Source: Daphnia pulex (Eukaryota; Arthropoda; Branchiopoda; Diplostraca; Daphniidae). From it: 64,000 nucleotides of DNA. The first letter of the stretch is position 1. Each line of letters starts with the position of its first letter. Below the pieces are notes generated by a model. The model searched no databases. It was not told the origin of the DNA and was given only the letters and a program-made list of their open reading frames with translations. Positions 1 to 64,000 of this stretch are shown here, piece after piece. The stretch covers positions 2,108,001 to 2,172,000 of the forward strand of contig NC_060019.1 of the NCBI RefSeq assembly GCF_021134715.1, given 5' to 3'. Made by a program: the position numbers and the translations under genes.

Positions 1-430
1 CCACCTGCCAACTAGCCCCTCTCTCCCTATTTATTCAGCAGAGTGGTTGGATTGCAGGAGTACTATAATGTTATCCCATGGGATAACCCGGGATAACCAT
101 GAAGAGATAAGATATTTCAGCGATCTAATCCGCTCTTGTCTAGTCAATTCAAAAGTTACCATCACCTTTATAATCGCATTTTTCATTAATGAATGGAATG
201 CACGATTTTATTCTTTTGATGGAAGGAAATTTTTTTACCCGTTTTTTTTTCATCGGTTCTATAAGTGCTATAATAGCGCCGCGTTTCCTTGTTTTGTTCT
301 TCCGTAAACGCTGAGACATCTCATTGCGGACTAATGGATAACGTCAAGTATGCCCGCTATCCATATGTTCCTTCCCCAATATTGATTGCGAGCCGGAAGG
401 GCGAAGCTAATTGCGAGCCCGAAGGGCGAA
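1..430. other. Left-edge non-coding stretch
   Basis: No supported gene. Positions 33-62 (a stretch ending ggttggattgcaggagta) recur almost unchanged at about 40,417-40,450, so it belongs to a dispersed repeat. Just before 430 the motif gcgagcccgaagggcgaagc appears twice; its reverse complement borders the repeat copy ending near 15,072, which marks it as the edge of that family. The 86-codon open frame here has no coding character. Confidence 0.5.
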
Positions 431-3400
431 GCTAATAATCGCATACGCAGAAAAATAAAAACCATGTCACTTTGTCTGTCTGTCTGTATGTAACGCTCCA
501 TAGCTCGGGTATTTCACGACAGATTTCAGACTTTTTGGTCTTAAAAATTACACAAAAAATATGCGGTGCGACCAGAAAAAAAATAATTTCATTTGCTTAA
601 TTAGTTCTCCCGTAATTAATGAAAAACTGATAAAATAATGGTTTTACGACTAGTGACATCTGGCGGTGGCGACTACAACTTGTTTACTTTAGGTCAAAAT
701 AAATCACCACCAGATGTCCATAGCATCGCCGTGATGACGCAATCTGTAATGTCCCAACCATGACGCAACAATCAGAATTGCATTTAAGTTTGCAGTTATT
801 AAACTAAAGAGTGGTTATTTTTAAATTTCAAAATCACTGAACTTTATGTGTAAAAATAGGAAAATATGAGATGAGCAAACTAAACGTAATTAACTTGCAA
901 GGATATTGAACTGTGACAGAAAAATCCCGTTTTAAGACAACAAAGTTTGTGAAGAAAAGTGTGAATAACAGATTCACAACAGATTTCGGACTTTTTGGTC
1001 TTAGAAATTACACAAAAAATATGCGGTGCTGCCAGAACAAAAATAATTTTATTAACTTTGATAATGGATCGAATTAGAAGACAAAAAATAGATTGTTGGT
1101 TATAGCGCTGGCATGATAATGAAGAGGGCCATGGTTCAAGTCTCATAATAGATTTACTTTTTTTAGAATAAAAATATTGTTTTGACCCATGCCCTTTGTT
1201 AACCATTACTCAGACAAATCAAAATTTCGCGATAGAAGTTTTTTCCAGAAAATTTCAGAGAAAAAACATAGAATTTACAGAAAAATTCTGAAAAATTAGG
1301 AAGGCATTAAGCAAAAAGTCCGACTTAATAATAGGCCCTGAATTTTTCATTTAAGACAGTTTTCAACTGGCTTACTTTATCCCTTCGTGGCGAGCTGATA
1401 AGCTTGCTTTTCTATCTTAATCGCATACGCAGAAAAAAAAGCCATGTCACTTTGTCTGTGTGTATGTAACGCTCCATAGCTCGTGTGTTTTACGACAGAT
1501 TTCGGACTTTTTGGTCTTAAAAAAAAAAAAAATGCGGTGTGACCAGAACAAAAATAATTCCATTTAGTTAATTAGTTTTCCCGTAATTAACGAAAAACTG
1601 TTAAAATAATTGTTTTACGACTAGTGGCATCTGGCGGTTGCGACTACAACTTTTTCATTCTAAGATTTTAAAAAATCACCATCAGATATCTATAGCATTG
1701 CCGTGATGACGCAATCTTTGATGTCCCAACCATGACGCAACAACCAGATTTGCATTTATGTTTTACAGTTATTTGACTAAAAGTTGGTTATTTTTAAATT
1801 CAATTATTGAACTTTGTGTGTAAAAATTGGAAAATGTGAGTTGAGCAAACTAAACGTAAATAACTTGCAAGGATATTGAACTGTGACAGAAAAATCCAAT
1901 TTTAAGACCAAAAAGTCTGTGAAGAAAAGTGTGAATTTTGAATAAGTCCGACTTAACAATAGGCCCTAAATTTGTCATTTAAGACAGTTTTCAACTGGCT
2001 TAGGACTATCCCTTCGCGGCGAGCTGATAAGCTTGCTTTTCTATCTTATGTAATTCACTTCCGTTCAACTTCGACATCTCTATTCAGCATTCACCTTCAT
2101 TATTTTTAGCTTTTGGCCCACTGATAATTCAGCTCTGATGTCTGGCATATCTCGATCACGCCAAAAACGATATTCCTATTTAAGTATTGTGCTGTACGAG
2201 TGACTAATAGTCATCCGGATCAGTCTCCATTCGAACTCGGCGTTACCCTCAAATGGGCAATGGATCTTTTTCTTTTATAGAGCGAGGTTCCGATAGGAAA
2301 TACTATAGATTTCCATAACCGACCCGAAATTGTAGTATGTAAAGCTTTATGAGATTGAAGTTAGGAGAGTCACGTATATCAACTAGCCAATTATGTCGTT
2401 AATTATGTTAATTTCATTACTTTGTAGTAACACTTTTTATTGGGCTTACACACGCTTACACACTAAATTACATGATTTGGGCGAACCGGTTTAGCGATTT
2501 TTTAAAATCATGTTCAGCACACAGACTTCAAGTCTTATAATGCTTGCATCAGCAGCTGGTTCAGTCCAACATACGGTCATGATTTGAGTCCTTTTGAAGA
2601 AATAACTTATAATGAAAAATCTAGTCTGTTGCAATAGTCAATTCGGTAACTGAAGCCCACCCAGAATTATAGTGTGTAAGTCTTGTGAGATTGAAGTGAG
2701 GAAGAGTCAGCACGCTTAACAAGTAAAGCTGTAAAAATCAAGTAAGTTCTTTCTTTTTTCTTGTTCTTTTTTACCTTACATGCAGTAGGCCCTACCTACT
2801 AAACTACATGATTAGGTGAACTGGTTTGGCGATTTTTTAATCATATTCATTTTTTTTCGTTGAATCATTTAATAGTTATGTGATGAAATACCAACATAAA
2901 AAAATGCCGAAAAACAAAAAATTTAGGGTTAAACGGAACAGAGCAAGGAGTAAAATGGAACATCGTTTTTCTCTGCAACGGCTTAATTATATTAATGGTG
3001 AAAAGGAAATTCATTTTCCTTTCAGAAGTGCTATATTTTTATTTATTTTATAGAGAAGAAGTGGAGATACTATCAAAACAGTTTTTTCGATCATTTTTAC
3101 TTTGTTTTTCTTTCCAGGGGGCGTTTTTCTGGAAATAACGTTGATCTGGCAATACCTGTTTTACCCCGTTTTCCATGTCCCGTTTAACCCGAACCCAAAC
3201 AACATGAAATAAACTACATTATAGCTTACTTAGGAACACATTTTTTTATAAAATATTAATATCATCTTAAAATAGACAAAAAACCCTATCAAACAGCTAT
3301 CTGGGTTTTATAAAAATATTGAAAAAGTATTACGGAAATGAAAAACTAAACGTAAAAAAAAAATTTCCGATTCCAATTTTGTTGTTTTTCCCATAAAACT

Positions 3401-4072
3401 CGACAAATGAATCATAATTTCAATAAAAAAAGTTGATAAGATAAATAAAACATCCTTTAACATAAGCTGTATACATTTCATAATTTTTAGACAAATAATG
3501 CATATAAAAATTGCCCTATACATTTTACATTTAGCACCATGTCCCACATAGCCCCGGTCTCCCCTACCATATACAGACTATTACATTATATGTCCTTTCT
3601 CGATTTTCGCTAAACCTTGGACTTATTATTAACATTTTTGGGTGTAAAACTGTAAAATTTTCAGTTTTAATGCACAGAACAGTATTTAAAAATCAATAAT
3701 ACTTAGTTGAACAACGAGTCACTACTCATAGATTTTTGGCCTTCTCCAGACATTTCACCCCGTTTTTCGATCTTAGCTTAATTAGCAGAGATATTCACGA
3801 TTGAAAATCTTAAAAAAATACGCTATTTCTAACGATTTTGATTTCCTCCGACTTCATCCTGCTAACAATCTAGCGGCCGATATTTAAAAGGCTTGGGAAA
3901 ATTCTTCAACTGGCTATTTCGAATTTAAATTGAAACAACTCTAAATTAAATTAAACAATTTTAAATTCTAAAATTCTTCTCTCGGCTAATTGAAATTCCG
4001 ACAATTCTGTTTTTATTTTAAAAGCTAAAATATTTGCTTATATCACAGACACACAAATATCTGTCATAAAAA
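431..4072 (+). repeat. 3.64-kb repeat unit, copy 1
   Basis: This block matches 4,316-7,955 base for base except for a handful of substitutions and homopolymer-length changes, at an offset of 3,885 bp. Its first kilobase (about 431-1,415) is a dispersed element: a second, shortened version follows at about 1,416-2,046, and an inverted version lies at 14,044-15,072. Open frames on the minus strand (880-1,206 and 3,308-3,547) occur identically in both copies but lack coding features. The stretch ends with the terminus-like sequence gccccggtctcccctacc near 3,551, shared with the MITE family at 8,150. Confidence 0.9.
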
Positions 4073-4315
4073 GGTTGGTCAACCGAATTAGTAGTCGTTG
4101 TAGTGGCCATGACTTTAGATTTGTGTGGCGAAGATGACTGGTTCAAGTCCGCCTCCCACCAACATCGTTTATCGTGAACATCGGCGTGAATGGGTTAGGG
4201 TATTTGTAGCCTAGGTTCGGTACTGACGAAATATTGTGATGAAAAAATTTTCAATAAAAAACACGACACTGTCGCACAACAATCAATTTCAATTGATAAT
4301 GGATGGGATTAAAAT
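4073..4315 (+). mobile_element. tRNA-derived SINE-like element, copy 1
   Basis: This spacer between the two 3.64-kb units recurs inverted at 14,385-14,668 and direct at 42,995-43,265. It contains a pol III B-box-like motif, ggttcaagtcc, at 4,140-4,150. A possible A-box (tagtggccatg) lies about 40 bp upstream, the spacing of tRNA-type promoters. It ends in a gataatgg...ttaaaatgc tail. Three dispersed copies plus internal promoter motifs support a SINE; the parent tRNA is not identified. Confidence 0.6.
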
Positions 4316-7300
4316 GCTAATAATCGCATACGCAGAAAAATAAAAACCATGTCACTTTGTCTGTCTGTCTGTATGTAACGCTCCATAGCTCGGGTATTTC
4401 ACGACAGATTTCAGACTTTTTGGTCTTAAAAATTACACAAAAAATATGCGGTGCGACCAGAAAAAAAATAATTTCATTTGCTTAATTAGTTCTCCCGTAA
4501 TTAATGAAAAACTGATAAAATAATGGTTTTACGACTAGTGACATCTGGCGGTGGCGACTACAACTTGTTTACTTTAGGTCAAAATAAATCACCACCAGAT
4601 GTTCATAGCATCGCCGTGATGACGCAATCTGTAATGTCCCAACCATGACGCAACAATCAGAATTGCATTTAAGTTTGCAGTTATTAAACTAAAGAGTGGT
4701 TATTTTTAAATTTCAAAATCACTGAACTTTATGTGTAAAAATAGGAAAATATGAGATGAGCAAACTAAACGTAATTAACTTGCAAGGATATTGAACTGTG
4801 ACAGAAAAATCCCGTTTTAAGACAACAAAGTTTGTGAAGAAAAGTGTGAATAACAGATTCACAACAGATTTCGGACTTTTTGGTCTTAGAAATTACACAA
4901 AAAATATGCGGTGCTGCCAGAACAAAAATAATTTTATTAACTTTGATAATGGATCGAATTAGAAGACAAAAAATAGATTGTTGGTTATAGCGCTGGCATG
5001 ATAATGAAGAGGGCCATGGTTCAAGTCTCATAATAGATTTACTTTTTTTAGAATAAAAATATTGTTTTGACCCATGCCCTTTGTTAACCATTACTCAGAC
5101 AAATCAAAATTTCGCGATAGAAGTTTTTTCCAGAAAATTTCAGAGAAAAAACATAGAATTTACAGAAAAATTCTGAAAAATTAGGAAGGCATTAAGCAAA
5201 AAGTCCGACTTAATAATAGGCCCTGAATTTTTCATTTAAGACAGTTTTCAACTGGCTTACTTTATCCCTTCGTGGCGAGCTGATAAGCTTGCTTTTCTAT
5301 CTTAATCGCATACGCAGAAAAAAAAGCCATGTCACTTTGTCTGTGTGTATGTAACGCTCCATAGCTCGTGTGTTTTACGACAGATTTCGGACTTTTTGGT
5401 CTTAAAAAAAAAAAAATGCGGTGTGACCAGAACAAAAATAATTCCATTTAGTTAATTAGTTTTCCCGTAATTAACGAAAAACTGTTAAAATAATTGTTTT
5501 ACGACTAGTGGCATCTGGCGGTTGCGACTACAACTTTTTCATTCTAAGATTTTAAAAAATCACCATCAGATATCTATAGCATTGCCGTGATGACGCAATC
5601 TTTGATGTCCCAACCATGACGCAACAACCAGATTTGCATTTATGTTTTACAGTTATTTGACTAAAAGATGGTTATTTTTAAATTCAATTATTGAACTTTG
5701 TGTGTAAAAATTGGAAAATGTGAGTTGAGCAAACTAAACGTAAATAACTTGCAAGGATATTGAACTGTGACAGAAAAATCCAATTTTAAGACCAAAAAGT
5801 CTGTGAAGAAAAGTGTGAATTTTGAATAAGTCCGACTTAACAATAGGCCCTAAATTTGTCATTTAAGACAGTTTTCAACTGGCTTAGGACTATCCCTTCG
5901 CGGCGAGCTGATAAGCTTGCTTTTCTATCTTATGTAATTCACTTCCGTTCAACTTCGACATCTCTATTCAGCATTCACCTTCATTATTTTTAGCTTTTGG
6001 CCCACTGATAATTCAGCTCTGATGTCTGGCATATCTCGATCACGCCAAAAACGATATTCCTATTTAAGTATTGTGCTGTACGAGTGACTAATAGTCATCC
6101 GGATCAGTCTCCATTCGAACTCGGCGTTACCCTCAAATGGGCAATGGATCTTTTTCTTTTATAGAGCGAGGTTCCGATAGGAAATACTATAGATTTCCAT
6201 AACCGACCCGAAATTGTAGTATGTAAAGCTTTATGAGATTGAAGTTAGGAGAGTCACGTATATCAACTAGCCAATTATGTCGTTAATTATGTTAATTTCA
6301 TTACTTTGTAGTAACACTTTTTATTGGGCTTACACACGCTTACACACTAAATTACATGATTTGGGCGAACCGGTTTAGCGATTTTTTAAAATCATGTTCA
6401 GCACACAGACTTCAAGTCTTATAATGCTTGCATCAGCAGCTGGTTCAGTCCAACATACGGTCATGATTTGAGTCCTTTTGAAGAAATAACTTATAATGAA
6501 AAATCTAGTCTGTTGCAATAGTCAATTCGGTAACTGAAGCCCACCCAGAATTATAGTGTGTAAGTCTTGTGAGATTGAAGTGAGGAAGAGTCAGCACGCT
6601 TAACAAGTAAAGCTGTAAAAATCAAGTAAGTTCTTTCTTTTTTCTTGTTCTTTTTTACCTCACATGCAGTAGGCCCTACCTACTAAACTACATGATTAGG
6701 TGAACTGGTTTGGCGATTTTTTAATCATATTCATTTTTTTTCGTTGAATCATTTAATAGTTATGTGATGAAATACCAACATAAAAAAATGCCGAAAAACA
6801 AAAAATTTAGGGTTAAACGGAACAGAGCAAGGAGTAAAATGGAACATCGTTTTTCTCTGCAACGGCTTAATTATATTAATGGTGAAAAGGAAATTCATTT
6901 TCCTTTCAGAAGTGCTATATTTTTATTTATTTTATAGAGAAGAAGTGGAGATACTATCAAAACAGTTTTTTCGATCATTTTTACTTTGTTTTTCTTTCCA
7001 GGGGGCGTTTTTCTGGAAATAACGTTGATCTGGCAATACCTGTTTTACCCCGTTTTCCATGTCCCGTTTAACCCGAACCCAAACAACATGAAATAAACTA
7101 CATTATAGCTTACTTAGGAACACATTTTTTTATAAAATATTAATATCATCTTAAAATAGACAAAAAACCCTATCAAACAGCTATCTGGGTTTTATAAAAA
7201 TATTGAAAAAGTATTACGGAAATGAAAAACTAAACGTAAAAAAAAAATTTCCGATTCCAATTTTGTTGTTTTTCCCATAAAACTCGACAAATGAATCATA

Positions 7301-7955
7301 ATTTCAATAAAAAAAGTTGATAAGATAAATAAAACATCCTTTAACATAAGCTGTATACATTTCATAATTTTTAGACAAATAATGCATATAAAAATTGCCC
7401 TATACATTTTACATTTAGCACCATGTCCCACATAGCCCCGGTCTCCCCTACCATATACAGACTATTACATTATATGTCCTTTCTCGATTTTCGCTAAACC
7501 TTGGACTTATTATTAACATTTTTGGGTGTAAAACTGTAAAATTTTCAGTTTTAATGCACAGAACAGTATTTAAAAATCAATAATACTTAGTTGAACAACG
7601 AGTCACTACTCATAGATTTTTGGCCTTCTCCAGACATTTCACCCCGTTTTTCGATCTTAGCTTAATTAGCAGAGATATTCACGATTGAAAATCTTAAAAA
7701 AATACGCTATTTCTAACGATTTTGATTTCCTCCGACTTCATCCTGCTAACAATCTAGCGGCCGATATTTAAAAGGCTTGGGAAAATTCTTCAACTGGCTA
7801 TTTCGAATTTAAATTGAAACAACTCTAAATTAAATTAAACAATTTTAAATTCTAAAATTCTTCTCTCGGCTAATTGAAATTCCGACAATTCTGTTTTTAT
7901 TTTAAAAGCTAAAATATTTGCTTATATCACAGACACACAAATATCTGTCATAAAA
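4316..7955 (+). repeat. 3.64-kb repeat unit, copy 2
   Basis: Near-identical direct copy of 431-4,072. Sampled differences include gatgttcatagc for gatgtccatagc, a T/C change near 6,660, and poly(A) lengths near 5,400. Such low divergence means a very recent tandem duplication, or a haplotype placed twice in the assembly. Its right boundary is at ctgtcataaaaa, after which the copies diverge. Confidence 0.9.
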
Positions 7956-8009
7956 ATTCTAATAAAACTGTAATATAATCCCTCTTCCTTGCCCTTGGAA
8001 AAAGGGTGA

Positions 8010-8150
8010 ATAAGCGAAGATGAGTTGAACGATGTGCAGAGTATGCTGTACGTCACAATGTATCCAGATGTATATGATTCACTCCTGTCAAAACAAGTTA
8101 CGCATTCAAAAGCTGTTAAATGGCTATGGAATAAACTGAGTCAGATATAG
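8010..8150 (+). other. Short coding-like frame, possible 3' exon
   Basis: An open frame of about 46 codons has protein-like composition (MYPDVYDS and KAVKWLWNKL can be read) and follows an AG at 8,013-8,014 that could be a splice acceptor. It ends with TAG at 8,148-8,150. That stop is made from the TA target plus the first G of the MITE beginning at 8,150; without the MITE the frame would still end, with TAA. No family is recognised and no upstream exon was found. The short motif atgtatccagatgt recurs near 15,095, so a relict duplicated exon is also possible. Confidence 0.3.
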
Positions 8151-8965
8151 GGGAGACTGGAGTATGCCGGGACACCGGGTCAAGAGGGACAGTGAGGGGA
8201 AAAATCGAAAATAAAAATTAATTTGAAATTTTTTTTAGTGTAACATGTAAAAACATGTTATCTAATCGGGGTTGAAGTTTGGTGAGATTTTGTCAATAAC
8301 TGTGGGAGTTATTGACAAAATAAAAAAAACGGCTTTTTGATGTAAAAATTTTTCGCCGCCATAAAAGGTATTACGGAAAAAATACAAAACAAATACATAA
8401 TATATTTATATGGGAAGAAACTTTGTTCATTTCTTTATCGTTTAAGAAAAAAATTGGAATTTTAGGCCCATTATTTTAGGAAATATGGACATTTAAAAAA
8501 AAAGAGAGATTACCGGGAATTTGGGACAGAAAATTTTACTGCAGTTGAGATAGGCAGGGAGCTCCGCCCTCAAATCGGGCGTAGCTAAGCTATTTTTTTT
8601 TCATAAAATGTAAATCTCAATTTACACGATAATTCATCAATTTTTTTTTACAAAAATTGATATAGGGAAACACGATTTCAATTTTTTATTTTTATTTTTA
8701 ACAAATTTTAAGGCTTATAAATGAAATGTCCCACCCCACCCACCCTAGTGTCCTCATTTACCCCCCAAAATAGGCACCCCCCACAAATTTTTGAAAACTT
8801 TAGCCGTTTCCTACCGGTAAACGGTTTACTCTAAAATTAAATAAAAAAATGGGGGGTACCTCTACATGTTAAATATATAAAAATGTAAAAAAAATGAAAT
8901 AGAGTGATTATATTGGGAGATATGGGGGGAAAACGAAAACTGTCTCGGATTACTCCAGTCTCCCC
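8150..8965 (+). mobile_element. TA-flanked MITE, copy 1
   Basis: The 816-bp element begins ggggagactggagta and ends with the inverted sequence tactccagtctcccc, flanked by TA on both sides. That fits the TA duplication of Tc1/mariner-type elements. It matches 22,486-23,352 in inverted orientation. Inside is a 15-bp perfect palindrome around ttgtcaataact (about 8,288-8,322). No transposase is encoded, so it is non-autonomous. Fragments of the same termini occur near 3,555, 13,554, 18,780 and 19,090. Confidence 0.75.
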
Positions 8966-9560
8966 TAAAGCAAATGTTTGTGACTGCTTTTTTCACTTTC
9001 ACGCACGCTCCCTTAATCGAAATTTGAAGTCAGAATAAGCCTTATATCAACATACGCATGTGTATTCAACTGCAAACGAATTTTTATTTTCACGCCCGCT
9101 TCTATGCGGCTGAACCACCAAATAAGAATGAAAATTACAACTCTAGGACACATTTTTTCGCTAAATCAAAATTTGAAGTCAGAACAAGCCTAATAGAAAA
9201 AGATAAGTTAGATTGAGTGACCCCTAACTAAGACAAAGGTTTGTCTGAAAATGTGGAGGATAGGTTGGCCTGCAGCCTCAAGGAAATAAAATACCAAATA
9301 CAACTAAATGCTATGCACATGTTTTCAATAGTCACACTGTGATGGAGCTGGGATCGGGTGCTTATAGGGCCATTTCCCTTAAGGGCCCGTTTTCGAATTT
9401 TCCAAATAAGTTATCCCACATAATTACTAGCTTAGCTGCGACTACCACGAACAAATAACAAAAAACAAACATTTATTTTTGTAGCTTCTCAAACAAATGC
9501 ATTTCTATGCACTTGCTTATGCAGTACCTACTTATACTGTGTTGGATTATTAACAAATAG
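8966..9560. other. Non-coding stretch
   Basis: AT-rich intergenic sequence. Two weakly similar segments (around 9,003 and 9,165) share an aatttgaagtcagaa motif and may be fragments of one repeat. No open frame with coding character was found. Confidence 0.4.
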
Positions 9561-10033
9561 TAATGTTCTGCACATTTTATCGGTGATCCCAGCCCAGCGA
9601 TCAATTAAGGGCAAAGTTTGAAATTGCTTTACATACACATTAAAATTAGTGAAATTTTGCTTATACTAATTTTAGAACGCTCTCATACTTTTCCCGCTCA
9701 ACAGTTTCGTGGAAAAAAGGGGGCGCGATCAAAAGCAAAGCTTTGAGCATGAGCTATGCTCGTCTCTGTTTACATGAGACACACATGTTCTAATTATCGC
9801 AATTAACCGATAAATCGATACGCAATAATAATAATTCAATGAACTATTGTTGCGAGCGCTATGAAAACGCATTCATACTTACGAAAAACACTGTCATTAC
9901 CGAAACCCTGCAATGCAGGAGTAAATAGACGAGCCCTTTAAATAGCTCGGTACAGAAACCAACAAATCAGTCTTTCTAGAGAATCAATTGGTATAGTACA
10001 ATAAGCATATCAATACTGCAACTATAATTTAAC
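9560..10033 (+). promoter_or_regulatory. Shared promoter of the small secreted-protein gene
   Basis: This upstream region is recognisable in inverted orientation at about 19,929-20,262 and again at about 12,300-12,600. Shared blocks include a cccagcgatcaattaaggg-like element near 9,592 and the ctttaaatagctc box near 9,940. The tttaaata core about 95 bp before the ATG is a plausible TATA-like element. Its conservation across three loci, one without a recognisable gene, marks it as the regulatory part of the duplicated unit. Confidence 0.55.
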
Positions 10034-10534
10034 ATGACTCCATTCCCAGCTATTATTTTGAGTTTGTTCATTTGCGTGTTATCACTTTATTTAACTACTG
10101 GCTTTCCCGTTGACGATCTACTGGAACAGCAAAGACATGAAAATGTAAGTAAAGTAATCAAGTGTTCAATGGTTTATTTCTTACTATAAAATAGCCAAAA
10201 TTGACACCGGGTTTTATAAATAATTGTTTTATTTTGACCATAGATGGAACTTAGAGAACTTTTAGTATCTACAGAGAATCGGATAGAAGCGTTGCAGCAA
10301 AAAAATGCATGTCTACTTTAAATATTTATGTTCTTATGTATATCGGTTTGTTTTAATGCTGTTAATAATTTACAGGTTATTTTGAAAGACCTGGTTATCA
10401 AAAAGGAAATTGAAGTACTCAGACAGTTTGAAAGAGCATCAACTACACCGAGGCCCAGGTCTGATGCTTCTACTACCGTCAGGCTCCTTGGCGACGTAGT
10501 CCCTATGAGTCTTCCTGCGGTCAATCACGACTAA
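10034..10534 (+). CDS. Small secreted protein, three exons (paralogue 1)
   Basis: Exons 10,034-10,144, 10,244-10,306 and 10,376-10,534 join in phase 0 to encode 110 residues. The N-terminus is a signal peptide (hydrophobic residues about 5-22, ending TTGFP). The central part is rich in Leu, Glu and Gln (DDLLEQQ, LRELLVSTENR, EALQQKN) and could form a coiled coil. The C-terminus carries ATTVRLLGDV-type residues also present in the paralogue at 19,418-19,928. Exon lengths 111, 63 and 159 nearly match that gene (111, 63, 180), which confirms the model. The second intron begins GC rather than GT (10,307), where the paralogue has GT. No known family is recognised; it is probably an extracellular peptide. 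Confidence 0.75.
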
Positions 10535-12299
10535 AAAATCAAAAATATTATTTATATAGTAAATTTGGTGGAAATACAATCGAATCATAGATTCAGGACA
10601 TTTTGTTTTCAAATTTCTTTTTTTCTCAAAGGTTTGAAATTTTGTGTTGTAAGTGCACACAAACTGTTTTTCTTTGTCCAATAGTGTTTTTCCCTGTCGG
10701 GAGTTTCATATAGAAATTTTTTTTTTACACAGTCAACTCAAAGATCATGTGCAGTATACCCATTACCCCCTTAAACTATAGATGCCTTTTAGAAAAACCT
10801 TCGGGTTTAAGTTTGCAAATAAAAAATTAGTTACAGTTGTGCATCCATTTTAGCTTTAAAATGTTTGTTGTCATTGTTTGAGATTTTTTGTTTCGTCATT
10901 GTTTTTTGTAATGGATAGTAGGTAAGCTGCTACATGGAAATACTATGGTTTTAATCTCATGTATAACATCATCATCATAAATCGATTTTTTAAAAATATT
11001 TGTGTGTAGGAAAATTTCTGGAATTAGTGAAAGTTGAAAAATCGGTGATGTTAATTGTTCGCGACCAAAAGAAGATTGGGCAAAATATTTTTGGGTGGAA
11101 CAGAAAATAAAGCAAAAATCTAATTATATTGACAAATTATATTAGTTAAAAATTTATTTTTTCAATTACGAAAATTAATAATTCAAATTAGTATATTGAC
11201 ACATTTCAAAAATGTTCTGGCAGATATCCAGCATAACAGGTTTTCTCCGATCGAAAACAAAAAATTCAGGGTTGTAAAACCCCATTTTTAATATAGGGTG
11301 TGTGCAAATGAACGGGAGTGCCTGAAAAAAAGCGTTCAAAATTTTGATTATTACGTGGCTGACTAAGTCCAATGTCAAGCCCGACAGAACGGGGGTCGAG
11401 CGATGAAAACTGCGCGCACCAATGGGAGAAAGGTCAGTGAAGGGAGGTTTACCTGAGCCAAATAATACGAGAAGAAAGGTTTTGAAGTCTACCTAGGAAG
11501 CTAAATCTTAAGAGGCTAGAGGCCCTACAGGAACTTAAAACCTTCCATATATTTATAAGAATGAATATTACCCTGAGGGATAATTTTTAAATAATTTCCT
11601 TATTAAAAAACCTATAAATCATTGATTCGACATTATTGTATTTGGCAGTGATTTTCATTACTTAAGAAATGTTGCATTCTGAAACATATTTCGCCACTAA
11701 TAATAATTTATTAATTGTTCACTAGTCAAAATGATTACGTGTGTAAAATATAGTTTTTTTCAGATTGCGTTGTATTATTTTCCTAATCTACTTTTTTTCA
11801 TGTAATTTCGCAACGTTTTTCACATTAGGCACATCAAAGTAGATGTCACGTCTGTTGATCGAAGAAAATAAATTTCAACACATAACTCTGCTTTCTGCTA
11901 TAAGCCCATTACTGTCGTAAAATTTAACCATGAGTAACCAAAAATGAAAAAAAGCCGTGAAAGAAAGCGTCGATAAAGTTACCAAAATATCTCTTGGCTC
12001 AGGACGTGTTTGTCCAAGTAGCATAGAAAAAGAATCTAGAACAGTAACTTCATTGAGACAATCAACTTGAAACAGGTAAAGTAAGTGTTTTGACGATGAA
12101 GAATATTTACAAAAGTTAATCGAATAAACCTGTCCTTCCCAAATGTAGTATTTTGATGGGGATGAGTGCATTATGAGACTAGCTACCATTAAATGTGAAA
12201 TCTGCTTTATGTGACCGTGCGAACTCGGGGGTTGTACTTCTACGTGTTCACATTTCGTTAAATAGTAGTTGGGAACACTTGTACTGTTGGTGTTTAATT
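10535..12299. other. Non-coding stretch
   Basis: AT-rich spacer without a supported gene. On the minus strand it lies downstream of the orphan promoter copy at 12,300-12,850, so a third paralogue of the small secreted-protein gene might be expected here. None of its three exons is readable. A 104-codon minus-strand frame (11,875-12,189) shows no signal peptide or similarity to the paralogues. Confidence 0.4.
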
Positions 12300-12850
12300 A
12301 CTATACCGATTCATTCTCTAGAACGACTGATTTGTTGGTTTCTTTAGAGCTATTTAAAGGGCTTAAAGGGCTCTAGCTGCAAGTGGCTCAAAGCTGCAGT
12401 CTTTCGATAATTATCAGTCATTTCCTAAGTATTTCTGCTGAACTGCAACAATAGTTCATTGAATTATTATTATCATGCATCGATTTAACGATGATTTCCA
12501 ATAAGAAGAACATTTGTCGTGTTTGCGTAAAGCAATTGAAAATTCTTCCTAAATATTGATCATTGGGTTGGGGTCGCTGACACATGTTGCAACACAAAAA
12601 ATATGTTCATAATTTAATACAGTATAAGTAGGTGACGCATAAACAAGTGCATAGACACGCGTTAGTTTGAGTAACGGCGAAAAGAAATGTTTGTTTTGTG
12701 TCATTTGGTTGTGGCAGTTGCAGCTGAGCTAACAATAATACGAGAAAAATTATATGGCAAATTGGAACGCGGATCGATACTAATGAGAAAGGGCAATGTA
12801 CAACCAAATAATTAAATCGATAGTATCACAATAGAAAGGTTGAATGGGAC
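12300..12850 (-). promoter_or_regulatory. Orphan third copy of the secreted-protein promoter
   Basis: Read on the minus strand, this repeats the promoter segments of both small secreted-protein genes. It has the agccctttaaatagctc box (near 12,350), the aaccaacaaatcagtc block of the 10-kb gene, and the gaccccaacccaatgatcaat segment near 12,556. Homology to 20,000-20,460 runs to about 12,850. No coding exon follows on the minus strand, so the gene body seems to have been lost or replaced. Confidence 0.55.
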
Positions 12851-14043
12851 ACTTTCATATTCGAGACCTTTACATAGTGACCGTCAATTAAAGAGAACTG
12901 AGACTCAATTACTCTTATCGTAACATTAGTATTTCTCATTCCAAAAATTGCTCCATTTTCCGCCATTTATTTGTATCTCTTTAATACATATGGTTTGTTT
13001 AAACACATTGATTCTTTGACGCCTGCCATTGGCGGCGGCTAAATAATTCACGAAGCAAATAATATTTTCCTGTTATCGCCTGTATTGTTTTAACCAACTC
13101 ACGGTATTCAGACCCTTGGAGTTGGCTCCTGTCTACTAGATCTGGCCGCCTCCCGTCTGTTGCGGTCCGTTCTGGTGGGAATCTGGCATCCTGTTGGACC
13201 TGTAGCCCCACATGCTCAATCTGTTATCTTTCGCGTTTCTTCGTGTGGTACCCAAACAAACCGGTCAAGATACGAGATGTATTTGATGCTGCAGCGTGTT
13301 TTCAGTTTCTCTGTCACAATGACCTTCTGCCGAGAGGACCACTATGTATTCCAAAGCTGGATAGGGTACAACCAATTTCACGTCGCACTCTCAGACAAAA
13401 TCACCGCCTTCTATCATTCTGTTGACGTCGCACAGCAGCACCAATCGCTTCAACGTTTTGTTTATCGAGAGTTCGGTAGCAAAGGACAAATTAAAACACA
13501 AAAATTCACTACAGTGATCTTCGGCGACGTTTGTTCATTGCCTGCTGCCGTGTAGGGGAGAACGGGGCAGTTAGGGTAGTGTGTATGTTGGCACTATCGA
13601 TATTGAGATATGTTTTAATGAAATCTATGTTTCGGAAAAATTCATGCTTATGCAACCCGGGAATCTCAATTCTTTAAAAAAAATCATTAAAAAAGTCCAA
13701 AGGGTTTCGTAATAAATGAAACAATAATTTTGGCGCCTTAAAATCGTGTCAACAGCTTTGACAGATTTTTTCAATTTACGGGTTTCAGAAATAGAATAAC
13801 ATTTTCAAAAAACAATATTCTTTAAGGAAATTCTTTTCTTTTTCAATCACATATTTAAGTTTATTATTACTCCTTAGAGGAGTGACTGAAAAATTAATTT
13901 GATTAACGACACCTATTTTTGAGGCAAACTGGCCTGGCAACGGGGGGGGGGGCAGATTGCCGGTAAAAAATCTCTGTCGTCTAACGTCAAAATGGTGAGT
14001 CTCCAAAATCTGTCAATTTTTGTTAAATGTAACATGGTTAGGC
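12851..14043. other. Non-coding stretch with one unsupported frame
   Basis: A 131-codon plus-strand frame (13,160-13,555) and an overlapping minus-strand frame are open, but neither shows a recognisable domain, splice context or repeated conservation. A terminus-like taggggaga motif of the TA-flanked MITE family begins at 13,554. Confidence 0.35.
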
Positions 14044-15072
14044 ATTATAAGATAGAAAAGCAAGCTTATCAGCTCGCCGCGAAGGGATATTCGTAAGCCA
14101 GTTGAAAACTGTCTTAAATGAAAAATTCAGGGCCTATTGTTAAGTCGGACTTTTGCTAAATGCCTTCCTAATTTTTCAGAATTTTTCTATAAATTCGATG
14201 TTTTTTCTATGAAATTTTGTGAAAAAAAATTCTATCGCGAAATTTTGATTTGGGTGAGTCATGGTTAACAAAGGGCATGGGTCAAAACAATATTTTTATT
14301 CTAAAAAAATTAAATCTATATGTGACTTGAACCATACCTTCATCATCATGCCAGCGCTATAACCAATAATCTATTTATTGCATTTTAATTCCAGCCATTA
14401 TCAAATGAAATTGATTGTTGTGCGACAGTGTCGTGTTTTTTATTGAAAAATTTTTCATCACGATATTTCGTCAGTTCCGAACCTAGACTACACCCTAACC
14501 CATTCACGCCGATGTTCACGATAAATGATGTTGGTGGGAGACGGACTGGAACCAGTAATCTTCGCCACATAAATCTAAAGTCATAGCCACTACAACGACA
14601 ACTAATTCGGTTGACCAACCTTTTTGCAAGTTCAAAATGGTTTCCGGCGATATATATTTGCAGGATAGAGGGTTGTCACGCATAGCCTACGGCGGTAAAT
14701 TTGCACGACAGAGGTGCACTTTTATGAAATTAAAGATTGCGTAATAACGGCGATGCTATGGACATCTGGTGGTGATTTATTTTGACCTAAAGTAAAAAGT
14801 GGTAGTCACAACCACCAGATGTCACAGGTGGTTATGCAATTATTTTAACAGTTTTTCATTAATTACGGGAGAACTAATTAAGTAAATTAAATTATTTTTG
14901 TTCTGGTCGCGCCGTATATTTTTTGTCTAATTTTTAAGACCAAAAAGTCCGAAATCTATCGTGAAACACCAGAGCTATGGAGCGTTACATACAGACACAC
15001 ATACAGACAAAGTGTCATGGGTTAGTTTTATTTCTGCGTATGCGATTATTAGCTTCGCCCTTCGGGCTCGCA
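14044..15072 (-). repeat. Inverted copy of the dispersed element of 431-1,415
   Basis: Reverse-complement match to the first kilobase of the 3.64-kb unit, from aagatagaaaagcaagctta (about 14,049) to the gcgattattagcttcgccc border. A SINE-like element is embedded at 14,385-14,668. The element body itself contains a second tRNA-like module (14,300-14,370, minus strand) with a ggttcaagtc B-box-like core, so the composite resembles a dimer of two tRNA-derived units. Confidence 0.75.
14385..14668 (-). mobile_element. tRNA-derived SINE-like element, copy 2
   Basis: Inverted copy of the elements at 4,073-4,315 and 42,995-43,265. Unlike copy 1 it keeps the extra 5' segment containing a tgcaaatatatatcgccgga-like block, which shows the full unit is about 280 bp. 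The gataatggctggaattaaaatgc-type tail is conserved. Confidence 0.6.
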
Positions 15073-15175
15073 ATTAGAAAAACTGAACGTTGTATGTATC
15101 CAGATGTTTAAATTTTGAAAGCTGTCAAGAAAGTTGTTGCTGAGAAGAAAAAAAATATGTAATGTTTCCAAATAA

Positions 15176-15289
15176 ACCTCCATCCCAAAAAGATTTCTAC
15201 TGAGATATGTTAAAAATATCTTGGCTGCTGGAATTCAAGATGAGGCTGAAGCAACTACAATCATTGGGGGTTACCAAAAAGCTCATAAG
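15176..15289 (+). other. Orphan coding-like exon
   Basis: A 38-codon frame (residues RFLLRYVKNILAAG and GGYQKAHK can be read) ends exactly at a codon boundary, followed by the donor gtaaat (15,290). An in-frame TAA lies directly upstream and no acceptor is obvious. Composition is protein-like, but no family is recognised. It may be a stranded exon of a gene broken by the neighbouring repeats. Confidence 0.3.
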
Positions 15290-15296
15290 GTAAATC

Positions 15297-16265
15297 CACT
15301 TTTGCGCCATAAGACAACACGGCCGGCGTCGGAGTGATCCGATACTTAGTGCGCCACTTTTCTAGGCATAAAAAATAGGGGAAAAAATCTGAAAAAAATT
15401 CAGACAATAGAAAAAACGTAAAATGATTTAAATCCCAAGTTTGGTGAATTTATGTCATTTTTTCGATTTTTGCCACCCGAAAAACCCATATGAAAAATAC
15501 ACGCCGCCTTATGGAACGGCGCGGGGTGATCCCATACTTATGGAGGGGACTGTATATATTTTCTCAATGGTGCCCCTCTCGGTTCTGTTGGATCAGCCAA
15601 CAAGTCTGGCTGTATGTCAGACCAAGATTTCGTTTTGTTCATGAAACACTTCATATACAGCACGTTTGGCTTTCGAAAGAGAACGAAGTTCTTTTATTAC
15701 CCGATAACCAGTGCAGTGTCTGCGTGTGAATTGTTGATTATGGCTCATGCAAATTGTGTTTACTTAGAGTAGGCGGTTTTGTGTGTTGAGTATTCATAGC
15801 TGTCTTGATTAATGGCCATTTTTGTTTGTCATTTTTACATTCGTCATGTATCGTCAATATTTCTAAAAAGAATAAAGATATTTGAATCGTAACGTTATTT
15901 ATTCTTTTACGAGTAACCTGAGCCACGGTCAAATCCGGGGAACTTTGGTCTAGCGTAAAGTCGGACTCTTTTGCTATTCGCTTTTCTGTAGCTTAATCAT
16001 CTGCCCGTAATAGATTTTATCGTGGGAAATCTGCCCAGTACCTTACTTGAAGATTTCGTTATCACGGCGATGCTATAGACATCTGGTGGTGATGCTGGTT
16101 GTTGCGTCATCAAAGATTGCGTCATCACGGCGACGACATCTGGTGGTGATTTGTTTGGTCATGTTTGGGCATGTTCCATATTGGGGGAGGAGCCTGTGTT
16201 GACACATTATCCGTGACAGACACAGGCTCCTCCCCCAAAAAGCTTATTCTTTTATTATATATGGA
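15297..16265 (+). repeat. 2.46-kb-period direct repeat, copy 1
   Basis: This segment recurs almost unchanged at 17,757-18,724 (offset about 2,459 bp). It is built from three parts: a 255-bp module starting gcgccataagacaacacgg, a middle segment (about 15,560-15,905) and a 355-bp hairpin-ended module (15,909-16,264). The 255-bp module also occurs inverted at about 16,268-16,520. Open frames in it (15,441-15,644, 15,490-15,729, 15,738-15,932) are present in both copies but lack coding support. Confidence 0.8.
15909..16264 (+). mobile_element. Hairpin-ended 355-bp repeat, copy 1
   Basis: Begins cgagtaacctgagcc and ends tattatatatgga. Near the 3' end a 19-bp perfect stem (ttgggggaggagcctgtgt at 16,181-16,199 and its complement at 16,219-16,237) closes a short loop. 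Further copies are at 16,976-17,338, 17,339-17,692 and 18,368-18,724, and one inverted copy is at about 25,032-25,805. A subterminal hairpin is reminiscent of Helitron/Helentron-type non-autonomous elements, but the termini do not establish that class. Confidence 0.6.
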
Positions 16266-16267
16266 TT

Positions 16268-16520
16268 TATTACAGTCCCCTCCATAAGTATGGGATCACC
16301 CCGCGCCGTTCCATAAGGCGGCGTGTATTTTTCATATGGGTTTTTCGGGTGGCAAAAATCGAAAAATGACATAAATTCACCAAACTTGGGATTTATGTCA
16401 TTTTACGTTTTTTCTATTGTCTGAATTTTTTTCAGATTTTTTCCCCTATTTTTTATGCCTAGAAAAGTGGCGCACAAAGTATCGGATCACTCCGACGCCG
16501 GCCGTGTTGTCTTATGGCGC
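16268..16520 (-). repeat. Inverted 255-bp module
   Basis: Reverse complement of about 15,305-15,556 and 17,763-18,008, bordered by the gtcccctccataagtatgg end. With those copies it forms an inverted-direct arrangement that could fold into long hairpins. Confidence 0.7.
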
Positions 16521-16596
16521 AAATGGGCTTTTCATACTGCTTTTTATATATTTAATTTTTAAGAAGGAATTTTTATATTCAAACCCTTTTTACATT

Positions 16597-16979
16597 TCCC
16601 TTTTATAAATTAACTGTAAGATTTCCATTATGATCGGAACCATTTCCGAATTTTCCCAGATTTATTAATTTCCCCAGTTGCTAAAATAAGAGACTACAGA
16701 AGAGTTCATTTAGGGTTTGCAACCTCTATCGCCTGCCGTAGGTCGGAAAATTAGTGTCGTTTCTATACGGCTTAAGTAAAAAAGGAAGCAGAGCGCCAGT
16801 GGTGTATAGAAACGACACTAATTTTCCGGCCTACGCCAGCTGATAGAGGTTGTAAACCGTAAATGAAGTCTTCTGCAGTCTCTTATTTCAGAAACTCGGG
16901 AAACGAATAAATCTGGGAAAATTCGAAAATAATTCATATCATCATGAAAAACTGACAGTAAATTTATGAAAGGGTACGA
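16597..16979. mobile_element. Long fold-back (palindromic) element
   Basis: Arms of about 180 bp (roughly 16,604-16,790 and 16,803-16,975) are imperfect inverted complements, joined by a short centre near gtaaaaaaggaagcagag. The outer ends read cccttttataaatt and aatttatgaaaggg. The arms share, for example, ggaaaattagtgtcgtttct. No coding capacity; a fold-back MITE is the simplest reading. Confidence 0.7.
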
Positions 16980-17692
16980 GTAACCTGAGCCCCGTTCAAA
17001 TCCGGGGAACTTTTGTCTAGCGTAAATTCGAACTCTTTTGCTATTCGATTTTCTGTAGCTTAATCATCTGCCCGTAATAGATTTAAGCATGGGAAATCTG
17101 CCCAGTACTTTACTTTAAGATTATCACGGCGATGCTATAGACATCTGGTGGTGATGCTGCATCATCAAAGATTGCGTCATCACGGCAACGACATCTGGTG
17201 GTGATTTGTTTGGGCATGTTTGGGCATGTTCCATTTTGGGGGAGGAGCCTGTGTTGACACAGACACAGGCTCCTCCCCCAAAATGTCCGTGACAGACACA
17301 GGCTCCTCCCACAAAAGCTTGTTGTTTTATTATATATGGACGAGTAACCTGAGCCCCGTTCAAATCCGGGGAATTTTGGTCTAGCGTAAAGTCGGACTGT
17401 TTTGCTATTCGCTTTTCTGTAGCACGATCTGCCCGTTAAAGATTTTTTCGTGAGAAATCTGCCCAGTACCTTACTTGCAGATTGCGTCATAACAGCGATG
17501 CTATAGACATCTGGTGGTGATGCTGGTTGTTGCGTCATCAAAGATTGCGTCATCACGGCGACGACATCTGGTGGTGTTGGGCATGTTTGGGCATGTTCCA
17601 TTTTGGGGGAGGAGCCTGTGTTGACACATTATCCGTGACAGACACAGGCTCCTCCCCCAAAAAGCTTGTTCTTTTATTATATATGGATAGTA
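16976..17692 (+). repeat. Two tandem copies of the hairpin-ended repeat
   Basis: Two copies of the 355-bp module abut at 17,338/17,339, joined as tatatggacgagtaacctg. The first copy has a doubled hairpin (about 17,235-17,312); the second keeps the single 19-bp stem. Minus-strand frames across this block (17,110-17,601, 17,553-17,828) follow the repeat units and are not genes. Confidence 0.7.
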
Positions 17693-17756
17693 TACACGGT
17701 TTGAAAATAAAAATTCCTTCTACAAAATTAATTATATAAAAAGCAATATGAAAAGC

Positions 17757-18724
17757 CCATTTGCGCCATAAGACAACACGGCCGGCGTCGGAGTGATCCG
17801 ATACTTTGTGCGCCACTTTTCTAGGCATAAAAAATAGGGGAAAAAATCTGAAAAAAATTCAGACAATAGAAAAAACGTAAAATGACTTAAATCCCAAGTT
17901 TGGTGAATTTATGTCATTTTTTCGATTTTTGCCACCCGAAAAACCCATATGAAAAATACACGCCGCCTTATGGAACGGCGCGGGGTGATCCCATACTTAT
18001 GGAGAGGACTGTATATATTTTCTCAATGGTGCCCGTCTCGGTTCTGTTGGATCAGCCAACAAGTCTGGCTGGATGTCAGACCAAGATTTCGTTTTGTTCA
18101 TGAAACACTTCATATACAGCACGTTTGGCTTTCGAAAGAGAACGAAGTTCTTTTATTACCCGATAACCAGTGCAGTGTCTGCGTGTGAATTGTTGATTAT
18201 GGCTCATGCAAATTGTGTTTACTTAGAGTAGGCGGTTTTGTGTGTTGAGTATTCATAGCTGTCTTGATTAATGGCCATTTTTGTTTGTCATTTTTACATT
18301 CGTCATGTATCGTCAATATTTCTAAAAAGAATAAAGATATTTGAATCGTAACGTTATTTATTCTTTTACGAGTAACCTGAGCCACGGTCAAATCCGGGGA
18401 ACTTTGGTCTAGCGTAAAGTCGGACTCTTTTGCTATTCGCTTTTCTGTAGCTTAATCATCTGCCCGTAATAGATTTTATCGTGGGAAATCTGCCCAGTAC
18501 CTTACTTGAAGATTTCGTCATCACGGCGATGCTATAGACATCTGGTGGTGATGCTGGTTGTTGCGTCATCAAAGATTGCGTCATCACGGCGACGACATCT
18601 GGCGGTGATTTGTTTGGTCATGTTTGGGCATGTTCCATATTGGGGGAGGAGCCTGTGTTGACACATTATCCGTGACAGACACAGGCTCCTCCCCCAAAAA
18701 GCTTATTCTTTTATTATATATGGA
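17757..18724 (+). repeat. 2.46-kb-period direct repeat, copy 2
   Basis: Direct copy of 15,297-16,265 with only scattered substitutions. It includes its own 255-bp module (17,763-18,008) and a hairpin-ended module (18,368-18,724). The closeness of the copies indicates recent duplication of the whole composite. Confidence 0.8.
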
Positions 18725-19417
18725 TTCTTATTTTTATTTAAATGGTATAGCATAAAGAAAAAAAATGGTCACATAGCCCCGGTCTCCCCTACCACGTAAT
18801 ATCTCAAGCTATTGTCTAGCTGTTAACTACCCCTAGTTAGCAAAAAAAAAGAATCTGTCAAAAATTGTATCGCTAACAACACACAATTTTTATAATGTCA
18901 TGTCTCTAAACGGTGATTTCTATGTCTATAACAAATATACGTTAACAGTAGTGTACTTGGTTGTTCCTTTACCTTGTTCCTCCATGCTGAATATCATATT
19001 TTAAGAGTTCAATAAGCTATAAAATCAGACTTCTCAAGACAAAAAATAGCGTTAAAATGTGTAGAATTGAACGATAAACTAAAATAACTCTGGTCTCCCC
19101 TACGTCACTCAGCCATAATCCATTCAAAAGCTTTATCCCAGAAAATGATAACTTATTAGTGTGTTTATTTAATGGGTCGGGGAGGGGGGGGGGTTACTGC
19201 ACATGTTCTTTGACTGGACTGTACAAAAAACATTTTTTACATCAAACGTTCAAAAGGAAAAACCTTGGACAAAAATAAACAAAATTTTATGTGTATACTT
19301 AAAAAAATTTCAAACCTTATAGGTCAAAGAAAAATTTGAATCAAAAAGAATTATCGCGAAGTTATGCGTTGATTGTTTTATCACCGAATTTACTTTTTAA
19401 ATAAAATGTTGAATTTT
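18725..19417. other. Non-coding stretch
   Basis: Contains two terminus-like motifs of the TA-flanked MITE family (gccccggtctcccctacc near 18,777 and ctggtctcccctacg near 19,090) and a short G-run near 19,183. No gene is seen. Confidence 0.4.
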
Positions 19418-19928
19418 TCAGTCGCGTTTGATCTCAGGACGACTCGTAGGCAATACGTCACCAAGAAGTCTAACGGTAGTTGCTGCACCAGCCAGCGGTT
19501 TCGCTGTTGTTGATACTTGTCGTAATAATTCATTTAAAAATGGAAATTTCCTGCGTGCTTCAATTTCCATTTTGATAACCAGGTTTTCCAAAATGCCCTG
19601 TCAATTATTAACAGTATTAATACAAATAGTTTAGAACATACCGATTTAAAATTGACATACATTTTTTTGCTGCAACGCTTCCATTCGACGTTCTGTGGAT
19701 ACCAAAAGTTCTCTAAGTTCAATCTAATGTCAAAATAAAACAATAATTGATAAAAACTTCTAAATGGTGATTTTCTAGTAAGCAAAAAATATTAAACACT
19801 GTGATAAATTTCCTTACATTTTTATACATTTGCTGTTCCAGTAGATCTTCAACGGAAAAGCCAGAAATCGAATAAACTGATAACGCCCAAACAAACAAGC
19901 TCAAGTGGATAGCGGAGAATCGAAGCAT
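19418..19928 (-). CDS. Small secreted protein, three exons (paralogue 2)
   Basis: Minus-strand exons 19,818-19,928, 19,661-19,723 and 19,418-19,597 join in phase 0 to give 117 residues. Introns use GT donors (gtaagg, gtatgt). A signal peptide (about residues 4-22, SIHLSLFVWALSVYSISG-like hydrophobic stretch) precedes EDLLEQQMYKN, then IELRELLVSTERR and MEALQQKN, and a tail with ATTVRLLGDV. Exon sizes, phases and these motifs match the gene at 10,034-10,534 in opposite orientation, so the two are an inverted paralogous pair. Exon 3 is 21 bp longer here. No known domain is recognised; probably a secreted peptide. Confidence 0.75.
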
Positions 19929-20463
19929 GTTAGATTATTGTAGTAGTGTAGGAACGCTTTTTGTACGGATTGATTCGCTAGAAAGGCAATGGACTGTCTG
20001 GATGGTTTCCGTACAGAGCTATTTAAAGGTATCGTCTATTTACTCCTGTATCGCAGTGTTTCGATAATTAGAACAGTTATATCTCAAGTTTTTCTGCTTT
20101 TTCACAGCCGCTTTGCAACAACAGTCTCTTGAATTATTATTATGGTGTATCGAGATACCGATGAAATGCGATAATTAGAACATTTATGTCTCGCATAAAG
20201 CACACTTTGCCCTAAATTGATCGCTGGGTTGGGGTCGTTGACACATGTTGCCGAACATGTATCACTATCACTCACTACTGCATTAGCAAGTTCATATAAA
20301 TGTGGTTGTTTGAGTAGCTGCAAAAATAAATGTTTGTTTTGTGTCATTTGTTTGTGGCACAGCTTGGCTAGCGAGAAAAGTGATAAATTATCGATTATCA
20401 AAATCGATCGCGTATTTATACTAATGGAAAGGTCAATGTACACATAAATAATGATATCAATAG
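19929..20463 (-). promoter_or_regulatory. Promoter copy of paralogue 2
   Basis: Homologous to the promoter at 9,560-10,033 and to the orphan copy at 12,300-12,850. It carries the ctttaaatagctc box (near 20,022-20,034) about 100 bp before the ATG, and the ccccaacccagcgatcaattt block near 20,217. The open frames across it are not genes. Confidence 0.55.
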
Positions 20464-21590
20464 TATCTCGATAGAAAGGTTGATTGGACGATTTGATACT
20501 TTTATAAAGCCCTTAAAATTCGTGGGGATTTGGGCTATGCAACAACTCTGCACGAGGGGTTATGAGGGGAACAAACAGTTAAAATAAAAAAATCGATTTT
20601 TAGTTTAAGATTTAAATAGGTTTCTGTTCATGCAAAAATCTGGACTTTTAATATATTTCTTAGCTAGCGCAGCTCTTTATTTTATACTTATAGGCTGCCA
20701 AAATAGCCCTTTTTCATAAGGTTCGATTAAACTAAAGACGCGAAGCGCCATAAGACGCCGTGTTAAAAGCGGCCGAAATTGTTACAGTAGAAAAAATTGC
20801 TAGAGCAAGTGGCAGCAGCTTGGCTCTCGCGGACGCGAAATGATGTGCGTCGCGCCGTCATTCTCTCACGACGGTGGCGTGAGAAAAAAACTTGCTTCTT
20901 CTAAGTCATCGACCCTCCCTTGATATTATATCTCTGGTGACATCTACACACAAAAGGCAGCGAACGTAGGACACGGGGGATTGGGAAACTAGTGTAAGAA
21001 ACTGTCGAGATTAGGACGGTGATGTGAAAATGAGCTTCGACCCTGCGTCGTTCGATCAGACAATTTTATGACGTATTTTGTGACGCATGAAAATATGGGT
21101 ACGGCGTTGAGACCAACAGTCCCTTTCGAAAGTTTTCTATGCTTTTTTAGAGATGCTTGCGTAGTGGCAAACTTCAAGCAGAACAAGAAATAGTTGTATC
21201 GAGAAGAGTAAATTCTAGCTACCAACAACTTCCTGTGGCATGACAATTGAAAAAAAACCCTACTAACACGGCACATCCACTTAATGTAAGATGTAAGTAA
21301 ATATGGGATTAATATGTCCAGGTCATAATTGGGGGGGGGGCGTTAGTATAGCGTAGGTATATATTTATTCGGATCTAGGATGGAATCAAATAAAGAATTT
21401 TCATCGTAGATCGTACCAGCCTTCATTAATGTACTGATTGTACGTCAAAGTAATGTACCCAGAGGTATGATTTTTTTGTGATACCATTTGGTACATACAT
21501 AGAATTTGCATTACAGTATAAACATATTAGGTACACCATGGACTTAATGCTAAAAAATATATTGATTTCCATTACTAAAAAACATTTCAT
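20464..21590. other. Non-coding stretch
   Basis: No supported gene. A 95-codon minus-strand frame (20,989-21,276) has no recognisable features. A G-run lies near 21,331. Confidence 0.35.
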
Positions 21591-21594
21591 GGCC

Positions 21595-21919
21595 AAGGAT
21601 CATAAGAACAGTTTGTCAAGTGGTGAGAGAGGTGAGCTACAGAATTGAAGATCAGTAGTTCGATCCGGGGGTGAAACCGGAGATGGATGCAATTTAAGGA
21701 GTCTGTGTACACGCAAACTGGTATATCCAAGGGACATACAGATGGTACGTGCGGGGAATGGTAAAATTTGGAAAAACATGAAGCAATCCTTGGATATGCT
21801 GTTTCTATCTCTCTTATCCTTGGGAGTACACTGCAGTCATATCCAAGGTACATCGCTGTGTTAGTAGGGAAGTGCAACTGGTTTTTCAGGCCAAAAAGCA
21901 AAAAAAAAAAAAAAAAAAC
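21595..21919 (+). mobile_element. Probable SINE with poly(A) tail
   Basis: Contains a B-box-like agttcgatccg at 21,657-21,667 preceded by a plausible tRNA-like segment, and ends in a run of about 18 A at 21,901-21,918. Its body (about 21,700-21,880) occurs inverted at about 24,862-25,035. Internal promoter motif plus poly(A) end suggests retroposition; target duplications were not identified. Confidence 0.45.
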
Positions 21920-22003
21920 AACGCCTTGATAAAGGTGATTCCTTACCCAAAAAGCTTGCGTTTAATAAATTTGTTCTGACCAATAGATTCCCAAAAAATA
22001 TAT

Positions 22004-22413
22004 TGTAAGGATTGGCTGTCAGCGCTCTAGTTATCAGCAAAATAGTTCATTCTCCTCGTTTGTTTATTTCTCTCTCGCTGACATCGATACAAGTCATTCC
22101 CCTCTTCTGTTTTATGCTAACCTTGACTCTACTGTCAATGACCGCGCTTGACCCTGTTTGGACTGATATAAAACCCGTCGCAAAATGTCAATCTTCAGCT
22201 CAGTCCTTCTGGCTCACCCGTCGTAGGATGTCACATTCTGTCGGGTTATTGCTTCTTCTTTTTCCGTTGTAGTTATGTTTTTGTATTTTCCCGCCTCATG
22301 CTAGAGAAGTCTCGCGCTTCGCATGTAGGACCGTAAAGCCATGGATGTTTCTACAATAAATTCTTTATTCCGTCTATCACCGTGTTGGAGTGAGTGACTT
22401 TTCAGTTCTCACA
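22004..22413 (+). mobile_element. Solo LTR of an LTR retrotransposon
   Basis: The 410-bp sequence starts TGTAAGG and ends CTCACA, flanked on both sides by the 4-bp duplication ATAT (22,000-22,003 and 22,414-22,417). It has a TATA box (tataaaa, 22,167-22,173) and a polyadenylation signal (aataaa, 22,355-22,360), in the order expected for U3-R-U5. No internal gag or pol follows, so it is a solo LTR from recombination between two LTRs. A 4-bp duplication fits a Ty3/gypsy-type element. Frames inside it are not genes. Confidence 0.75.
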
Positions 22414-22485
22414 ATATTTCTATCAGATAAATTCAGCGTTTTTGCTTGCATTGACATTGTTAGTCATAGAGGCATTGTTCAAGTA

Positions 22486-23352
22486 AGGGGAGATTGGAGT
22501 AAAACGGGACGGTTTTCGTTTGCCCCCTATATCTCCCCAACTAATCATTTAATTTCTTAAAAAAAAATTTTATGTATTCCCTATTGTAATGTACCCCCCA
22601 TATTTTTTGTATAATTTTATAATAAACCATTTCCCCATAAAAGACCTTTAAAGTTTACTCAGATTTATGGGAGGAGCCTATTTTTGGGGGTAAGTGAGGA
22701 CACTGGGGTGGGTGGTGAGGGACGTCCTCCATTTTCGCCTTAAAATTCATTAATAAAATTTCAAAAAATTTCAAAAGTGTTCCACTGCATAGACTCTTTG
22801 AGTTTATAAATGTTTCAATTTGATTATTTTGTTAATGAACCTTTTTTCTTATATAAACAAAATTCCTTATGGAGCAGTAGGACATCCTGCGTTGCTAGGG
22901 TCAGGAAATCGAGCCTCTTAAAAATGCTGTACGTTGATTGGTCCGTAACTGTCCCAAATTAGCCAAAAACAGCTGTCCCGATTTCCCGGTTTAGACACTT
23001 TTTTTAAAAAGTTAATACTGTCTAAACTAATTGATCTAAAATTCTAATTTTTGTTTCTAACGATCAAGAAATGATTCAGCTTCATTTCCATACTACATTT
23101 ACATGCCATTATCGTTTATTTGTTTCTATAAACATAAAATGGCAGAGACACAAATTTCTTTAAAAAAACCGTTTTTTTTAGTTTTGTCAATAACTCATGC
23201 AATTATTGACAAAACTCAACCAAATTTCATGCCAAAGTATATTATACGTATTTAAATAACATACTAGAAAATTTTTAAATTTTATGAACATCTACTATTT
23301 TCCCCCCCACTGTCCCTTTTGACCCGGTGTCCCGGTATACTCCAGTCTCCCC
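22486..23352 (-). mobile_element. TA-flanked MITE, copy 2
   Basis: Inverted relative of 8,150-8,965, with aggggagattggagta and actccagtctcccc ends next to TA. It shares the ttgtcaataact palindrome (about 23,184-23,220) and the gacccggtgtcccggta block. Non-coding. Confidence 0.7.
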
Positions 23353-23444
23353 TACCTCCCAAAAACTTCCTCACTCTCGTTATGCCCAATCCAAGTGTCA
23401 CCGACCAATGCTATCACTTTCTCGTTTGTTTTTGAATCGAAGTA

Positions 23445-24192
23445 TGGGGTCATTCCGCCGGGTTTCGAATTTTTTCGTCGCAAAAAAAATTAGATTTGCT
23501 TCATTTTTTTATCACGTTTTCTTCATAACATGAAAAAAACATTGTACCAAAGCATTTTTTTTATCGTGAACGGGAAGCCTGCAATTAAATGTTAAAGTTT
23601 TGCGCTTTTTCGTTTTTTTCCTATGCCTTTTGTACGCGCGCACCATCCCTCCCTCTCCCTCTCTCCCTCCGCGGGGAAAGGAAGCGCGTGCATCATAGGC
23701 ATAGAGAATAAAAACGAAATTTAAAAATTCATAACTCTTGAACGGGTTGCGGAACAAGTTTCATTCTTTAACAGCGCGTTCTTCACAATTACACCTATTA
23801 CTCGTAAAAATTTGGATTCGATCCAAACGACCAGATTTGATCAGCTGATTATTTTAAAAAATATATTTGAACTGAGATTGCTGCATGAAGACAAAATGGT
23901 TTTAAAGTTCCAAATGCATCATTAGAAATAGAAATATTTTTTCTTTTTTATCGTTATTTTATATAATTTAAAAATTAACATAAATGACCAGTGCAGTAAT
24001 TTAAATGAAAAAACGCACATAAAATTTGTGAAAAGGGGCAAAACTTTAACATTTAATTGAAGGCTTCCCGTTCACGATAAAAGAAATCCTTTGGTATAAT
24101 GTTTCTTCGTGTTATGAAGAACACGCGATAAAAAAATGAAGCAAATCTAATTTTTTTGCGACGAAAAAATTCGAAACTCGGCGGAATGACCC
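23445..24192. mobile_element. Fold-back element with about 155-bp inverted arms
   Basis: The arm at about 23,450-23,605 (starting gggtcattccgccgggtttc) is repeated inverted at about 24,035-24,192 (ending ggcggaatgaccc). No target duplication is evident. A pyrimidine-rich run lies near 23,645-23,670. No coding capacity. Confidence 0.65.
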
Positions 24193-24862
24193 TTTGGTGT
24201 AATGGTTAGCGTACTCAAATTGTAAAAGTGTTGCTAAAGGTTAAAGCCATCGTCCAACCGGTAATAATGTGGATAATTCAAAGACAGCAGATAACTGTGA
24301 TAATATACCGTTAGCGATGGTGGTTTTCAATTATTTTCGTCAACATTTATTCATTCATTTTTTTACTTGTATTATTGGTGAGGGTATAAAATTTTAGTAG
24401 GGTACTACTGCAACTTGGCTCTTACATTGCAAATAACATTGCAATTACAATTTACATTTCTTATCGTGATTTAGGGCAGTTTTTAACGAAGTCGATTTCA
24501 AGCACAAAGTATTTAAAGTAGTGCGGTTCAAAATCCTCAGCTAGTCAAAAAACGAAAGTTAACGATAATTTAGTGTAGAGATTAGAGTGTTCAAATCTGC
24601 AGTCGATAGTTCAAGTCTACGTCTGGTCTGAAAATCAGCATAATAAAAAATAATTTTTCCTTCTGCTTTGTTAGTAGATTACGAAAGATGCGACGAGAAA
24701 ATTCTCCTCGGGTAGGTTGTAAACTTGTAATAATGTTTCATATTGTAAAGTTCTCATAATATTTGTCATTGAATTTTTTTTCTAAAAACTTAATGTGTTT
24801 TCATGGTGCTTTAGCATTTCTCTGTATTTTAGTTAAATGCAATAACGTTCCCGCGTACGCCC
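24193..24862. other. Non-coding stretch with tRNA-like relics
   Basis: Immediately after the fold-back arm, tttggtgtaatggttagcg (24,194-24,212) resembles a tRNA D-arm/A-box, but the following B-box is poor and no cloverleaf closes. A second relic near 24,575-24,625 (tttagtgtagagattagagt, then agttcaagtct) has the same layout. Both are better read as decayed SINE heads than as tRNA genes. Confidence 0.35.
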
Positions 24863-25031
24863 TTCCCTACTAACACAGCGATGTACCATGGATATGACTG
24901 CAGCGTACTCTCAAGGATAAGGGAGATACAAACAGCATATCCATGGAATTCTTCATGTTGATCCTTATTTCCCCTTCCCCGCACGTACCATTTATATGTC
25001 CCTTGAATATACCGGTTTGTGTATGCACAGT

Positions 25032-25805
25032 ATCCATATATAATAAAAGAACAAGCTTTTGTGGGAGGAGCCTGTGTCTGTCACGCATAATGTCACGGAT
25101 AATGTCACGAATATTTTGGGGGAGGAGCTTATTCATGTCTCAAGGGGAAGGAGCTTATTCATGTCACAACGCTGTGATTGGTCAGTCGAGTCGCTGCCCA
25201 AACATGCCCAAACATGCCAATCACCACCAGATGTCTATAGCGTCGCCATGATGACGCAATCTTTGATGTCCCAGCCACGATCTACCAGGAGAGGTACCCA
25301 AACGCCCTATCCCTTTCGTCAGCCAGAATAATCAAGGGACTTAGAAGCTTCCTCAAAATGCCGCTTGGATCGCGGGCGTGGCTTGGCCACGAGCTGTTGT
25401 GTGTTGCACAGTCTCCCTCTCCCCTCCCTCCCTCGATATATTCGTGGAATCCCACCCCAAACCGCCGGCGGCAATTGGCGGCAATGACAGCATTGAAGAG
25501 TTCTGACCAAGCTACGCCCGCGATCCAAGCGGCAAATTAGGGAAGCTTCTGATTTCCTTGATTATGCTGCTGCCATGGCGTTTGGGTACCTCTCCTGGTA
25601 GACCGTGTCCCAGCCATGACGCAGCAACCAGCATCACCACCAGATGTCTATAGCATCGCCGTGATGACGAAATCTTCAAGTAAGGTAGTCACTGGGCAGA
25701 TTTCCCACGATAAAATCTATTACGGGCAGATGATTAAGCTACAGGAAAGCGAATAGCAAAACAGTCCAACTTTACGCTAGACCAAAGTTCCCCGGATTTG
25801 AACGG
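25032..25805 (-). mobile_element. Hairpin-ended repeat, inverted copy split by an insertion
   Basis: Inverted copy of the 355-bp module: its hairpin end lies at 25,032-25,130 and its body resumes at 25,606 after a 328-bp insertion (25,278-25,605). The 5' end is cut off at about 25,805, next to a MIF4G-gene remnant. Confidence 0.6.
25278..25605. mobile_element. 328-bp TIR element with 11-bp target duplication
   Basis: Inverted arms of roughly 100 bp start at the ends (ccaggagaggtacccaaacg and its complement). The element sits inside the hairpin-ended repeat and is bordered by the 11-bp direct duplication tgtcccagcca (25,267-25,277 and 25,606-25,616). Long TIRs with a duplication of 9-11 bp point to a Mutator-like non-autonomous element. 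The open frames across it are palindrome artefacts. Confidence 0.7.
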
Positions 25806-25811
25806 GTCCCC

Positions 25812-25902
25812 CACAGTCTCGGACACGGACGAATATGAGTCCGGGCACGGATTCACAGATCGACCCGGAACCTGCTGAGAAATAGGAGATCTAACAGCCA
25901 GA
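25812..25902 (+). pseudogene. 3' remnant of a MIF4G gene (copy A')
   Basis: Matches the acidic-tail codons of the gene at 30,436-31,521 (cggacacgg, then ggaacctgctgagaaat). It is cut at its left by the hairpin-ended repeat and interrupted on its right by the element at 25,903-26,728. Matching 3' flank continues from 26,737. It marks an older, mostly deleted copy upstream of the full gene. Confidence 0.6.
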
Positions 25903-26728
25903 CGAGGGGTTGTCAACTCGATCCGAAGGTGTACGGATCTTAAATCCAAAAATCATTTTTTCAGATTTTTGGGATTTTTTCAGATTTTTTCAGATTTTTT
26001 CAGATTTTTTCAGATTTTTTCAGATTGCTATAAAGTCTTATTTTACCAGATGGAACACCCATTGATTGACGTGGCTTTACTTTACAGGTAATTGTCCAGC
26101 GCTGGACAATTTCTTTGCAAACCTCTGACAAAATTTGGAATGTAACTTTGTGCCCAGGTGAAAGTTTGAACTTGGACGGGCACCGTGAAAAGATAGATCA
26201 AAATATTTGTAGTTTTTCTTCTTTATTCATAATTTCGAGAACATCAGGATCACCAAGTACATCTCGGATGTACTCTTCAATCATGACACTTGACTCATTT
26301 ACTTTAGCCAACGCACGAATTCCACTAAAATTGAGATCGTTAAGTATTTTTTTAATACTTTCAGGTACAATGACCTTGTTTTCTTTTAACAATTCCCATG
26401 TATCGTCATCCTCTCTAGAAATACCAGAATTTATAGAAGTCATTTTTCCCATCAAAAATTCCTAGCATGGCACTGACAGAAGACAGACCAAAAGACAGAC
26501 AGAAGCCCAAAGGGGAATTATTAACACAGTAAGGGGAATTAGAATCGATAACGAAAAAAAATCGATTCTTGTAAAATTTTGTCGATTTATTAAACCAAAA
26601 TTCTTGGAATTTTGGGATTTTTGGGATTTTTTGATTTTTTGATTTTTTTTTATTTTTGGGATTTTTTAGGGATTTTTTTGAAAAAATCCGAGGGTGTACG
26701 AGGATTTTTTTGAGTTGACAACCCCTCG
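25903..26728 (-). mobile_element. 826-bp TIR element with 8-bp target duplication and an 85-codon frame
   Basis: Ends are inverted repeats (cgaggggttgtcaactc and complement) and are bordered by the exact 8-bp duplication cagccaga (25,895-25,902 and 26,729-26,736), the size typical of hAT elements. Inside, a minus-strand frame at 26,198-26,455 reads as a real protein piece (KILNDLNFSGIRALAKVNES, YIRDVLGDPDVLEI); its frame stops and protein-like residues continue in another frame toward 26,090. A cagatttttt tandem array lies at about 25,961-26,025. The protein family is not recognised; a non-autonomous element carrying a captured or residual coding fragment fits best. Confidence 0.65.
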
Positions 26729-26736
26729 CAGCCAGA

Positions 26737-27712
26737 TTAGATCTTTCATTTTAAAGGTAAATCAGAAAAAAACATCACACTCTTTTTTTTTCGTTGATTT
26801 AATTTCAATATAATATGTTTGAAGCTGTTTCGATGAATTACAAAAAATCAGTTTTAAAAAATGTTTTTCTTAATAACGTTTTTTTTACCATCCATCGCCG
26901 TTTTGATTACTTAAAAAAGTTATAAAATCTTCATATTTTCTCTTTTGAAATTAACAAACAGTATATAGCCGTACATTTGAGCTAAGCTTGGAGCTTAAGC
27001 TTAGCCGAAGCATGATGGGTATGGAGAGATTATCGAATGGTATGGCTTTGGTATGGGTAAGGGTATTATCTGATTTGTTACAGCATGACGGAAATTTTTT
27101 AGTAGAATCATTGACCTGAATCAGTTAAACAATTTGTTTAACTCGTATTGCAAGTGAGACGCGTCCTGATGTGATGTGTGTCGACTGTTCTCGATCTTTC
27201 TTCCCGGAAGCCCAGATAGTCAGATACCTCTTAACATCGATGAAGGATGTCGAGGAAAAGAAAGAAGTCGCCAATTTATAGGAACTTGTATTTATAGAAT
27301 AATTGTGGCCGAAAAAAAATTACCGTAAAATTACCGTACCTACAAGAAAAAGTAGAGAAAAAAATCCCACAAAGAAATGTCTGCTTCATAAAATTTATTA
27401 AATCCGATTAAATCAAGAAAATAAAAAATGTTTCTATCGGTATTAGGTCAATTTGTGCGATGACTTGAATGTTCTTTAGTGCCACGTAATCGAATCACGT
27501 CACTGTTCACCGGGCACGCCGTTGACACAACCATTGGGTTGCTCAATAATCCCGCGCAACTGAGCCCATTCACATCTTTTCTGTCCATTCGGCATAGTCT
27601 GACATCATCGCATACACGGACTGACCCTCTAGTATGACTTTAGATCATAACATCATCCGGCATTACACCTTCAGCAGCTGATTTCCAATTGGGATTCTAG
27701 TATGAACCTAAC
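26737..27712. repeat. Spacer shared by duplicated MIF4G units (A)
   Basis: Homologous to about 44,640-45,590. Shared blocks include gatttaatttcaat, the gccgtacattt...agctaagc stretch near 26,968, the gtagagaaaa and caaagaaatg motifs near 27,340, and attaggtcaattt near 27,445. It belongs to the unit that contains the MIF4G gene. No gene lies inside. Confidence 0.6.
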
Positions 27713-28280
27713 CATGGACTACTTAAGCTAGAGGACGGATCACTTCGTTAATTCCTATGTCGGCTACCATTTTTTTTTTTTGTTACTGAAATCAATAGAG
27801 CTTTAGAAATGAGCTATAGTTTATTAAATTATCCCTATGCGGCAAATATTTAATTTCGATGATATTCTAATTAGAAATTGACGGAGGTGCTCGTTAGTTG
27901 TCGCCGCCTAGCGGTGATTGTTGGTTTACCACTCTATGATTCTCTGGTTTTGCTTTGGTTTGGTTTGATTAGGTGCGTCTGCTATCTATGATTCTCTGGT
28001 GATTCTCTGGATTCTGTTTGTTTCAAAAAACCATAGTTTAGAATTCTTAGCGCTAGGTGGAGACAACCAACGAGCACCTCTCCCGTTCCCCTCAAAATTT
28101 AAGCGCAAATATCTTTTTTTTTAATATCTTCACAAGAAAGGAGCTTTGGAGACTTAGAATAGCTTTTTAAATCTCTATCGATTGACCCTTCTTAAAAAAA
28201 TATGATTAAAAATTCACCCGACAAGCTATAACACGGCGGGATAGGACGAGGGTCCCGTCCTCTAGCTTAAGTAGTCCATG
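27713..28280. mobile_element. 568-bp TIR element with a nested fold-back
   Basis: Ends are a perfect 26-bp inverted repeat starting catggactacttaagctaga, bordered by the 7-bp duplication acctaac (27,706-27,712 and 28,281-28,287). Unit B lacks it. A second inverted pair (gaggtgctcgttagttgtc and a diverged complement) at about 27,885-28,079 looks like an element inserted in the element. Confidence 0.7.
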
Positions 28281-28339
28281 ACCTAACCCGCGGACGGGAC
28301 TTCTGTTTTGAACCGCTAGATTCGCCGATAGATCGATCA

Positions 28340-28475
28340 ACCATCGGATAGAATTACAGTGGCGCCAGAGCGGGGGTGTGATCAACTAACGTTGCTCACT
28401 AGGGGGTTCGAACCCTGGTATTGATAGGTGCAACTGTTCCTAAGTGACGCCTTATCCAATACATCCACTGTTCCA
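28340..28475 (-). mobile_element. tRNA-Arg-derived SINE head (unit A)
   Basis: On the minus strand an A-box region reads tattggataaggcgtcact (complement of about 28,443-28,462), close to the D-arm of arthropod tRNA-Arg genes. About 30 bp on comes a B-box, ggttcgaaccc (28,405-28,415). No acceptor stem closes, so it is not a tRNA gene. Related copies are at about 45,612-45,740, 56,551-56,680 and, diverged and direct, 39,100-39,195. Confidence 0.55.
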
Positions 28476-30435
28476 CAATTGAAATAATTTAAAAAAGGTC
28501 ATGTTTTTAATTTTAGTAGATGATTGCCAAACATGTAATCTATTGAATCAGAGCTATAGACTCCGAATTCTATTGCTCTGATTGAATTTATTAAAATTTT
28601 AAAAAATTTAATTTTTCGTATACCGGCAACAGTGCCACTGCAACCTGTCATGTTTCATTTTCATTTCAAAACAAACAAATAACTTCGTCTGCAGCAACAC
28701 CTCAAATAAAAAACAAAGAATCGAACGTTTCGTTGGTTTCGTTTAGGAAGTAGTAATTTAGTATAAAGATTTCACTTTTTACCAGAAAGATAGTAGTTGA
28801 AAAAAGTTGAGTAACAATGGAGTTAATCTTATCAAAGAATTAAAAACTTGTATCAAACTAAAGATAAAAAAATATTGTTTTATGCCTGCAACAAGCCACA
28901 ACAGCCCATTCTTCTCCAGTCGGGGAAGAAGTAACATTCATCCCCAAGTGTCCAACAGGGAATAACAATGCCATGGCAATTGTCTTAAAAAAAATTTGGA
29001 TAAATGTTAGTTACTTAAGCCATGTAAGGAAGTGTGAGTGATACTTGTGCTTGGCCTTGAATCGATGTAGTGCATTTCAACAGTTTCAGAATTATTTCTT
29101 TACCTTTTTATTTTATCATTTCTCGTTTTGACATTGGGGAGGCCCAACAGACAGGAATAGTGTAAAAAATAAGTAAAATAAGTAACAAGAATGGCCGGCT
29201 TGAGAGAAAGAACATTCATTTGTGTGTGAAGGCAATTACATTGTACTGCAACCGAAACTGTAAGAGTAGAATTTATAGAATGCAATTTGGGATCCCTACC
29301 TCCATCGTCAAGTTCAGGCGAGTTCAGGCATGTTCAAGGCCAGTTTTATTTTGTCACGGTGTTTGCTATGGATGAAACCGTGCAAAGAGCTTACCTTCAT
29401 ATTCAGTTCACGTTCGTCCCGTCCAATCGTCAGTAAATATGCGTAAATATGGAAATTTCAACCTAGCATAAGAATTAATTTCATTGACCCATAAAATTCT
29501 TATTACCACGTTTAATTATGTGTCATTTCTACTGTTCCGACATTTCTAATTTTTTTTCATTTATTTCCTTGTCCAAAACAGATTAACCCTTAACGTCTCC
29601 CTGCGTCTCCTTTGCGGCCTGATCAAAGAAGAGAAAGCTGATGGCGAAACAGACGTATGTATGCTATCATTTCGTGCCCTACAATCATAAGTTTTTGTTG
29701 CACACAACTGCAAACTGGATAACGACTTTATGCACAATCTCCGGTAGTGAATTCAAGAAATTCCTGATTGTCAGTAGTCTCTGCTGTTTGACCAGTGACG
29801 CGCGCATCATTTAGACTAAAAAAATGTGATAGCCTATAATTTTTCGATAATGACGATGGCAATAGATTCATTTAATGGAGAAAGAAAAGGTTGCTGGGCT
29901 CGACTTGACAATAGTTGAGCATTTTCAACGGACAACTTTTCGTTTAAGAGTCAATTTTTTTTTTAACGTGACCGAACATGAATTCAGGATTAAATCTTTT
30001 TGTTCGGCACATTATGTTCTATTGAGATAAGAAGCTAAGTTATTAGATATGTTGGTTATGTAAGTTAGTTATGTAAGCTTTGACATTTTTCAGTCGTCAG
30101 ACCAATATTGAAATTACGCAATAGTTATAGATGGCGCCAGAATCTAAGAAAAGTGTCATGTAATCATTGACACTGACTTCCACATTTAAATTAAATTTGA
30201 CTTATTTAATATTAAACTATTTAAACTATTTTTTTATTGAGTAATATTCGGAAAAATATTTTACATTTGATTAACATGATTACTAATTTGAAATCATTTA
30301 AATTTTACTTGTAGAACCGTTTAAACTGGGAAAAATGGGGATGCCACTGCTGCTAGTCTGACCAAAGGTTACTTATAGGGGACCGAAGATTTCTAAAGTA
30401 AATCGAATTTCACAGATCAAAACTTGAATTCAACC
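28476..30435 (+). promoter_or_regulatory. Conserved 5' flank of the MIF4G gene (unit A)
   Basis: Nearly colinear with 45,740-47,718 of unit B, and in part with 58,737-59,019 of unit C. It includes the cagtcgtcagaccaatatt block (30,095) and the segment of about 120 bp before the ATG that contains ttacttataggggaccgaag, a possible core promoter. A 10-bp minisatellite, gagttcaggc, occurs about twice here (29,311-29,335) and four times in unit B. No conserved reading frame exists in this flank. Confidence 0.5.
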
Positions 30436-31521
30436 ATGTCTTCCACCAACATGATTATTTCTCTCGTCTCTGTCTCTACTGTTGTCATCTTCGCGGGTCT
30501 CTTCGCCAGTTGGTGCGTTCGCACAATACGCACATTGATAAAATCTCCATCCAAATCGGAGCTGAAACTGCAAGGATTACCAGTACAACCGACCCGCAAA
30601 GATGGCCAACCCGAGTCGATGAGATTCCAACGTCGAATCCAATCCACAATGGCGGCGTTCATAGAAAACGGAATGGACGATGAATTGGCACCTCTTGTCG
30701 TCTCTCGTTTGGAATGGTGCAACCAAATCAACCGCTACCTGGACATGTTGAAGAATACGCCAGAGTCAATCGAGAGTGTGGCGAATGGCATCGAGGTCCT
30801 GATGAATTACCACCAACTTCATCGATCGGAAGCGGAACAAGACCTCGTCGATGCCATTTTCAGCAGAGCTTTGAAAAACGGAAGCATTTCTCACCTTTAC
30901 GCCAAACTGTTGAAGCGACTAAGGAGCGGCGACCAGAAAGGCTGGACACAAAACATCGTCCGTCTCTTGTTCCAATTCGCCGTCGAGGAATTCAACCGGC
31001 CGCTTGACAGTGACGACGAAAATAGCAAGTCGAGAGTCGAAAAATTCAACAACGTCAAACTGATGGCCGCCATTTTCAAGAGAGAAATGCCCGGAGTGCC
31101 GGACGGTTGGATCACAGACTGTGCCGAGACTTTAATCTACCGTCTCGAGACCGGAGTCACTGAAGAATCGGTTAAGCAACTCTGCCTCTTCCTGACGACG
31201 CTGCTCATCGCTGAACCCGGAGAAAATTGTGATTCGATTACCCCGACCCGACAGAGACAATTGCTGACCTGCTTCGAGGCTCTGGAACGAGCGGCAACTC
31301 CACCCAAAGTCCCTCAACAACCGGACGTGAAAATACAGAAATCGGATGCAACGACACAGACGTTGAAACCTGAGAGCGACGAGAGCGACACGGACACTTC
31401 TACGGACGAGTCGGACACGGAAGAATATGAGGCGGGCCCGGATTCAGAGACTAATGGCCTTCTGGAACCTGCTGAAATCCGCACGAACTCGGCTTCTGCC
31501 TCTGACAACCGGATGAATTAG
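30436..31521 (+). CDS. Membrane-anchored MIF4G-domain protein (copy A)
   Basis: Intronless, 361 residues, start ATG at 30,436. Residues about 6-27 (IISLVSVSTVVIFAGLFASW) form a signal anchor or single transmembrane helix, followed by basic residues (VRTIRTLIKSPSK). Residues about 80-275 follow the MIF4G/HEAT pattern of eIF4G: DLVDAIFSRALKNGSISHLY matches the eIF4G helix with IFEKA, NIVRLLFQFAVEEFNRP the LLLNRCQKEFE helix, FNNVKLMAAIFKREM the GNIKFIGELFK helix, and EESVKQLCLFLTTL the EESLECLCRLLTTI helix. The rest is an acidic Ser/Asp/Glu tail. MIF4G domains bind eIF4A and RNA; a membrane-tethered, eIF4E-site-lacking version suggests local or inhibitory control of translation, which is inference. 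Confidence 0.8.
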   Translation: MSSTNMIISLVSVSTVVIFAGLFASWCVRTIRTLIKSPSKSELKLQGLPVQPTRKDGQPESMRFQRRIQSTMAAFIENGMDDELAPLVVSRLEWCNQINRYLDMLKNTPESIESVANGIEVLMNYHQLHRSEAEQDLVDAIFSRALKNGSISHLYAKLLKRLRSGDQKGWTQNIVRLLFQFAVEEFNRPLDSDDENSKSRVEKFNNVKLMAAIFKREMPGVPDGWITDCAETLIYRLETGVTEESVKQLCLFLTTLLIAEPGENCDSITPTRQRQLLTCFEALERAATPPKVPQQPDVKIQKSDATTQTLKPESDESDTDTSTDESDTEEYEAGPDSETNGLLEPAEIRTNSASASDNRMN

Positions 31522-31803
31522 AAGAAACCGGATAGTGCGTAAACTTAAACTGAAAGCAAAGTTCTGATCGTACAATTAATTTCTTTTTGTCTTCAATGTA
31601 ATACGTTCGAATTGAAGCTATCGATGAATTACAAAAAGTCTTTTAAAAATTTGTTTTTTCTTCTTTTTTTTTAACATTTCACCCTAAATACTGAAGGTGC
31701 AATACTTAATTATTTGTCAGTAACAACACATTTTTACAGTAACAACCCATGTATTTTTCCTTCACGAAACAACAAACATTTGTTGACATTTAGCTAGACC
31801 AAA
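31522..31803 (+). other. 3' flank of MIF4G copy A
   Basis: Homologous to 48,784-49,048 downstream of copy B. The homology ends at gctagacc (about 31,801), exactly where unit B carries the stop end of a PAN-like gene, so unit A stops a few codons into that neighbour. Confidence 0.6.
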
Positions 31804-31999
31804 CAAACAAACAAAAAAACAACTTGTCGAGAAATTATTCTACACGATTAATTAGTAATAGCGTGCAATTGTGAACTAAATCTTTCAGTTGCTGTGGGTA
31901 CGCGATTCAAGAGAGCAGCTACGTTTGTTTTATACGCAAACTAAATGTTAAATCTAATCAACTCAACTCAACATGCATTTAATGTAAAAAAAAAATGGT

Positions 32000-32373
32000 T
32001 TAAATACCGTGTTGACAACGGTCCCCGCTGTATCCAGGCTGACAAGTACATTTACGATTGTTGGAATTGCAGGAGCCTCCATTTAGACAAACCGTATCGC
32101 ATTGAGATTCGCAAACCGGAGGCTGACCTGTCCATTGGCCGTCTGCCTGGCAAACTAATATGGCACTACTTCCCTTTAGATGGCGACCTGCATAATTAAC
32201 GCCAATCGCATATGTATTACCCAAATATATGTTTTTAAGGGCAAATTTACCATGTTTGCAGCTAACAAGAAGTCGATCCCCGAAGTGGTACTGTCCACTT
32301 CCAGCATCAGCCTCTCCACTGATGACGACCACAGAAGCTGTTCCTTTAGCAACTGGATGACTGCAGTGCACTC
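32000..32373 (-). pseudogene. Last exon of the polydom-like gene
   Basis: Starts after the acceptor cattTAG at 32,374. It encodes one CCP (VHCSHPVAKG to WTGQPPVC) followed directly by an EGF with six cysteines (CDTVCLNGGSC, CTCQPGYSGDRC) and the stop. This exon is intact and would be the C-terminus of the secreted protein. Confidence 0.65.
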
Positions 32374-35300
32374 CTAAATGAATCAAGTGGCCCAGTTTAA
32401 TCATCTATGATGGCCTTTATTTAAACAGAAGATTAGAAATGTTTTTACTCTTGCAATGGCCCTTGACAGTGGACCACTGTTGATTGTGCAAACACTGAAG
32501 CGTCATGTCACCGACCGGTGTGAACCCTTCCTGGCAGCGAAGAATCAATTGCGTGAATCAATTGCGGTGGCTATTGGCTTTCCGGATGCCGGAGCTATCG
32601 TGTGGGGAACGGCTGGAGGAGGCGCGAAGCAAGTCAGAGCTGGCTGATGGAAATTTGCATATTTAGCAAAGCCAGTCCGCAAACGGAAAGTATTTGAATC
32701 ATTTATTCGGGATGACGCTATACCTTCACACTGAGGCGACACGGTCGACCAAGTTCCATCCGCCTGGCAGGTGGAATCGTCTGCGCCGATTAACCGATAG
32801 CCGGTGCTACAACGTTGCGAACCCGGTCGCCAATTCGCCATATTGCCGGCCAGTTCCCATCACAACTCCTTGCAATGGTGCTTGAGGTTCATTGCACCAT
32901 ACTCCTATAATTTTTATTTGGTTTTATTATTTCATAGTTAGGATCAATTTTGTAATCAAAATTGATAAATACTTTGACATTGTGGTCCTCGATCGCTCCA
33001 TATTCCTTGGTCCGTGCAAGTCCGTTGACCCGGGCCAAATAGTTGATATCCACGATTGCACGTGTAGTGAGCCGTAGAATGATAACTGGAAATCAAACCA
33101 AACATTAATGACATCAATCTAAATGAATTCCTTGAGAAATAAAGTTACCCCATGGCCAGCTGTTGATTATTGAGCTCTTGATTGTCCGAAATCCAATTGG
33201 TCAACTGGACAGTTCCATGTTCCGGATCTCTCAAAGGTGGACAAGTAATCAGCTGGCAACTAGGCGGGCGATCGCTCCACGATTTGTCCGTCAGGCACCT
33301 TACAGTGGCGGAACCGACCAGAGTAAAACCCGGTTTGCATTCGAAACGGATGGTGGAGCCCGGAACGAAACCACCTACTGTCCAGGATCCATGTTCCGGG
33401 GCTTCCGATACTGCACAAACGACCGGATCACAGGCAGGATCTTCTCCCGACCACCGACTGTTACTCAAACATGTTCTAGATTCGACTCTTAAACATCAGA
33501 AAATTGAAACAAAGTCAAATTTGCAGCAGCTTAAAATTTAAAATAATTAATTTCATTTCATTTGCGTACCAGAAAGGCAATGTCCGGTCTGACAGGAGTA
33601 GGAAATCGTATCACCGACTCCTGTGCCGCGGACGACGGCAAATCTATTGTCGATATTCGGAGGATCGCCGCACGAACGAGTCACACAGACGGGCATTGCT
33701 GGATGGGACCAAGTGCCGTCCGGCCTGCAAGTGATTTGCTCCTCCCCATTCAGTTGATATCCTTCCTGGCAGCTGAAAGTAATCCGGCTGTCCAGAATTG
33801 AGCTCGTTCCGCTGACAGTTCCATGTTTCGGCACCTGGACATCTGGGCAGCGAATGGGTTGACAAACTGGAATCTTCTGCTCGTCCCATTGCCCATCATC
33901 GGCGCAGGTTAGCGCAGATATTTGGGGGTGTTCCAGCACATAGCCCATGCAGCCGGCAACTGAACTGGATCGTCTCGCATAACCCGTACGAACTTTTCAG
34001 CGGTTGCGTGAATTTGAAATCACCGATGACTGCTTTCCCAGTTGACAGTTGTTTCGGAAGAGAACACAGCTGAGCTTCACATTCCGCTTTTCCTTTCCAA
34101 ATGCCGGCCGGACCACAAGTCAAATTGGATCCGAGTAATCGAAAGCCGGGATCGCAACGGACTATCGCCGTGATGATATCCGGTCAAATGACTTTCGATT
34201 GGATTTGACTATTCGGTGGGATCGGCGGAGACTCGCACGGCCATGGAACACAAGCCGGAAACGGATGATTCCAGTCGCCCGTCGACGTGCATTCGGTCAA
34301 CGCGCTGCTCACCAAATCGTATCCGTCTTGACAGGGTTTTGCCATTGGGCGCTGTTGGCGGCCCGTCTTCTGTCCATCCGACGGCGGATGGACGGGCGTG
34401 ATGATTCCGTCTTCCACTATGTCGACGAAATCACATTCGTATTTGACGGAATCCAAATTTGAATATTCCTTTTTCCCGTTTCCGTCCAGTTTGCCGGTCT
34501 TGACGACGGGCGGTTGAGGGCACCGAATCAGCTCGTCTCCATTTGCCCGTCTCCAGACATTTGGCCACCTTGGGGTTGTCGTCGGTCAGCTGGTAGCCTT
34601 TTTTGCATCCGTAGTGGATGATTTGACCAACCATGGCCGCTTCCTCCGTTTCGTTGACGTTGGTCACTTCATTCTGAACGGGACGAGATGTTTACCCATT
34701 CTGAGGGATGACGGCCGGCGGGCAGGAGACTCTGGAACAGACGGGCGGTTTGGAAGACCAAGAGCCGTCGGCCAAGCAGCGCCTCTCCACGACGCCGGAA
34801 TCGTTGTCGGATTTGACAATTACGTAACCTCTTCGGCAGGTGTAAACCAAAATGTCGCCGTAGGTAGGTAGGTAGACTTCCGGATCTAATCGAACATCCG
34901 CTTGTTTGAGTGAAACAACGAAGTTGGCAACGAGGCCCGGATTGGGACACTCCACCGGGCGACAGGTGGGCATTATTCCGCTCCAATTTTCGTCATCTTC
35001 GCAGGACAAACGTTCCGGGCCGTCTAATTCGTATCCCGGATGGAAAACGAATTGAACGACTGAACCGTTGTGACAGTCCCGTGCTCCATGGTGCTGGGCA
35101 GACGCTCGCAAAATATCTGATGGCACGACGGCTCTTGGTCCGTCCAATCGCCGGATGGCAAAGAGGATTGTTCCCGCGCTCCGACTAATTTGTATCCTTC
35201 CTCGCAGTCGTAGAGAATGACAGATCCGGTGCCGAGACTGGTGGCCGATCCGCCCACTTCGAATCCCATGTATCCGTGCTCAATGATGTCCGGGATGGAA

Positions 35301-38300
35301 CACGTTCGAGGAACGCATTTGGGCTTGGCTCCGCCGATCCATTCGCCATCGCTTCCGCACGTCCTCTGCTGCGATCCGCTCAGCACGAATCCTTGGTCGC
35401 AGCGGAAGAGCGCCTTCAATCCGAAATTGGTGGACGTGAAAGTGACGGACCCGTTGGCGGGAGTTTCCGGCTCGCTGCACACGTCTTCCTGGCACCGGAA
35501 CGGCTCGTTGGAATTGGATTCCGCGTCGCTAACGCTCCAGGTCCCGTCCGAATTGCAGACCAAAGTTGCCGGCCCCGAAGTGGCGCCGGCCTGGAAGCCC
35601 GTGTCGCATTCGTAGGTTACCAGTTGGCCCGTTTCGAAACCTTCGACAACAATTGTCCCGTGATCCGGGTTGTCCAATGCCGGACACGTGATTCCGGAAA
35701 TCGATGCCAGAGTCCGGCATTAAGGTAGACCCTGGGGCATCCAGCCGACTGTTCCAGCACATCTTCGTCGTGTTCCACCCTCCAGCAGGAAGCCCTCGTT
35801 ACACGAGTAAACCACTTCAGCACCTGTCGATTAATCGATTCAATTCAAATTTTAAAAAATAAGGAATGAATTCTTATTTGTCTACTCTGATTGGACTTTT
35901 AAAATATTCACAGACTGGATGGACACTGTTCTTGCCCGTGTAGAAAACGGTTTGGGCGTTGACCATTTCACCGTCAACAGCTGACGTGTAGACCCAGGCG
36001 CCATTGTCGATCGCATCCGGCGGAGGACACTCTTCCGGCAAGCATTCGGGAATGTTGCCCGACCAGGAGCCATCTTCCAGGCAAACTAGGAGGTCGGATG
36101 ACGTGCTGTGGAATCCATCTTGGCAAGCGAAATTCAGCTCCTCTCCGGCGACGAACGGTTCGGCGGCCGATTGGGTCCCGTTGCAAACGAGCGGGGCTTC
36201 GGCGCAAGCGACGGGCAGACACTGAGGGGCGACACCCCATCGATTATCGGCTCCGCATTCGATCCAGCTGCTGGCGCCCATCAGTTTGAAGCCGGAATAA
36301 CACGTAACCGGGGCTTTGCTTCCGAAAGTCTTTCTCTTCCGCATAGACTCCGCCGTTGTCGACGGTCGGCGGGGAGCCGCAGTCGACTGGCATGCAGACG
36401 GGCAGGGTGGCTTGTTTGTTGCGATCCAGCCAAGTGCCACTCTCCGTGCATTCGAGCTCGGCCGGACCGAAATGCTCGAATCCAGACTGACAGACGTAAG
36501 AGGCCACCGATCGGACACGGTCGTTATCTGGGCGAGAGAGCTGGACAGTGGCGTGATCAATTTCCGGAGGCGTTCCGCACTGGATGGGCACTCATTTGGA
36601 AATTTGGCCGATCCAGAATCCTTCGTGACTGCACTGGACCTTGGCCGAAGATTCCAGCTGGTAACCAAAGAGACAAGTGAACGTCAAGATGGAGCCGGGC
36701 ACAAGAAAGTAGGGCAGATCTTCCGGCCACTCTGTTGGTGACGATGCCGTGCTCGACGTAAGGTGGGCGTGTGCACGCCAGAGGCTGGCAAACCGGAAGA
36801 ACGTCGTCCCATTGCCCTTCGTCTTGGCAGGTCAAGGAATACGTTCCATCCAGCCGGAAGCCGGTCGAACACGGAAAAGTAATAAGGTCGCCAACGGCGT
36901 AAAATTCCTGCGACACGGGCGGCTCAATCTGGGAGCCGTTGACGGGCGGAATCGGTGGCTCACAAGTGACCGGAACGCATTCAGGCGGATAGCCGCTCCA
37001 TTGGCCGTTTCCTCGCAAGTGCGTAATCCGTCGCCGGACAGGCGGAAGCCTCTCGTGCAGTTGTAGGAGACGGTGTTGTCGTAGACGAAATTGGTTCTGT
37101 TCACCAATCAGTTGAGAATGTATCCGGGAAATCCGCAACTGACCCGTTGGCATTCCGGATCGGGACCGGACCATCCGCCGTAGACGAGACAAGATCGACG
37201 AGACGACGGAGTCGAGAGGAGGCCCAGTTCGCATTCATAGACGGCCTCGTTGCCTTCGACTTTGACTCCGCCGTGTTGCGGCGGAATTGGATCGGAGCAT
37301 CCGCGGCAAAAAATCGACTCCTCCACTCGAATTCCGCGGCGCAGTCCGTGCTTGAAATCGGCCCAGGTGATGAGGTTGCCACGATATTGGCTGCTGGACT
37401 CGCTGTCCAGCTGGTGGCAGGAGAGGGTCAGGCCGGCGATTTGTTGGTCGTCCAGGACGGAATCCCACAGTTTGACTCCGTACAGCTGGCCGACGAAGGA
37501 TTCGGCATTGCTGAACCCTCCGGCGCGGACGTCCTGCTCCTGGCCGAGGATGACGGTCCCGTTGGGATGGATCGACGAATTGCTGGCCAATCCGAATCCC
37601 TTGTCTTTGAGCTCTCCGTCCGAGTAGATGCGCCACTGTCCGTCCAGTGAATTCCACGTGGCGCAAATCAGGTGCCAACGCCCGTCGTTGGCCGTCACGT
37701 CCGTCACCACTTTGGCGTCGTTGACGTAGAGAAACGAAGCCGGAATAGTCCGTCAAGGTCAGCGAATTGGCTTCGTCGTCGGTGGCGTAAGAGAAGACGG
37801 TGCCGTAGTTCTGCTGGTCCGTCGTCTTGATCCAAGCGCACATGGTCATCTGTCTGAGCGGCCTGGCGTTCGTCCAAGTCCGCCCTCCCAGACGGCGTAG
37901 TCCAGTTGGCCGGCGCTGGTGAATTATAAACTGAAATCGGAATTGACGGCCGTGTTGCAAGTCGATCCGACCACTCCAGGTGGGCACAAACAAGCAAAGG
38001 ATCCCAGTCGGTTGACGCAGGTGCTTCCGGCTGCGCACGGTTCCGGCAGGCATTCGTCAACGTCGTTCTAGCAAAGTGGGCCGTTGTAGTTGACCGTTGA
38101 GCGGCTGGTAGAATCCGACCGGACAGGAGAAACAGGGGGCCAATCCCGTCTCGGAAACGAGTCCTCGTGGAGAGACGGACTTTCTAGTCGTCCAGACGAC
38201 GGGCGCCTCGGCGCCATGTGGTCGAACCCGACGGGCAAGGAAGGCAGTTTCGCTGCGAGTACTCGGTCTGGTACGTTCCTTGCGGGCAAGTACTGCACCG

Positions 38301-38345
38301 TTCCAGTCCGGTTGGAGATTAACTTCCAGCCAAACATTGAGCTGA
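32000..38345 (-). pseudogene. Polydom/SVEP1-like gene of GCC2, EGF, pentraxin/LamG and CCP modules, degraded
   Basis: Read on the minus strand, the module order is: two cysteine-rich GCC2/ephrin-receptor-like units (38,340-38,080), a calcium-binding EGF (DVDECLPEPC, about 38,070-37,940), a pentraxin/LamG-like domain (about 37,930-37,350), about two dozen sushi/CCP modules (W...C ends such as WSGPDPEC, WIGGAKPKC, WSDRPPSC) and a final EGF (VCLNGGSCNS) ending at TAA 32,000-32,002. This is the tail layout of polydom/SVEP1, a secreted adhesion protein. In-frame stops interrupt it at 38,319-38,321, 38,184-38,186, 37,924-37,926 and 37,108-37,110, and the frame shifts repeatedly (near 37,860, 37,730, 37,010, 32,845 and 32,560). 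Several 3' introns still have good splice sites (about 33,487-33,562, 33,085-33,140, 32,374-32,447). Pseudogene decay is the likeliest reading; indel-rich assembly is the alternative. Confidence 0.75.
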
Positions 38346-39094
38346 GCATTCAAAAAAGAATTATCATTTTGCTGATTGATTTCATGGCGGCAAGGATGAT
38401 TTCTTGGTCATCAAATTTTCTGGATGCACTTTGCTTGAAGAAATTAAAGTTAAAAACACTTCTGAATGTGAAAAACATTCAACAATTTCAATTTTGAAAC
38501 ATTAGTTGTTATTTGTCGTCAAATAATTTCAGTGTTGTTCCTCCAAGAAAATCAAAACGTTTAAAATTACAAACAGCGAAGTAAAATATTGAATTTACTT
38601 ACATAAACTATAAAACTTAATGCTGCAGCATGAAACAATTCAATAAGACTTACAGGAATATATGAAATTCAAAGTTTACCACTTTCTACTATCAACGTGA
38701 TTGCTTTCACATTGACATGGTAGCCTATTTTTCTGCAAGAACAACACTGGAATGATTTCCTGACAAACAACTCATGTTGGATTCACAAAAACTAAGTTTA
38801 TTAAATGATTTCCATTAACTTTTATCTCTAAAAGCATAGAGCAAATAGGAAATTTTGTGTTTTCCGAGATGTCTTTGCTATGGTGAAATCTATTGCAACG
38901 AAATATTTCGTTGCACTAACTAGCCATTTTGGCTATTGCAACGAAATCTTTTGTTGCACCACGATGATATGATGATCCCATGACCACCTGTCCCCAGAGA
39001 AAATGGTTTCGAGAAGTTTAAAAGTTTGTTTGTTGTTGTTTGACACTTTAAACTGTTTGTAGCAGACGACATAGCCATCTAGCGGATTAACATT
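38346..39094. other. Non-coding stretch
   Basis: No further upstream exon of the polydom-like gene could be read. A perfect palindrome, caacgaaatatttcgttg, lies near 38,896 and a related half-site near 38,940. No gene is seen. Confidence 0.4.
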
Positions 39095-39545
39095 GCCATA
39101 GGGGAACGGGTGGGGTAGTCGGATAAGGCGTCAGTTAGTAGTACTAATGTACTAACAACTTGACCCCGAGTTCGATTCCACATCCGGGTACATCCTTGAA
39201 AAAATGAAAAACAATTAAAAGAGCCTTTGACCGTAGCGTAATCGCTGCGGTATGGGGTCAGTCTCAAGACGATACCTGTGCGCTTCAGGTGAGATTTGAC
39301 TGCAGCATGCTCTACTCAGAATTTCAAGGGGAATTCTGGGCTGCAATGGGTCCTTAAGTGTAAATTGCCCAAATGACGGCCTGCGATTGCTCACGCAGAC
39401 GGTCCCACCCCCCACTGACGGGGAAGCGAGTGGCGGATAAAACCGAGCCAAGGCGAATTTGAGCAAATAAAAATGAATAAAATTCGCCGGACGGTGTACA
39501 GACTGCACGGGCAAGGGTCATTGACCTTCTTAAGGATGAACAGTC
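39095..39545 (+). mobile_element. Probable tRNA-Arg-derived SINE (direct copy)
   Basis: The head has an A-box gtcggataaggcgtcag (39,117-39,133) and a B-box agttcgattcc (39,169-39,179), as in the inverted heads at 28.3, 45.6 and 56.6 kb. A 3' body rich in GC blocks continues to about 39,540. It has no cloverleaf. The minus-strand frames across it are not genes. Confidence 0.5.
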
Positions 39546-39726
39546 GCGCGTAGTCCTAGCATTACGTGGTATCCATTGAAAGAAATCGTCTTACCGAGTT
39601 TGTTGTCGCAAAGTTTCAACGCTGAACTACCGATATCTGTCGTCGTAGCTAGGTGAACCACTCCGCCAATTAAACTTGCCACCGACCTTCCGCCTTTCAA
39701 ATAATTCACGAAATTAATTCACGAAA

Positions 39727-40134
39727 ATGCCGAGGTTGCCGATGAGGCCGTTGAAGCCGTTGCGCACACCGTACTATGTCCCTTCCCACGCGATCTATGA
39801 CATTGAAAAGTTTATAACAAGAAAGCCAACCAGGCCAAAGAGGATCAGATCATACAAACGTACGACACCAACCAAGTCAAAGGTCCAGAAGAATAAGCTT
39901 CCCAATAGAATAGTCCTGAAGACCGAGTCGAAGGCGGCAGTAGCGGCTGAAATCGCCAAGGCCATGAAATCGAAAGCACCAACTATCAAGAAAGAGGCGA
40001 ATTGGACATCTCCTACCTCATCAGTCCTTACAACACCTGCAGCCCAGCCTTCGATTAAGTTAACTATACGACTGAAGGCCTCGAAGATCCACTCGTCAAC
40101 TGAATATGAGATTGTGAAGCTGAAGAATGAATAG
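39727..40134 (+). CDS. Hypothetical basic protein
   Basis: Intronless 135-codon frame from an ATG in an A-rich context (ttcacgaaaATG). The product is Lys/Arg/Pro/Thr-rich (MPRLPMRPLKPLRTPYYVP, RKPTRPKRIRSYKR) with no signal peptide, membrane segment or recognised domain. Such composition would suit a nucleic-acid-binding or structural protein, but that is speculation. Length and clean start make it more credible than neighbouring frames. The overlapping minus-strand frame (39,795-40,190) is taken to be its shadow. Confidence 0.4.
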   Translation: MPRLPMRPLKPLRTPYYVPSHAIYDIEKFITRKPTRPKRIRSYKRTTPTKSKVQKNKLPNRIVLKTESKAAVAAEIAKAMKSKAPTIKKEANWTSPTSSVLTTPAAQPSIKLTIRLKASKIHSSTEYEIVKLKNE

Positions 40135-42240
40135 ATGTAATTTGAAATTGATGCGATATCGGTGTAATACTTTCGGAACAATACAATCAAAATTTTATTT
40201 TAGTTATTATCGATTTTTCATTGATTGACTCCATTTAAAGAAGAAAAAAACAATTCTTAAATTATTTTTCAGATCCAGTAAATTGGATATTTCTTTTCAC
40301 CAGAATTATGATTTCTCAGAAAGTTTTTTTTTGTCGTATCCACCAGCCCTTTAAGCCAATTGTTAGGACCTAAGCGCATTTGAAACCCCGCTCCCCACGA
40401 TTCTGTTTTACTTTATTCATTCAGCAGATTGGTTGGATTGCAGGAGTATTAACTATTAATGTCGATTAAATTTCGGGTAAACTGTCCCAAAAAATTGTGG
40501 TATTCATCCTGTGTGAAAATATTGCCGAAAGTCAAAGCTCTGAACCTCAAAACCTTTCATGTTCTCGAAGCAGTAAAATGGAAATTGAGTAAAATCAAAT
40601 CATGCGTTAAATAATTAAAAAAAAAGCGATTCATGAGGAAGTTTACTTTCATCGGAGCTTAATTGTTTATTGGTTTTTTTACTCGTGGTTTTTTCAACAG
40701 TTTTAGAAAGTATATACCCTCAAATAGACTACGGAGCAAAATGTGTTAATTATTTGTTGAGAAGGTTTTACGTCTTATTGCCGGCCCGATTGATTGCCCG
40801 TCAATGGACTCAATGCCCTTTGCCCTCTGGTTTATTTTGCCAGCAGTTGAAAATGAGAGACGAATAAAGTGAAAGTGTTTTTATGGTCTCGGGTTTTCCC
40901 CACAGGTTGAACTAAGTAAATTTTTTAATCGAAATTTATTATTTGTCCTGCCTTTACACCTTCTCTTTAGCATAAGTTGTTTTTGATCCTTTTAGCAAAA
41001 TATAGTCCTTCATTGGATTTAACGTTTGATCGTTTTTTGAGCGGTGATGCTCGATTTTTCTATCGATTCTTAAGAACGGCTAATTAGAATAGAATTTTAG
41101 TGTCGTCTGCTTTCGCTTTGTGTCAAAGTTTCGAAGAGACGAATTTTAAGATTCTAAAGAAAACAGAACGATAGCGTTTTTGCCTTTTTGGATACTTGGC
41201 TGCACGAACAAAAAGTAAAGGTAAAACAAAAAATATTGCATGTGTCAACTCTGGTCGCAACTTTTTATAAAATCGCTTGATACACACAGCATGCAGTTCA
41301 GCAGGTAAATATAAAACGAAAGAATACAAATAGAATGATGTTACTTTTTCCCTTGTGAAGATCTGAGGCCTGAGCATCGTCATATCATATCCACAAGATA
41401 TGCCAGTTTTGGTTGTGCTGGTGTTATATTTACCTGTCATTAGCAACAATTTCAGTATCATTGCTAGGATTATATATGATTTGTGTTATTACTTTTATTA
41501 TTCCCACAATCTGCTAGATATTTTAATTATGCAAAATATGCATGCCTTGCACAAATGAAGATGTGGAAACCTTGATTGATTTTCCTGTTTATTAACAATT
41601 TGAGTTTACCCAGCACTGCCTTGTTTTCAACTTCTCCTTGCTTGTTTGTTCCTACAAATATTTTTCGTATCCCAATTTTTTATTTATCATTTAGATAAAC
41701 ATCATCCTGATTAGAGAAATCTCCAATGTCGGCCGATGAGTAACGTATTCCTCCCCAGTTCCCCTATCTTTAAATGTCCTCGTGTACACCCATGCGAGTG
41801 TGGGGGTATTCACGAGGACAACCCTTTTATCCTGTCTGGTGGATTCAACTTCGTTTCTACGGGTGGAGCACTTATTGTGGATGCCTGGCCGTATTTCCCA
41901 GGCTGAAAGGTAGGAAACGAATTTTTTTTTTCCTTTTGTGAATTAGAACAACTGCAGATCAGGCCTGTTTTTGTTACCTCACAACTTTGTCTGTGGGTAA
42001 ACAATCCAATTTGAAAATATTTTCACTTTTACTAGTTTACTAGTTGCACTTAAAATTTCATGACTAAGAGGGACCTGCAGTCCTGCACTGGCACTTCCTG
42101 GTTATTTGTTAGAACAACAAACACGAGGTAGTCGTATGCTACAGAAATAAAAACGGGTTATTCTTTTTTTTTTTAATGAAATGTTTATTATCAGAATTAA
42201 ATTTTGATCAATCAGCACAAAATTTTATTTTTAGAAGATT
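40135..42240. other. Non-coding stretch
   Basis: AT-rich. Holds the second copy of the ggttggattgcaggagta motif (near 40,430), and an imperfect hairpin at 41,777-41,821 whose outer 9-bp stem is gtcctcgtg/cacgaggac. The minus-strand frame 41,123-41,461 has no recognisable features. Confidence 0.4.
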
Positions 42241-42994
42241 TTCTTTTTGTATCAGGCGGTGAACTTCGTGCTTCAGAGAAAGAGTTCCGAGGTGTTCATT
42301 GATGCGGAACTGTCGACCGTGACGGATCCAGCGGATTTTCAGGTTTTCGTAAAAGATGTTCCAGTGATTAGAGTTCGACGTAAGCGTCCACAGTCAAGTC
42401 CGGATAGGTGCGATCGCAATGCTCCCGTATCTTTACGACGTCACGATCGAATAGGATCAGCTCCACCAAAATCGGGTCAAAGAGAAGCACTTCTGTTGGA
42501 TACGAACGGGTCCATCAGGGCCACGGGCGAACCGGGCAATAAATGACGGCCACTCGCGATTACCTCGAATCACTTTGGAGAATCCGGAATTATCGGCCAT
42601 TTCAATCTCGAGTATCAAGTTCGACAACTCTTCCACCAGGTGGAGTAGTTCGTGGCGGAATTACCCCACATCCGGAATATTAATGCTGTCGCATGTCCCT
42701 CGAGTCAGAATCTTTTTGCTCTGCGTCACCTCCAAGTTTTGCCGATATTCCCTGAAGCTGAAATCCAATTTGTAAGTCGAATTTTGTTCAACAATTTCTT
42801 CAAAGTGGAGCCGGCCATTGCGCGGAAGAGGTCGGGTCTCTCGGTAAAGATGTTCCAGCGCGCGTTGAATCGTTTGCAAAGTTCAGTGGCGACATCGAGA
42901 GTGGCGTAGATTTTGTTCACTACCGTTTCATAATTTCATAATTTTCATAATTCCATAATTTTACAGAGCGTTATGGAGAAAATACGATCGTGCA
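42241..42994. other. Possible degraded coding segment
   Basis: Several overlapping frames on both strands (for example minus 42,661-42,879 with FREYRQNLEVTQSKK, and minus residues FARGPDGPVRIQQK near 42,510) have protein-like composition, but stops and frame changes separate them. No family is recognised. It may be an old pseudogene read on the minus strand. Confidence 0.2.
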
Positions 42995-43265
42995 TTTGTC
43001 GATCCTGCAAATATATCGCCGGAGACCATTGCGCTCTTGCAAAAAGGTTGGTCAACCAAATCATTTGTCGGTGTAGTGGCTATGGCTGTAGATTCGTGGG
43101 GTGAAAATGGGTGGTTCAAGTCCACATCCCACCGCTATCGTTTATTGTGAACATCAGCGTGTATGGGTTAGGGTATGTGTAGTACCGACGAAATATCGTG
43201 ATAAAAATTTTCACGAAAAAAAGCGACACAACAACAATAAATTTAATTTGAAAATGGTTCAAATT
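42995..43265 (+). mobile_element. tRNA-derived SINE-like element, copy 3
   Basis: Direct relative of 4,073-4,315 and inverse of 14,385-14,668, with the 5' tgcaaatatatcgccgga block and a ggttcaagtcc B-box (near 43,112). Its 3' end overlaps the last nine or so codons of the minus-strand frame ending at 43,243. Confidence 0.6.
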
Positions 43266-44046
43266 CTAAAAACAGAGGGAGTGTAGTTAATATAGTTAAT
43301 ATATGATCGACTACCGAATCCCACATTCGGCTAACCAATCCGGGATGGTCAGGTAAGTCAGCATTTGCAGCCATCGGTTCAACAGTTTCATCTGCTAATT
43401 TTTGGTGATCTTTGGCACTTTCTTTCTTTTCCGGTTCTAATGGTAATTCGGTAATGACTTTTTCAGTGGACGCGTCATTGTGCGGATGCAAAATCGGGTC
43501 GATCACCGAGTGCCACACACGGCTTACAAGTCCGGGAGTGGTGGGTTCCAGGGTCTTCTTATTCATATTCCTGGCCAATTCAGTCTTGTTTTTCTTAGCA
43601 ATCGACACCGGTGGGTAAGGCTCGTTGTAGTGGCTGCGGGGAACAGGGTTGGCTTTGAAAGGTTTCGGTTTCGAATTTGTCCCGTCAGTCTTTTTAATAG
43701 CGCTTACCACTTCGGGTTTCGGGGGAAAAGTCCAATCACGTGGATGGATCTTTTTGTCCAAATGGGTTGGTAATGGACGGATAGTCTGGGAATTGGGAAT
43801 GGCGGCCGTGATTGAGGTCGAGCCAAATCCTTGAAAAAGGAATCCAACTTTGGGCATTTGTTGGGCCCCATCAGCCGTAGTGGAATTAGCTGGTATTAAG
43901 TGGATTTTATCCGGATTCAAAGTCGTTGGTTTGGTCGCATTGACTGTTGTTGGTTTAGCCAATTGTCTCCGATTGTCGATTTTGGATTTGACAAAAGGAA
44001 ATTCTTTCTTAGCTCCAGGCAGTTTTCGAATTGGTTGAGTATTCAT
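43243..44046 (-). CDS. Hypothetical protein with a duplicated PGLVSR-W motif
   Basis: Intronless 267-residue frame from ATG at 44,044-44,046. The N-terminal two thirds are Pro/Thr/Lys-rich and low in complexity. Near the C-terminus a 16-residue motif appears twice: PGLVSRVWHSVIDPIL and PGLVSRMWDSVVDHIL, about 60 residues apart. No signal peptide or known domain. The final residues (FLEFEPFSN) are encoded in the SINE tail at 43,243-43,265, so the ancestral stop was probably elsewhere. The duplicated motif argues that the frame is real. Confidence 0.55.
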   Translation of the reverse strand: MNTQPIRKLPGAKKEFPFVKSKIDNRRQLAKPTTVNATKPTTLNPDKIHLIPANSTTADGAQQMPKVGFLFQGFGSTSITAAIPNSQTIRPLPTHLDKKIHPRDWTFPPKPEVVSAIKKTDGTNSKPKPFKANPVPRSHYNEPYPPVSIAKKNKTELARNMNKKTLEPTTPGLVSRVWHSVIDPILHPHNDASTEKVITELPLEPEKKESAKDHQKLADETVEPMAANADLPDHPGLVSRMWDSVVDHILTILTTLPLFLEFEPFSN

Positions 44047-44464
44047 TTCTGACTTGGAGTTCGTATTCGTAGGTTAATACAGAACGTATAATTTGTATAG
44101 GAGCGGAACACTCTCTACTTATAACCTCGCTATCCCGAAATTGTTCAGCAAAGCCCTGTCGCCACTGATTTGGCTACTTTTTTAAATTAATTGTTTAACG
44201 AAAATTGTTTTTAATCAGATAATATCAACACTTATTATTTTAGCAATAATGTTCATTCATATTTAAAAGAATTAATCTATTTAAACTTAATCTTTATCTA
44301 AAATTAGTTTTCGTTGTTTCGGCGATGTTACAAGATGCCCTGTGCTGGTCACTCTAAAGATTGCCGCAAAAATAAGTGGCGCCAGGTGTTTGCTGCGGCA
44401 CTCTTGGGATAGCTAGGTCATAAATATGGGCAATCCTCCTATTCTAATTATACGTTCTGTATAA
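44047..44464. other. Non-coding stretch
   Basis: Upstream region of the minus-strand gene. The sequence acagaacgtataatt (44,083) reappears inverted at 44,449, so an inverted pair borders this interval. TATA-like segments occur at both ends. Confidence 0.35.
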
Positions 44465-44725
44465 ACTTTCACCGTAAATACTAAAGATGCATTAATTAAT
44501 TATTTTTCGTCGGTGTTTCAACAACCGGCCGTTACAACGCAGACGCTAGAACCTGACAGCGACGAGAGCGACACTGACTCCATGATGAAACGGACACGAA
44601 ATGAGAAATTGGCCCGGAACCTGCTGAGAAATAGGAGAGCCAGATCTTACATTTTAAAGATGAATCAGAAAAAAACATATCGCATAATTTATTTTTTTCT
44701 TGCCGTTGATTTAATTTCAATGTGA
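44465..44725 (+). pseudogene. 3' remnant of a MIF4G gene (copy B')
   Basis: A 3'-UTR-like block (ttcaccgtaaatactaaag) is joined to tail codons of the MIF4G gene: TTQTLEPDSDESDTDS corresponds to TTQTLKPESDESDTDT of copy A. It then drops out of frame into gcccggaacctgctgagaaa. It is the counterpart of the remnant at 25,812 and precedes full copy B in the same way. Confidence 0.65.
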
Positions 44726-45611
44726 AATGTTTGAAGCTATTTCGATATGCCTTACAAAAAGTCAGTTAAAAATGTTTTTTTCTTAATAACATTTGTTTAC
44801 CATCCATCACCGTTTTGATTATTTAAAAAAGTTATAAAATCTTTTTATTTCCCCTTTAGAAATTCACAAACAGTATACAGCCGTACATTTAAGCTAAGCC
44901 GAAGCATGATGGGAATACTGAATTTTTGGGAGTAATGTGACGAAAGGAAATGAATAAACACCAGTAAAAAATGTCCGTTTCATCGAATAAAGCGCAAGAT
45001 TGCGATCTGTGCATTGATAGCTGTTTGGGAATTAAAGAACATCGAAGCGATTAAGCGAAGAGGATTAGATTGCTATTACTAGCAGGTAAAGACTGGGTAG
45101 TAGGGTTAATCAAAATAAAGGAGGAAAACGACAAGGATTGAAAGAAGAACAAACTGGTAACGGCGCCACCTGGTGGAGTGGGTCGAATGTTCTCGATAAT
45201 TCTTCCCGGATACATTAAAGCTCAAACCATCGATGAAGAATGTCGAAGAAAGAAGAAGGCTCCAATTTATTAGGGACATTTGATAATTGTTGCCGAAAAA
45301 AAGTACCGTAATTATTATTAGTAATTTACACGTAATAAATCAAGGAAAAAGTAGAGAAAAGAATCCCGCAAAGAAATGCGAAAGAACTTCATCAAAATTA
45401 TTAAATCAAAAATATTTCTTGTATTAGGTCAATTTATTATGCGATGACGCTGAATGTACTTTAGTGCCACGTAATCTAATCACGACACTGTTAACGGGCA
45501 CGTCGTTGACTCAACCATTTGGTTGCTCAACCATTGGTCCGCGAAACTAAGCCCATTCGCATCATTTCTGCCCATTTGGCATAGTCGATTGGGATTGGAA
45601 TTCGAACCAAC
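44726..45611. repeat. Spacer shared by duplicated MIF4G units (B)
   Basis: Homologous to about 26,760-27,605 of unit A but without the 568-bp TIR element. No gene inside. Confidence 0.6.
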
Positions 45612-45740
45612 GGATCGAATTACAGTGGCGCCAGAGCGGGGGTGTGATCAACTAACATTGCTCACTAGGGGGTTCGAACCCTGGTATTGATAGGTGCAAC
45701 TGTTCCTAAGTGACGCTTTAACCAATACATCCACTGTTCC
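45612..45740 (-). mobile_element. tRNA-Arg-derived SINE head (unit B)
   Basis: Counterpart of 28,340-28,475, with the B-box ggttcgaaccc at 45,671-45,681. The A-box side has one change (ggttaaagcgtcac on the minus strand). It was duplicated with the unit rather than inserted independently. Confidence 0.5.
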
Positions 45741-47718
45741 ACAGTTGAAATAATTTAAAAAAAGGTAATGTTTTTAATTTTAGTAGATGACTGCCAAACA
45801 TGTAATCTATTGAATCAAGTCTATAGCTCTGATTGAATTTATTTAAATTTGAAAAAATTTAATTTTTCGTATATCGGCAACAGTGCCACTGCAACCTGTC
45901 ATGTTTCATTTTTTCAAAACAAACAAATAACTTCGTCTGCAGCAACACTTCAAATAAAAAACAAAGAATCGAACGTTTCGTTGGTTTCGTTTAGGAAGTA
46001 GTAATTTAGTATAAAGATTTCACTTTTTACCAGAAAGATAGTAGTTGAAAAAAGTTGAGTAACAATGAAGTTAATCTTATCAAAGAATTAAAAACTTGTA
46101 TCAAACTAAAGCGAAAAAATATTGTTTTAGGCCTGCAACAAGCCACAACAGCCCATTCTTCTTTTTTCTCCAGCTGGGGAAGAACGAAGAAGTAACATTT
46201 ATCCCCAAGTGTCCAACAGGGAATAACAATGCCATGGCAATTGTCTTGAAAAAAATTTGGATTTAAAATGTTAGTTACTTAAGCCATGTAAGGAAGTGTG
46301 AGTGATACTTTGGCTTGACCATGAATCGATGTAGTGAATTTCAACAGTTTCAGAATTATTTCTTTACCTTTTTATTTTATCACATCTCGTTTTTGGCATT
46401 GGAAGGCCCAACAGACAGGAATAGTGTAAAAAATAAGTAAAATAAGTACCAAGAATGGCCGGCTTGAGAGAAAGAACGTTCATTTGTGTGTGAAGGCAAT
46501 TACATTTTACTGCAACCGAAACTGTAAGAGTAAAATAGAATGAAATTTGGGATCGCTACCTCCATCGTCAAGTTCAGGCGAGTTCAGGCGAGTTCAGGCG
46601 AGTTCAGGCATGTTCAAGGTCAGTTATATTTTGTCACGGTGTTTGCTAGGATGACACCGTGCAAAGAGCTTACCTTCATATTCAGTTCACGTTCGTCCCG
46701 TCCAATCGTCAGTAAATATGCGTAAATATGGAAATTTCAATCTAGCCTAAGAGTTATTTTCATTGACCCATAAAATTTTTATCACCGTCGTTAATTATGT
46801 GTCATTTCTACTATTTCGACATTTCTAATTGTTTTTCATTTATTTCCTTGTCCAAAATAGATTAACCCTTAACGTCTCCCCGCGTCTCCTTTGCGGTCTG
46901 ATCAAAGAAGAGAAAGCTGATGGCGAAACAGACGTATGTATGCTATCATTTCGTGCCCTATAATCATAAGTTTTTGTTGCACACAACTGCAAACTGGATA
47001 ACGACTATATGCACAATCTCCGGTAGTGAATTCAAGAAATTCCTGATTGTCAGTAGCCTCTGCTGTTTGACCAGTGACTCGCGTATCATTTAAACTAAAA
47101 AAGCATGATATCATTTTTCGATAATGACGAAGGCAATAGATTCATTTAATGGGGAAAGAAAAGGTTGCTGGGCTTGACTTGACAACAGCTGAGCATTTTC
47201 AACGGACACCTTTTTGTTTAAGAGCCAATTTTTTTTTAACGTAGACTGTGACCGAACATGAATTCAGGATTAAATCTTTTTGTCCGGCACAATATGTTCT
47301 ATTGAGATAAGAAGCTAAGTTATTAGATATGTTGGTTATGTAAGTTAGTTATGTAAGCTTTGACATTTTTCAGTCGTCAGACCAATATTGAAATTACGCA
47401 ATAGGTATAGATGGCGCCACAATCTGAGGAAAGCGTTGGTGATGTAATCATTGACACTGACATACGCATTAAAATAAAAGTTTACTTATTCAATATTGAA
47501 CTGTTTAAACTATTTTTTATTGAGTAATATTCGGAAAAATATTTTACATTTGATTAACATGATTACTAATTTGAAATCATTTAAATTTTACTTTTAGGAC
47601 CGTTTAAACTAGGAAAAATGGGGTTGCCACTGTTTCTAGTCTGTCCAAAGGTTACTTATAGGGGACCGAAGACTTCTAAAGTAAATCGAATTTCACAGAT
47701 CAAAACTTGAATTCAACC
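45741..47718 (+). promoter_or_regulatory. Conserved 5' flank of the MIF4G gene (unit B)
   Basis: Colinear with 28,476-30,435. The gagttcaggc minisatellite has expanded to four units (46,571-46,610). The last 280 bp are near-identical to 58,737-59,019 in unit C. Frames in it are not conserved as protein. Confidence 0.5.
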
Positions 47719-48783
47719 ATGTCTTCCACCAACATGATTATTTCTCTCGTCTCTGTCTCTACTGTTGTCATCTTCGCGGGTCTCTTCGCCAGTTGGTGCG
47801 TTCGCACAATACGCACATTGATAAAATCTCCATCCAAATCGGAGCTGAAACTGCAAGGATTACCAGTACAACCGACCCTCAAAGATGGCCAACCCGAGTC
47901 GATGAGATTCCAACGACGAATCCAATCCACAATGGCGGCGTTCATAGAAAACGGAATGGACGATGAATTGGCACCTCTTGTCGTCTCTCGTTTGGAATGG
48001 TGCAACCAAATCAACCGCTACCTGGACATGTTGAAGAATACGCCAGAGTCAATCGAGAGTGTGGCGAATGGCATCGAGGTCCTGATGAATTACCACCAAC
48101 TTCATCGATCGGAAGCGGAACAAGACCTCGTCGATGCCATTTTCAGCAGAGCTTTGAAAAACGGAAACATTTCTCACCTTTACGCCAAACTGTTGAAGCG
48201 ACTGAGGAGCGGCGACCAGCAGAAAGGCTGGACACAGAACATCGTCCGTCTCTTGTTCCAACTCGCCGTCGAGGAATTCAACCGGCCGCTTGACAGTGAC
48301 GACGAAAATGGCAAGTCGAGACTCGAAAAATTCAACAACGTCAAACTGATGGCCGCCATTTTCAAGAGAGAAATGCCCGGAGTGCCGGACGGTTGGATCA
48401 CAGACTGTGCCGAGACTTTAATCTACCGTCTCGAGACCGGAGTCACTGAAGAATCGGTTAAGCAACTCTGCCTCTTCCTGACGACGCTGCTCATCGCTGA
48501 ACCCGGAGAAAATTGTGATTCGATTACCCCGACCCGACAGAGACAATTGCTGACCTGCTTCGAGGCTCTGGAACGAGCAGCAACTTCACCCAAAGTCCCT
48601 CAACAACCGGACGTGAAAATACAGAAATCGGATGCAACGACACAGACGTTGAAACCTGAGAGCGAAGAGAGCGACACGGACACTTCTACGGACGAGTCGG
48701 ACACGGATTCAGAGACTAATGGCCTGGAACCTGCTGAAATCCGCACGAACTCGGCTTCTGCCTCTGACAACCGGATGAATTAG
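47719..48783 (+). CDS. Membrane-anchored MIF4G-domain protein (copy B)
   Basis: Intronless, 354 residues, ATG at 47,719. Same layout as copy A: transmembrane anchor (residues about 6-27), MIF4G domain (about 80-276) and acidic Ser/Asp/Glu tail. Compared with A it has an extra Gln (GDQQKGW), about half a dozen substitutions (for example PTLKDG, NGNISH) and a tail shortened by eight residues. The coding part from IISLVSV onward reads identically in copy C, so B and C split very recently. The frame is intact and the changes from A look mild, which suggests it is functional. Confidence 0.8.
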   Translation: MSSTNMIISLVSVSTVVIFAGLFASWCVRTIRTLIKSPSKSELKLQGLPVQPTLKDGQPESMRFQRRIQSTMAAFIENGMDDELAPLVVSRLEWCNQINRYLDMLKNTPESIESVANGIEVLMNYHQLHRSEAEQDLVDAIFSRALKNGNISHLYAKLLKRLRSGDQQKGWTQNIVRLLFQLAVEEFNRPLDSDDENGKSRLEKFNNVKLMAAIFKREMPGVPDGWITDCAETLIYRLETGVTEESVKQLCLFLTTLLIAEPGENCDSITPTRQRQLLTCFEALERAATSPKVPQQPDVKIQKSDATTQTLKPESEESDTDTSTDESDTDSETNGLEPAEIRTNSASASDNRMN

Positions 48784-49037
48784 AAGAAACCGCCGTAAAC
48801 TTAAACCGAGAAAAGTTCTGATCGTACAATTAATTTCTTTTTGTCTTCAATGTAATACGTTTGAAGCTATCGATGAAATACAAAAAGTCTTTTAAAAATT
48901 TGTTTTTTCTTCTTTTTTTTAAACATTCGCCGTAAATACTGAAGGTGCAATACTTAATTATTTGTCAGTAACAACACATTTTTACAGTAACAGCACATGT
49001 ATTTTCCCTTCACGAAACAACAAACATTTGTTGACAT

Positions 49038-49379
49038 TTAGCTAGACCAATATGCACGACTCAAGACCCATCCACAAATGCCATTGACTCTTCTATTTTC
49101 GGTTGGGAGTTTGGCTCTCTTCATGTAACAAACGCCATTGGTCCATGTAAAATGGTTGCAATTGGGATTAGCAATGCAGACGCCTCCGCACTGGTCTGCG
49201 GAGCTTGGCTTTTGGGCGATGTCGTTATTAATCCAGTCACAGTTCCACATCCAAATAGTTTGCCCGTTGTCACCATAATTGTACTGACGGACTTGATTTT
49301 CTCCGGCTGATGACACCCAAGCGACGCCTGCGACCAGCATCCAAAAGAACCAGCGGATTTGAAATGATTTGGGTGCCAT
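49038..49379 (-). CDS. Small secreted PAN/apple-like protein
   Basis: 113 residues from ATG at 49,377-49,379, chosen because it starts a clean signal peptide (FFWMLVAGVAWVSSAG); an upstream in-frame codon would bury it. The mature part has six cysteines in a PAN/apple-like arrangement: WNCDWINND, CGGVCIANPNCNHFTW, GVCYMKRAK, GICGW. PAN/apple modules bind carbohydrate or protein outside the cell. A TATA box (tatataaa on the minus strand, 49,565-49,572) lies about 190 bp upstream. It is divergent from the zinc-finger gene's 5' exon near 50,297. The unit C copy has lost most of this gene. Confidence 0.7.
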   Translation of the reverse strand: MAPKSFQIRWFFWMLVAGVAWVSSAGENQVRQYNYGDNGQTIWMWNCDWINNDIAQKPSSADQCGGVCIANPNCNHFTWTNGVCYMKRAKLPTENRRVNGICGWVLSRAYWSS

Positions 49380-49564
49380 GGTAATACTTTTTCTCGAACT
49401 TTTCCTTTTCTGTTTAATACCTAATGTAAAATAAAATAGAATTGAGGGTGTACTGAAAAATGGAGCCAAGAAAATTGTTGTGCATTACTGAGTGAAGTTT
49501 GAACTTGTCAGTTGTCACCGAGGAGATGGTAGGAACTGTGCTCTTTTCTAAAAAAATCTGTCTT

Positions 49565-49572
49565 TTTATATA
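49565..49572 (-). promoter_or_regulatory. TATA box of the PAN-like gene
   Basis: Reads tatataaa on the minus strand. The same box is preserved at about 63,186-63,193 in unit C although the gene body there is deleted. Confidence 0.5.
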
Positions 49573-50976
49573 CTAGGGAAAAAGACACCTTAAACTGCAG
49601 TAATTGGATTTATCTGTTCAAAAGTGAACACAGACGATGATAGAGAAAGTGGATTGCTAGGGAGGGAGGGAGTGTCATCTGGGATTTTGGAAAAGTCACT
49701 GACCGTAAAAACGAAAAATAAATTTGCTCTAGTTGACTTAAAAGGTCAGTTTATTTAAAATAGTGCGATGCCGAACGTGTTAAGATAACCTTATCTAGGT
49801 AATGTTCGTATAAATTGTTTCTTTTTCGGCCATTGCTCTTCTCCTCCTCTTTTAGCGCTTATTGTTACATTGATTACTTTATCTTCTAATTTTCGTCCTT
49901 TTTCCTTGAGTTCATTTGGATTTGTTAGTTCATTTGGCGAATACAGATGACTTTAAATTAGCTAATTTTAATTTGAAGAATGTAGACTGAAACTGAATCA
50001 TGACTGAATAAAAAATTGAAACTTATTTCGGCAATTGACAACACTGCTTCAGCTGACAGCTGTTAGTCTGTCATGATGATTGATGAATGAAGTTAATCGA
50101 ATCACAAACAAAAGAAATTCAAAAATTTCATTTCCAGAAGTCCAAAAATAAAATTTGTTACCAGAAAAATAGCGGAAGAATAAATTTAAAGTAACGTTGA
50201 AGCTTATCTTGTTAACGTGTGGTCGTGTGGAAGCTTTTTTGGGCTCACAAATAGAAAACCGTCGCCCATGCTTATTATCGTCTGAAGACCATTTAAGGTA
50301 AGTTTACAACAAATTATGTCTTTAGTCAGCACAGTCAGTATTTGGCTAAAAGTAAACCGAATTAACCGGGCCATCAAAATTAAGTAATTAATATATTTTG
50401 TGTAGTTGTGTACTGTAGGTGCTGAAGTTGTGCATGTGGTTTTTTAAGAGACATATTTGCAGAGAGTGCATTTGAATTCCTTGGTATGCATATTTTGGTG
50501 ATTAAGGACAGTAGACGGATATTTAAAGTTTAGATCACACATATCGCTTTGATATTTAAAACCTGTTTAAAGAGGTGCTTCAAAATGCAAATCAGTTAAC
50601 TGTTTTCAAAGCAGTTAATAATTTGTTTATTACCTTTTGTAATGCTTGCAAGATGACCCCATCAATTAAAATCATGTTCTAACTCTGAGACAAAAAGTAT
50701 GTAGGCAGGGAGTTTTTCCAGTTTGAAATTGTTTGTGAAAACATAGGAAAGTGAACTTGATTAACTTTGACTAAATCGCTGTTTGGAATTCAGCTATACA
50801 ACATTTGAAACTTAGTGTAAGTCTGATCCCTCTATACCCTCTAGTTTATATCTATGCTATTATAACAATTAAATGTGTCACTGAAATTGATATTGACTAG
50901 GATTCCAAGTACATATATCTAATTACTTGTTTTACATCCTAGCTCAGCCAACAGATTTAGGTTTTGGTGACATCAA
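49573..50976 (+). promoter_or_regulatory. Divergent intergenic region and 5' non-coding exon of the zinc-finger gene
   Basis: Between the PAN-like gene (-) and zinc-finger gene (+). A donor site aag|gtaagt at 50,297/50,298 is conserved at 63,917/63,918, so a non-coding first exon probably ends there. The first coding exon follows an acceptor (cctag at about 50,943). The stretch 49,545-50,400 is shared with unit C up to the window edge. Confidence 0.45.
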
Positions 50977-52953
50977 ATGGATAGAATGCCAAAAGTTGGG
51001 AGGAGACACAAGTGGCGTTTAGTCCAAGAAAAAGGCTCTTTCGCCTGCTCACTATGTCCCTACAGCAACGATTTACGGTGCAGGTTAAAAGAACACTATA
51101 CGAAAGCCCACGATAAGACTATCGGAGATAATGAGTGTTGCGGTATCAGTTTTACCAGCAAAGAGGACCTTAAAAACCACATCTCTACAAGTCATCTTCA
51201 TAAGTAAGTCGAAATTATTTGCTTTAAAATTGAATGTGAACTGATTTTGACAAATTATTAACTGTCGTAAATTTCAGATACAAATGTCCTGACTGTGATA
51301 AAAATTTTACTTCCCAAATTGTACTAAAAAATCATCAGAATTTTGTCCACGGTGATTCCAAGGAATTCAAGTGTATCCTCTGCAAATACGAAACCAACTA
51401 CAAAAATGGTCTGACAAACCACATGAAACACAAACACGGGAAAAGTTCCAAGTATATGCAGTATGGCAGCGTTTTTGTCAAAAACAAGTCCCTGAAACAG
51501 AACACCGCAACGCGGCTTCACCAAAGGTAATAAACAGACTATTAGCTGCTTTGAAAACAGTTTACTGATTTGCATTTTGAAGCACCACTTCAAACAGGTA
51601 TCAATGCGATATGTGTGATCTAAACTTTAAATATCCGTCTATGCTCCTTCGTCACCGAAATATGCATACCAAGCAATTCAAATGCACTCTCTGCAAATAT
51701 TCTGCAGCACGAATGGCTATTTTAATGAAACACATGAAAATGCATGAATCAGATGACGAACAGTCGTCGTCTTCGACGGTGATTGACAAGTAAGTCGTAC
51801 TTTTAAAAAAATTTGCCAAAATTAATTCATCTCAAGATGATGCTCATTCGTCAATTGTGTAGTGCTACTCTTAGCAGCGAAAACCGTGAACGGACGGATG
51901 TCGAGGAAGAACCGATAGGGTTCAGTAGAAATGATGAAAATGAAATTAAAGGTGATCTTCATTTTAATAAATTTTATTAAATATTTTTGTCAGTCAGTTT
52001 GTTTACATGTATTTCACATTCCATAGAGCAAGACCCACCTGATCTTCAAATAGAAGACGTGGCAAGACCGGAACCCCATTCATCATTACATTACAGATCA
52101 AGTCAGGAGAACATCACTGATTTAGAAAATGTTGTAGACATGGAAGTGAGAAGCGATGACAGTAGTTCCCCTTCATCTGTCGTGGGAGTTGAGCCTCCAG
52201 ATTTACACCCACTATCGTCAAGCCAATCGCGGCCAGTTGGGGCGACTCCATCTCATCGGCTAAACTCAATCCAGGAAGAGGCTCGCCAACTAAGGACGCA
52301 AATTTCCCCATCAACGACCCTTTCTGGGATTCTTTCTCTACTGGAGCGTTTACTAGAACTTTCCGCTTCCACCACGATTGAAATTCGTGATTCTGTGAAG
52401 TTTGAAATGCGTTCTCAAGCCATCGAATGCTTCGAATACTTGTGGAGCGCTTCTAAAAGGGCAGTTTGCGTCTGGGAAGACATTGAAGGATCGATGGAAA
52501 GCAACCCTTCCCTCAAAGCTGTCCAGTATGCATACGAATTACTTCCTACATTTATTAAGTGGCACAAGATAAAACATCTCGAAATGGTGGGACACGTAAT
52601 TTTGCTCAGTATCAACACTGTTAAGAACTCTCAACATCAGGCATCGTTGATCCGTGAGTTTTTCAATTATAATTTTTTATCAGTTTTCTTTAGTTCGAAG
52701 CATAGCTTTATATTTTGCCCTTGTAAGCTCATTGTGTTTATTTATATGTTGTTTGGCCAACATATCGACGTGGTAGGACAACAAGGAGCGGAACGCAAGC
52801 GGCTTTAAGGACGATTGGGGTGCGTACCGCCTCATGTATCGATACGGAATTGGGCAAGTCATATTTGATGATACTAAGATCTTAATCGTAATCGGGTTTC
52901 ATATGTTTAACATCACCATTGATCATTTTCAGGAAAATGCAAAGTCTTTATAG
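50977..52953 (+). CDS. C2H2 zinc-finger protein, seven coding exons
   Basis: Exons 50,977-51,203, 51,278-51,526, 51,598-51,789, 51,863-51,951, 52,027-52,653, 52,694-52,722 and 52,777-52,953 all join in frame to 529 residues. C2H2 fingers include FACSLCPYSN, YKCPDCDKNF, FKCILCKYET, YQCDMCDLNF and FKCTLCKYSA. Two are degenerate: ECCGISF, with adjacent cysteines, and the KYMQYGSVF segment without cysteines. Exons 4-7 encode an acidic/Ser-rich linker and a helical C-terminal region (LLERLLELSASTTIEI, DDWGAYRLMYRYGIG). It probably binds DNA or RNA in the nucleus. The last two exons are less certain: the 40-bp intron 52,654-52,693 is short. A further finger-like piece (CGKVFGLFGLKAHISQYH, about 52,980-53,050) lies just downstream in another frame. 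Confidence 0.7.
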
Positions 52954-53057
52954 CCCAGCCGATGTATCGTATCTCAAGTATTGCGGGAAGGTCTTCGGTC
53001 TTTTTGGGTTAAAGGCTCATATATCTCAGTATCACAAGGCTGGCGGCAAAATCTAAT
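52935..53057 (+). other. Downstream zinc-finger-like exon fragment
   Basis: After a possible acceptor (cattttcag, 52,933) the frame with YCGKVFGLFGLKAHISQYHK resembles half a C2H2 finger and ends at TAA (about 53,055). It could be an alternative last exon of the zinc-finger gene. Its phase does not match the exon 7 model, so it may instead be a decayed exon. Confidence 0.3.
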
Positions 53058-53235
53058 GGAACCAACCATTTGACCCTTCTAATTCCGTTTAGTATATTAG
53101 TGTTCTCTTGTATTTGTTGCTACCTGGGTACTAAAATTTTATCGCTTGACTTAGTATAGTCGAGGAGAATTCTTCATTTTCAGTGTTTGGTTTACGTTTC
53201 TTTTCTCGGCTGTTTATAAGTTTTGCCAAGAAGTA

Positions 53236-53245
53236 TTACTAATAA
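53236..53245 (+). terminator. Polyadenylation signal of the zinc-finger gene
   Basis: An aataaa hexamer in ttactaataaagttcc about 280 bp after the stop codon, before the convergent lectin gene. Confidence 0.4.
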
Positions 53246-53700
53246 AGTTCCAGGTACCTTTATATCTGCCATTGTCGATTTACTCGGAACTTCGCAGAAA
53301 GTGTAGCAGATTGCTCATGCAGTTTGCACATGTATCGGCATTAATATTTTATCGTATTTCGTAACGTTTTTACTGTTTTAGGATAATCGCCTTTCTCTAG
53401 GACACAATCAACCGCGAAAATTGATGACAACATTTCGGTGAAACAACTTTTTAAAGTTCCTTTTTTATAATTGTAATTAGCACATGTGATCAAAACTAAC
53501 TTACGTTTTTTAATCTATTTCCAGAATTATCTTAACATTCCCTTAAATTTTGTTGGCCTCGATTACAATTGAAAAAGGTCGATATTTGTGGTCACCACGA
53601 TTTTATTCCCAGTTAAATTAAAATTGAAAAGTGAACATTAAGGAGGTTAGTAGTATTTGATAGTATAAATTAAATTAACTCAGATTACACCTTAATCGAT

Positions 53701-54579
53701 TTACTGTTTTGGATTTGTCTCGCAGATTACTCCGGCAGTCTTGCTGCAGCGATAGTTGTCCCAGTGCCATTGATAGTAGTCGCCGTAAGAGAAACGTAGA
53801 CTAACGCAACTTGCGGCCTCGTTGTTGGAAGGCTCACCCATTTTCCAGTTGGTGTACGTCATTGGCTTGTAGGGCCTGAAAAGAGCCCATTCCCATCTTC
53901 GGTCTTTTCTAGAAAATTTACCCGAAGTCCAGTAGTCCGAGTAATATAGTCCTAAAAAGTATTCATTCGATTATCGTGCACATATCTAAAAGAGGAGTAT
54001 GATGTTGCCATTTGATTGATCAGTAATTTCTTACCTGGATTATATTTGCCATATACAAAAATCGAATAATCCTCTTCATAATCTTCAATCCTGAGCAGAG
54101 TCATCTCACCCTGTCTGCAAAATTCTCTTGCTCCAGCCCACTTGAAATAAGAAAGAATGTGAAGGAAATCAAAGAGAAAAGGAAAATAGCGGCAACACTT
54201 ACGTCTAAATTCGCCTTCACAAAGCAGTAGCATTTTCCACCACCCTTGTAAAAACATCTGACGAAATGCGGACTTGCAAGGAAATAAGGACATTCTTCTG
54301 TTAAATAAAATCAAAATCAACTGATCCAGGTAAAATTTATGCAAAAACAAATTTCCGCTCAACTGATAATATCTCAAACTTTTTTTGAATCTACTTGATA
54401 CTATTATATTTACTTGGTCTAATCGTTGTTATTATTTTGGTTGTAGTTTTCGGCTTTCCTGTAGTAGTTGGTGGTGGCGGTATGTTGCTGTTCGCTGTTA
54501 TTATGGCTGGCATAAAAACTCCTGCTGTCATCAGGAAAAGGAACCAACGACCTCTAGAAGTTTTAATCATCGCCTCCAA
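53701..54579 (-). CDS. Secreted C-type lectin-domain protein
   Basis: Minus-strand exons 54,414-54,579, 54,203-54,297, 54,035-54,140 and 53,701-53,951 join in frame (618 nt, 205 residues) with canonical GT-AG sites. A signal peptide (WFLFLMTAGVFMPAIITA) is followed by a Pro/Thr-rich linker (PPPPTTTGKPKTTTK). The C-type lectin domain follows: ECPYFLASPHFV, CYCFVKANLDWAGAREFC, LLRIEDYEEDYSIFV, WTSGKF, WKMGEPSNNEAASCV, WHWDNYRC and GVICE. The calcium-site EPN/QPD motif is EPS here, while WDN is present, so sugar binding may be altered or lost. Such lectins act outside the cell in recognition or immunity. It is convergent with the zinc-finger gene. Confidence 0.85.
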
Positions 54580-56540
54580 CTTCGCCTGTCGTCAGTGAGG
54601 AGAAGAAGATTGGAGTCGTTTCTAACAGAACTGTCCCGTCAAGACTACTCGTCTTTTAATCAAGTAAGCGCTCTTTTTATACCAAGGATTATAGTTGCAA
54701 GATTGTCCACTTGTTGCGAAACGTTTTGTGCAAGTGGAAATTCGAAATGCTTTCAAGTGATTACGGAATAGTTTATCTGGGTCTCCTTCTGGGGTAAAAA
54801 GTCAATCGAATTCAATTTACCGACTTCGATCAATGTACGCAACATCACCTTGTAGTTGTTGCATTTGTTTTAGCGACTTAGCGAGACCGTTAGATGCAAT
54901 TTCTTCATTGGCTGTTGGGTCATTGATCTTGTTGTATCGTCTGTTATCGTCATTTTTCGGTTTGTGTGTTACATGAAGAATTCCGTATTTCGCATATCGT
55001 TTCTTTATTCTACTCTTCGTCTACTTTATATCTTTAAAAAGAAATCCCCCCCCCCCCGTACTCATCACTCCCATTTTGACTCATCCCATCTTCTCTTTTC
55101 ACCACGTCTTCTCATCTCGTCTTCTCATCTCATCTTCTCATCTCATCAAATATTAATGGGTTGTCAGGGAAGGTGCTCCGATCATGCATAAATAGAGAAA
55201 CAAAGACAGTCAGTTCCTTTTTTCTCCCATAAGTAGTGATATGTTTAATTATTAATAATGTTGTGTACAAAAATATTTCCTTGAGCGCAAGTTAAATATT
55301 TTCGAATGAAACAATTCCGAACATAAAATCCGTAACCACCCACACTGTTCAGCCACTTTTAAAGAATTGATACTTGGAACTTGTTTTACCCGTTTTACCG
55401 GCTTTTCAAGTTTTCAATAAGAAGTAATGGCAGTTGTTACCCGATTACAACTTTTTTTTCATTAATTCGAATTTCGATTACAAAATTCTTGTTGTCATTC
55501 TGCTTTCATGGTGTTGCCGATTACGGCGACAAATCAATTATTACCGAAATGTGACGTCTTGTTTAAATTAAGTCGTTTATTTCCGAAATGTTGAATGACT
55601 GTTGAACGAGCATGTTAGAGGTCTTAAACCATGAAGTAGGCTACAGGAGAAATTCCAGCTGTTTGTGACTTTGTGTGCAGTAGCTGTCTGCGCTAACCTG
55701 GCAGTTTTTCACCAGTTAAAAATGATTTTGTGCTAAATTGTTTCATTGTAATTTTCTTTAGATATTCTTAGTATTATTTTGCAGTTTGGCACATAGTTCA
55801 AAGAATTCAAGAAAAAAAAATTAGTTGACCATTGAACTGTTCGATTCCCATTGTTTGAAACATATTATAGGCCTACATCCCTGCAGAGATCCCCCTGAGT
55901 TTGAACGGACTAAATACGTATTACCATCGAAAGGCAGTTTCTGTCACAGTCTAAAAAACAACGCTTGAGTTCAGTATCGCCATACTCTCATCCTTATATA
56001 ATGTTGGTACTATTGCATATTTGCCTTAAGTCAGGTAAATCAGGTTAGTTAATTTCATACCCCCTCCTTTTTCTAATCCTCTTCTGTTCCACCCTACGAT
56101 GTTCGTGTGGGGAATTTGCGCAGGGTCGATTTGTTCTTTTGTGTTATTGAAGTTCGACATCATTAATAACTTGACATCATCATCAATAACCTTTTTTAGT
56201 TTGTTAAGAACGAAGCAAAAAATAAAAAAGCGCCACCCGGTGGCCATACCCTATTTAGTCCGTAAATTGGGGCGGGAAGTTGCTTCCTAGATCCTATTTA
56301 AATTATTAGTCCTTAAAACCTTCGAGTTACATACACGCATTTAGCTGCTTCGCTAGTGCGCTATCTTATAACTTTTGCATTTCGTTTAACAACATGCGTA
56401 ATGGCTTATACGTAATCGGGGCGTTGTCGGAGAATATGGTTAGAGTGGGAAATTTTTGATTTATGAAGGATGCTTAACTTACCGTTACTATACCTACCTA
56501 TACCCGCTACCCTGTCTTAATTCACAGATTATTCGATCTC
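54580..56540. other. Non-coding stretch
   Basis: Upstream of the lectin gene. Contains a C-run (55,048-55,057) and a tcttctcatctca-type tandem repeat at about 55,106-55,148. Frames here show no coding features. The short block atcctatttaaattattagtcc near 56,290 may be promoter-like. Nothing else supported. Confidence 0.4.
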
Positions 56541-56690
56541 CGAATCACATCACAGTGGCGCCGTAGCGGGTGTGTGAGGAACTAACAATGCTCACCAGGG
56601 GGTTCGAACACTGTCATAAAGGTGCACTATATTCATTCGTGATGCTGGTCAACGCCTTATCCGATACACCCACTCTTCCACAATATTAAT
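56541..56690 (-). mobile_element. tRNA-Arg-derived SINE head (diverged copy)
   Basis: On the minus strand, tatcggataaggcgtt (about 56,652-56,667) and the B-box-like gtgttcgaacc (near 56,601-56,611) repeat the layout of 28,340-28,475. Homology continues past it to about 56,760. More diverged than the copies in units A and B. Confidence 0.5.
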
Positions 56691-56760
56691 AATTTTAAAA
56701 ATGTAATATTTTTAATTTCATTGGACGATCGCCAAAAACGAAATCTGGTTAATCGATGAT

Positions 56761-57212
56761 TTAAAAATACTGGTAAAATTTTAACACACTATATCTCAAT
56801 CGGTTTGGTTTCGTAGTCTTCGAAGTTCGAATAGGTCTAACAAGTGTGTATGAGTAAGAAACTATTTAACGTATTGAGTTTACTGGTTTTACGAGAATTA
56901 AATTTATCGATTAGCATAAGTCTATGTTATACAAATTGTCAATTGCGACGAACATCAGCACGGAAATGTCCTCCAATTTTGATTGATGCCTGCGAATTTT
57001 AATATTTGTTTCAATCGCTTTTCTTTCTAAAATACCGGGCCAGTGTGTTGTAATTCCACAATTCCGCAATAGCACTGATGTTTCATCATGGGAGATTAGG
57101 GCGAAAACGAAATTAAAAAAACAGCAGATAATTCAATTTTTGGTTTTTAATGGAATAAAACCTGCTCTTTTGTAGTAGTTTTCTTTTCTTCAACTTCTGA
57201 GTTTCTTTCCAG
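56761..57212. other. Non-coding stretch
   Basis: AT-rich, without a supported gene. It ends in a good pyrimidine tract (tttctttccag, 57,202-57,212) serving the endostatin-like exon. No further collagen-like exon was seen. Confidence 0.4.
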
Positions 57213-57663
57213 GGAACTTATCGAGCCTTTTTGGCCTCGCTTGTCCAGAAACTTGAGAAAATTGTCCGTCCTCCCTACCGTGGGCGACCGTGGGTATCCA
57301 GTCATCAACCTCAGGGTATGAGGGTACATCCTTTCGTCTTCTTCTTTTTTACTTTCATATTGTTATTCCTTTTCGACTAGGGTGAGATGTTATTCCGGAC
57401 GTGGAACGATCTGTTCCGCGGCGGGAGGGCCAGCGAATTATCCCCTGCCCGTCAGCTGCGACACGACATTTATAGTTTCAACAACCGCAGCATCTTCGGA
57501 GACATTGTCTGGCACGGCGCCGGACCCAGCGGCCAACGCCAACTTGACTCGTACTGCGACTCCTGGACGTCCAGCGACGCCAAGACGCTCGGAGTGGCCG
57601 CCTGTCTCATCGCCTCCTCTCCGTTCCACCAACAGCAGCAGCAGACGGTCGGCCGTGGCGGTG
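57213..57663 (+). pseudogene. Endostatin-domain (collagen XV/XVIII-like) fragment, frameshifted and truncated
   Basis: Two exons with good splice sites: 57,213-57,315 and 57,381 to about 57,663. Exon 1 reads TYRAFLASLVQKLEKIV and later PVINLR; exon 2 continues GEMLFRTWNDLF, IYSFNNRSIFGDIVWHGAGP and LDSYCDSWTS. This is the endostatin pattern of multiplexin collagens. In exon 1 a 10-bp tandem duplication (ccgtggg at 57,278-57,284 and again at 57,288-57,294) breaks the frame between KIV and PVINLR. Exon 2 ends abruptly in duplicated unit C at about 57,663, so the C-terminal quarter with its last cysteine is missing. Confidence 0.75.
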
Positions 57664-57789
57664 GTGTAAGTTAGTTATGTAAGCTTTGGCATTTTTCAGT
57701 CGTCAGACCAATATTGTAATTACGCAATAGGTAGATGGCGCCACAATCTGAGGACAGTGTTGGTGATGTAATCATTGACACTGACATAC
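57664..57789 (+). repeat. Start of duplicated unit C
   Basis: Begins at taagttagttatgtaagc and matches unit B from about 47,340 to the target site at 57,781-57,789, then resumes after the inserted TIR element at 58,737. The junction with the endostatin fragment is a duplication breakpoint. Confidence 0.75.
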
Positions 57790-58736
57790 GGGCGTCCCTA
57801 AACTGCGAAAGCGAAACGCGAAACGCGAAACGCCTAAAATGCGGAAAAGCTGTGCGAAACGGACCAAAATTTTGGGACCGTTTCGCGGGACCAAATGCCG
57901 GAGGGCATACTAAAGAGCGAAACATCTTGCGAAACAAATAGTTTTCCTTTTCTCCACAGAGGTCCAAATTGACGGAGATTGCCGCCATTTTTCATTGTCT
58001 CCCGCTATGATGAGGCATTAAAGGAGGAAGGGGGGCAATCAAATTCGATTTCTTCGCCACTACCCCTGTATGTTTTCATGCGCATTTTACGATTATTAAA
58101 CTAATGAAAGACATAGAGCAGCACGTTATGGTGATATTTTTAAATAATAAAATATTAGGTAATGGCCCAGGGATTATACGTTACATTAAATAATTTAAAT
58201 CAACCAGTAGGTACGTGCACAAAGAAAGAATCGGCCATAACAGTATGAGTGCCTTATATCAAGCTAAAAATCAAAGCTACCATGTTCCAAATCAAGCTAA
58301 AATTTAATCAGCTAAAACTTTCCTTAAAATTAAGAATGTTAATCTGATTGATACTGATACATGGAAACGAGAAGTTCCATTAATTTTTTTTATACCAATC
58401 TTCTAATTAAAAACACCTATTGCATATTGCATTCAAGGTATTTCGTATTCATGGTCAACACACAAATAGACCAGCGGACCAGCCATAAGGTGCGCGAAAC
58501 TCGAAGTCTCGAAAATTTGAAACTCTTAACAATTTGTTTGTTGACGGCGTCCATTGTCGTCTGCTACCAAGACGTTTACACTGCGACGTTTCGCACACAC
58601 CGATTTCGCAGTTTAGTACGGACCCAAAGACTAAAATGCGAAACAGGGTCCCAACTTTTTGGTCCGTTTCGCACAGCTGTTTCGCATTTTAGGCGTTTCG
58701 CGTTTCGCGTTTCGCTTTCGCAGTTTAGGGACGCCC
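57790..58736. mobile_element. 947-bp TIR element with 9-bp target duplication
   Basis: Ends gggcgtccctaaactgcgaa and its inverse form TIRs of about 85 bp containing repeated gaaacgc words. Exact 9-bp duplications ctgacatac flank it (57,781-57,789 and 58,737-58,745), and unit B has the empty site at about 47,458. A 9-bp duplication with long TIRs fits a Mutator-like non-autonomous element. The 148-codon frame at 58,361-58,807 runs through a TIR and is not a gene. Confidence 0.8.
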
Positions 58737-59187
58737 CTGACATACGCATTAAAATAAAAGTTTACTTATTCAATATTGAACTGTTTAAACTATTTTTTAT
58801 TGAGTAATATTCGGAAAAATATTTTACATTTGATTAACATGATTACTAATTTGAAATCATTTAAATTTTACTTTTAGGACCGTTTAAACTAGGAAAAATG
58901 GGGTTGCCACTGTTTCTAGTCTGTCCAAAGGTTACTTATAGGGGACCGAAGACTTCTAAAGTAAATCGAATTTCACAGATCAAAACTTGAATTCAACCAT
59001 GTCTTCCACCAACATGATTGTCGGTAAATTCGTTCGACATTGACTGTGTGCGACCTCTATATTTCAGCTGCTTCTCAGCAAACAAAAGAACAACAAAAAC
59101 GGGGGATAGGTGAGAGATGGCGCTCAGGTGGGCGGACCTTTCCCTTAGACACATCAGATCTCTTTTCGCTCTCGTTGTGCAAACATC

Positions 59188-61512
59188 ATGTCGGATCCCG
59201 AACAGTCAAGCGATTCTAGCTCAAATTCTAGTAGTTCAGGCTCCGACTCATCAAGAAGAGGAGGCGTAAAGAAATTTCGTCTCTCAAGTGAAAAGTCAGC
59301 TAGTTTGGCCGACTGGGTCGTATCGGGTTTAGATGACACTCGAGCGAAAAGTGCTAGAGAGGCCTTTAGACCCAAGCTAAAGAAGAACGCCGACCTGCTG
59401 ATCAACCCCAATCTAGATGATGCATTCTACATCCGGCTGAAGGCAGTTAAGTCATCTTCGGCAGCCAAGGTCAACATCGACCCAATCGAGAAAATCTACA
59501 GAAACCAAACCTTCAAGATCCTTGACTTAGTCAAGCCCATCATGTTTCTAGCAAGTCGGCTCAAGAAAAAGAAGAAATCCCGAGCCGACGCCAAGGCGGT
59601 CAAAACAGCTCTGAAGCTCTGGGCGGTGGTGTACCACGACATCACGAACGCGCGACGCCGCAACATTCTGGCCCAAATCTACCCGCAGAATATTGGACTG
59701 CTAGACGACAAAGCTGTCCTGCCAACGGGTGGAGAACACCTCTTCGGTCCGAAGTTCACCCAGGCCCTGGTCGAGCAAGTGAAAACTCTGAACGCTCTCG
59801 AAAACGCGGGAGCCCCTCGCGCGCCCGGATCTAAAGGTGGTCATGATCAACGCCAATCGAATCGCGATTTCAGCCACCCCCCTTCATCTTCAGGCGGTCG
59901 CTATTCCAATTTTAAAGGATCTCGGTATGTCCAATCTATTCTCCTTTCCTTTTATGGGTTTTTTCTCTTGGACGCATAGCGCGTTTTTATGTTAAATTGT
60001 CAAGACCGGCTTTCGATCGGTGGAATTTATCAACGGTGGCCCCATATCTACAACTAAATTCTATTTGTGATCCCGTCCAATTATTTGGGAGCGGGTTGGC
60101 TCACCAAGCTGAACTTGATTGACTCATACTTGTCGGTCTCAATTTTTTCCTATTTTTGAAGGCCTTTTGAAATTCCTTCAGTTTAAATGGGGGCGTTTTT
60201 CTTCGAATTCGTGCCCCCCCTCCTTCGTTTTAAACTCAATGTGATGGGCGTTCACCAGACTAGTAAGGGGAGTGGTAACCTTCCTGCGGAAGAACGACCT
60301 TCGCCTCGAACTTTATTGGGATGAGATTTTAATCTCGGCGCACGGGTATAGCATTGCCCCAGCACACTTCCGTGCTCTTCGGATCCCCTTAGATTCCAAA
60401 CCGGATGGTCATCTGATCAGGTCAAGAGAGCAATTTACGCTTTCGGCACGTTTACAAGAGGCTCGTAGAAGTCCTTCTTGGTTGGTTTCAAAGGCAGATT
60501 TTACATCTGGCCGTCCGCTCATTTTTCCCGACGACGGATTTGTCCAGGGCGTCGGATGCATCCTTTTTAAGAAGGGAGGGGGGCAGTATGAAACGAATAA
60601 GGACTAGGAAACTAGCCGAGATTGCCCTAGCAACACCACTGACCTCCCGTCCCTGATAGAGCTAGCAACGGAAATTCCGCTCCTTCTCTTCCCATCCAAG
60701 TAGGCTGATCTCCCCGTTGGGGGAGGGTCATCCATTGACAGGAACGAATCCATCTGTTTTATCGCTCGGTGGTTCTCCGGAGTTGTCTGGAAGAACGAAC
60801 CTTTCCGAAGGAAATTATCGAGCTCATACTGGGAGCAATTCGATCGAATACGCACCCTGCATACCAGTCCGCTGAGGTCGCTGGGAGCAGTTGGTGTAAG
60901 CAACGGAACCACAACTCTCTGTTGTCTGGCGTCAAGGAGGTATTAGCTTTCCTTGTTAATTTTCATTCCAGCAAGAGCTGCAGCACGGTGGGAAGGAACC
61001 CTTCGACAACTATTCGTATGAAAGAGTATTGACGCCCTTTTAGACGAAATGCCGATTTGGTGGCGCATCCATGTTACACAGTCCAGCAGGGCTCCCACGA
61101 GCTCCAATTTTCAATCAGGCGTTGGTAACTGTCGACCATCAGGGGGTCTCATCTTATATCTTATTATATCTGATTATATCTTGCTTTAAAGACACAGTCA
61201 ATGTCGAACGAATTTACCGACAATTTGTAAATTGTTCGAGCGAGCTTTAGCTCGCGATGAGCAATTTGGATTGTTGGGGGAATGGAGTGAAGACATTGAC
61301 TGTCTTCTAACCACCCATCCCGCCCACTTCATTCCCGTTATCATTATGTTATTTAACTTGAATTAGGTGCAGCATCCGATTATTGACGGCCCACTAATTC
61401 CTCTTTCCTTCTATCTTTTTGCTAGATACAACAATGATAGCCGCAGATCCAATTTCGACCGTGGCTCACCCAATCCCGCCAATAAAGGCGATCAGAACAT
61501 CAACAACAAATA
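59188..61512 (+). CDS. DIRS gag-like protein, predicted spliced
   Basis: The main exon starts at ATG 59,188. It encodes a Ser-rich N-terminus (MSDPEQSSDSSSNSSSS), a basic central region and conserved-looking blocks DITNARRRNILAQIYPQN and HLFGPKFTQALVEQV, typical of DIRS ORF1. Unspliced it ends at about 59,979 with a hydrophobic tail. A donor ctcg|gtatgt (59,925) and a strong acceptor ctatctttttgctag (61,425) would join, in frame, a tail NNDSRRSNFDRGSPNPANKG ending at TAG 61,510-61,512, similar in composition to the Gly/Arg/Ser/Asn-rich end of the first exon. The predicted intron spans the degraded pol region and the internal complementary region. Confidence 0.65.
60246..60606 (+). pseudogene. 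DIRS reverse transcriptase/RNase H fragment
   Basis: One open frame reads AFTRLVRGVVTFLRKNDLRL then YWDEILIS, the position of the YxDD catalytic motif (here YWDE, probably inactive). It then jumps to RNase H-like residues (SGRPLIFPDDGFVQGVGCIL). The N-terminal palm and the sequence between are deleted, so the polymerase is not functional. Confidence 0.65.
60769..61032 (+). pseudogene. DIRS tyrosine recombinase N-terminal fragment
   Basis: Reads FPKEIIELILGAIRSNTHPA and LLSGVKEVLAFLVNFHSS, matching the core-binding (SAM-like) start of DIRS tyrosine recombinases. The catalytic domain with the Arg-His-Arg-Tyr residues is absent before the internal complementary region at 61,193. Confidence 0.6.
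61193..61303 (+). other. Internal complementary region of the DIRS element
   Basis: Its first half (to 61,221) is the reverse complement of the left tip at 59,020-59,048. After aat (61,222-61,224) its second half is the reverse complement of the right tip ending at 61,777. It templates closure of the circular intermediate in DIRS elements. Confidence 0.9.
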
Positions 61513-61525
61513 GGCCATTTGAACC

Positions 61526-62821
61526 ATGGATCACCTTACACATTTTCCGTTAAGCCAGATCCACAGTTTGTTTTTGCTTCCAATTCTGATGTGTCTAAGG
61601 GAAAGGTCCGCCCACCTGAGCGCCATCTCTCACCTATCCCCCGTTTTTGTTGTTCTTTTGTTTGCTGAGAAGCAGCTGAAATATAGAGGTCGCACACAGT
61701 CAATGTCTTCACTCCATTCCCCCAACAATCCAAATTGCTCATCGCGAGCTAAAGCTCGCTCGAACAATTTACAAATTATTTCTCTCGTCTCTGTCTCTAC
61801 TGTTGTCATCTTCGCGGGTCTCTTCGCCAGTTGGTGCGTTCGCACAATACGCACATTGATAAAATCTCCATCCAAATCGGAGCTGAAACTGCAAGGATTA
61901 CCAGTACAACCGACCCTCAAAGATGGCCAACCCGAGTCGATGAGATTCCAACGACGAATCCAATCCACAATGGCGGCGTTCATAGAAAACGGAATGGACG
62001 ATGAATTGGCACCTCTTGTCGTCTCTCGTTTGGAATGGTGCAACCAAATCAACCGCTACCTGGACATGTTGAAGAATACGCCAGAGTCAATCGAGAGTGT
62101 GGCGAATGGCATCGAGGTCCTGATGAATTACCACCAACTTCATCGATCGGAAGCGGAACAAGACCTCGTCGATGCCATTTTCAGCAGAGCTTTGAAAAAC
62201 GGAAACATTTCTCACCTTTACGCCAAACTGTTGAAGCGACTGAGGAGCGGCGACCAGCAGAAAGGCTGGACACAGAACATCGTCCGTCTCTTGTTCCAAC
62301 TCGCCGTCGAGGAATTCAACCGGCCGCTTGACAGTGACGACGAAAATGGCAAGTCGAGACTCGAAAAATTCAACAACGTCAAACTGATGGCCGCCATTTT
62401 CAAGAGAGAAATGCCCGGAGTGCCGGACGGTTGGATCACAGACTGTGCCGAGACTTTAATCTACCGTCTCGAGACCGGAGTCACTGAAGAATCGGTTAAG
62501 CAACTCTGCCTCTTCCTGACGACGCTGCTCATCGCTGAACCCGGAGAAAATTGTGATTCGATTACCCCGACCCGACAGAGACAATTGCTGACCTGCTTCG
62601 AGGCTCTGGAACGAGCAGCAACTTCACCCAAAGTCCCTCAACAACCGGACGTGAAAATACAGAAATCGGATGCAACGACACAGACGTTGAAACCTGAGAG
62701 CGAAGAGAGCGACACGGACACTTCTACGGACGAGTCGGACACGGATTCAGAGACTAATGGCCTGGAACCTGCTGAAATCCGCACGAACTCGGCTTCTGCC
62801 TCTGACAACCGGATGAATTAG
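61526..62821 (+). CDS. DIRS-MIF4G chimeric ORF (copy C)
   Basis: 431 codons. The first 83 or so codons (MDHLTHFPLSQIHSLFLLPI onward) derive from the right end of the DIRS element. From IISLVSVSTVVIFAG the frame is identical to copy B: transmembrane helix, MIF4G domain and acidic tail. Original codons 1-6 (MSSTNM) are separated off at 59,002-59,019. The new N-terminus has its own hydrophobic stretch (IHSLFLLPILMCL), so topology may change. Translation would need a transcript starting within the DIRS right end. It may be a dead copy with an open frame only by chance, or a newborn fusion. Confidence 0.65.
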   Translation: MDHLTHFPLSQIHSLFLLPILMCLRERSAHLSAISHLSPVFVVLLFAEKQLKYRGRTQSMSSLHSPNNPNCSSRAKARSNNLQIISLVSVSTVVIFAGLFASWCVRTIRTLIKSPSKSELKLQGLPVQPTLKDGQPESMRFQRRIQSTMAAFIENGMDDELAPLVVSRLEWCNQINRYLDMLKNTPESIESVANGIEVLMNYHQLHRSEAEQDLVDAIFSRALKNGNISHLYAKLLKRLRSGDQQKGWTQNIVRLLFQLAVEEFNRPLDSDDENGKSRLEKFNNVKLMAAIFKREMPGVPDGWITDCAETLIYRLETGVTEESVKQLCLFLTTLLIAEPGENCDSITPTRQRQLLTCFEALERAATSPKVPQQPDVKIQKSDATTQTLKPESEESDTDTSTDESDTDSETNGLEPAEIRTNSASASDNRMN

Positions 62822-63110
62822 AAGAAACCGCCGTAAACTTAAACCGAGAAAAGTTCTGATCGTACAATTAATTTCTTTTTGTCTTCAATGTAATACGTTT
62901 GAAGCTATCGATGAAATACAAAAAGTCTTTTAAAAATTTGTTTTTTCTTCTTTTTTTAAACATTTCACCGTAAATGCTGAAGGTACAATACTTTACAATA
63001 CTTAATTATTTTTACAGTAACAACACATTTTTACAGTAACAGCACATGTATTTTCCATTCACGAAACAAAAAACAATCGTTGACATTTAGCTAGACCAAT
63101 GTGCACGACT
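62822..63110 (+). other. 3' flank of MIF4G copy C
   Basis: Matches the 3' flank of copy B with small changes, including an added acaatacttt segment near 62,990. Runs into the PAN-like gene remnant. Confidence 0.6.
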
Positions 63111-63167
63111 CAAGACCCATCCACAAATGCCATTGACTCTTCTATTTTCGGTTGGGAGTTTGGCTTT
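63090..63167 (-). pseudogene. Truncated PAN-like gene remnant (unit C)
   Basis: Only the last 25 or so codons remain (complement of gcacgactcaagacccatcc and the NRRVNGICGW region). About 425 bp, matching unit B 49,118-49,541, is deleted, removing the signal peptide and most cysteines. The promoter TATA box at about 63,186 survives. The gene is dead in this unit. Confidence 0.75.
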
Positions 63168-64000
63168 TCTACAAAAGTCTGTCTTTTTATATACTAGGGA
63201 AAAAGACATATTAAACTGCAGTAATTGGATATATCTGTTCAAAAGTGAACACAGACGATGATAGAGAAAGTGGTGTGCTAGGGAGGAGGGAGTGTCATCT
63301 GGGATTTTGAGTAAAAGTCACTGACCGTAAAAACGAAAAATAAATGTACTCTATAGTTGACTTAAAAGGTCAGTTATTTAAAATAGTGCGATGCCGAACG
63401 TGTTAAGATAACCTTATCTAGGTAATGTTCGAATTTTTTTCTGACCATTGCTCTTCTCCTCCTCTTTTAGCGCTTATTGCTACATTGATTACTTTATCTT
63501 CTAATTTTCGTCCTTTTTCCTTGAGTTCATTTGGATTTGTTAATTCATTTGGCGAATACAGAAGACTTTAAATTAGCTAATTTTAATTTGAAGAATGTAG
63601 ACTGAAACTGAAACTGAATCATGACTGAATAAAAAATTGAAACTTATTTCGGCAATTGACAACACTGCCTCAGCTGACAGGTGTTAGTCTGTCATGATGA
63701 TTGATGAATGAAGTTAATCGAATCACAAACAAAAGAAATTCAAAAATTTCATTTCCAGAAGTCCAAAAATAAAATTTGTTACCAGAAAAATAGCGGAAGA
63801 ATAAATTTTTAAGTAACGTTGAAGCTTATCTTGTTAACGTGTGGTCGTGTGGAAGCTTTTTTGGGCTCACAAATAGAAAACCGTCGCCCATGCTTATTAT
63901 CGTCTGAAGACCATAAGGTAAGTTTACAACAAATTATGTCTTTAGTCAGCACAGTCAGTATTTGGCTAAAAGTAAACCGAATTAACCGGGCCATCAAAAT
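63168..64000 (+). repeat. Right part of duplicated unit C
   Basis: Matches 49,545-50,400 of unit B to the window edge, including the non-coding first exon and donor of the zinc-finger gene (63,917/63,918). A second copy of that gene may lie beyond the window. Confidence 0.7.

Follow-up and report, generated by a model that had tools for sequence, protein, structure and literature searches.

A predicted membrane-anchored MIF4G protein family expanded in the Daphnia pulex genome

The genome of Daphnia pulex contains a multi-copy family of genes whose predicted products carry a hydrophobic helix near the N-terminus and a single eIF4G-like MIF4G domain. Three loci of this family lie in the analyzed window, a stretch of 64,000 nucleotides (C3:2108001-2172000). 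On the best reading, to which we give a probability of about 0.45, these proteins would be membrane-tethered adaptors whose MIF4G domain faces the cytosol and whose conserved face binds a partner other than eIF4A. In translation, decay, and splicing, MIF4G domains are known as soluble scaffolds. The domain is known; its membrane-anchored architecture and its expansion appear to be undescribed.

Among the matches listed from open-access full texts, a collection with few subscription papers, neither a membrane-anchored MIF4G family nor a Daphnia MIF4G expansion was found; in PMC8394891, both mentions of MIF4G refer to zebrafish mif4gdb. Pfam holds no model spanning the whole length of the proteins (T1-T3 and T6-T10 scanned), and NCBIfam, a prokaryote-oriented library, returned nothing relevant for T1, T8, and T10. 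These results agree with an earlier note on this DNA, to whose author no such family was known.

Gene layout and predicted topology

The earlier note had described three intronless genes, each encoding a transmembrane anchor, one MIF4G domain, and an acidic tail, as part of a multi-copy family. Anchor, single domain, and multiple copies are supported by Pfam, Kyte-Doolittle hydropathy, and a genome search. As to gene structure, the intronless status of T1-T3 was deduced from their open frames: T1 and T2 are open frames (Table 1), whereas the 5′ end of T3 is split by a DIRS-like element.

Anchors were assessed by Kyte-Doolittle hydropathy alone. In T1, the hydrophobic stretch MIISLVSVSTVVIFAGLFA (residues 6-24) has a mean value of 2.39, and a hydrophobic helix near the N-terminus was detected in all ten copies (maximum 2.06-2.53). 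Counts of basic and acidic residues within the 15 positions following this helix were 3/0 in T1, T2, T4, and T5, 4/0 in T3, 5/0 in T6, 4/1 in both T7 and T9, and 2/1 in T8. Because the basic residues lie C-terminal of the helix, the positive-inside rule predicts an N-out/C-cytosol orientation with the domain facing the cytosol; T10, with a flank of 1/5, misfits this rule. A search for the anchor module elsewhere, using the first 60 residues of T1, gave seven matches, which were T1-T7 only.

The acidic character of the tail was confirmed for T1, in which 18 Asp/Glu residues stand against 6 Lys/Arg residues over 75 positions. In the joint alignment with canonical domains, this tail occupies the place of the last helix of a canonical MIF4G, and T9 has lost its tail.

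Table 1. Positions of family members, their parts, and neighboring repeats. Intervals are positions in the window; locations in Mb refer to the contig, and percentages for T6-T10 are those of the genome search with T1.
Feature	Position	Strand	Details
T1 open ORF	30436..31521	+	361 aa; transmembrane anchor, linker, MIF4G, acidic tail
T1 predicted transmembrane helix	30451..30507	+	residues 6-24; Kyte-Doolittle
T1 MIF4G domain	30739..31314	+	residues 102-293, profile positions 8-186 of 203; Pfam
T1 conserved block	31036..31122	+	residues 201-229, VEKFNNVKLMAAIFKREMPGVPDGWITDC; family alignment
T1 acidic Ser/Thr-rich tail	31294..31518	+	75 aa
T2 open ORF	47719..48783	+	354 aa; architecture as T1
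T3 original ATG and first 7 codons	58999..59019	+	stranded upstream of insertion
T3 ORF	61526..62821	+	431 aa; family body residues 84-431, element-derived residues 1-83
DIRS-like insertion in T3	about 59020..61774		~2.75 kb; after codon 7
ORF within DIRS-like insertion	59188..59979		263 aa
Second insertion upstream of T3	57790..58736		terminal inverted repeats 57790-57886 / 58638-58736, 94%
Duplicated segment	28339..31802	+	paired with 45605-49050, 93%
T4	C3, 2.051 Mb		C3 cluster
T5	C3, 2.094 Mb		C3 cluster
T1	C3, 2.138 Mb		C3 cluster
T2	C3, 2.156 Mb		C3 cluster
T3	C3, 2.170 Mb		C3 cluster
T6	C3, 1.218 Mb		81% to T1
T7	C5		63%
T8	C2		41%
T9	C2		45%
T10	C10		37%; 569 aa, C-terminal part differs

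Homology to eIF4G-type MIF4G domains

Membership in the MIF4G domain family was tested with the Pfam profile PF02854, whose curated cut-off is 30.8 bits. The three window genes exceeded it, with scores of 34.9 (T1), 35.6 (T2), and 34.9 bits (T3) and E-values of 1.7e-8, 1e-8, and 1.6e-8, so that the assignment made earlier from helix blocks stands in a profile search. Scores above the cut-off were also obtained for T4 (33.8), T5 (35.3), and T7 (35.2). T6 and T8 reached 29.8 and 30.2 bits as single proteins, and 31.3 and 31.1 bits in the genome scan. T9 scored 24.8 bits, below the cut-off, and T10 had no Pfam MIF4G match.

The four helix blocks that the earlier note had aligned with eIF4G were recovered independently of Pfam. 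A phmmer search matched eIF4GII (whole-sequence E = 0.0029) with the helix blocks aligned, and in the joint alignment these blocks also match up with the genome's own DAP5-like MIF4G. A profile of the family compared with seven canonical MIF4G domains from this genome gave a probability of 88% (E = 3.1e-6). Searched against PDB, the family profile found eIF4GII (E = 0.0044) and eIF4G1 (E = 0.0049), ranked below two designed repeat proteins (8g8i and 8eoz); the latter matched over 47-55 helix residues and were taken as composition matches. The natural PDB proteins closest by sequence were eIF4GII (best), eIF4G1, and eIF4G2. Given the agreement of the Pfam, phmmer, family-profile, and profile-profile matches, homology to eIF4G-type MIF4G domains is well supported.

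Structure prediction was of too low confidence to add to this homology or to settle whether the domain has a HEAT-type helical-repeat fold. AlphaFold run on T1 as a single sequence gave a pLDDT of 45.9, and Foldseek with this model found no PDB match at E ≤ 0.001. The best model, computed for just the MIF4G domain from an alignment of the three window copies, which are near-identical, reached a pLDDT of 53.6 and likewise had no Foldseek match at E ≤ 0.001; its further listing contained many helical repeats, with yeast eIF4G at rank 42.

Family members and growth of the cluster

A stop-tolerant search of the genome (133 Mb, 13 contigs) with T1 yielded 12 matches, and the resulting counts are lower bounds. 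In this one genome the family comprises at least ten open frames on four contigs, at least one decayed copy, and at least one fragment, and hence extends beyond the window, in keeping with the expanding copies noted earlier. Five copies lie within a 120-kb cluster on C3. Copies dispersed over C2, C5, and C10 have diverged further and presumably arose earlier. The decayed copy on C9, which contains stops and has a broken frame, accounts for the last two of the 12 matches, and the fragment (C10:3831047) matches residues 1-115 of T10 at 50%. T10 itself is the least certain member, as it aligns poorly and is the one without a Pfam MIF4G match. As far as the search of the D. pulex genome goes, the family is apparently specific to one lineage.

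Sequence comparison within the window points to growth of the C3 cluster by segmental duplication. Besides the duplicated segment listed in Table 1, its gene-bearing part (30454-31802) was found again at 61775-63099 with 94% identity. Upstream of T2 and T3, 283 bases are identical (47457-47739 versus 58737-59019), and the body of T3 resumes at 61775. As to hallmarks of retroposition, no A-run of ten or more was present within 400 nt after the stop in T1-T9, the nine copies covered by the downstream comparison; T5 has A-runs of 8 and 9 there.

Judged by its sequence, T3 does not count as a third gene without reservation. The DIRS-like element severs its ATG from the body, and the start of the 431-aa ORF lies within the inserted DNA. 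The insertion contains 123-nt inverted repeats (59036-59158 and 61585-61707, 100% identical) and an internal 82-nt complementary repeat (61222-61303 and 61696-61777, 100%), features that we take to be traits of DIRS-type retrotransposons. Its 263-aa ORF had no Pfam match and may be gag-like.

Frame keeping and selection

Duplicates of this kind may be young and mostly dispensable: one or two older copies (T8 or T6) would have an ordinary function, with the members of the cluster drifting under relaxed selection. The interrupted T3, the lost tail of T9, and the decayed copy on C9 are all consistent with such drift.

Gaps that were not a multiple of three were absent from four informative pairs (0 of 13 gaps in T1/T7, 0 of 13 in T6/T7, 0 of 7 in T1/T6, and 0 of 10 in T8/T9). 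For comparison, the observed number of substitutions was placed at random on one member of each pair in 2000 neutral simulation runs. For T1/T7, a mean of 7.4 stops was expected and none was seen, with only 2 of 2000 runs free of stops. The corresponding values were 7.3 stops and 3 runs for T6/T7, 3.9 stops and 33 runs for T1/T6, and 3.2 stops and 73 runs for T8/T9; the recent pair T1/T4, stop-free in 952 of 2000 runs, is uninformative on this point. The in-frame gaps together with the rarity of stop-free neutral runs argue that the family's frames have been kept open over long divergence. The copies compared had been chosen for their open frames, and the stop-tolerant search found just one decayed copy and one fragment.

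Amino-acid change in the family is fast. Under the GY codon model, omega was about 0.94 for T1, T2, and T4-T7 (340 codons), which is indistinguishable from 1, and 0.89 for T1, T6, and T7 (346 codons); it fell to 0.62 once T8 and T9 were added (260 codons). Fixing omega at 1 with kappa 2 lowered the log-likelihood by 0.75 for the two sets without T8 and T9, and by 8.5 for the set that includes them. These runs left out T3, T10, and codons gapped in any row. The Nei-Gojobori method, applied to all ten copies, gave omega values of 0.29-0.86 among T1-T7 and of 0.30-0.42 in comparisons with T8-T9, the latter at dS of 1.4-2.0, near saturation. Taken on their own, the omega values fit relaxed constraint and diversifying selection alike.

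The earlier note had held that neutral dN/dS across copies would speak against its proposal. The outcome is mixed. In the recent clade the ratio is close to 1, as relaxed duplicates would also show; the frames, however, are kept, and omega drops to 0.62 with the older T8 and T9 added. The 400 nt preceding the start also remain, in large part, alignable by eye across T1, T2, and T4-T7 (the comparison left out T3, T9, and T10), which does not fit well with copies drifting freely. We consider drifting duplicates rather unlikely, if the most serious of the alternatives.

eIF4A contacts and the conserved face

The earlier note had also proposed a local translation regulator, or a decoy for eIF4A or for a viral factor; the regulator and the viral decoy would be conceivable roles. 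A membrane-tethered protein that functions as the eIF4G middle domain does could act as an eIF4A decoy or as a local translation activator, and the shared domain family and the closest natural structures (eIF4GII, eIF4G1, and eIF4G2) are in its favor. In PMC10746786, DAP5 N86 (yeast N615) and R295 (yeast K837) are given as eIF4A contacts, and K108, K112, and R165 as an RNA-binding site. DAP5 numbering was anchored on the 4iul alignment via the Asn of LNKLTP, and residues were mapped by sequence alignment at about 20% identity, the best AlphaFold model having the pLDDT of 53.6 given above.

In the joint alignment, N86 corresponds to D103 of T1, and none of the ten copies has Asn at this position, the residue there being D, S, E, or H. 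For the helix carrying R295 (RIRF..QD..DLR), no equivalent is present in the five members that were aligned with canonical domains (T1 and T6-T9; T2-T5 and T10 were left out), in which the tail starts at this point. As a control, seven canonical MIF4G domains of this genome were aligned, and both the Asn and RIRF are invariant among them. The two eIF4A contacts thus look lost. In T1-T7 an Asn does lie near this position (N107 of T1), and hhalign places K106 of T1, which N107 adjoins, at N86 instead; given this disagreement between alignments (D103 versus K106), a shifted Asn contact remains conceivable.

Further elements of eIF4G were sought as well. The Pfam scans, run at E up to 10 for T1-T3 and up to 1 for T6-T10, gave no MA3 or W2 match, and the simple eIF4E-binding pattern Y-x4-L-[LMIFVAC] was absent from T1-T6, T8, and T9, with chance-like matches in T7 (one) and T10 (two). 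With both contacts replaced or missing, the proteins should not sequester eIF4A in the manner of eIF4G. The decoy proposal is weakened accordingly: a decoy relying on the N86 and R295 contacts is unlikely, and we regard the reading as a decoy or local activator in general as improbable.

The RNA-binding positions fail to discriminate. K112 corresponds to K in 2 of 10 copies and R165 to R in 6 of 10, and the DAP5-like protein of the same genome itself has P at K108 and Q at R165. The loss of these residues was therefore dropped as an argument against RNA binding, as the genome's own DAP5-like protein is without two of the three.

Conservation within the family is concentrated elsewhere in the domain. 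The six best-conserved 20-residue intervals start at residues 203-211 and have 13-14 of 20 positions identical across T1 and T6-T9, versus 33% for residues 101-290. The motif of this face is VKLMAAIFKR..P.VP..WITDC. Its last part, VPDGWITDC in T1, aligns with LTEAIMHDC of eIF4GII. According to PMC4703368, the norovirus VPg site on eIF4GI includes L912, E914, H918, and D919. Placed by spacing on LTEAIMHDC, these correspond to V, D or E, T, and D in nine of nine copies (T1-T9), H918 being replaced by T; T10 is without the block.

This alignment, together with the copy number and an omega near 1, could suggest host defense in an arms race, in which an anchored eIF4G mimic captures viral eIF4G-docking proteins at replication membranes. 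In an arms race, variation would be expected of a surface that serves as bait, yet the block sits in the most conserved part of the domain, H918 is replaced, and two peptide patterns searched in IMG/VR for viral relatives gave 94 matches, of which none was confirmed. We regard host defense as highly improbable. A viral origin of the family was rejected on the same IMG/VR result. Just as remote is a combined version, in which crustacean-specific eIF4G mimics dropped the eIF4A contacts, kept much of the distal patch used by viruses, and may serve as a fast-evolving membrane trap for viral or selfish mRNPs.

Comparison with known MIF4G proteins

The middle domain of eIF4G1/eIF4G3 (MIF4G, HEAT-1) belongs to the same domain family, and its helix blocks are collinear with those of the anchored proteins. 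The latter lack the Asn at N86, the last eIF4A-contacting helix, any MA3 or W2 match, and a clear eIF4E motif; they have an N-terminal membrane anchor instead. DAP5/eIF4G2 shares the MIF4G core. Its gene in D. pulex (C4:5535255, E = 5.5e-90 to PDB 4iul) retains LNKLTP and the RIRF helix, which the anchored family does not; the anchored-family profile finds this locus weakly (E = 4.9e-4 over a 30-position stretch).

PAIP1, MIF4GD/SLIP1, and CTIF are small adaptors with one MIF4G domain, and in this they resemble the anchored family, but they are soluble. PDB chains of PAIP1 matched the canonical DAP5-like query and not the anchored family. The same genome also contains six loci (L017-L022) with intronless open frames and a MIF4G domain, as in the anchored family. 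These differ in having a canonical MIF4G (139.9 bits in L017), a long N-terminal region, a C-terminal KH domain, and only a weak hydrophobic stretch (maximum Kyte-Doolittle value 1.11-1.37), and they were not reached by the anchored-family profile at E = 5.

A proposed membrane-tethered adaptor and its meaning

A tethered adaptor holding another partner seems the simplest reading of the sequence data. In this model, the proteins would span a membrane once and present a shortened eIF4G-like MIF4G domain on its cytosolic side, with the endoplasmic reticulum and the mitochondrial outer membrane as candidates. The VKLMAAIFKR-P-VP-WITDC face would bind a partner other than eIF4A and so place it at the membrane; the partner could be eIF3 or some other initiation factor, a DEAD-box helicase different from eIF4A, or a protein of mRNPs. 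MIF4G domains also bind DEAD-box proteins besides eIF4A, which makes a different helicase a fair candidate. The acidic tail may be a flexible regulatory region.

If the adaptor reading is true, the MIF4G fold would be reusable as a membrane adaptor that evolves fast and does without the usual eIF4A contacts. The family would offer a ready set of paralogues for partner finding in a crustacean laboratory model and, if the partner were viral, might represent an unrecognized kind of restriction factor.

A second MIF4G family and other genes

Apart from the membrane-anchored family (open copies T1-T10), the genome holds a second multi-copy MIF4G family, consisting of six loci (L017-L022) with open frames of 672-1144 aa and pairwise identities of 71-99%. 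MIF4G scored above the cut-off (PF02854, 30.8 bits) in all six. In L017, the one locus of these whose C-terminus was scanned, a KH domain was detected there (38.5 bits); the C-terminal ends of the other members resemble that of L017 as judged by eye. We take this combination of MIF4G and KH to be reminiscent of Mextli.

The ORF at a further locus, L057, carries a hydrophobic stretch towards its N-terminus and a KH domain (27 bits) and resembles, by eye, the C-terminal part of L017. It lies less than 2 kb from a gene of the MNTQP family, a dispersed multi-copy family that is also represented in the window. Proteins of this family start with MNTQPIRKLPG and contain KPFKA(N/R)PVP motifs; the relatives of the window member are ORFs of 336-657 aa on contigs C3, C4, C6, C7, and C10, and fragments elsewhere. 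The C-terminal part of T10 weakly resembles this window ORF.

Coordinates of the features (bare numbers, window positions; C, contigs of the same genome)
Feature	Position	Strand	Remarks
L017	C2:11995161		
L018	C8:1808061		
L019	C7:1846524		
L020	C7:2658682		
L021	C7:2687133		
L022	C7:1831023		
L057 ORF	L057:1-1410, C7:8327000	-	at least 470 aa; runs past end of stretch examined
MNTQP-family ORF	43243-44046	-	267 aa
Tandem duplication	431-4072 and 4316-7956		3.6 kb, 99.9% identity
Nested repeats	15301-18726		direct and inverted
Sushi-type gene pieces, adjoining T1	about 32000-37234	-	sushi above cut-off in 4/4 ORFs scanned

Repeats and the duplicated unit

The tandem duplication, itself composed of smaller repeats, is either very recent or an assembly effect. 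Within the nested repeats, 967 nt are shared at 99.3% identity between 15301 and 17760. Because a near-identical sushi-gene piece adjoins T5, the copy at 2.094 Mb on C3, as well as T1, the duplicated unit may take in the sushi-type gene piece.
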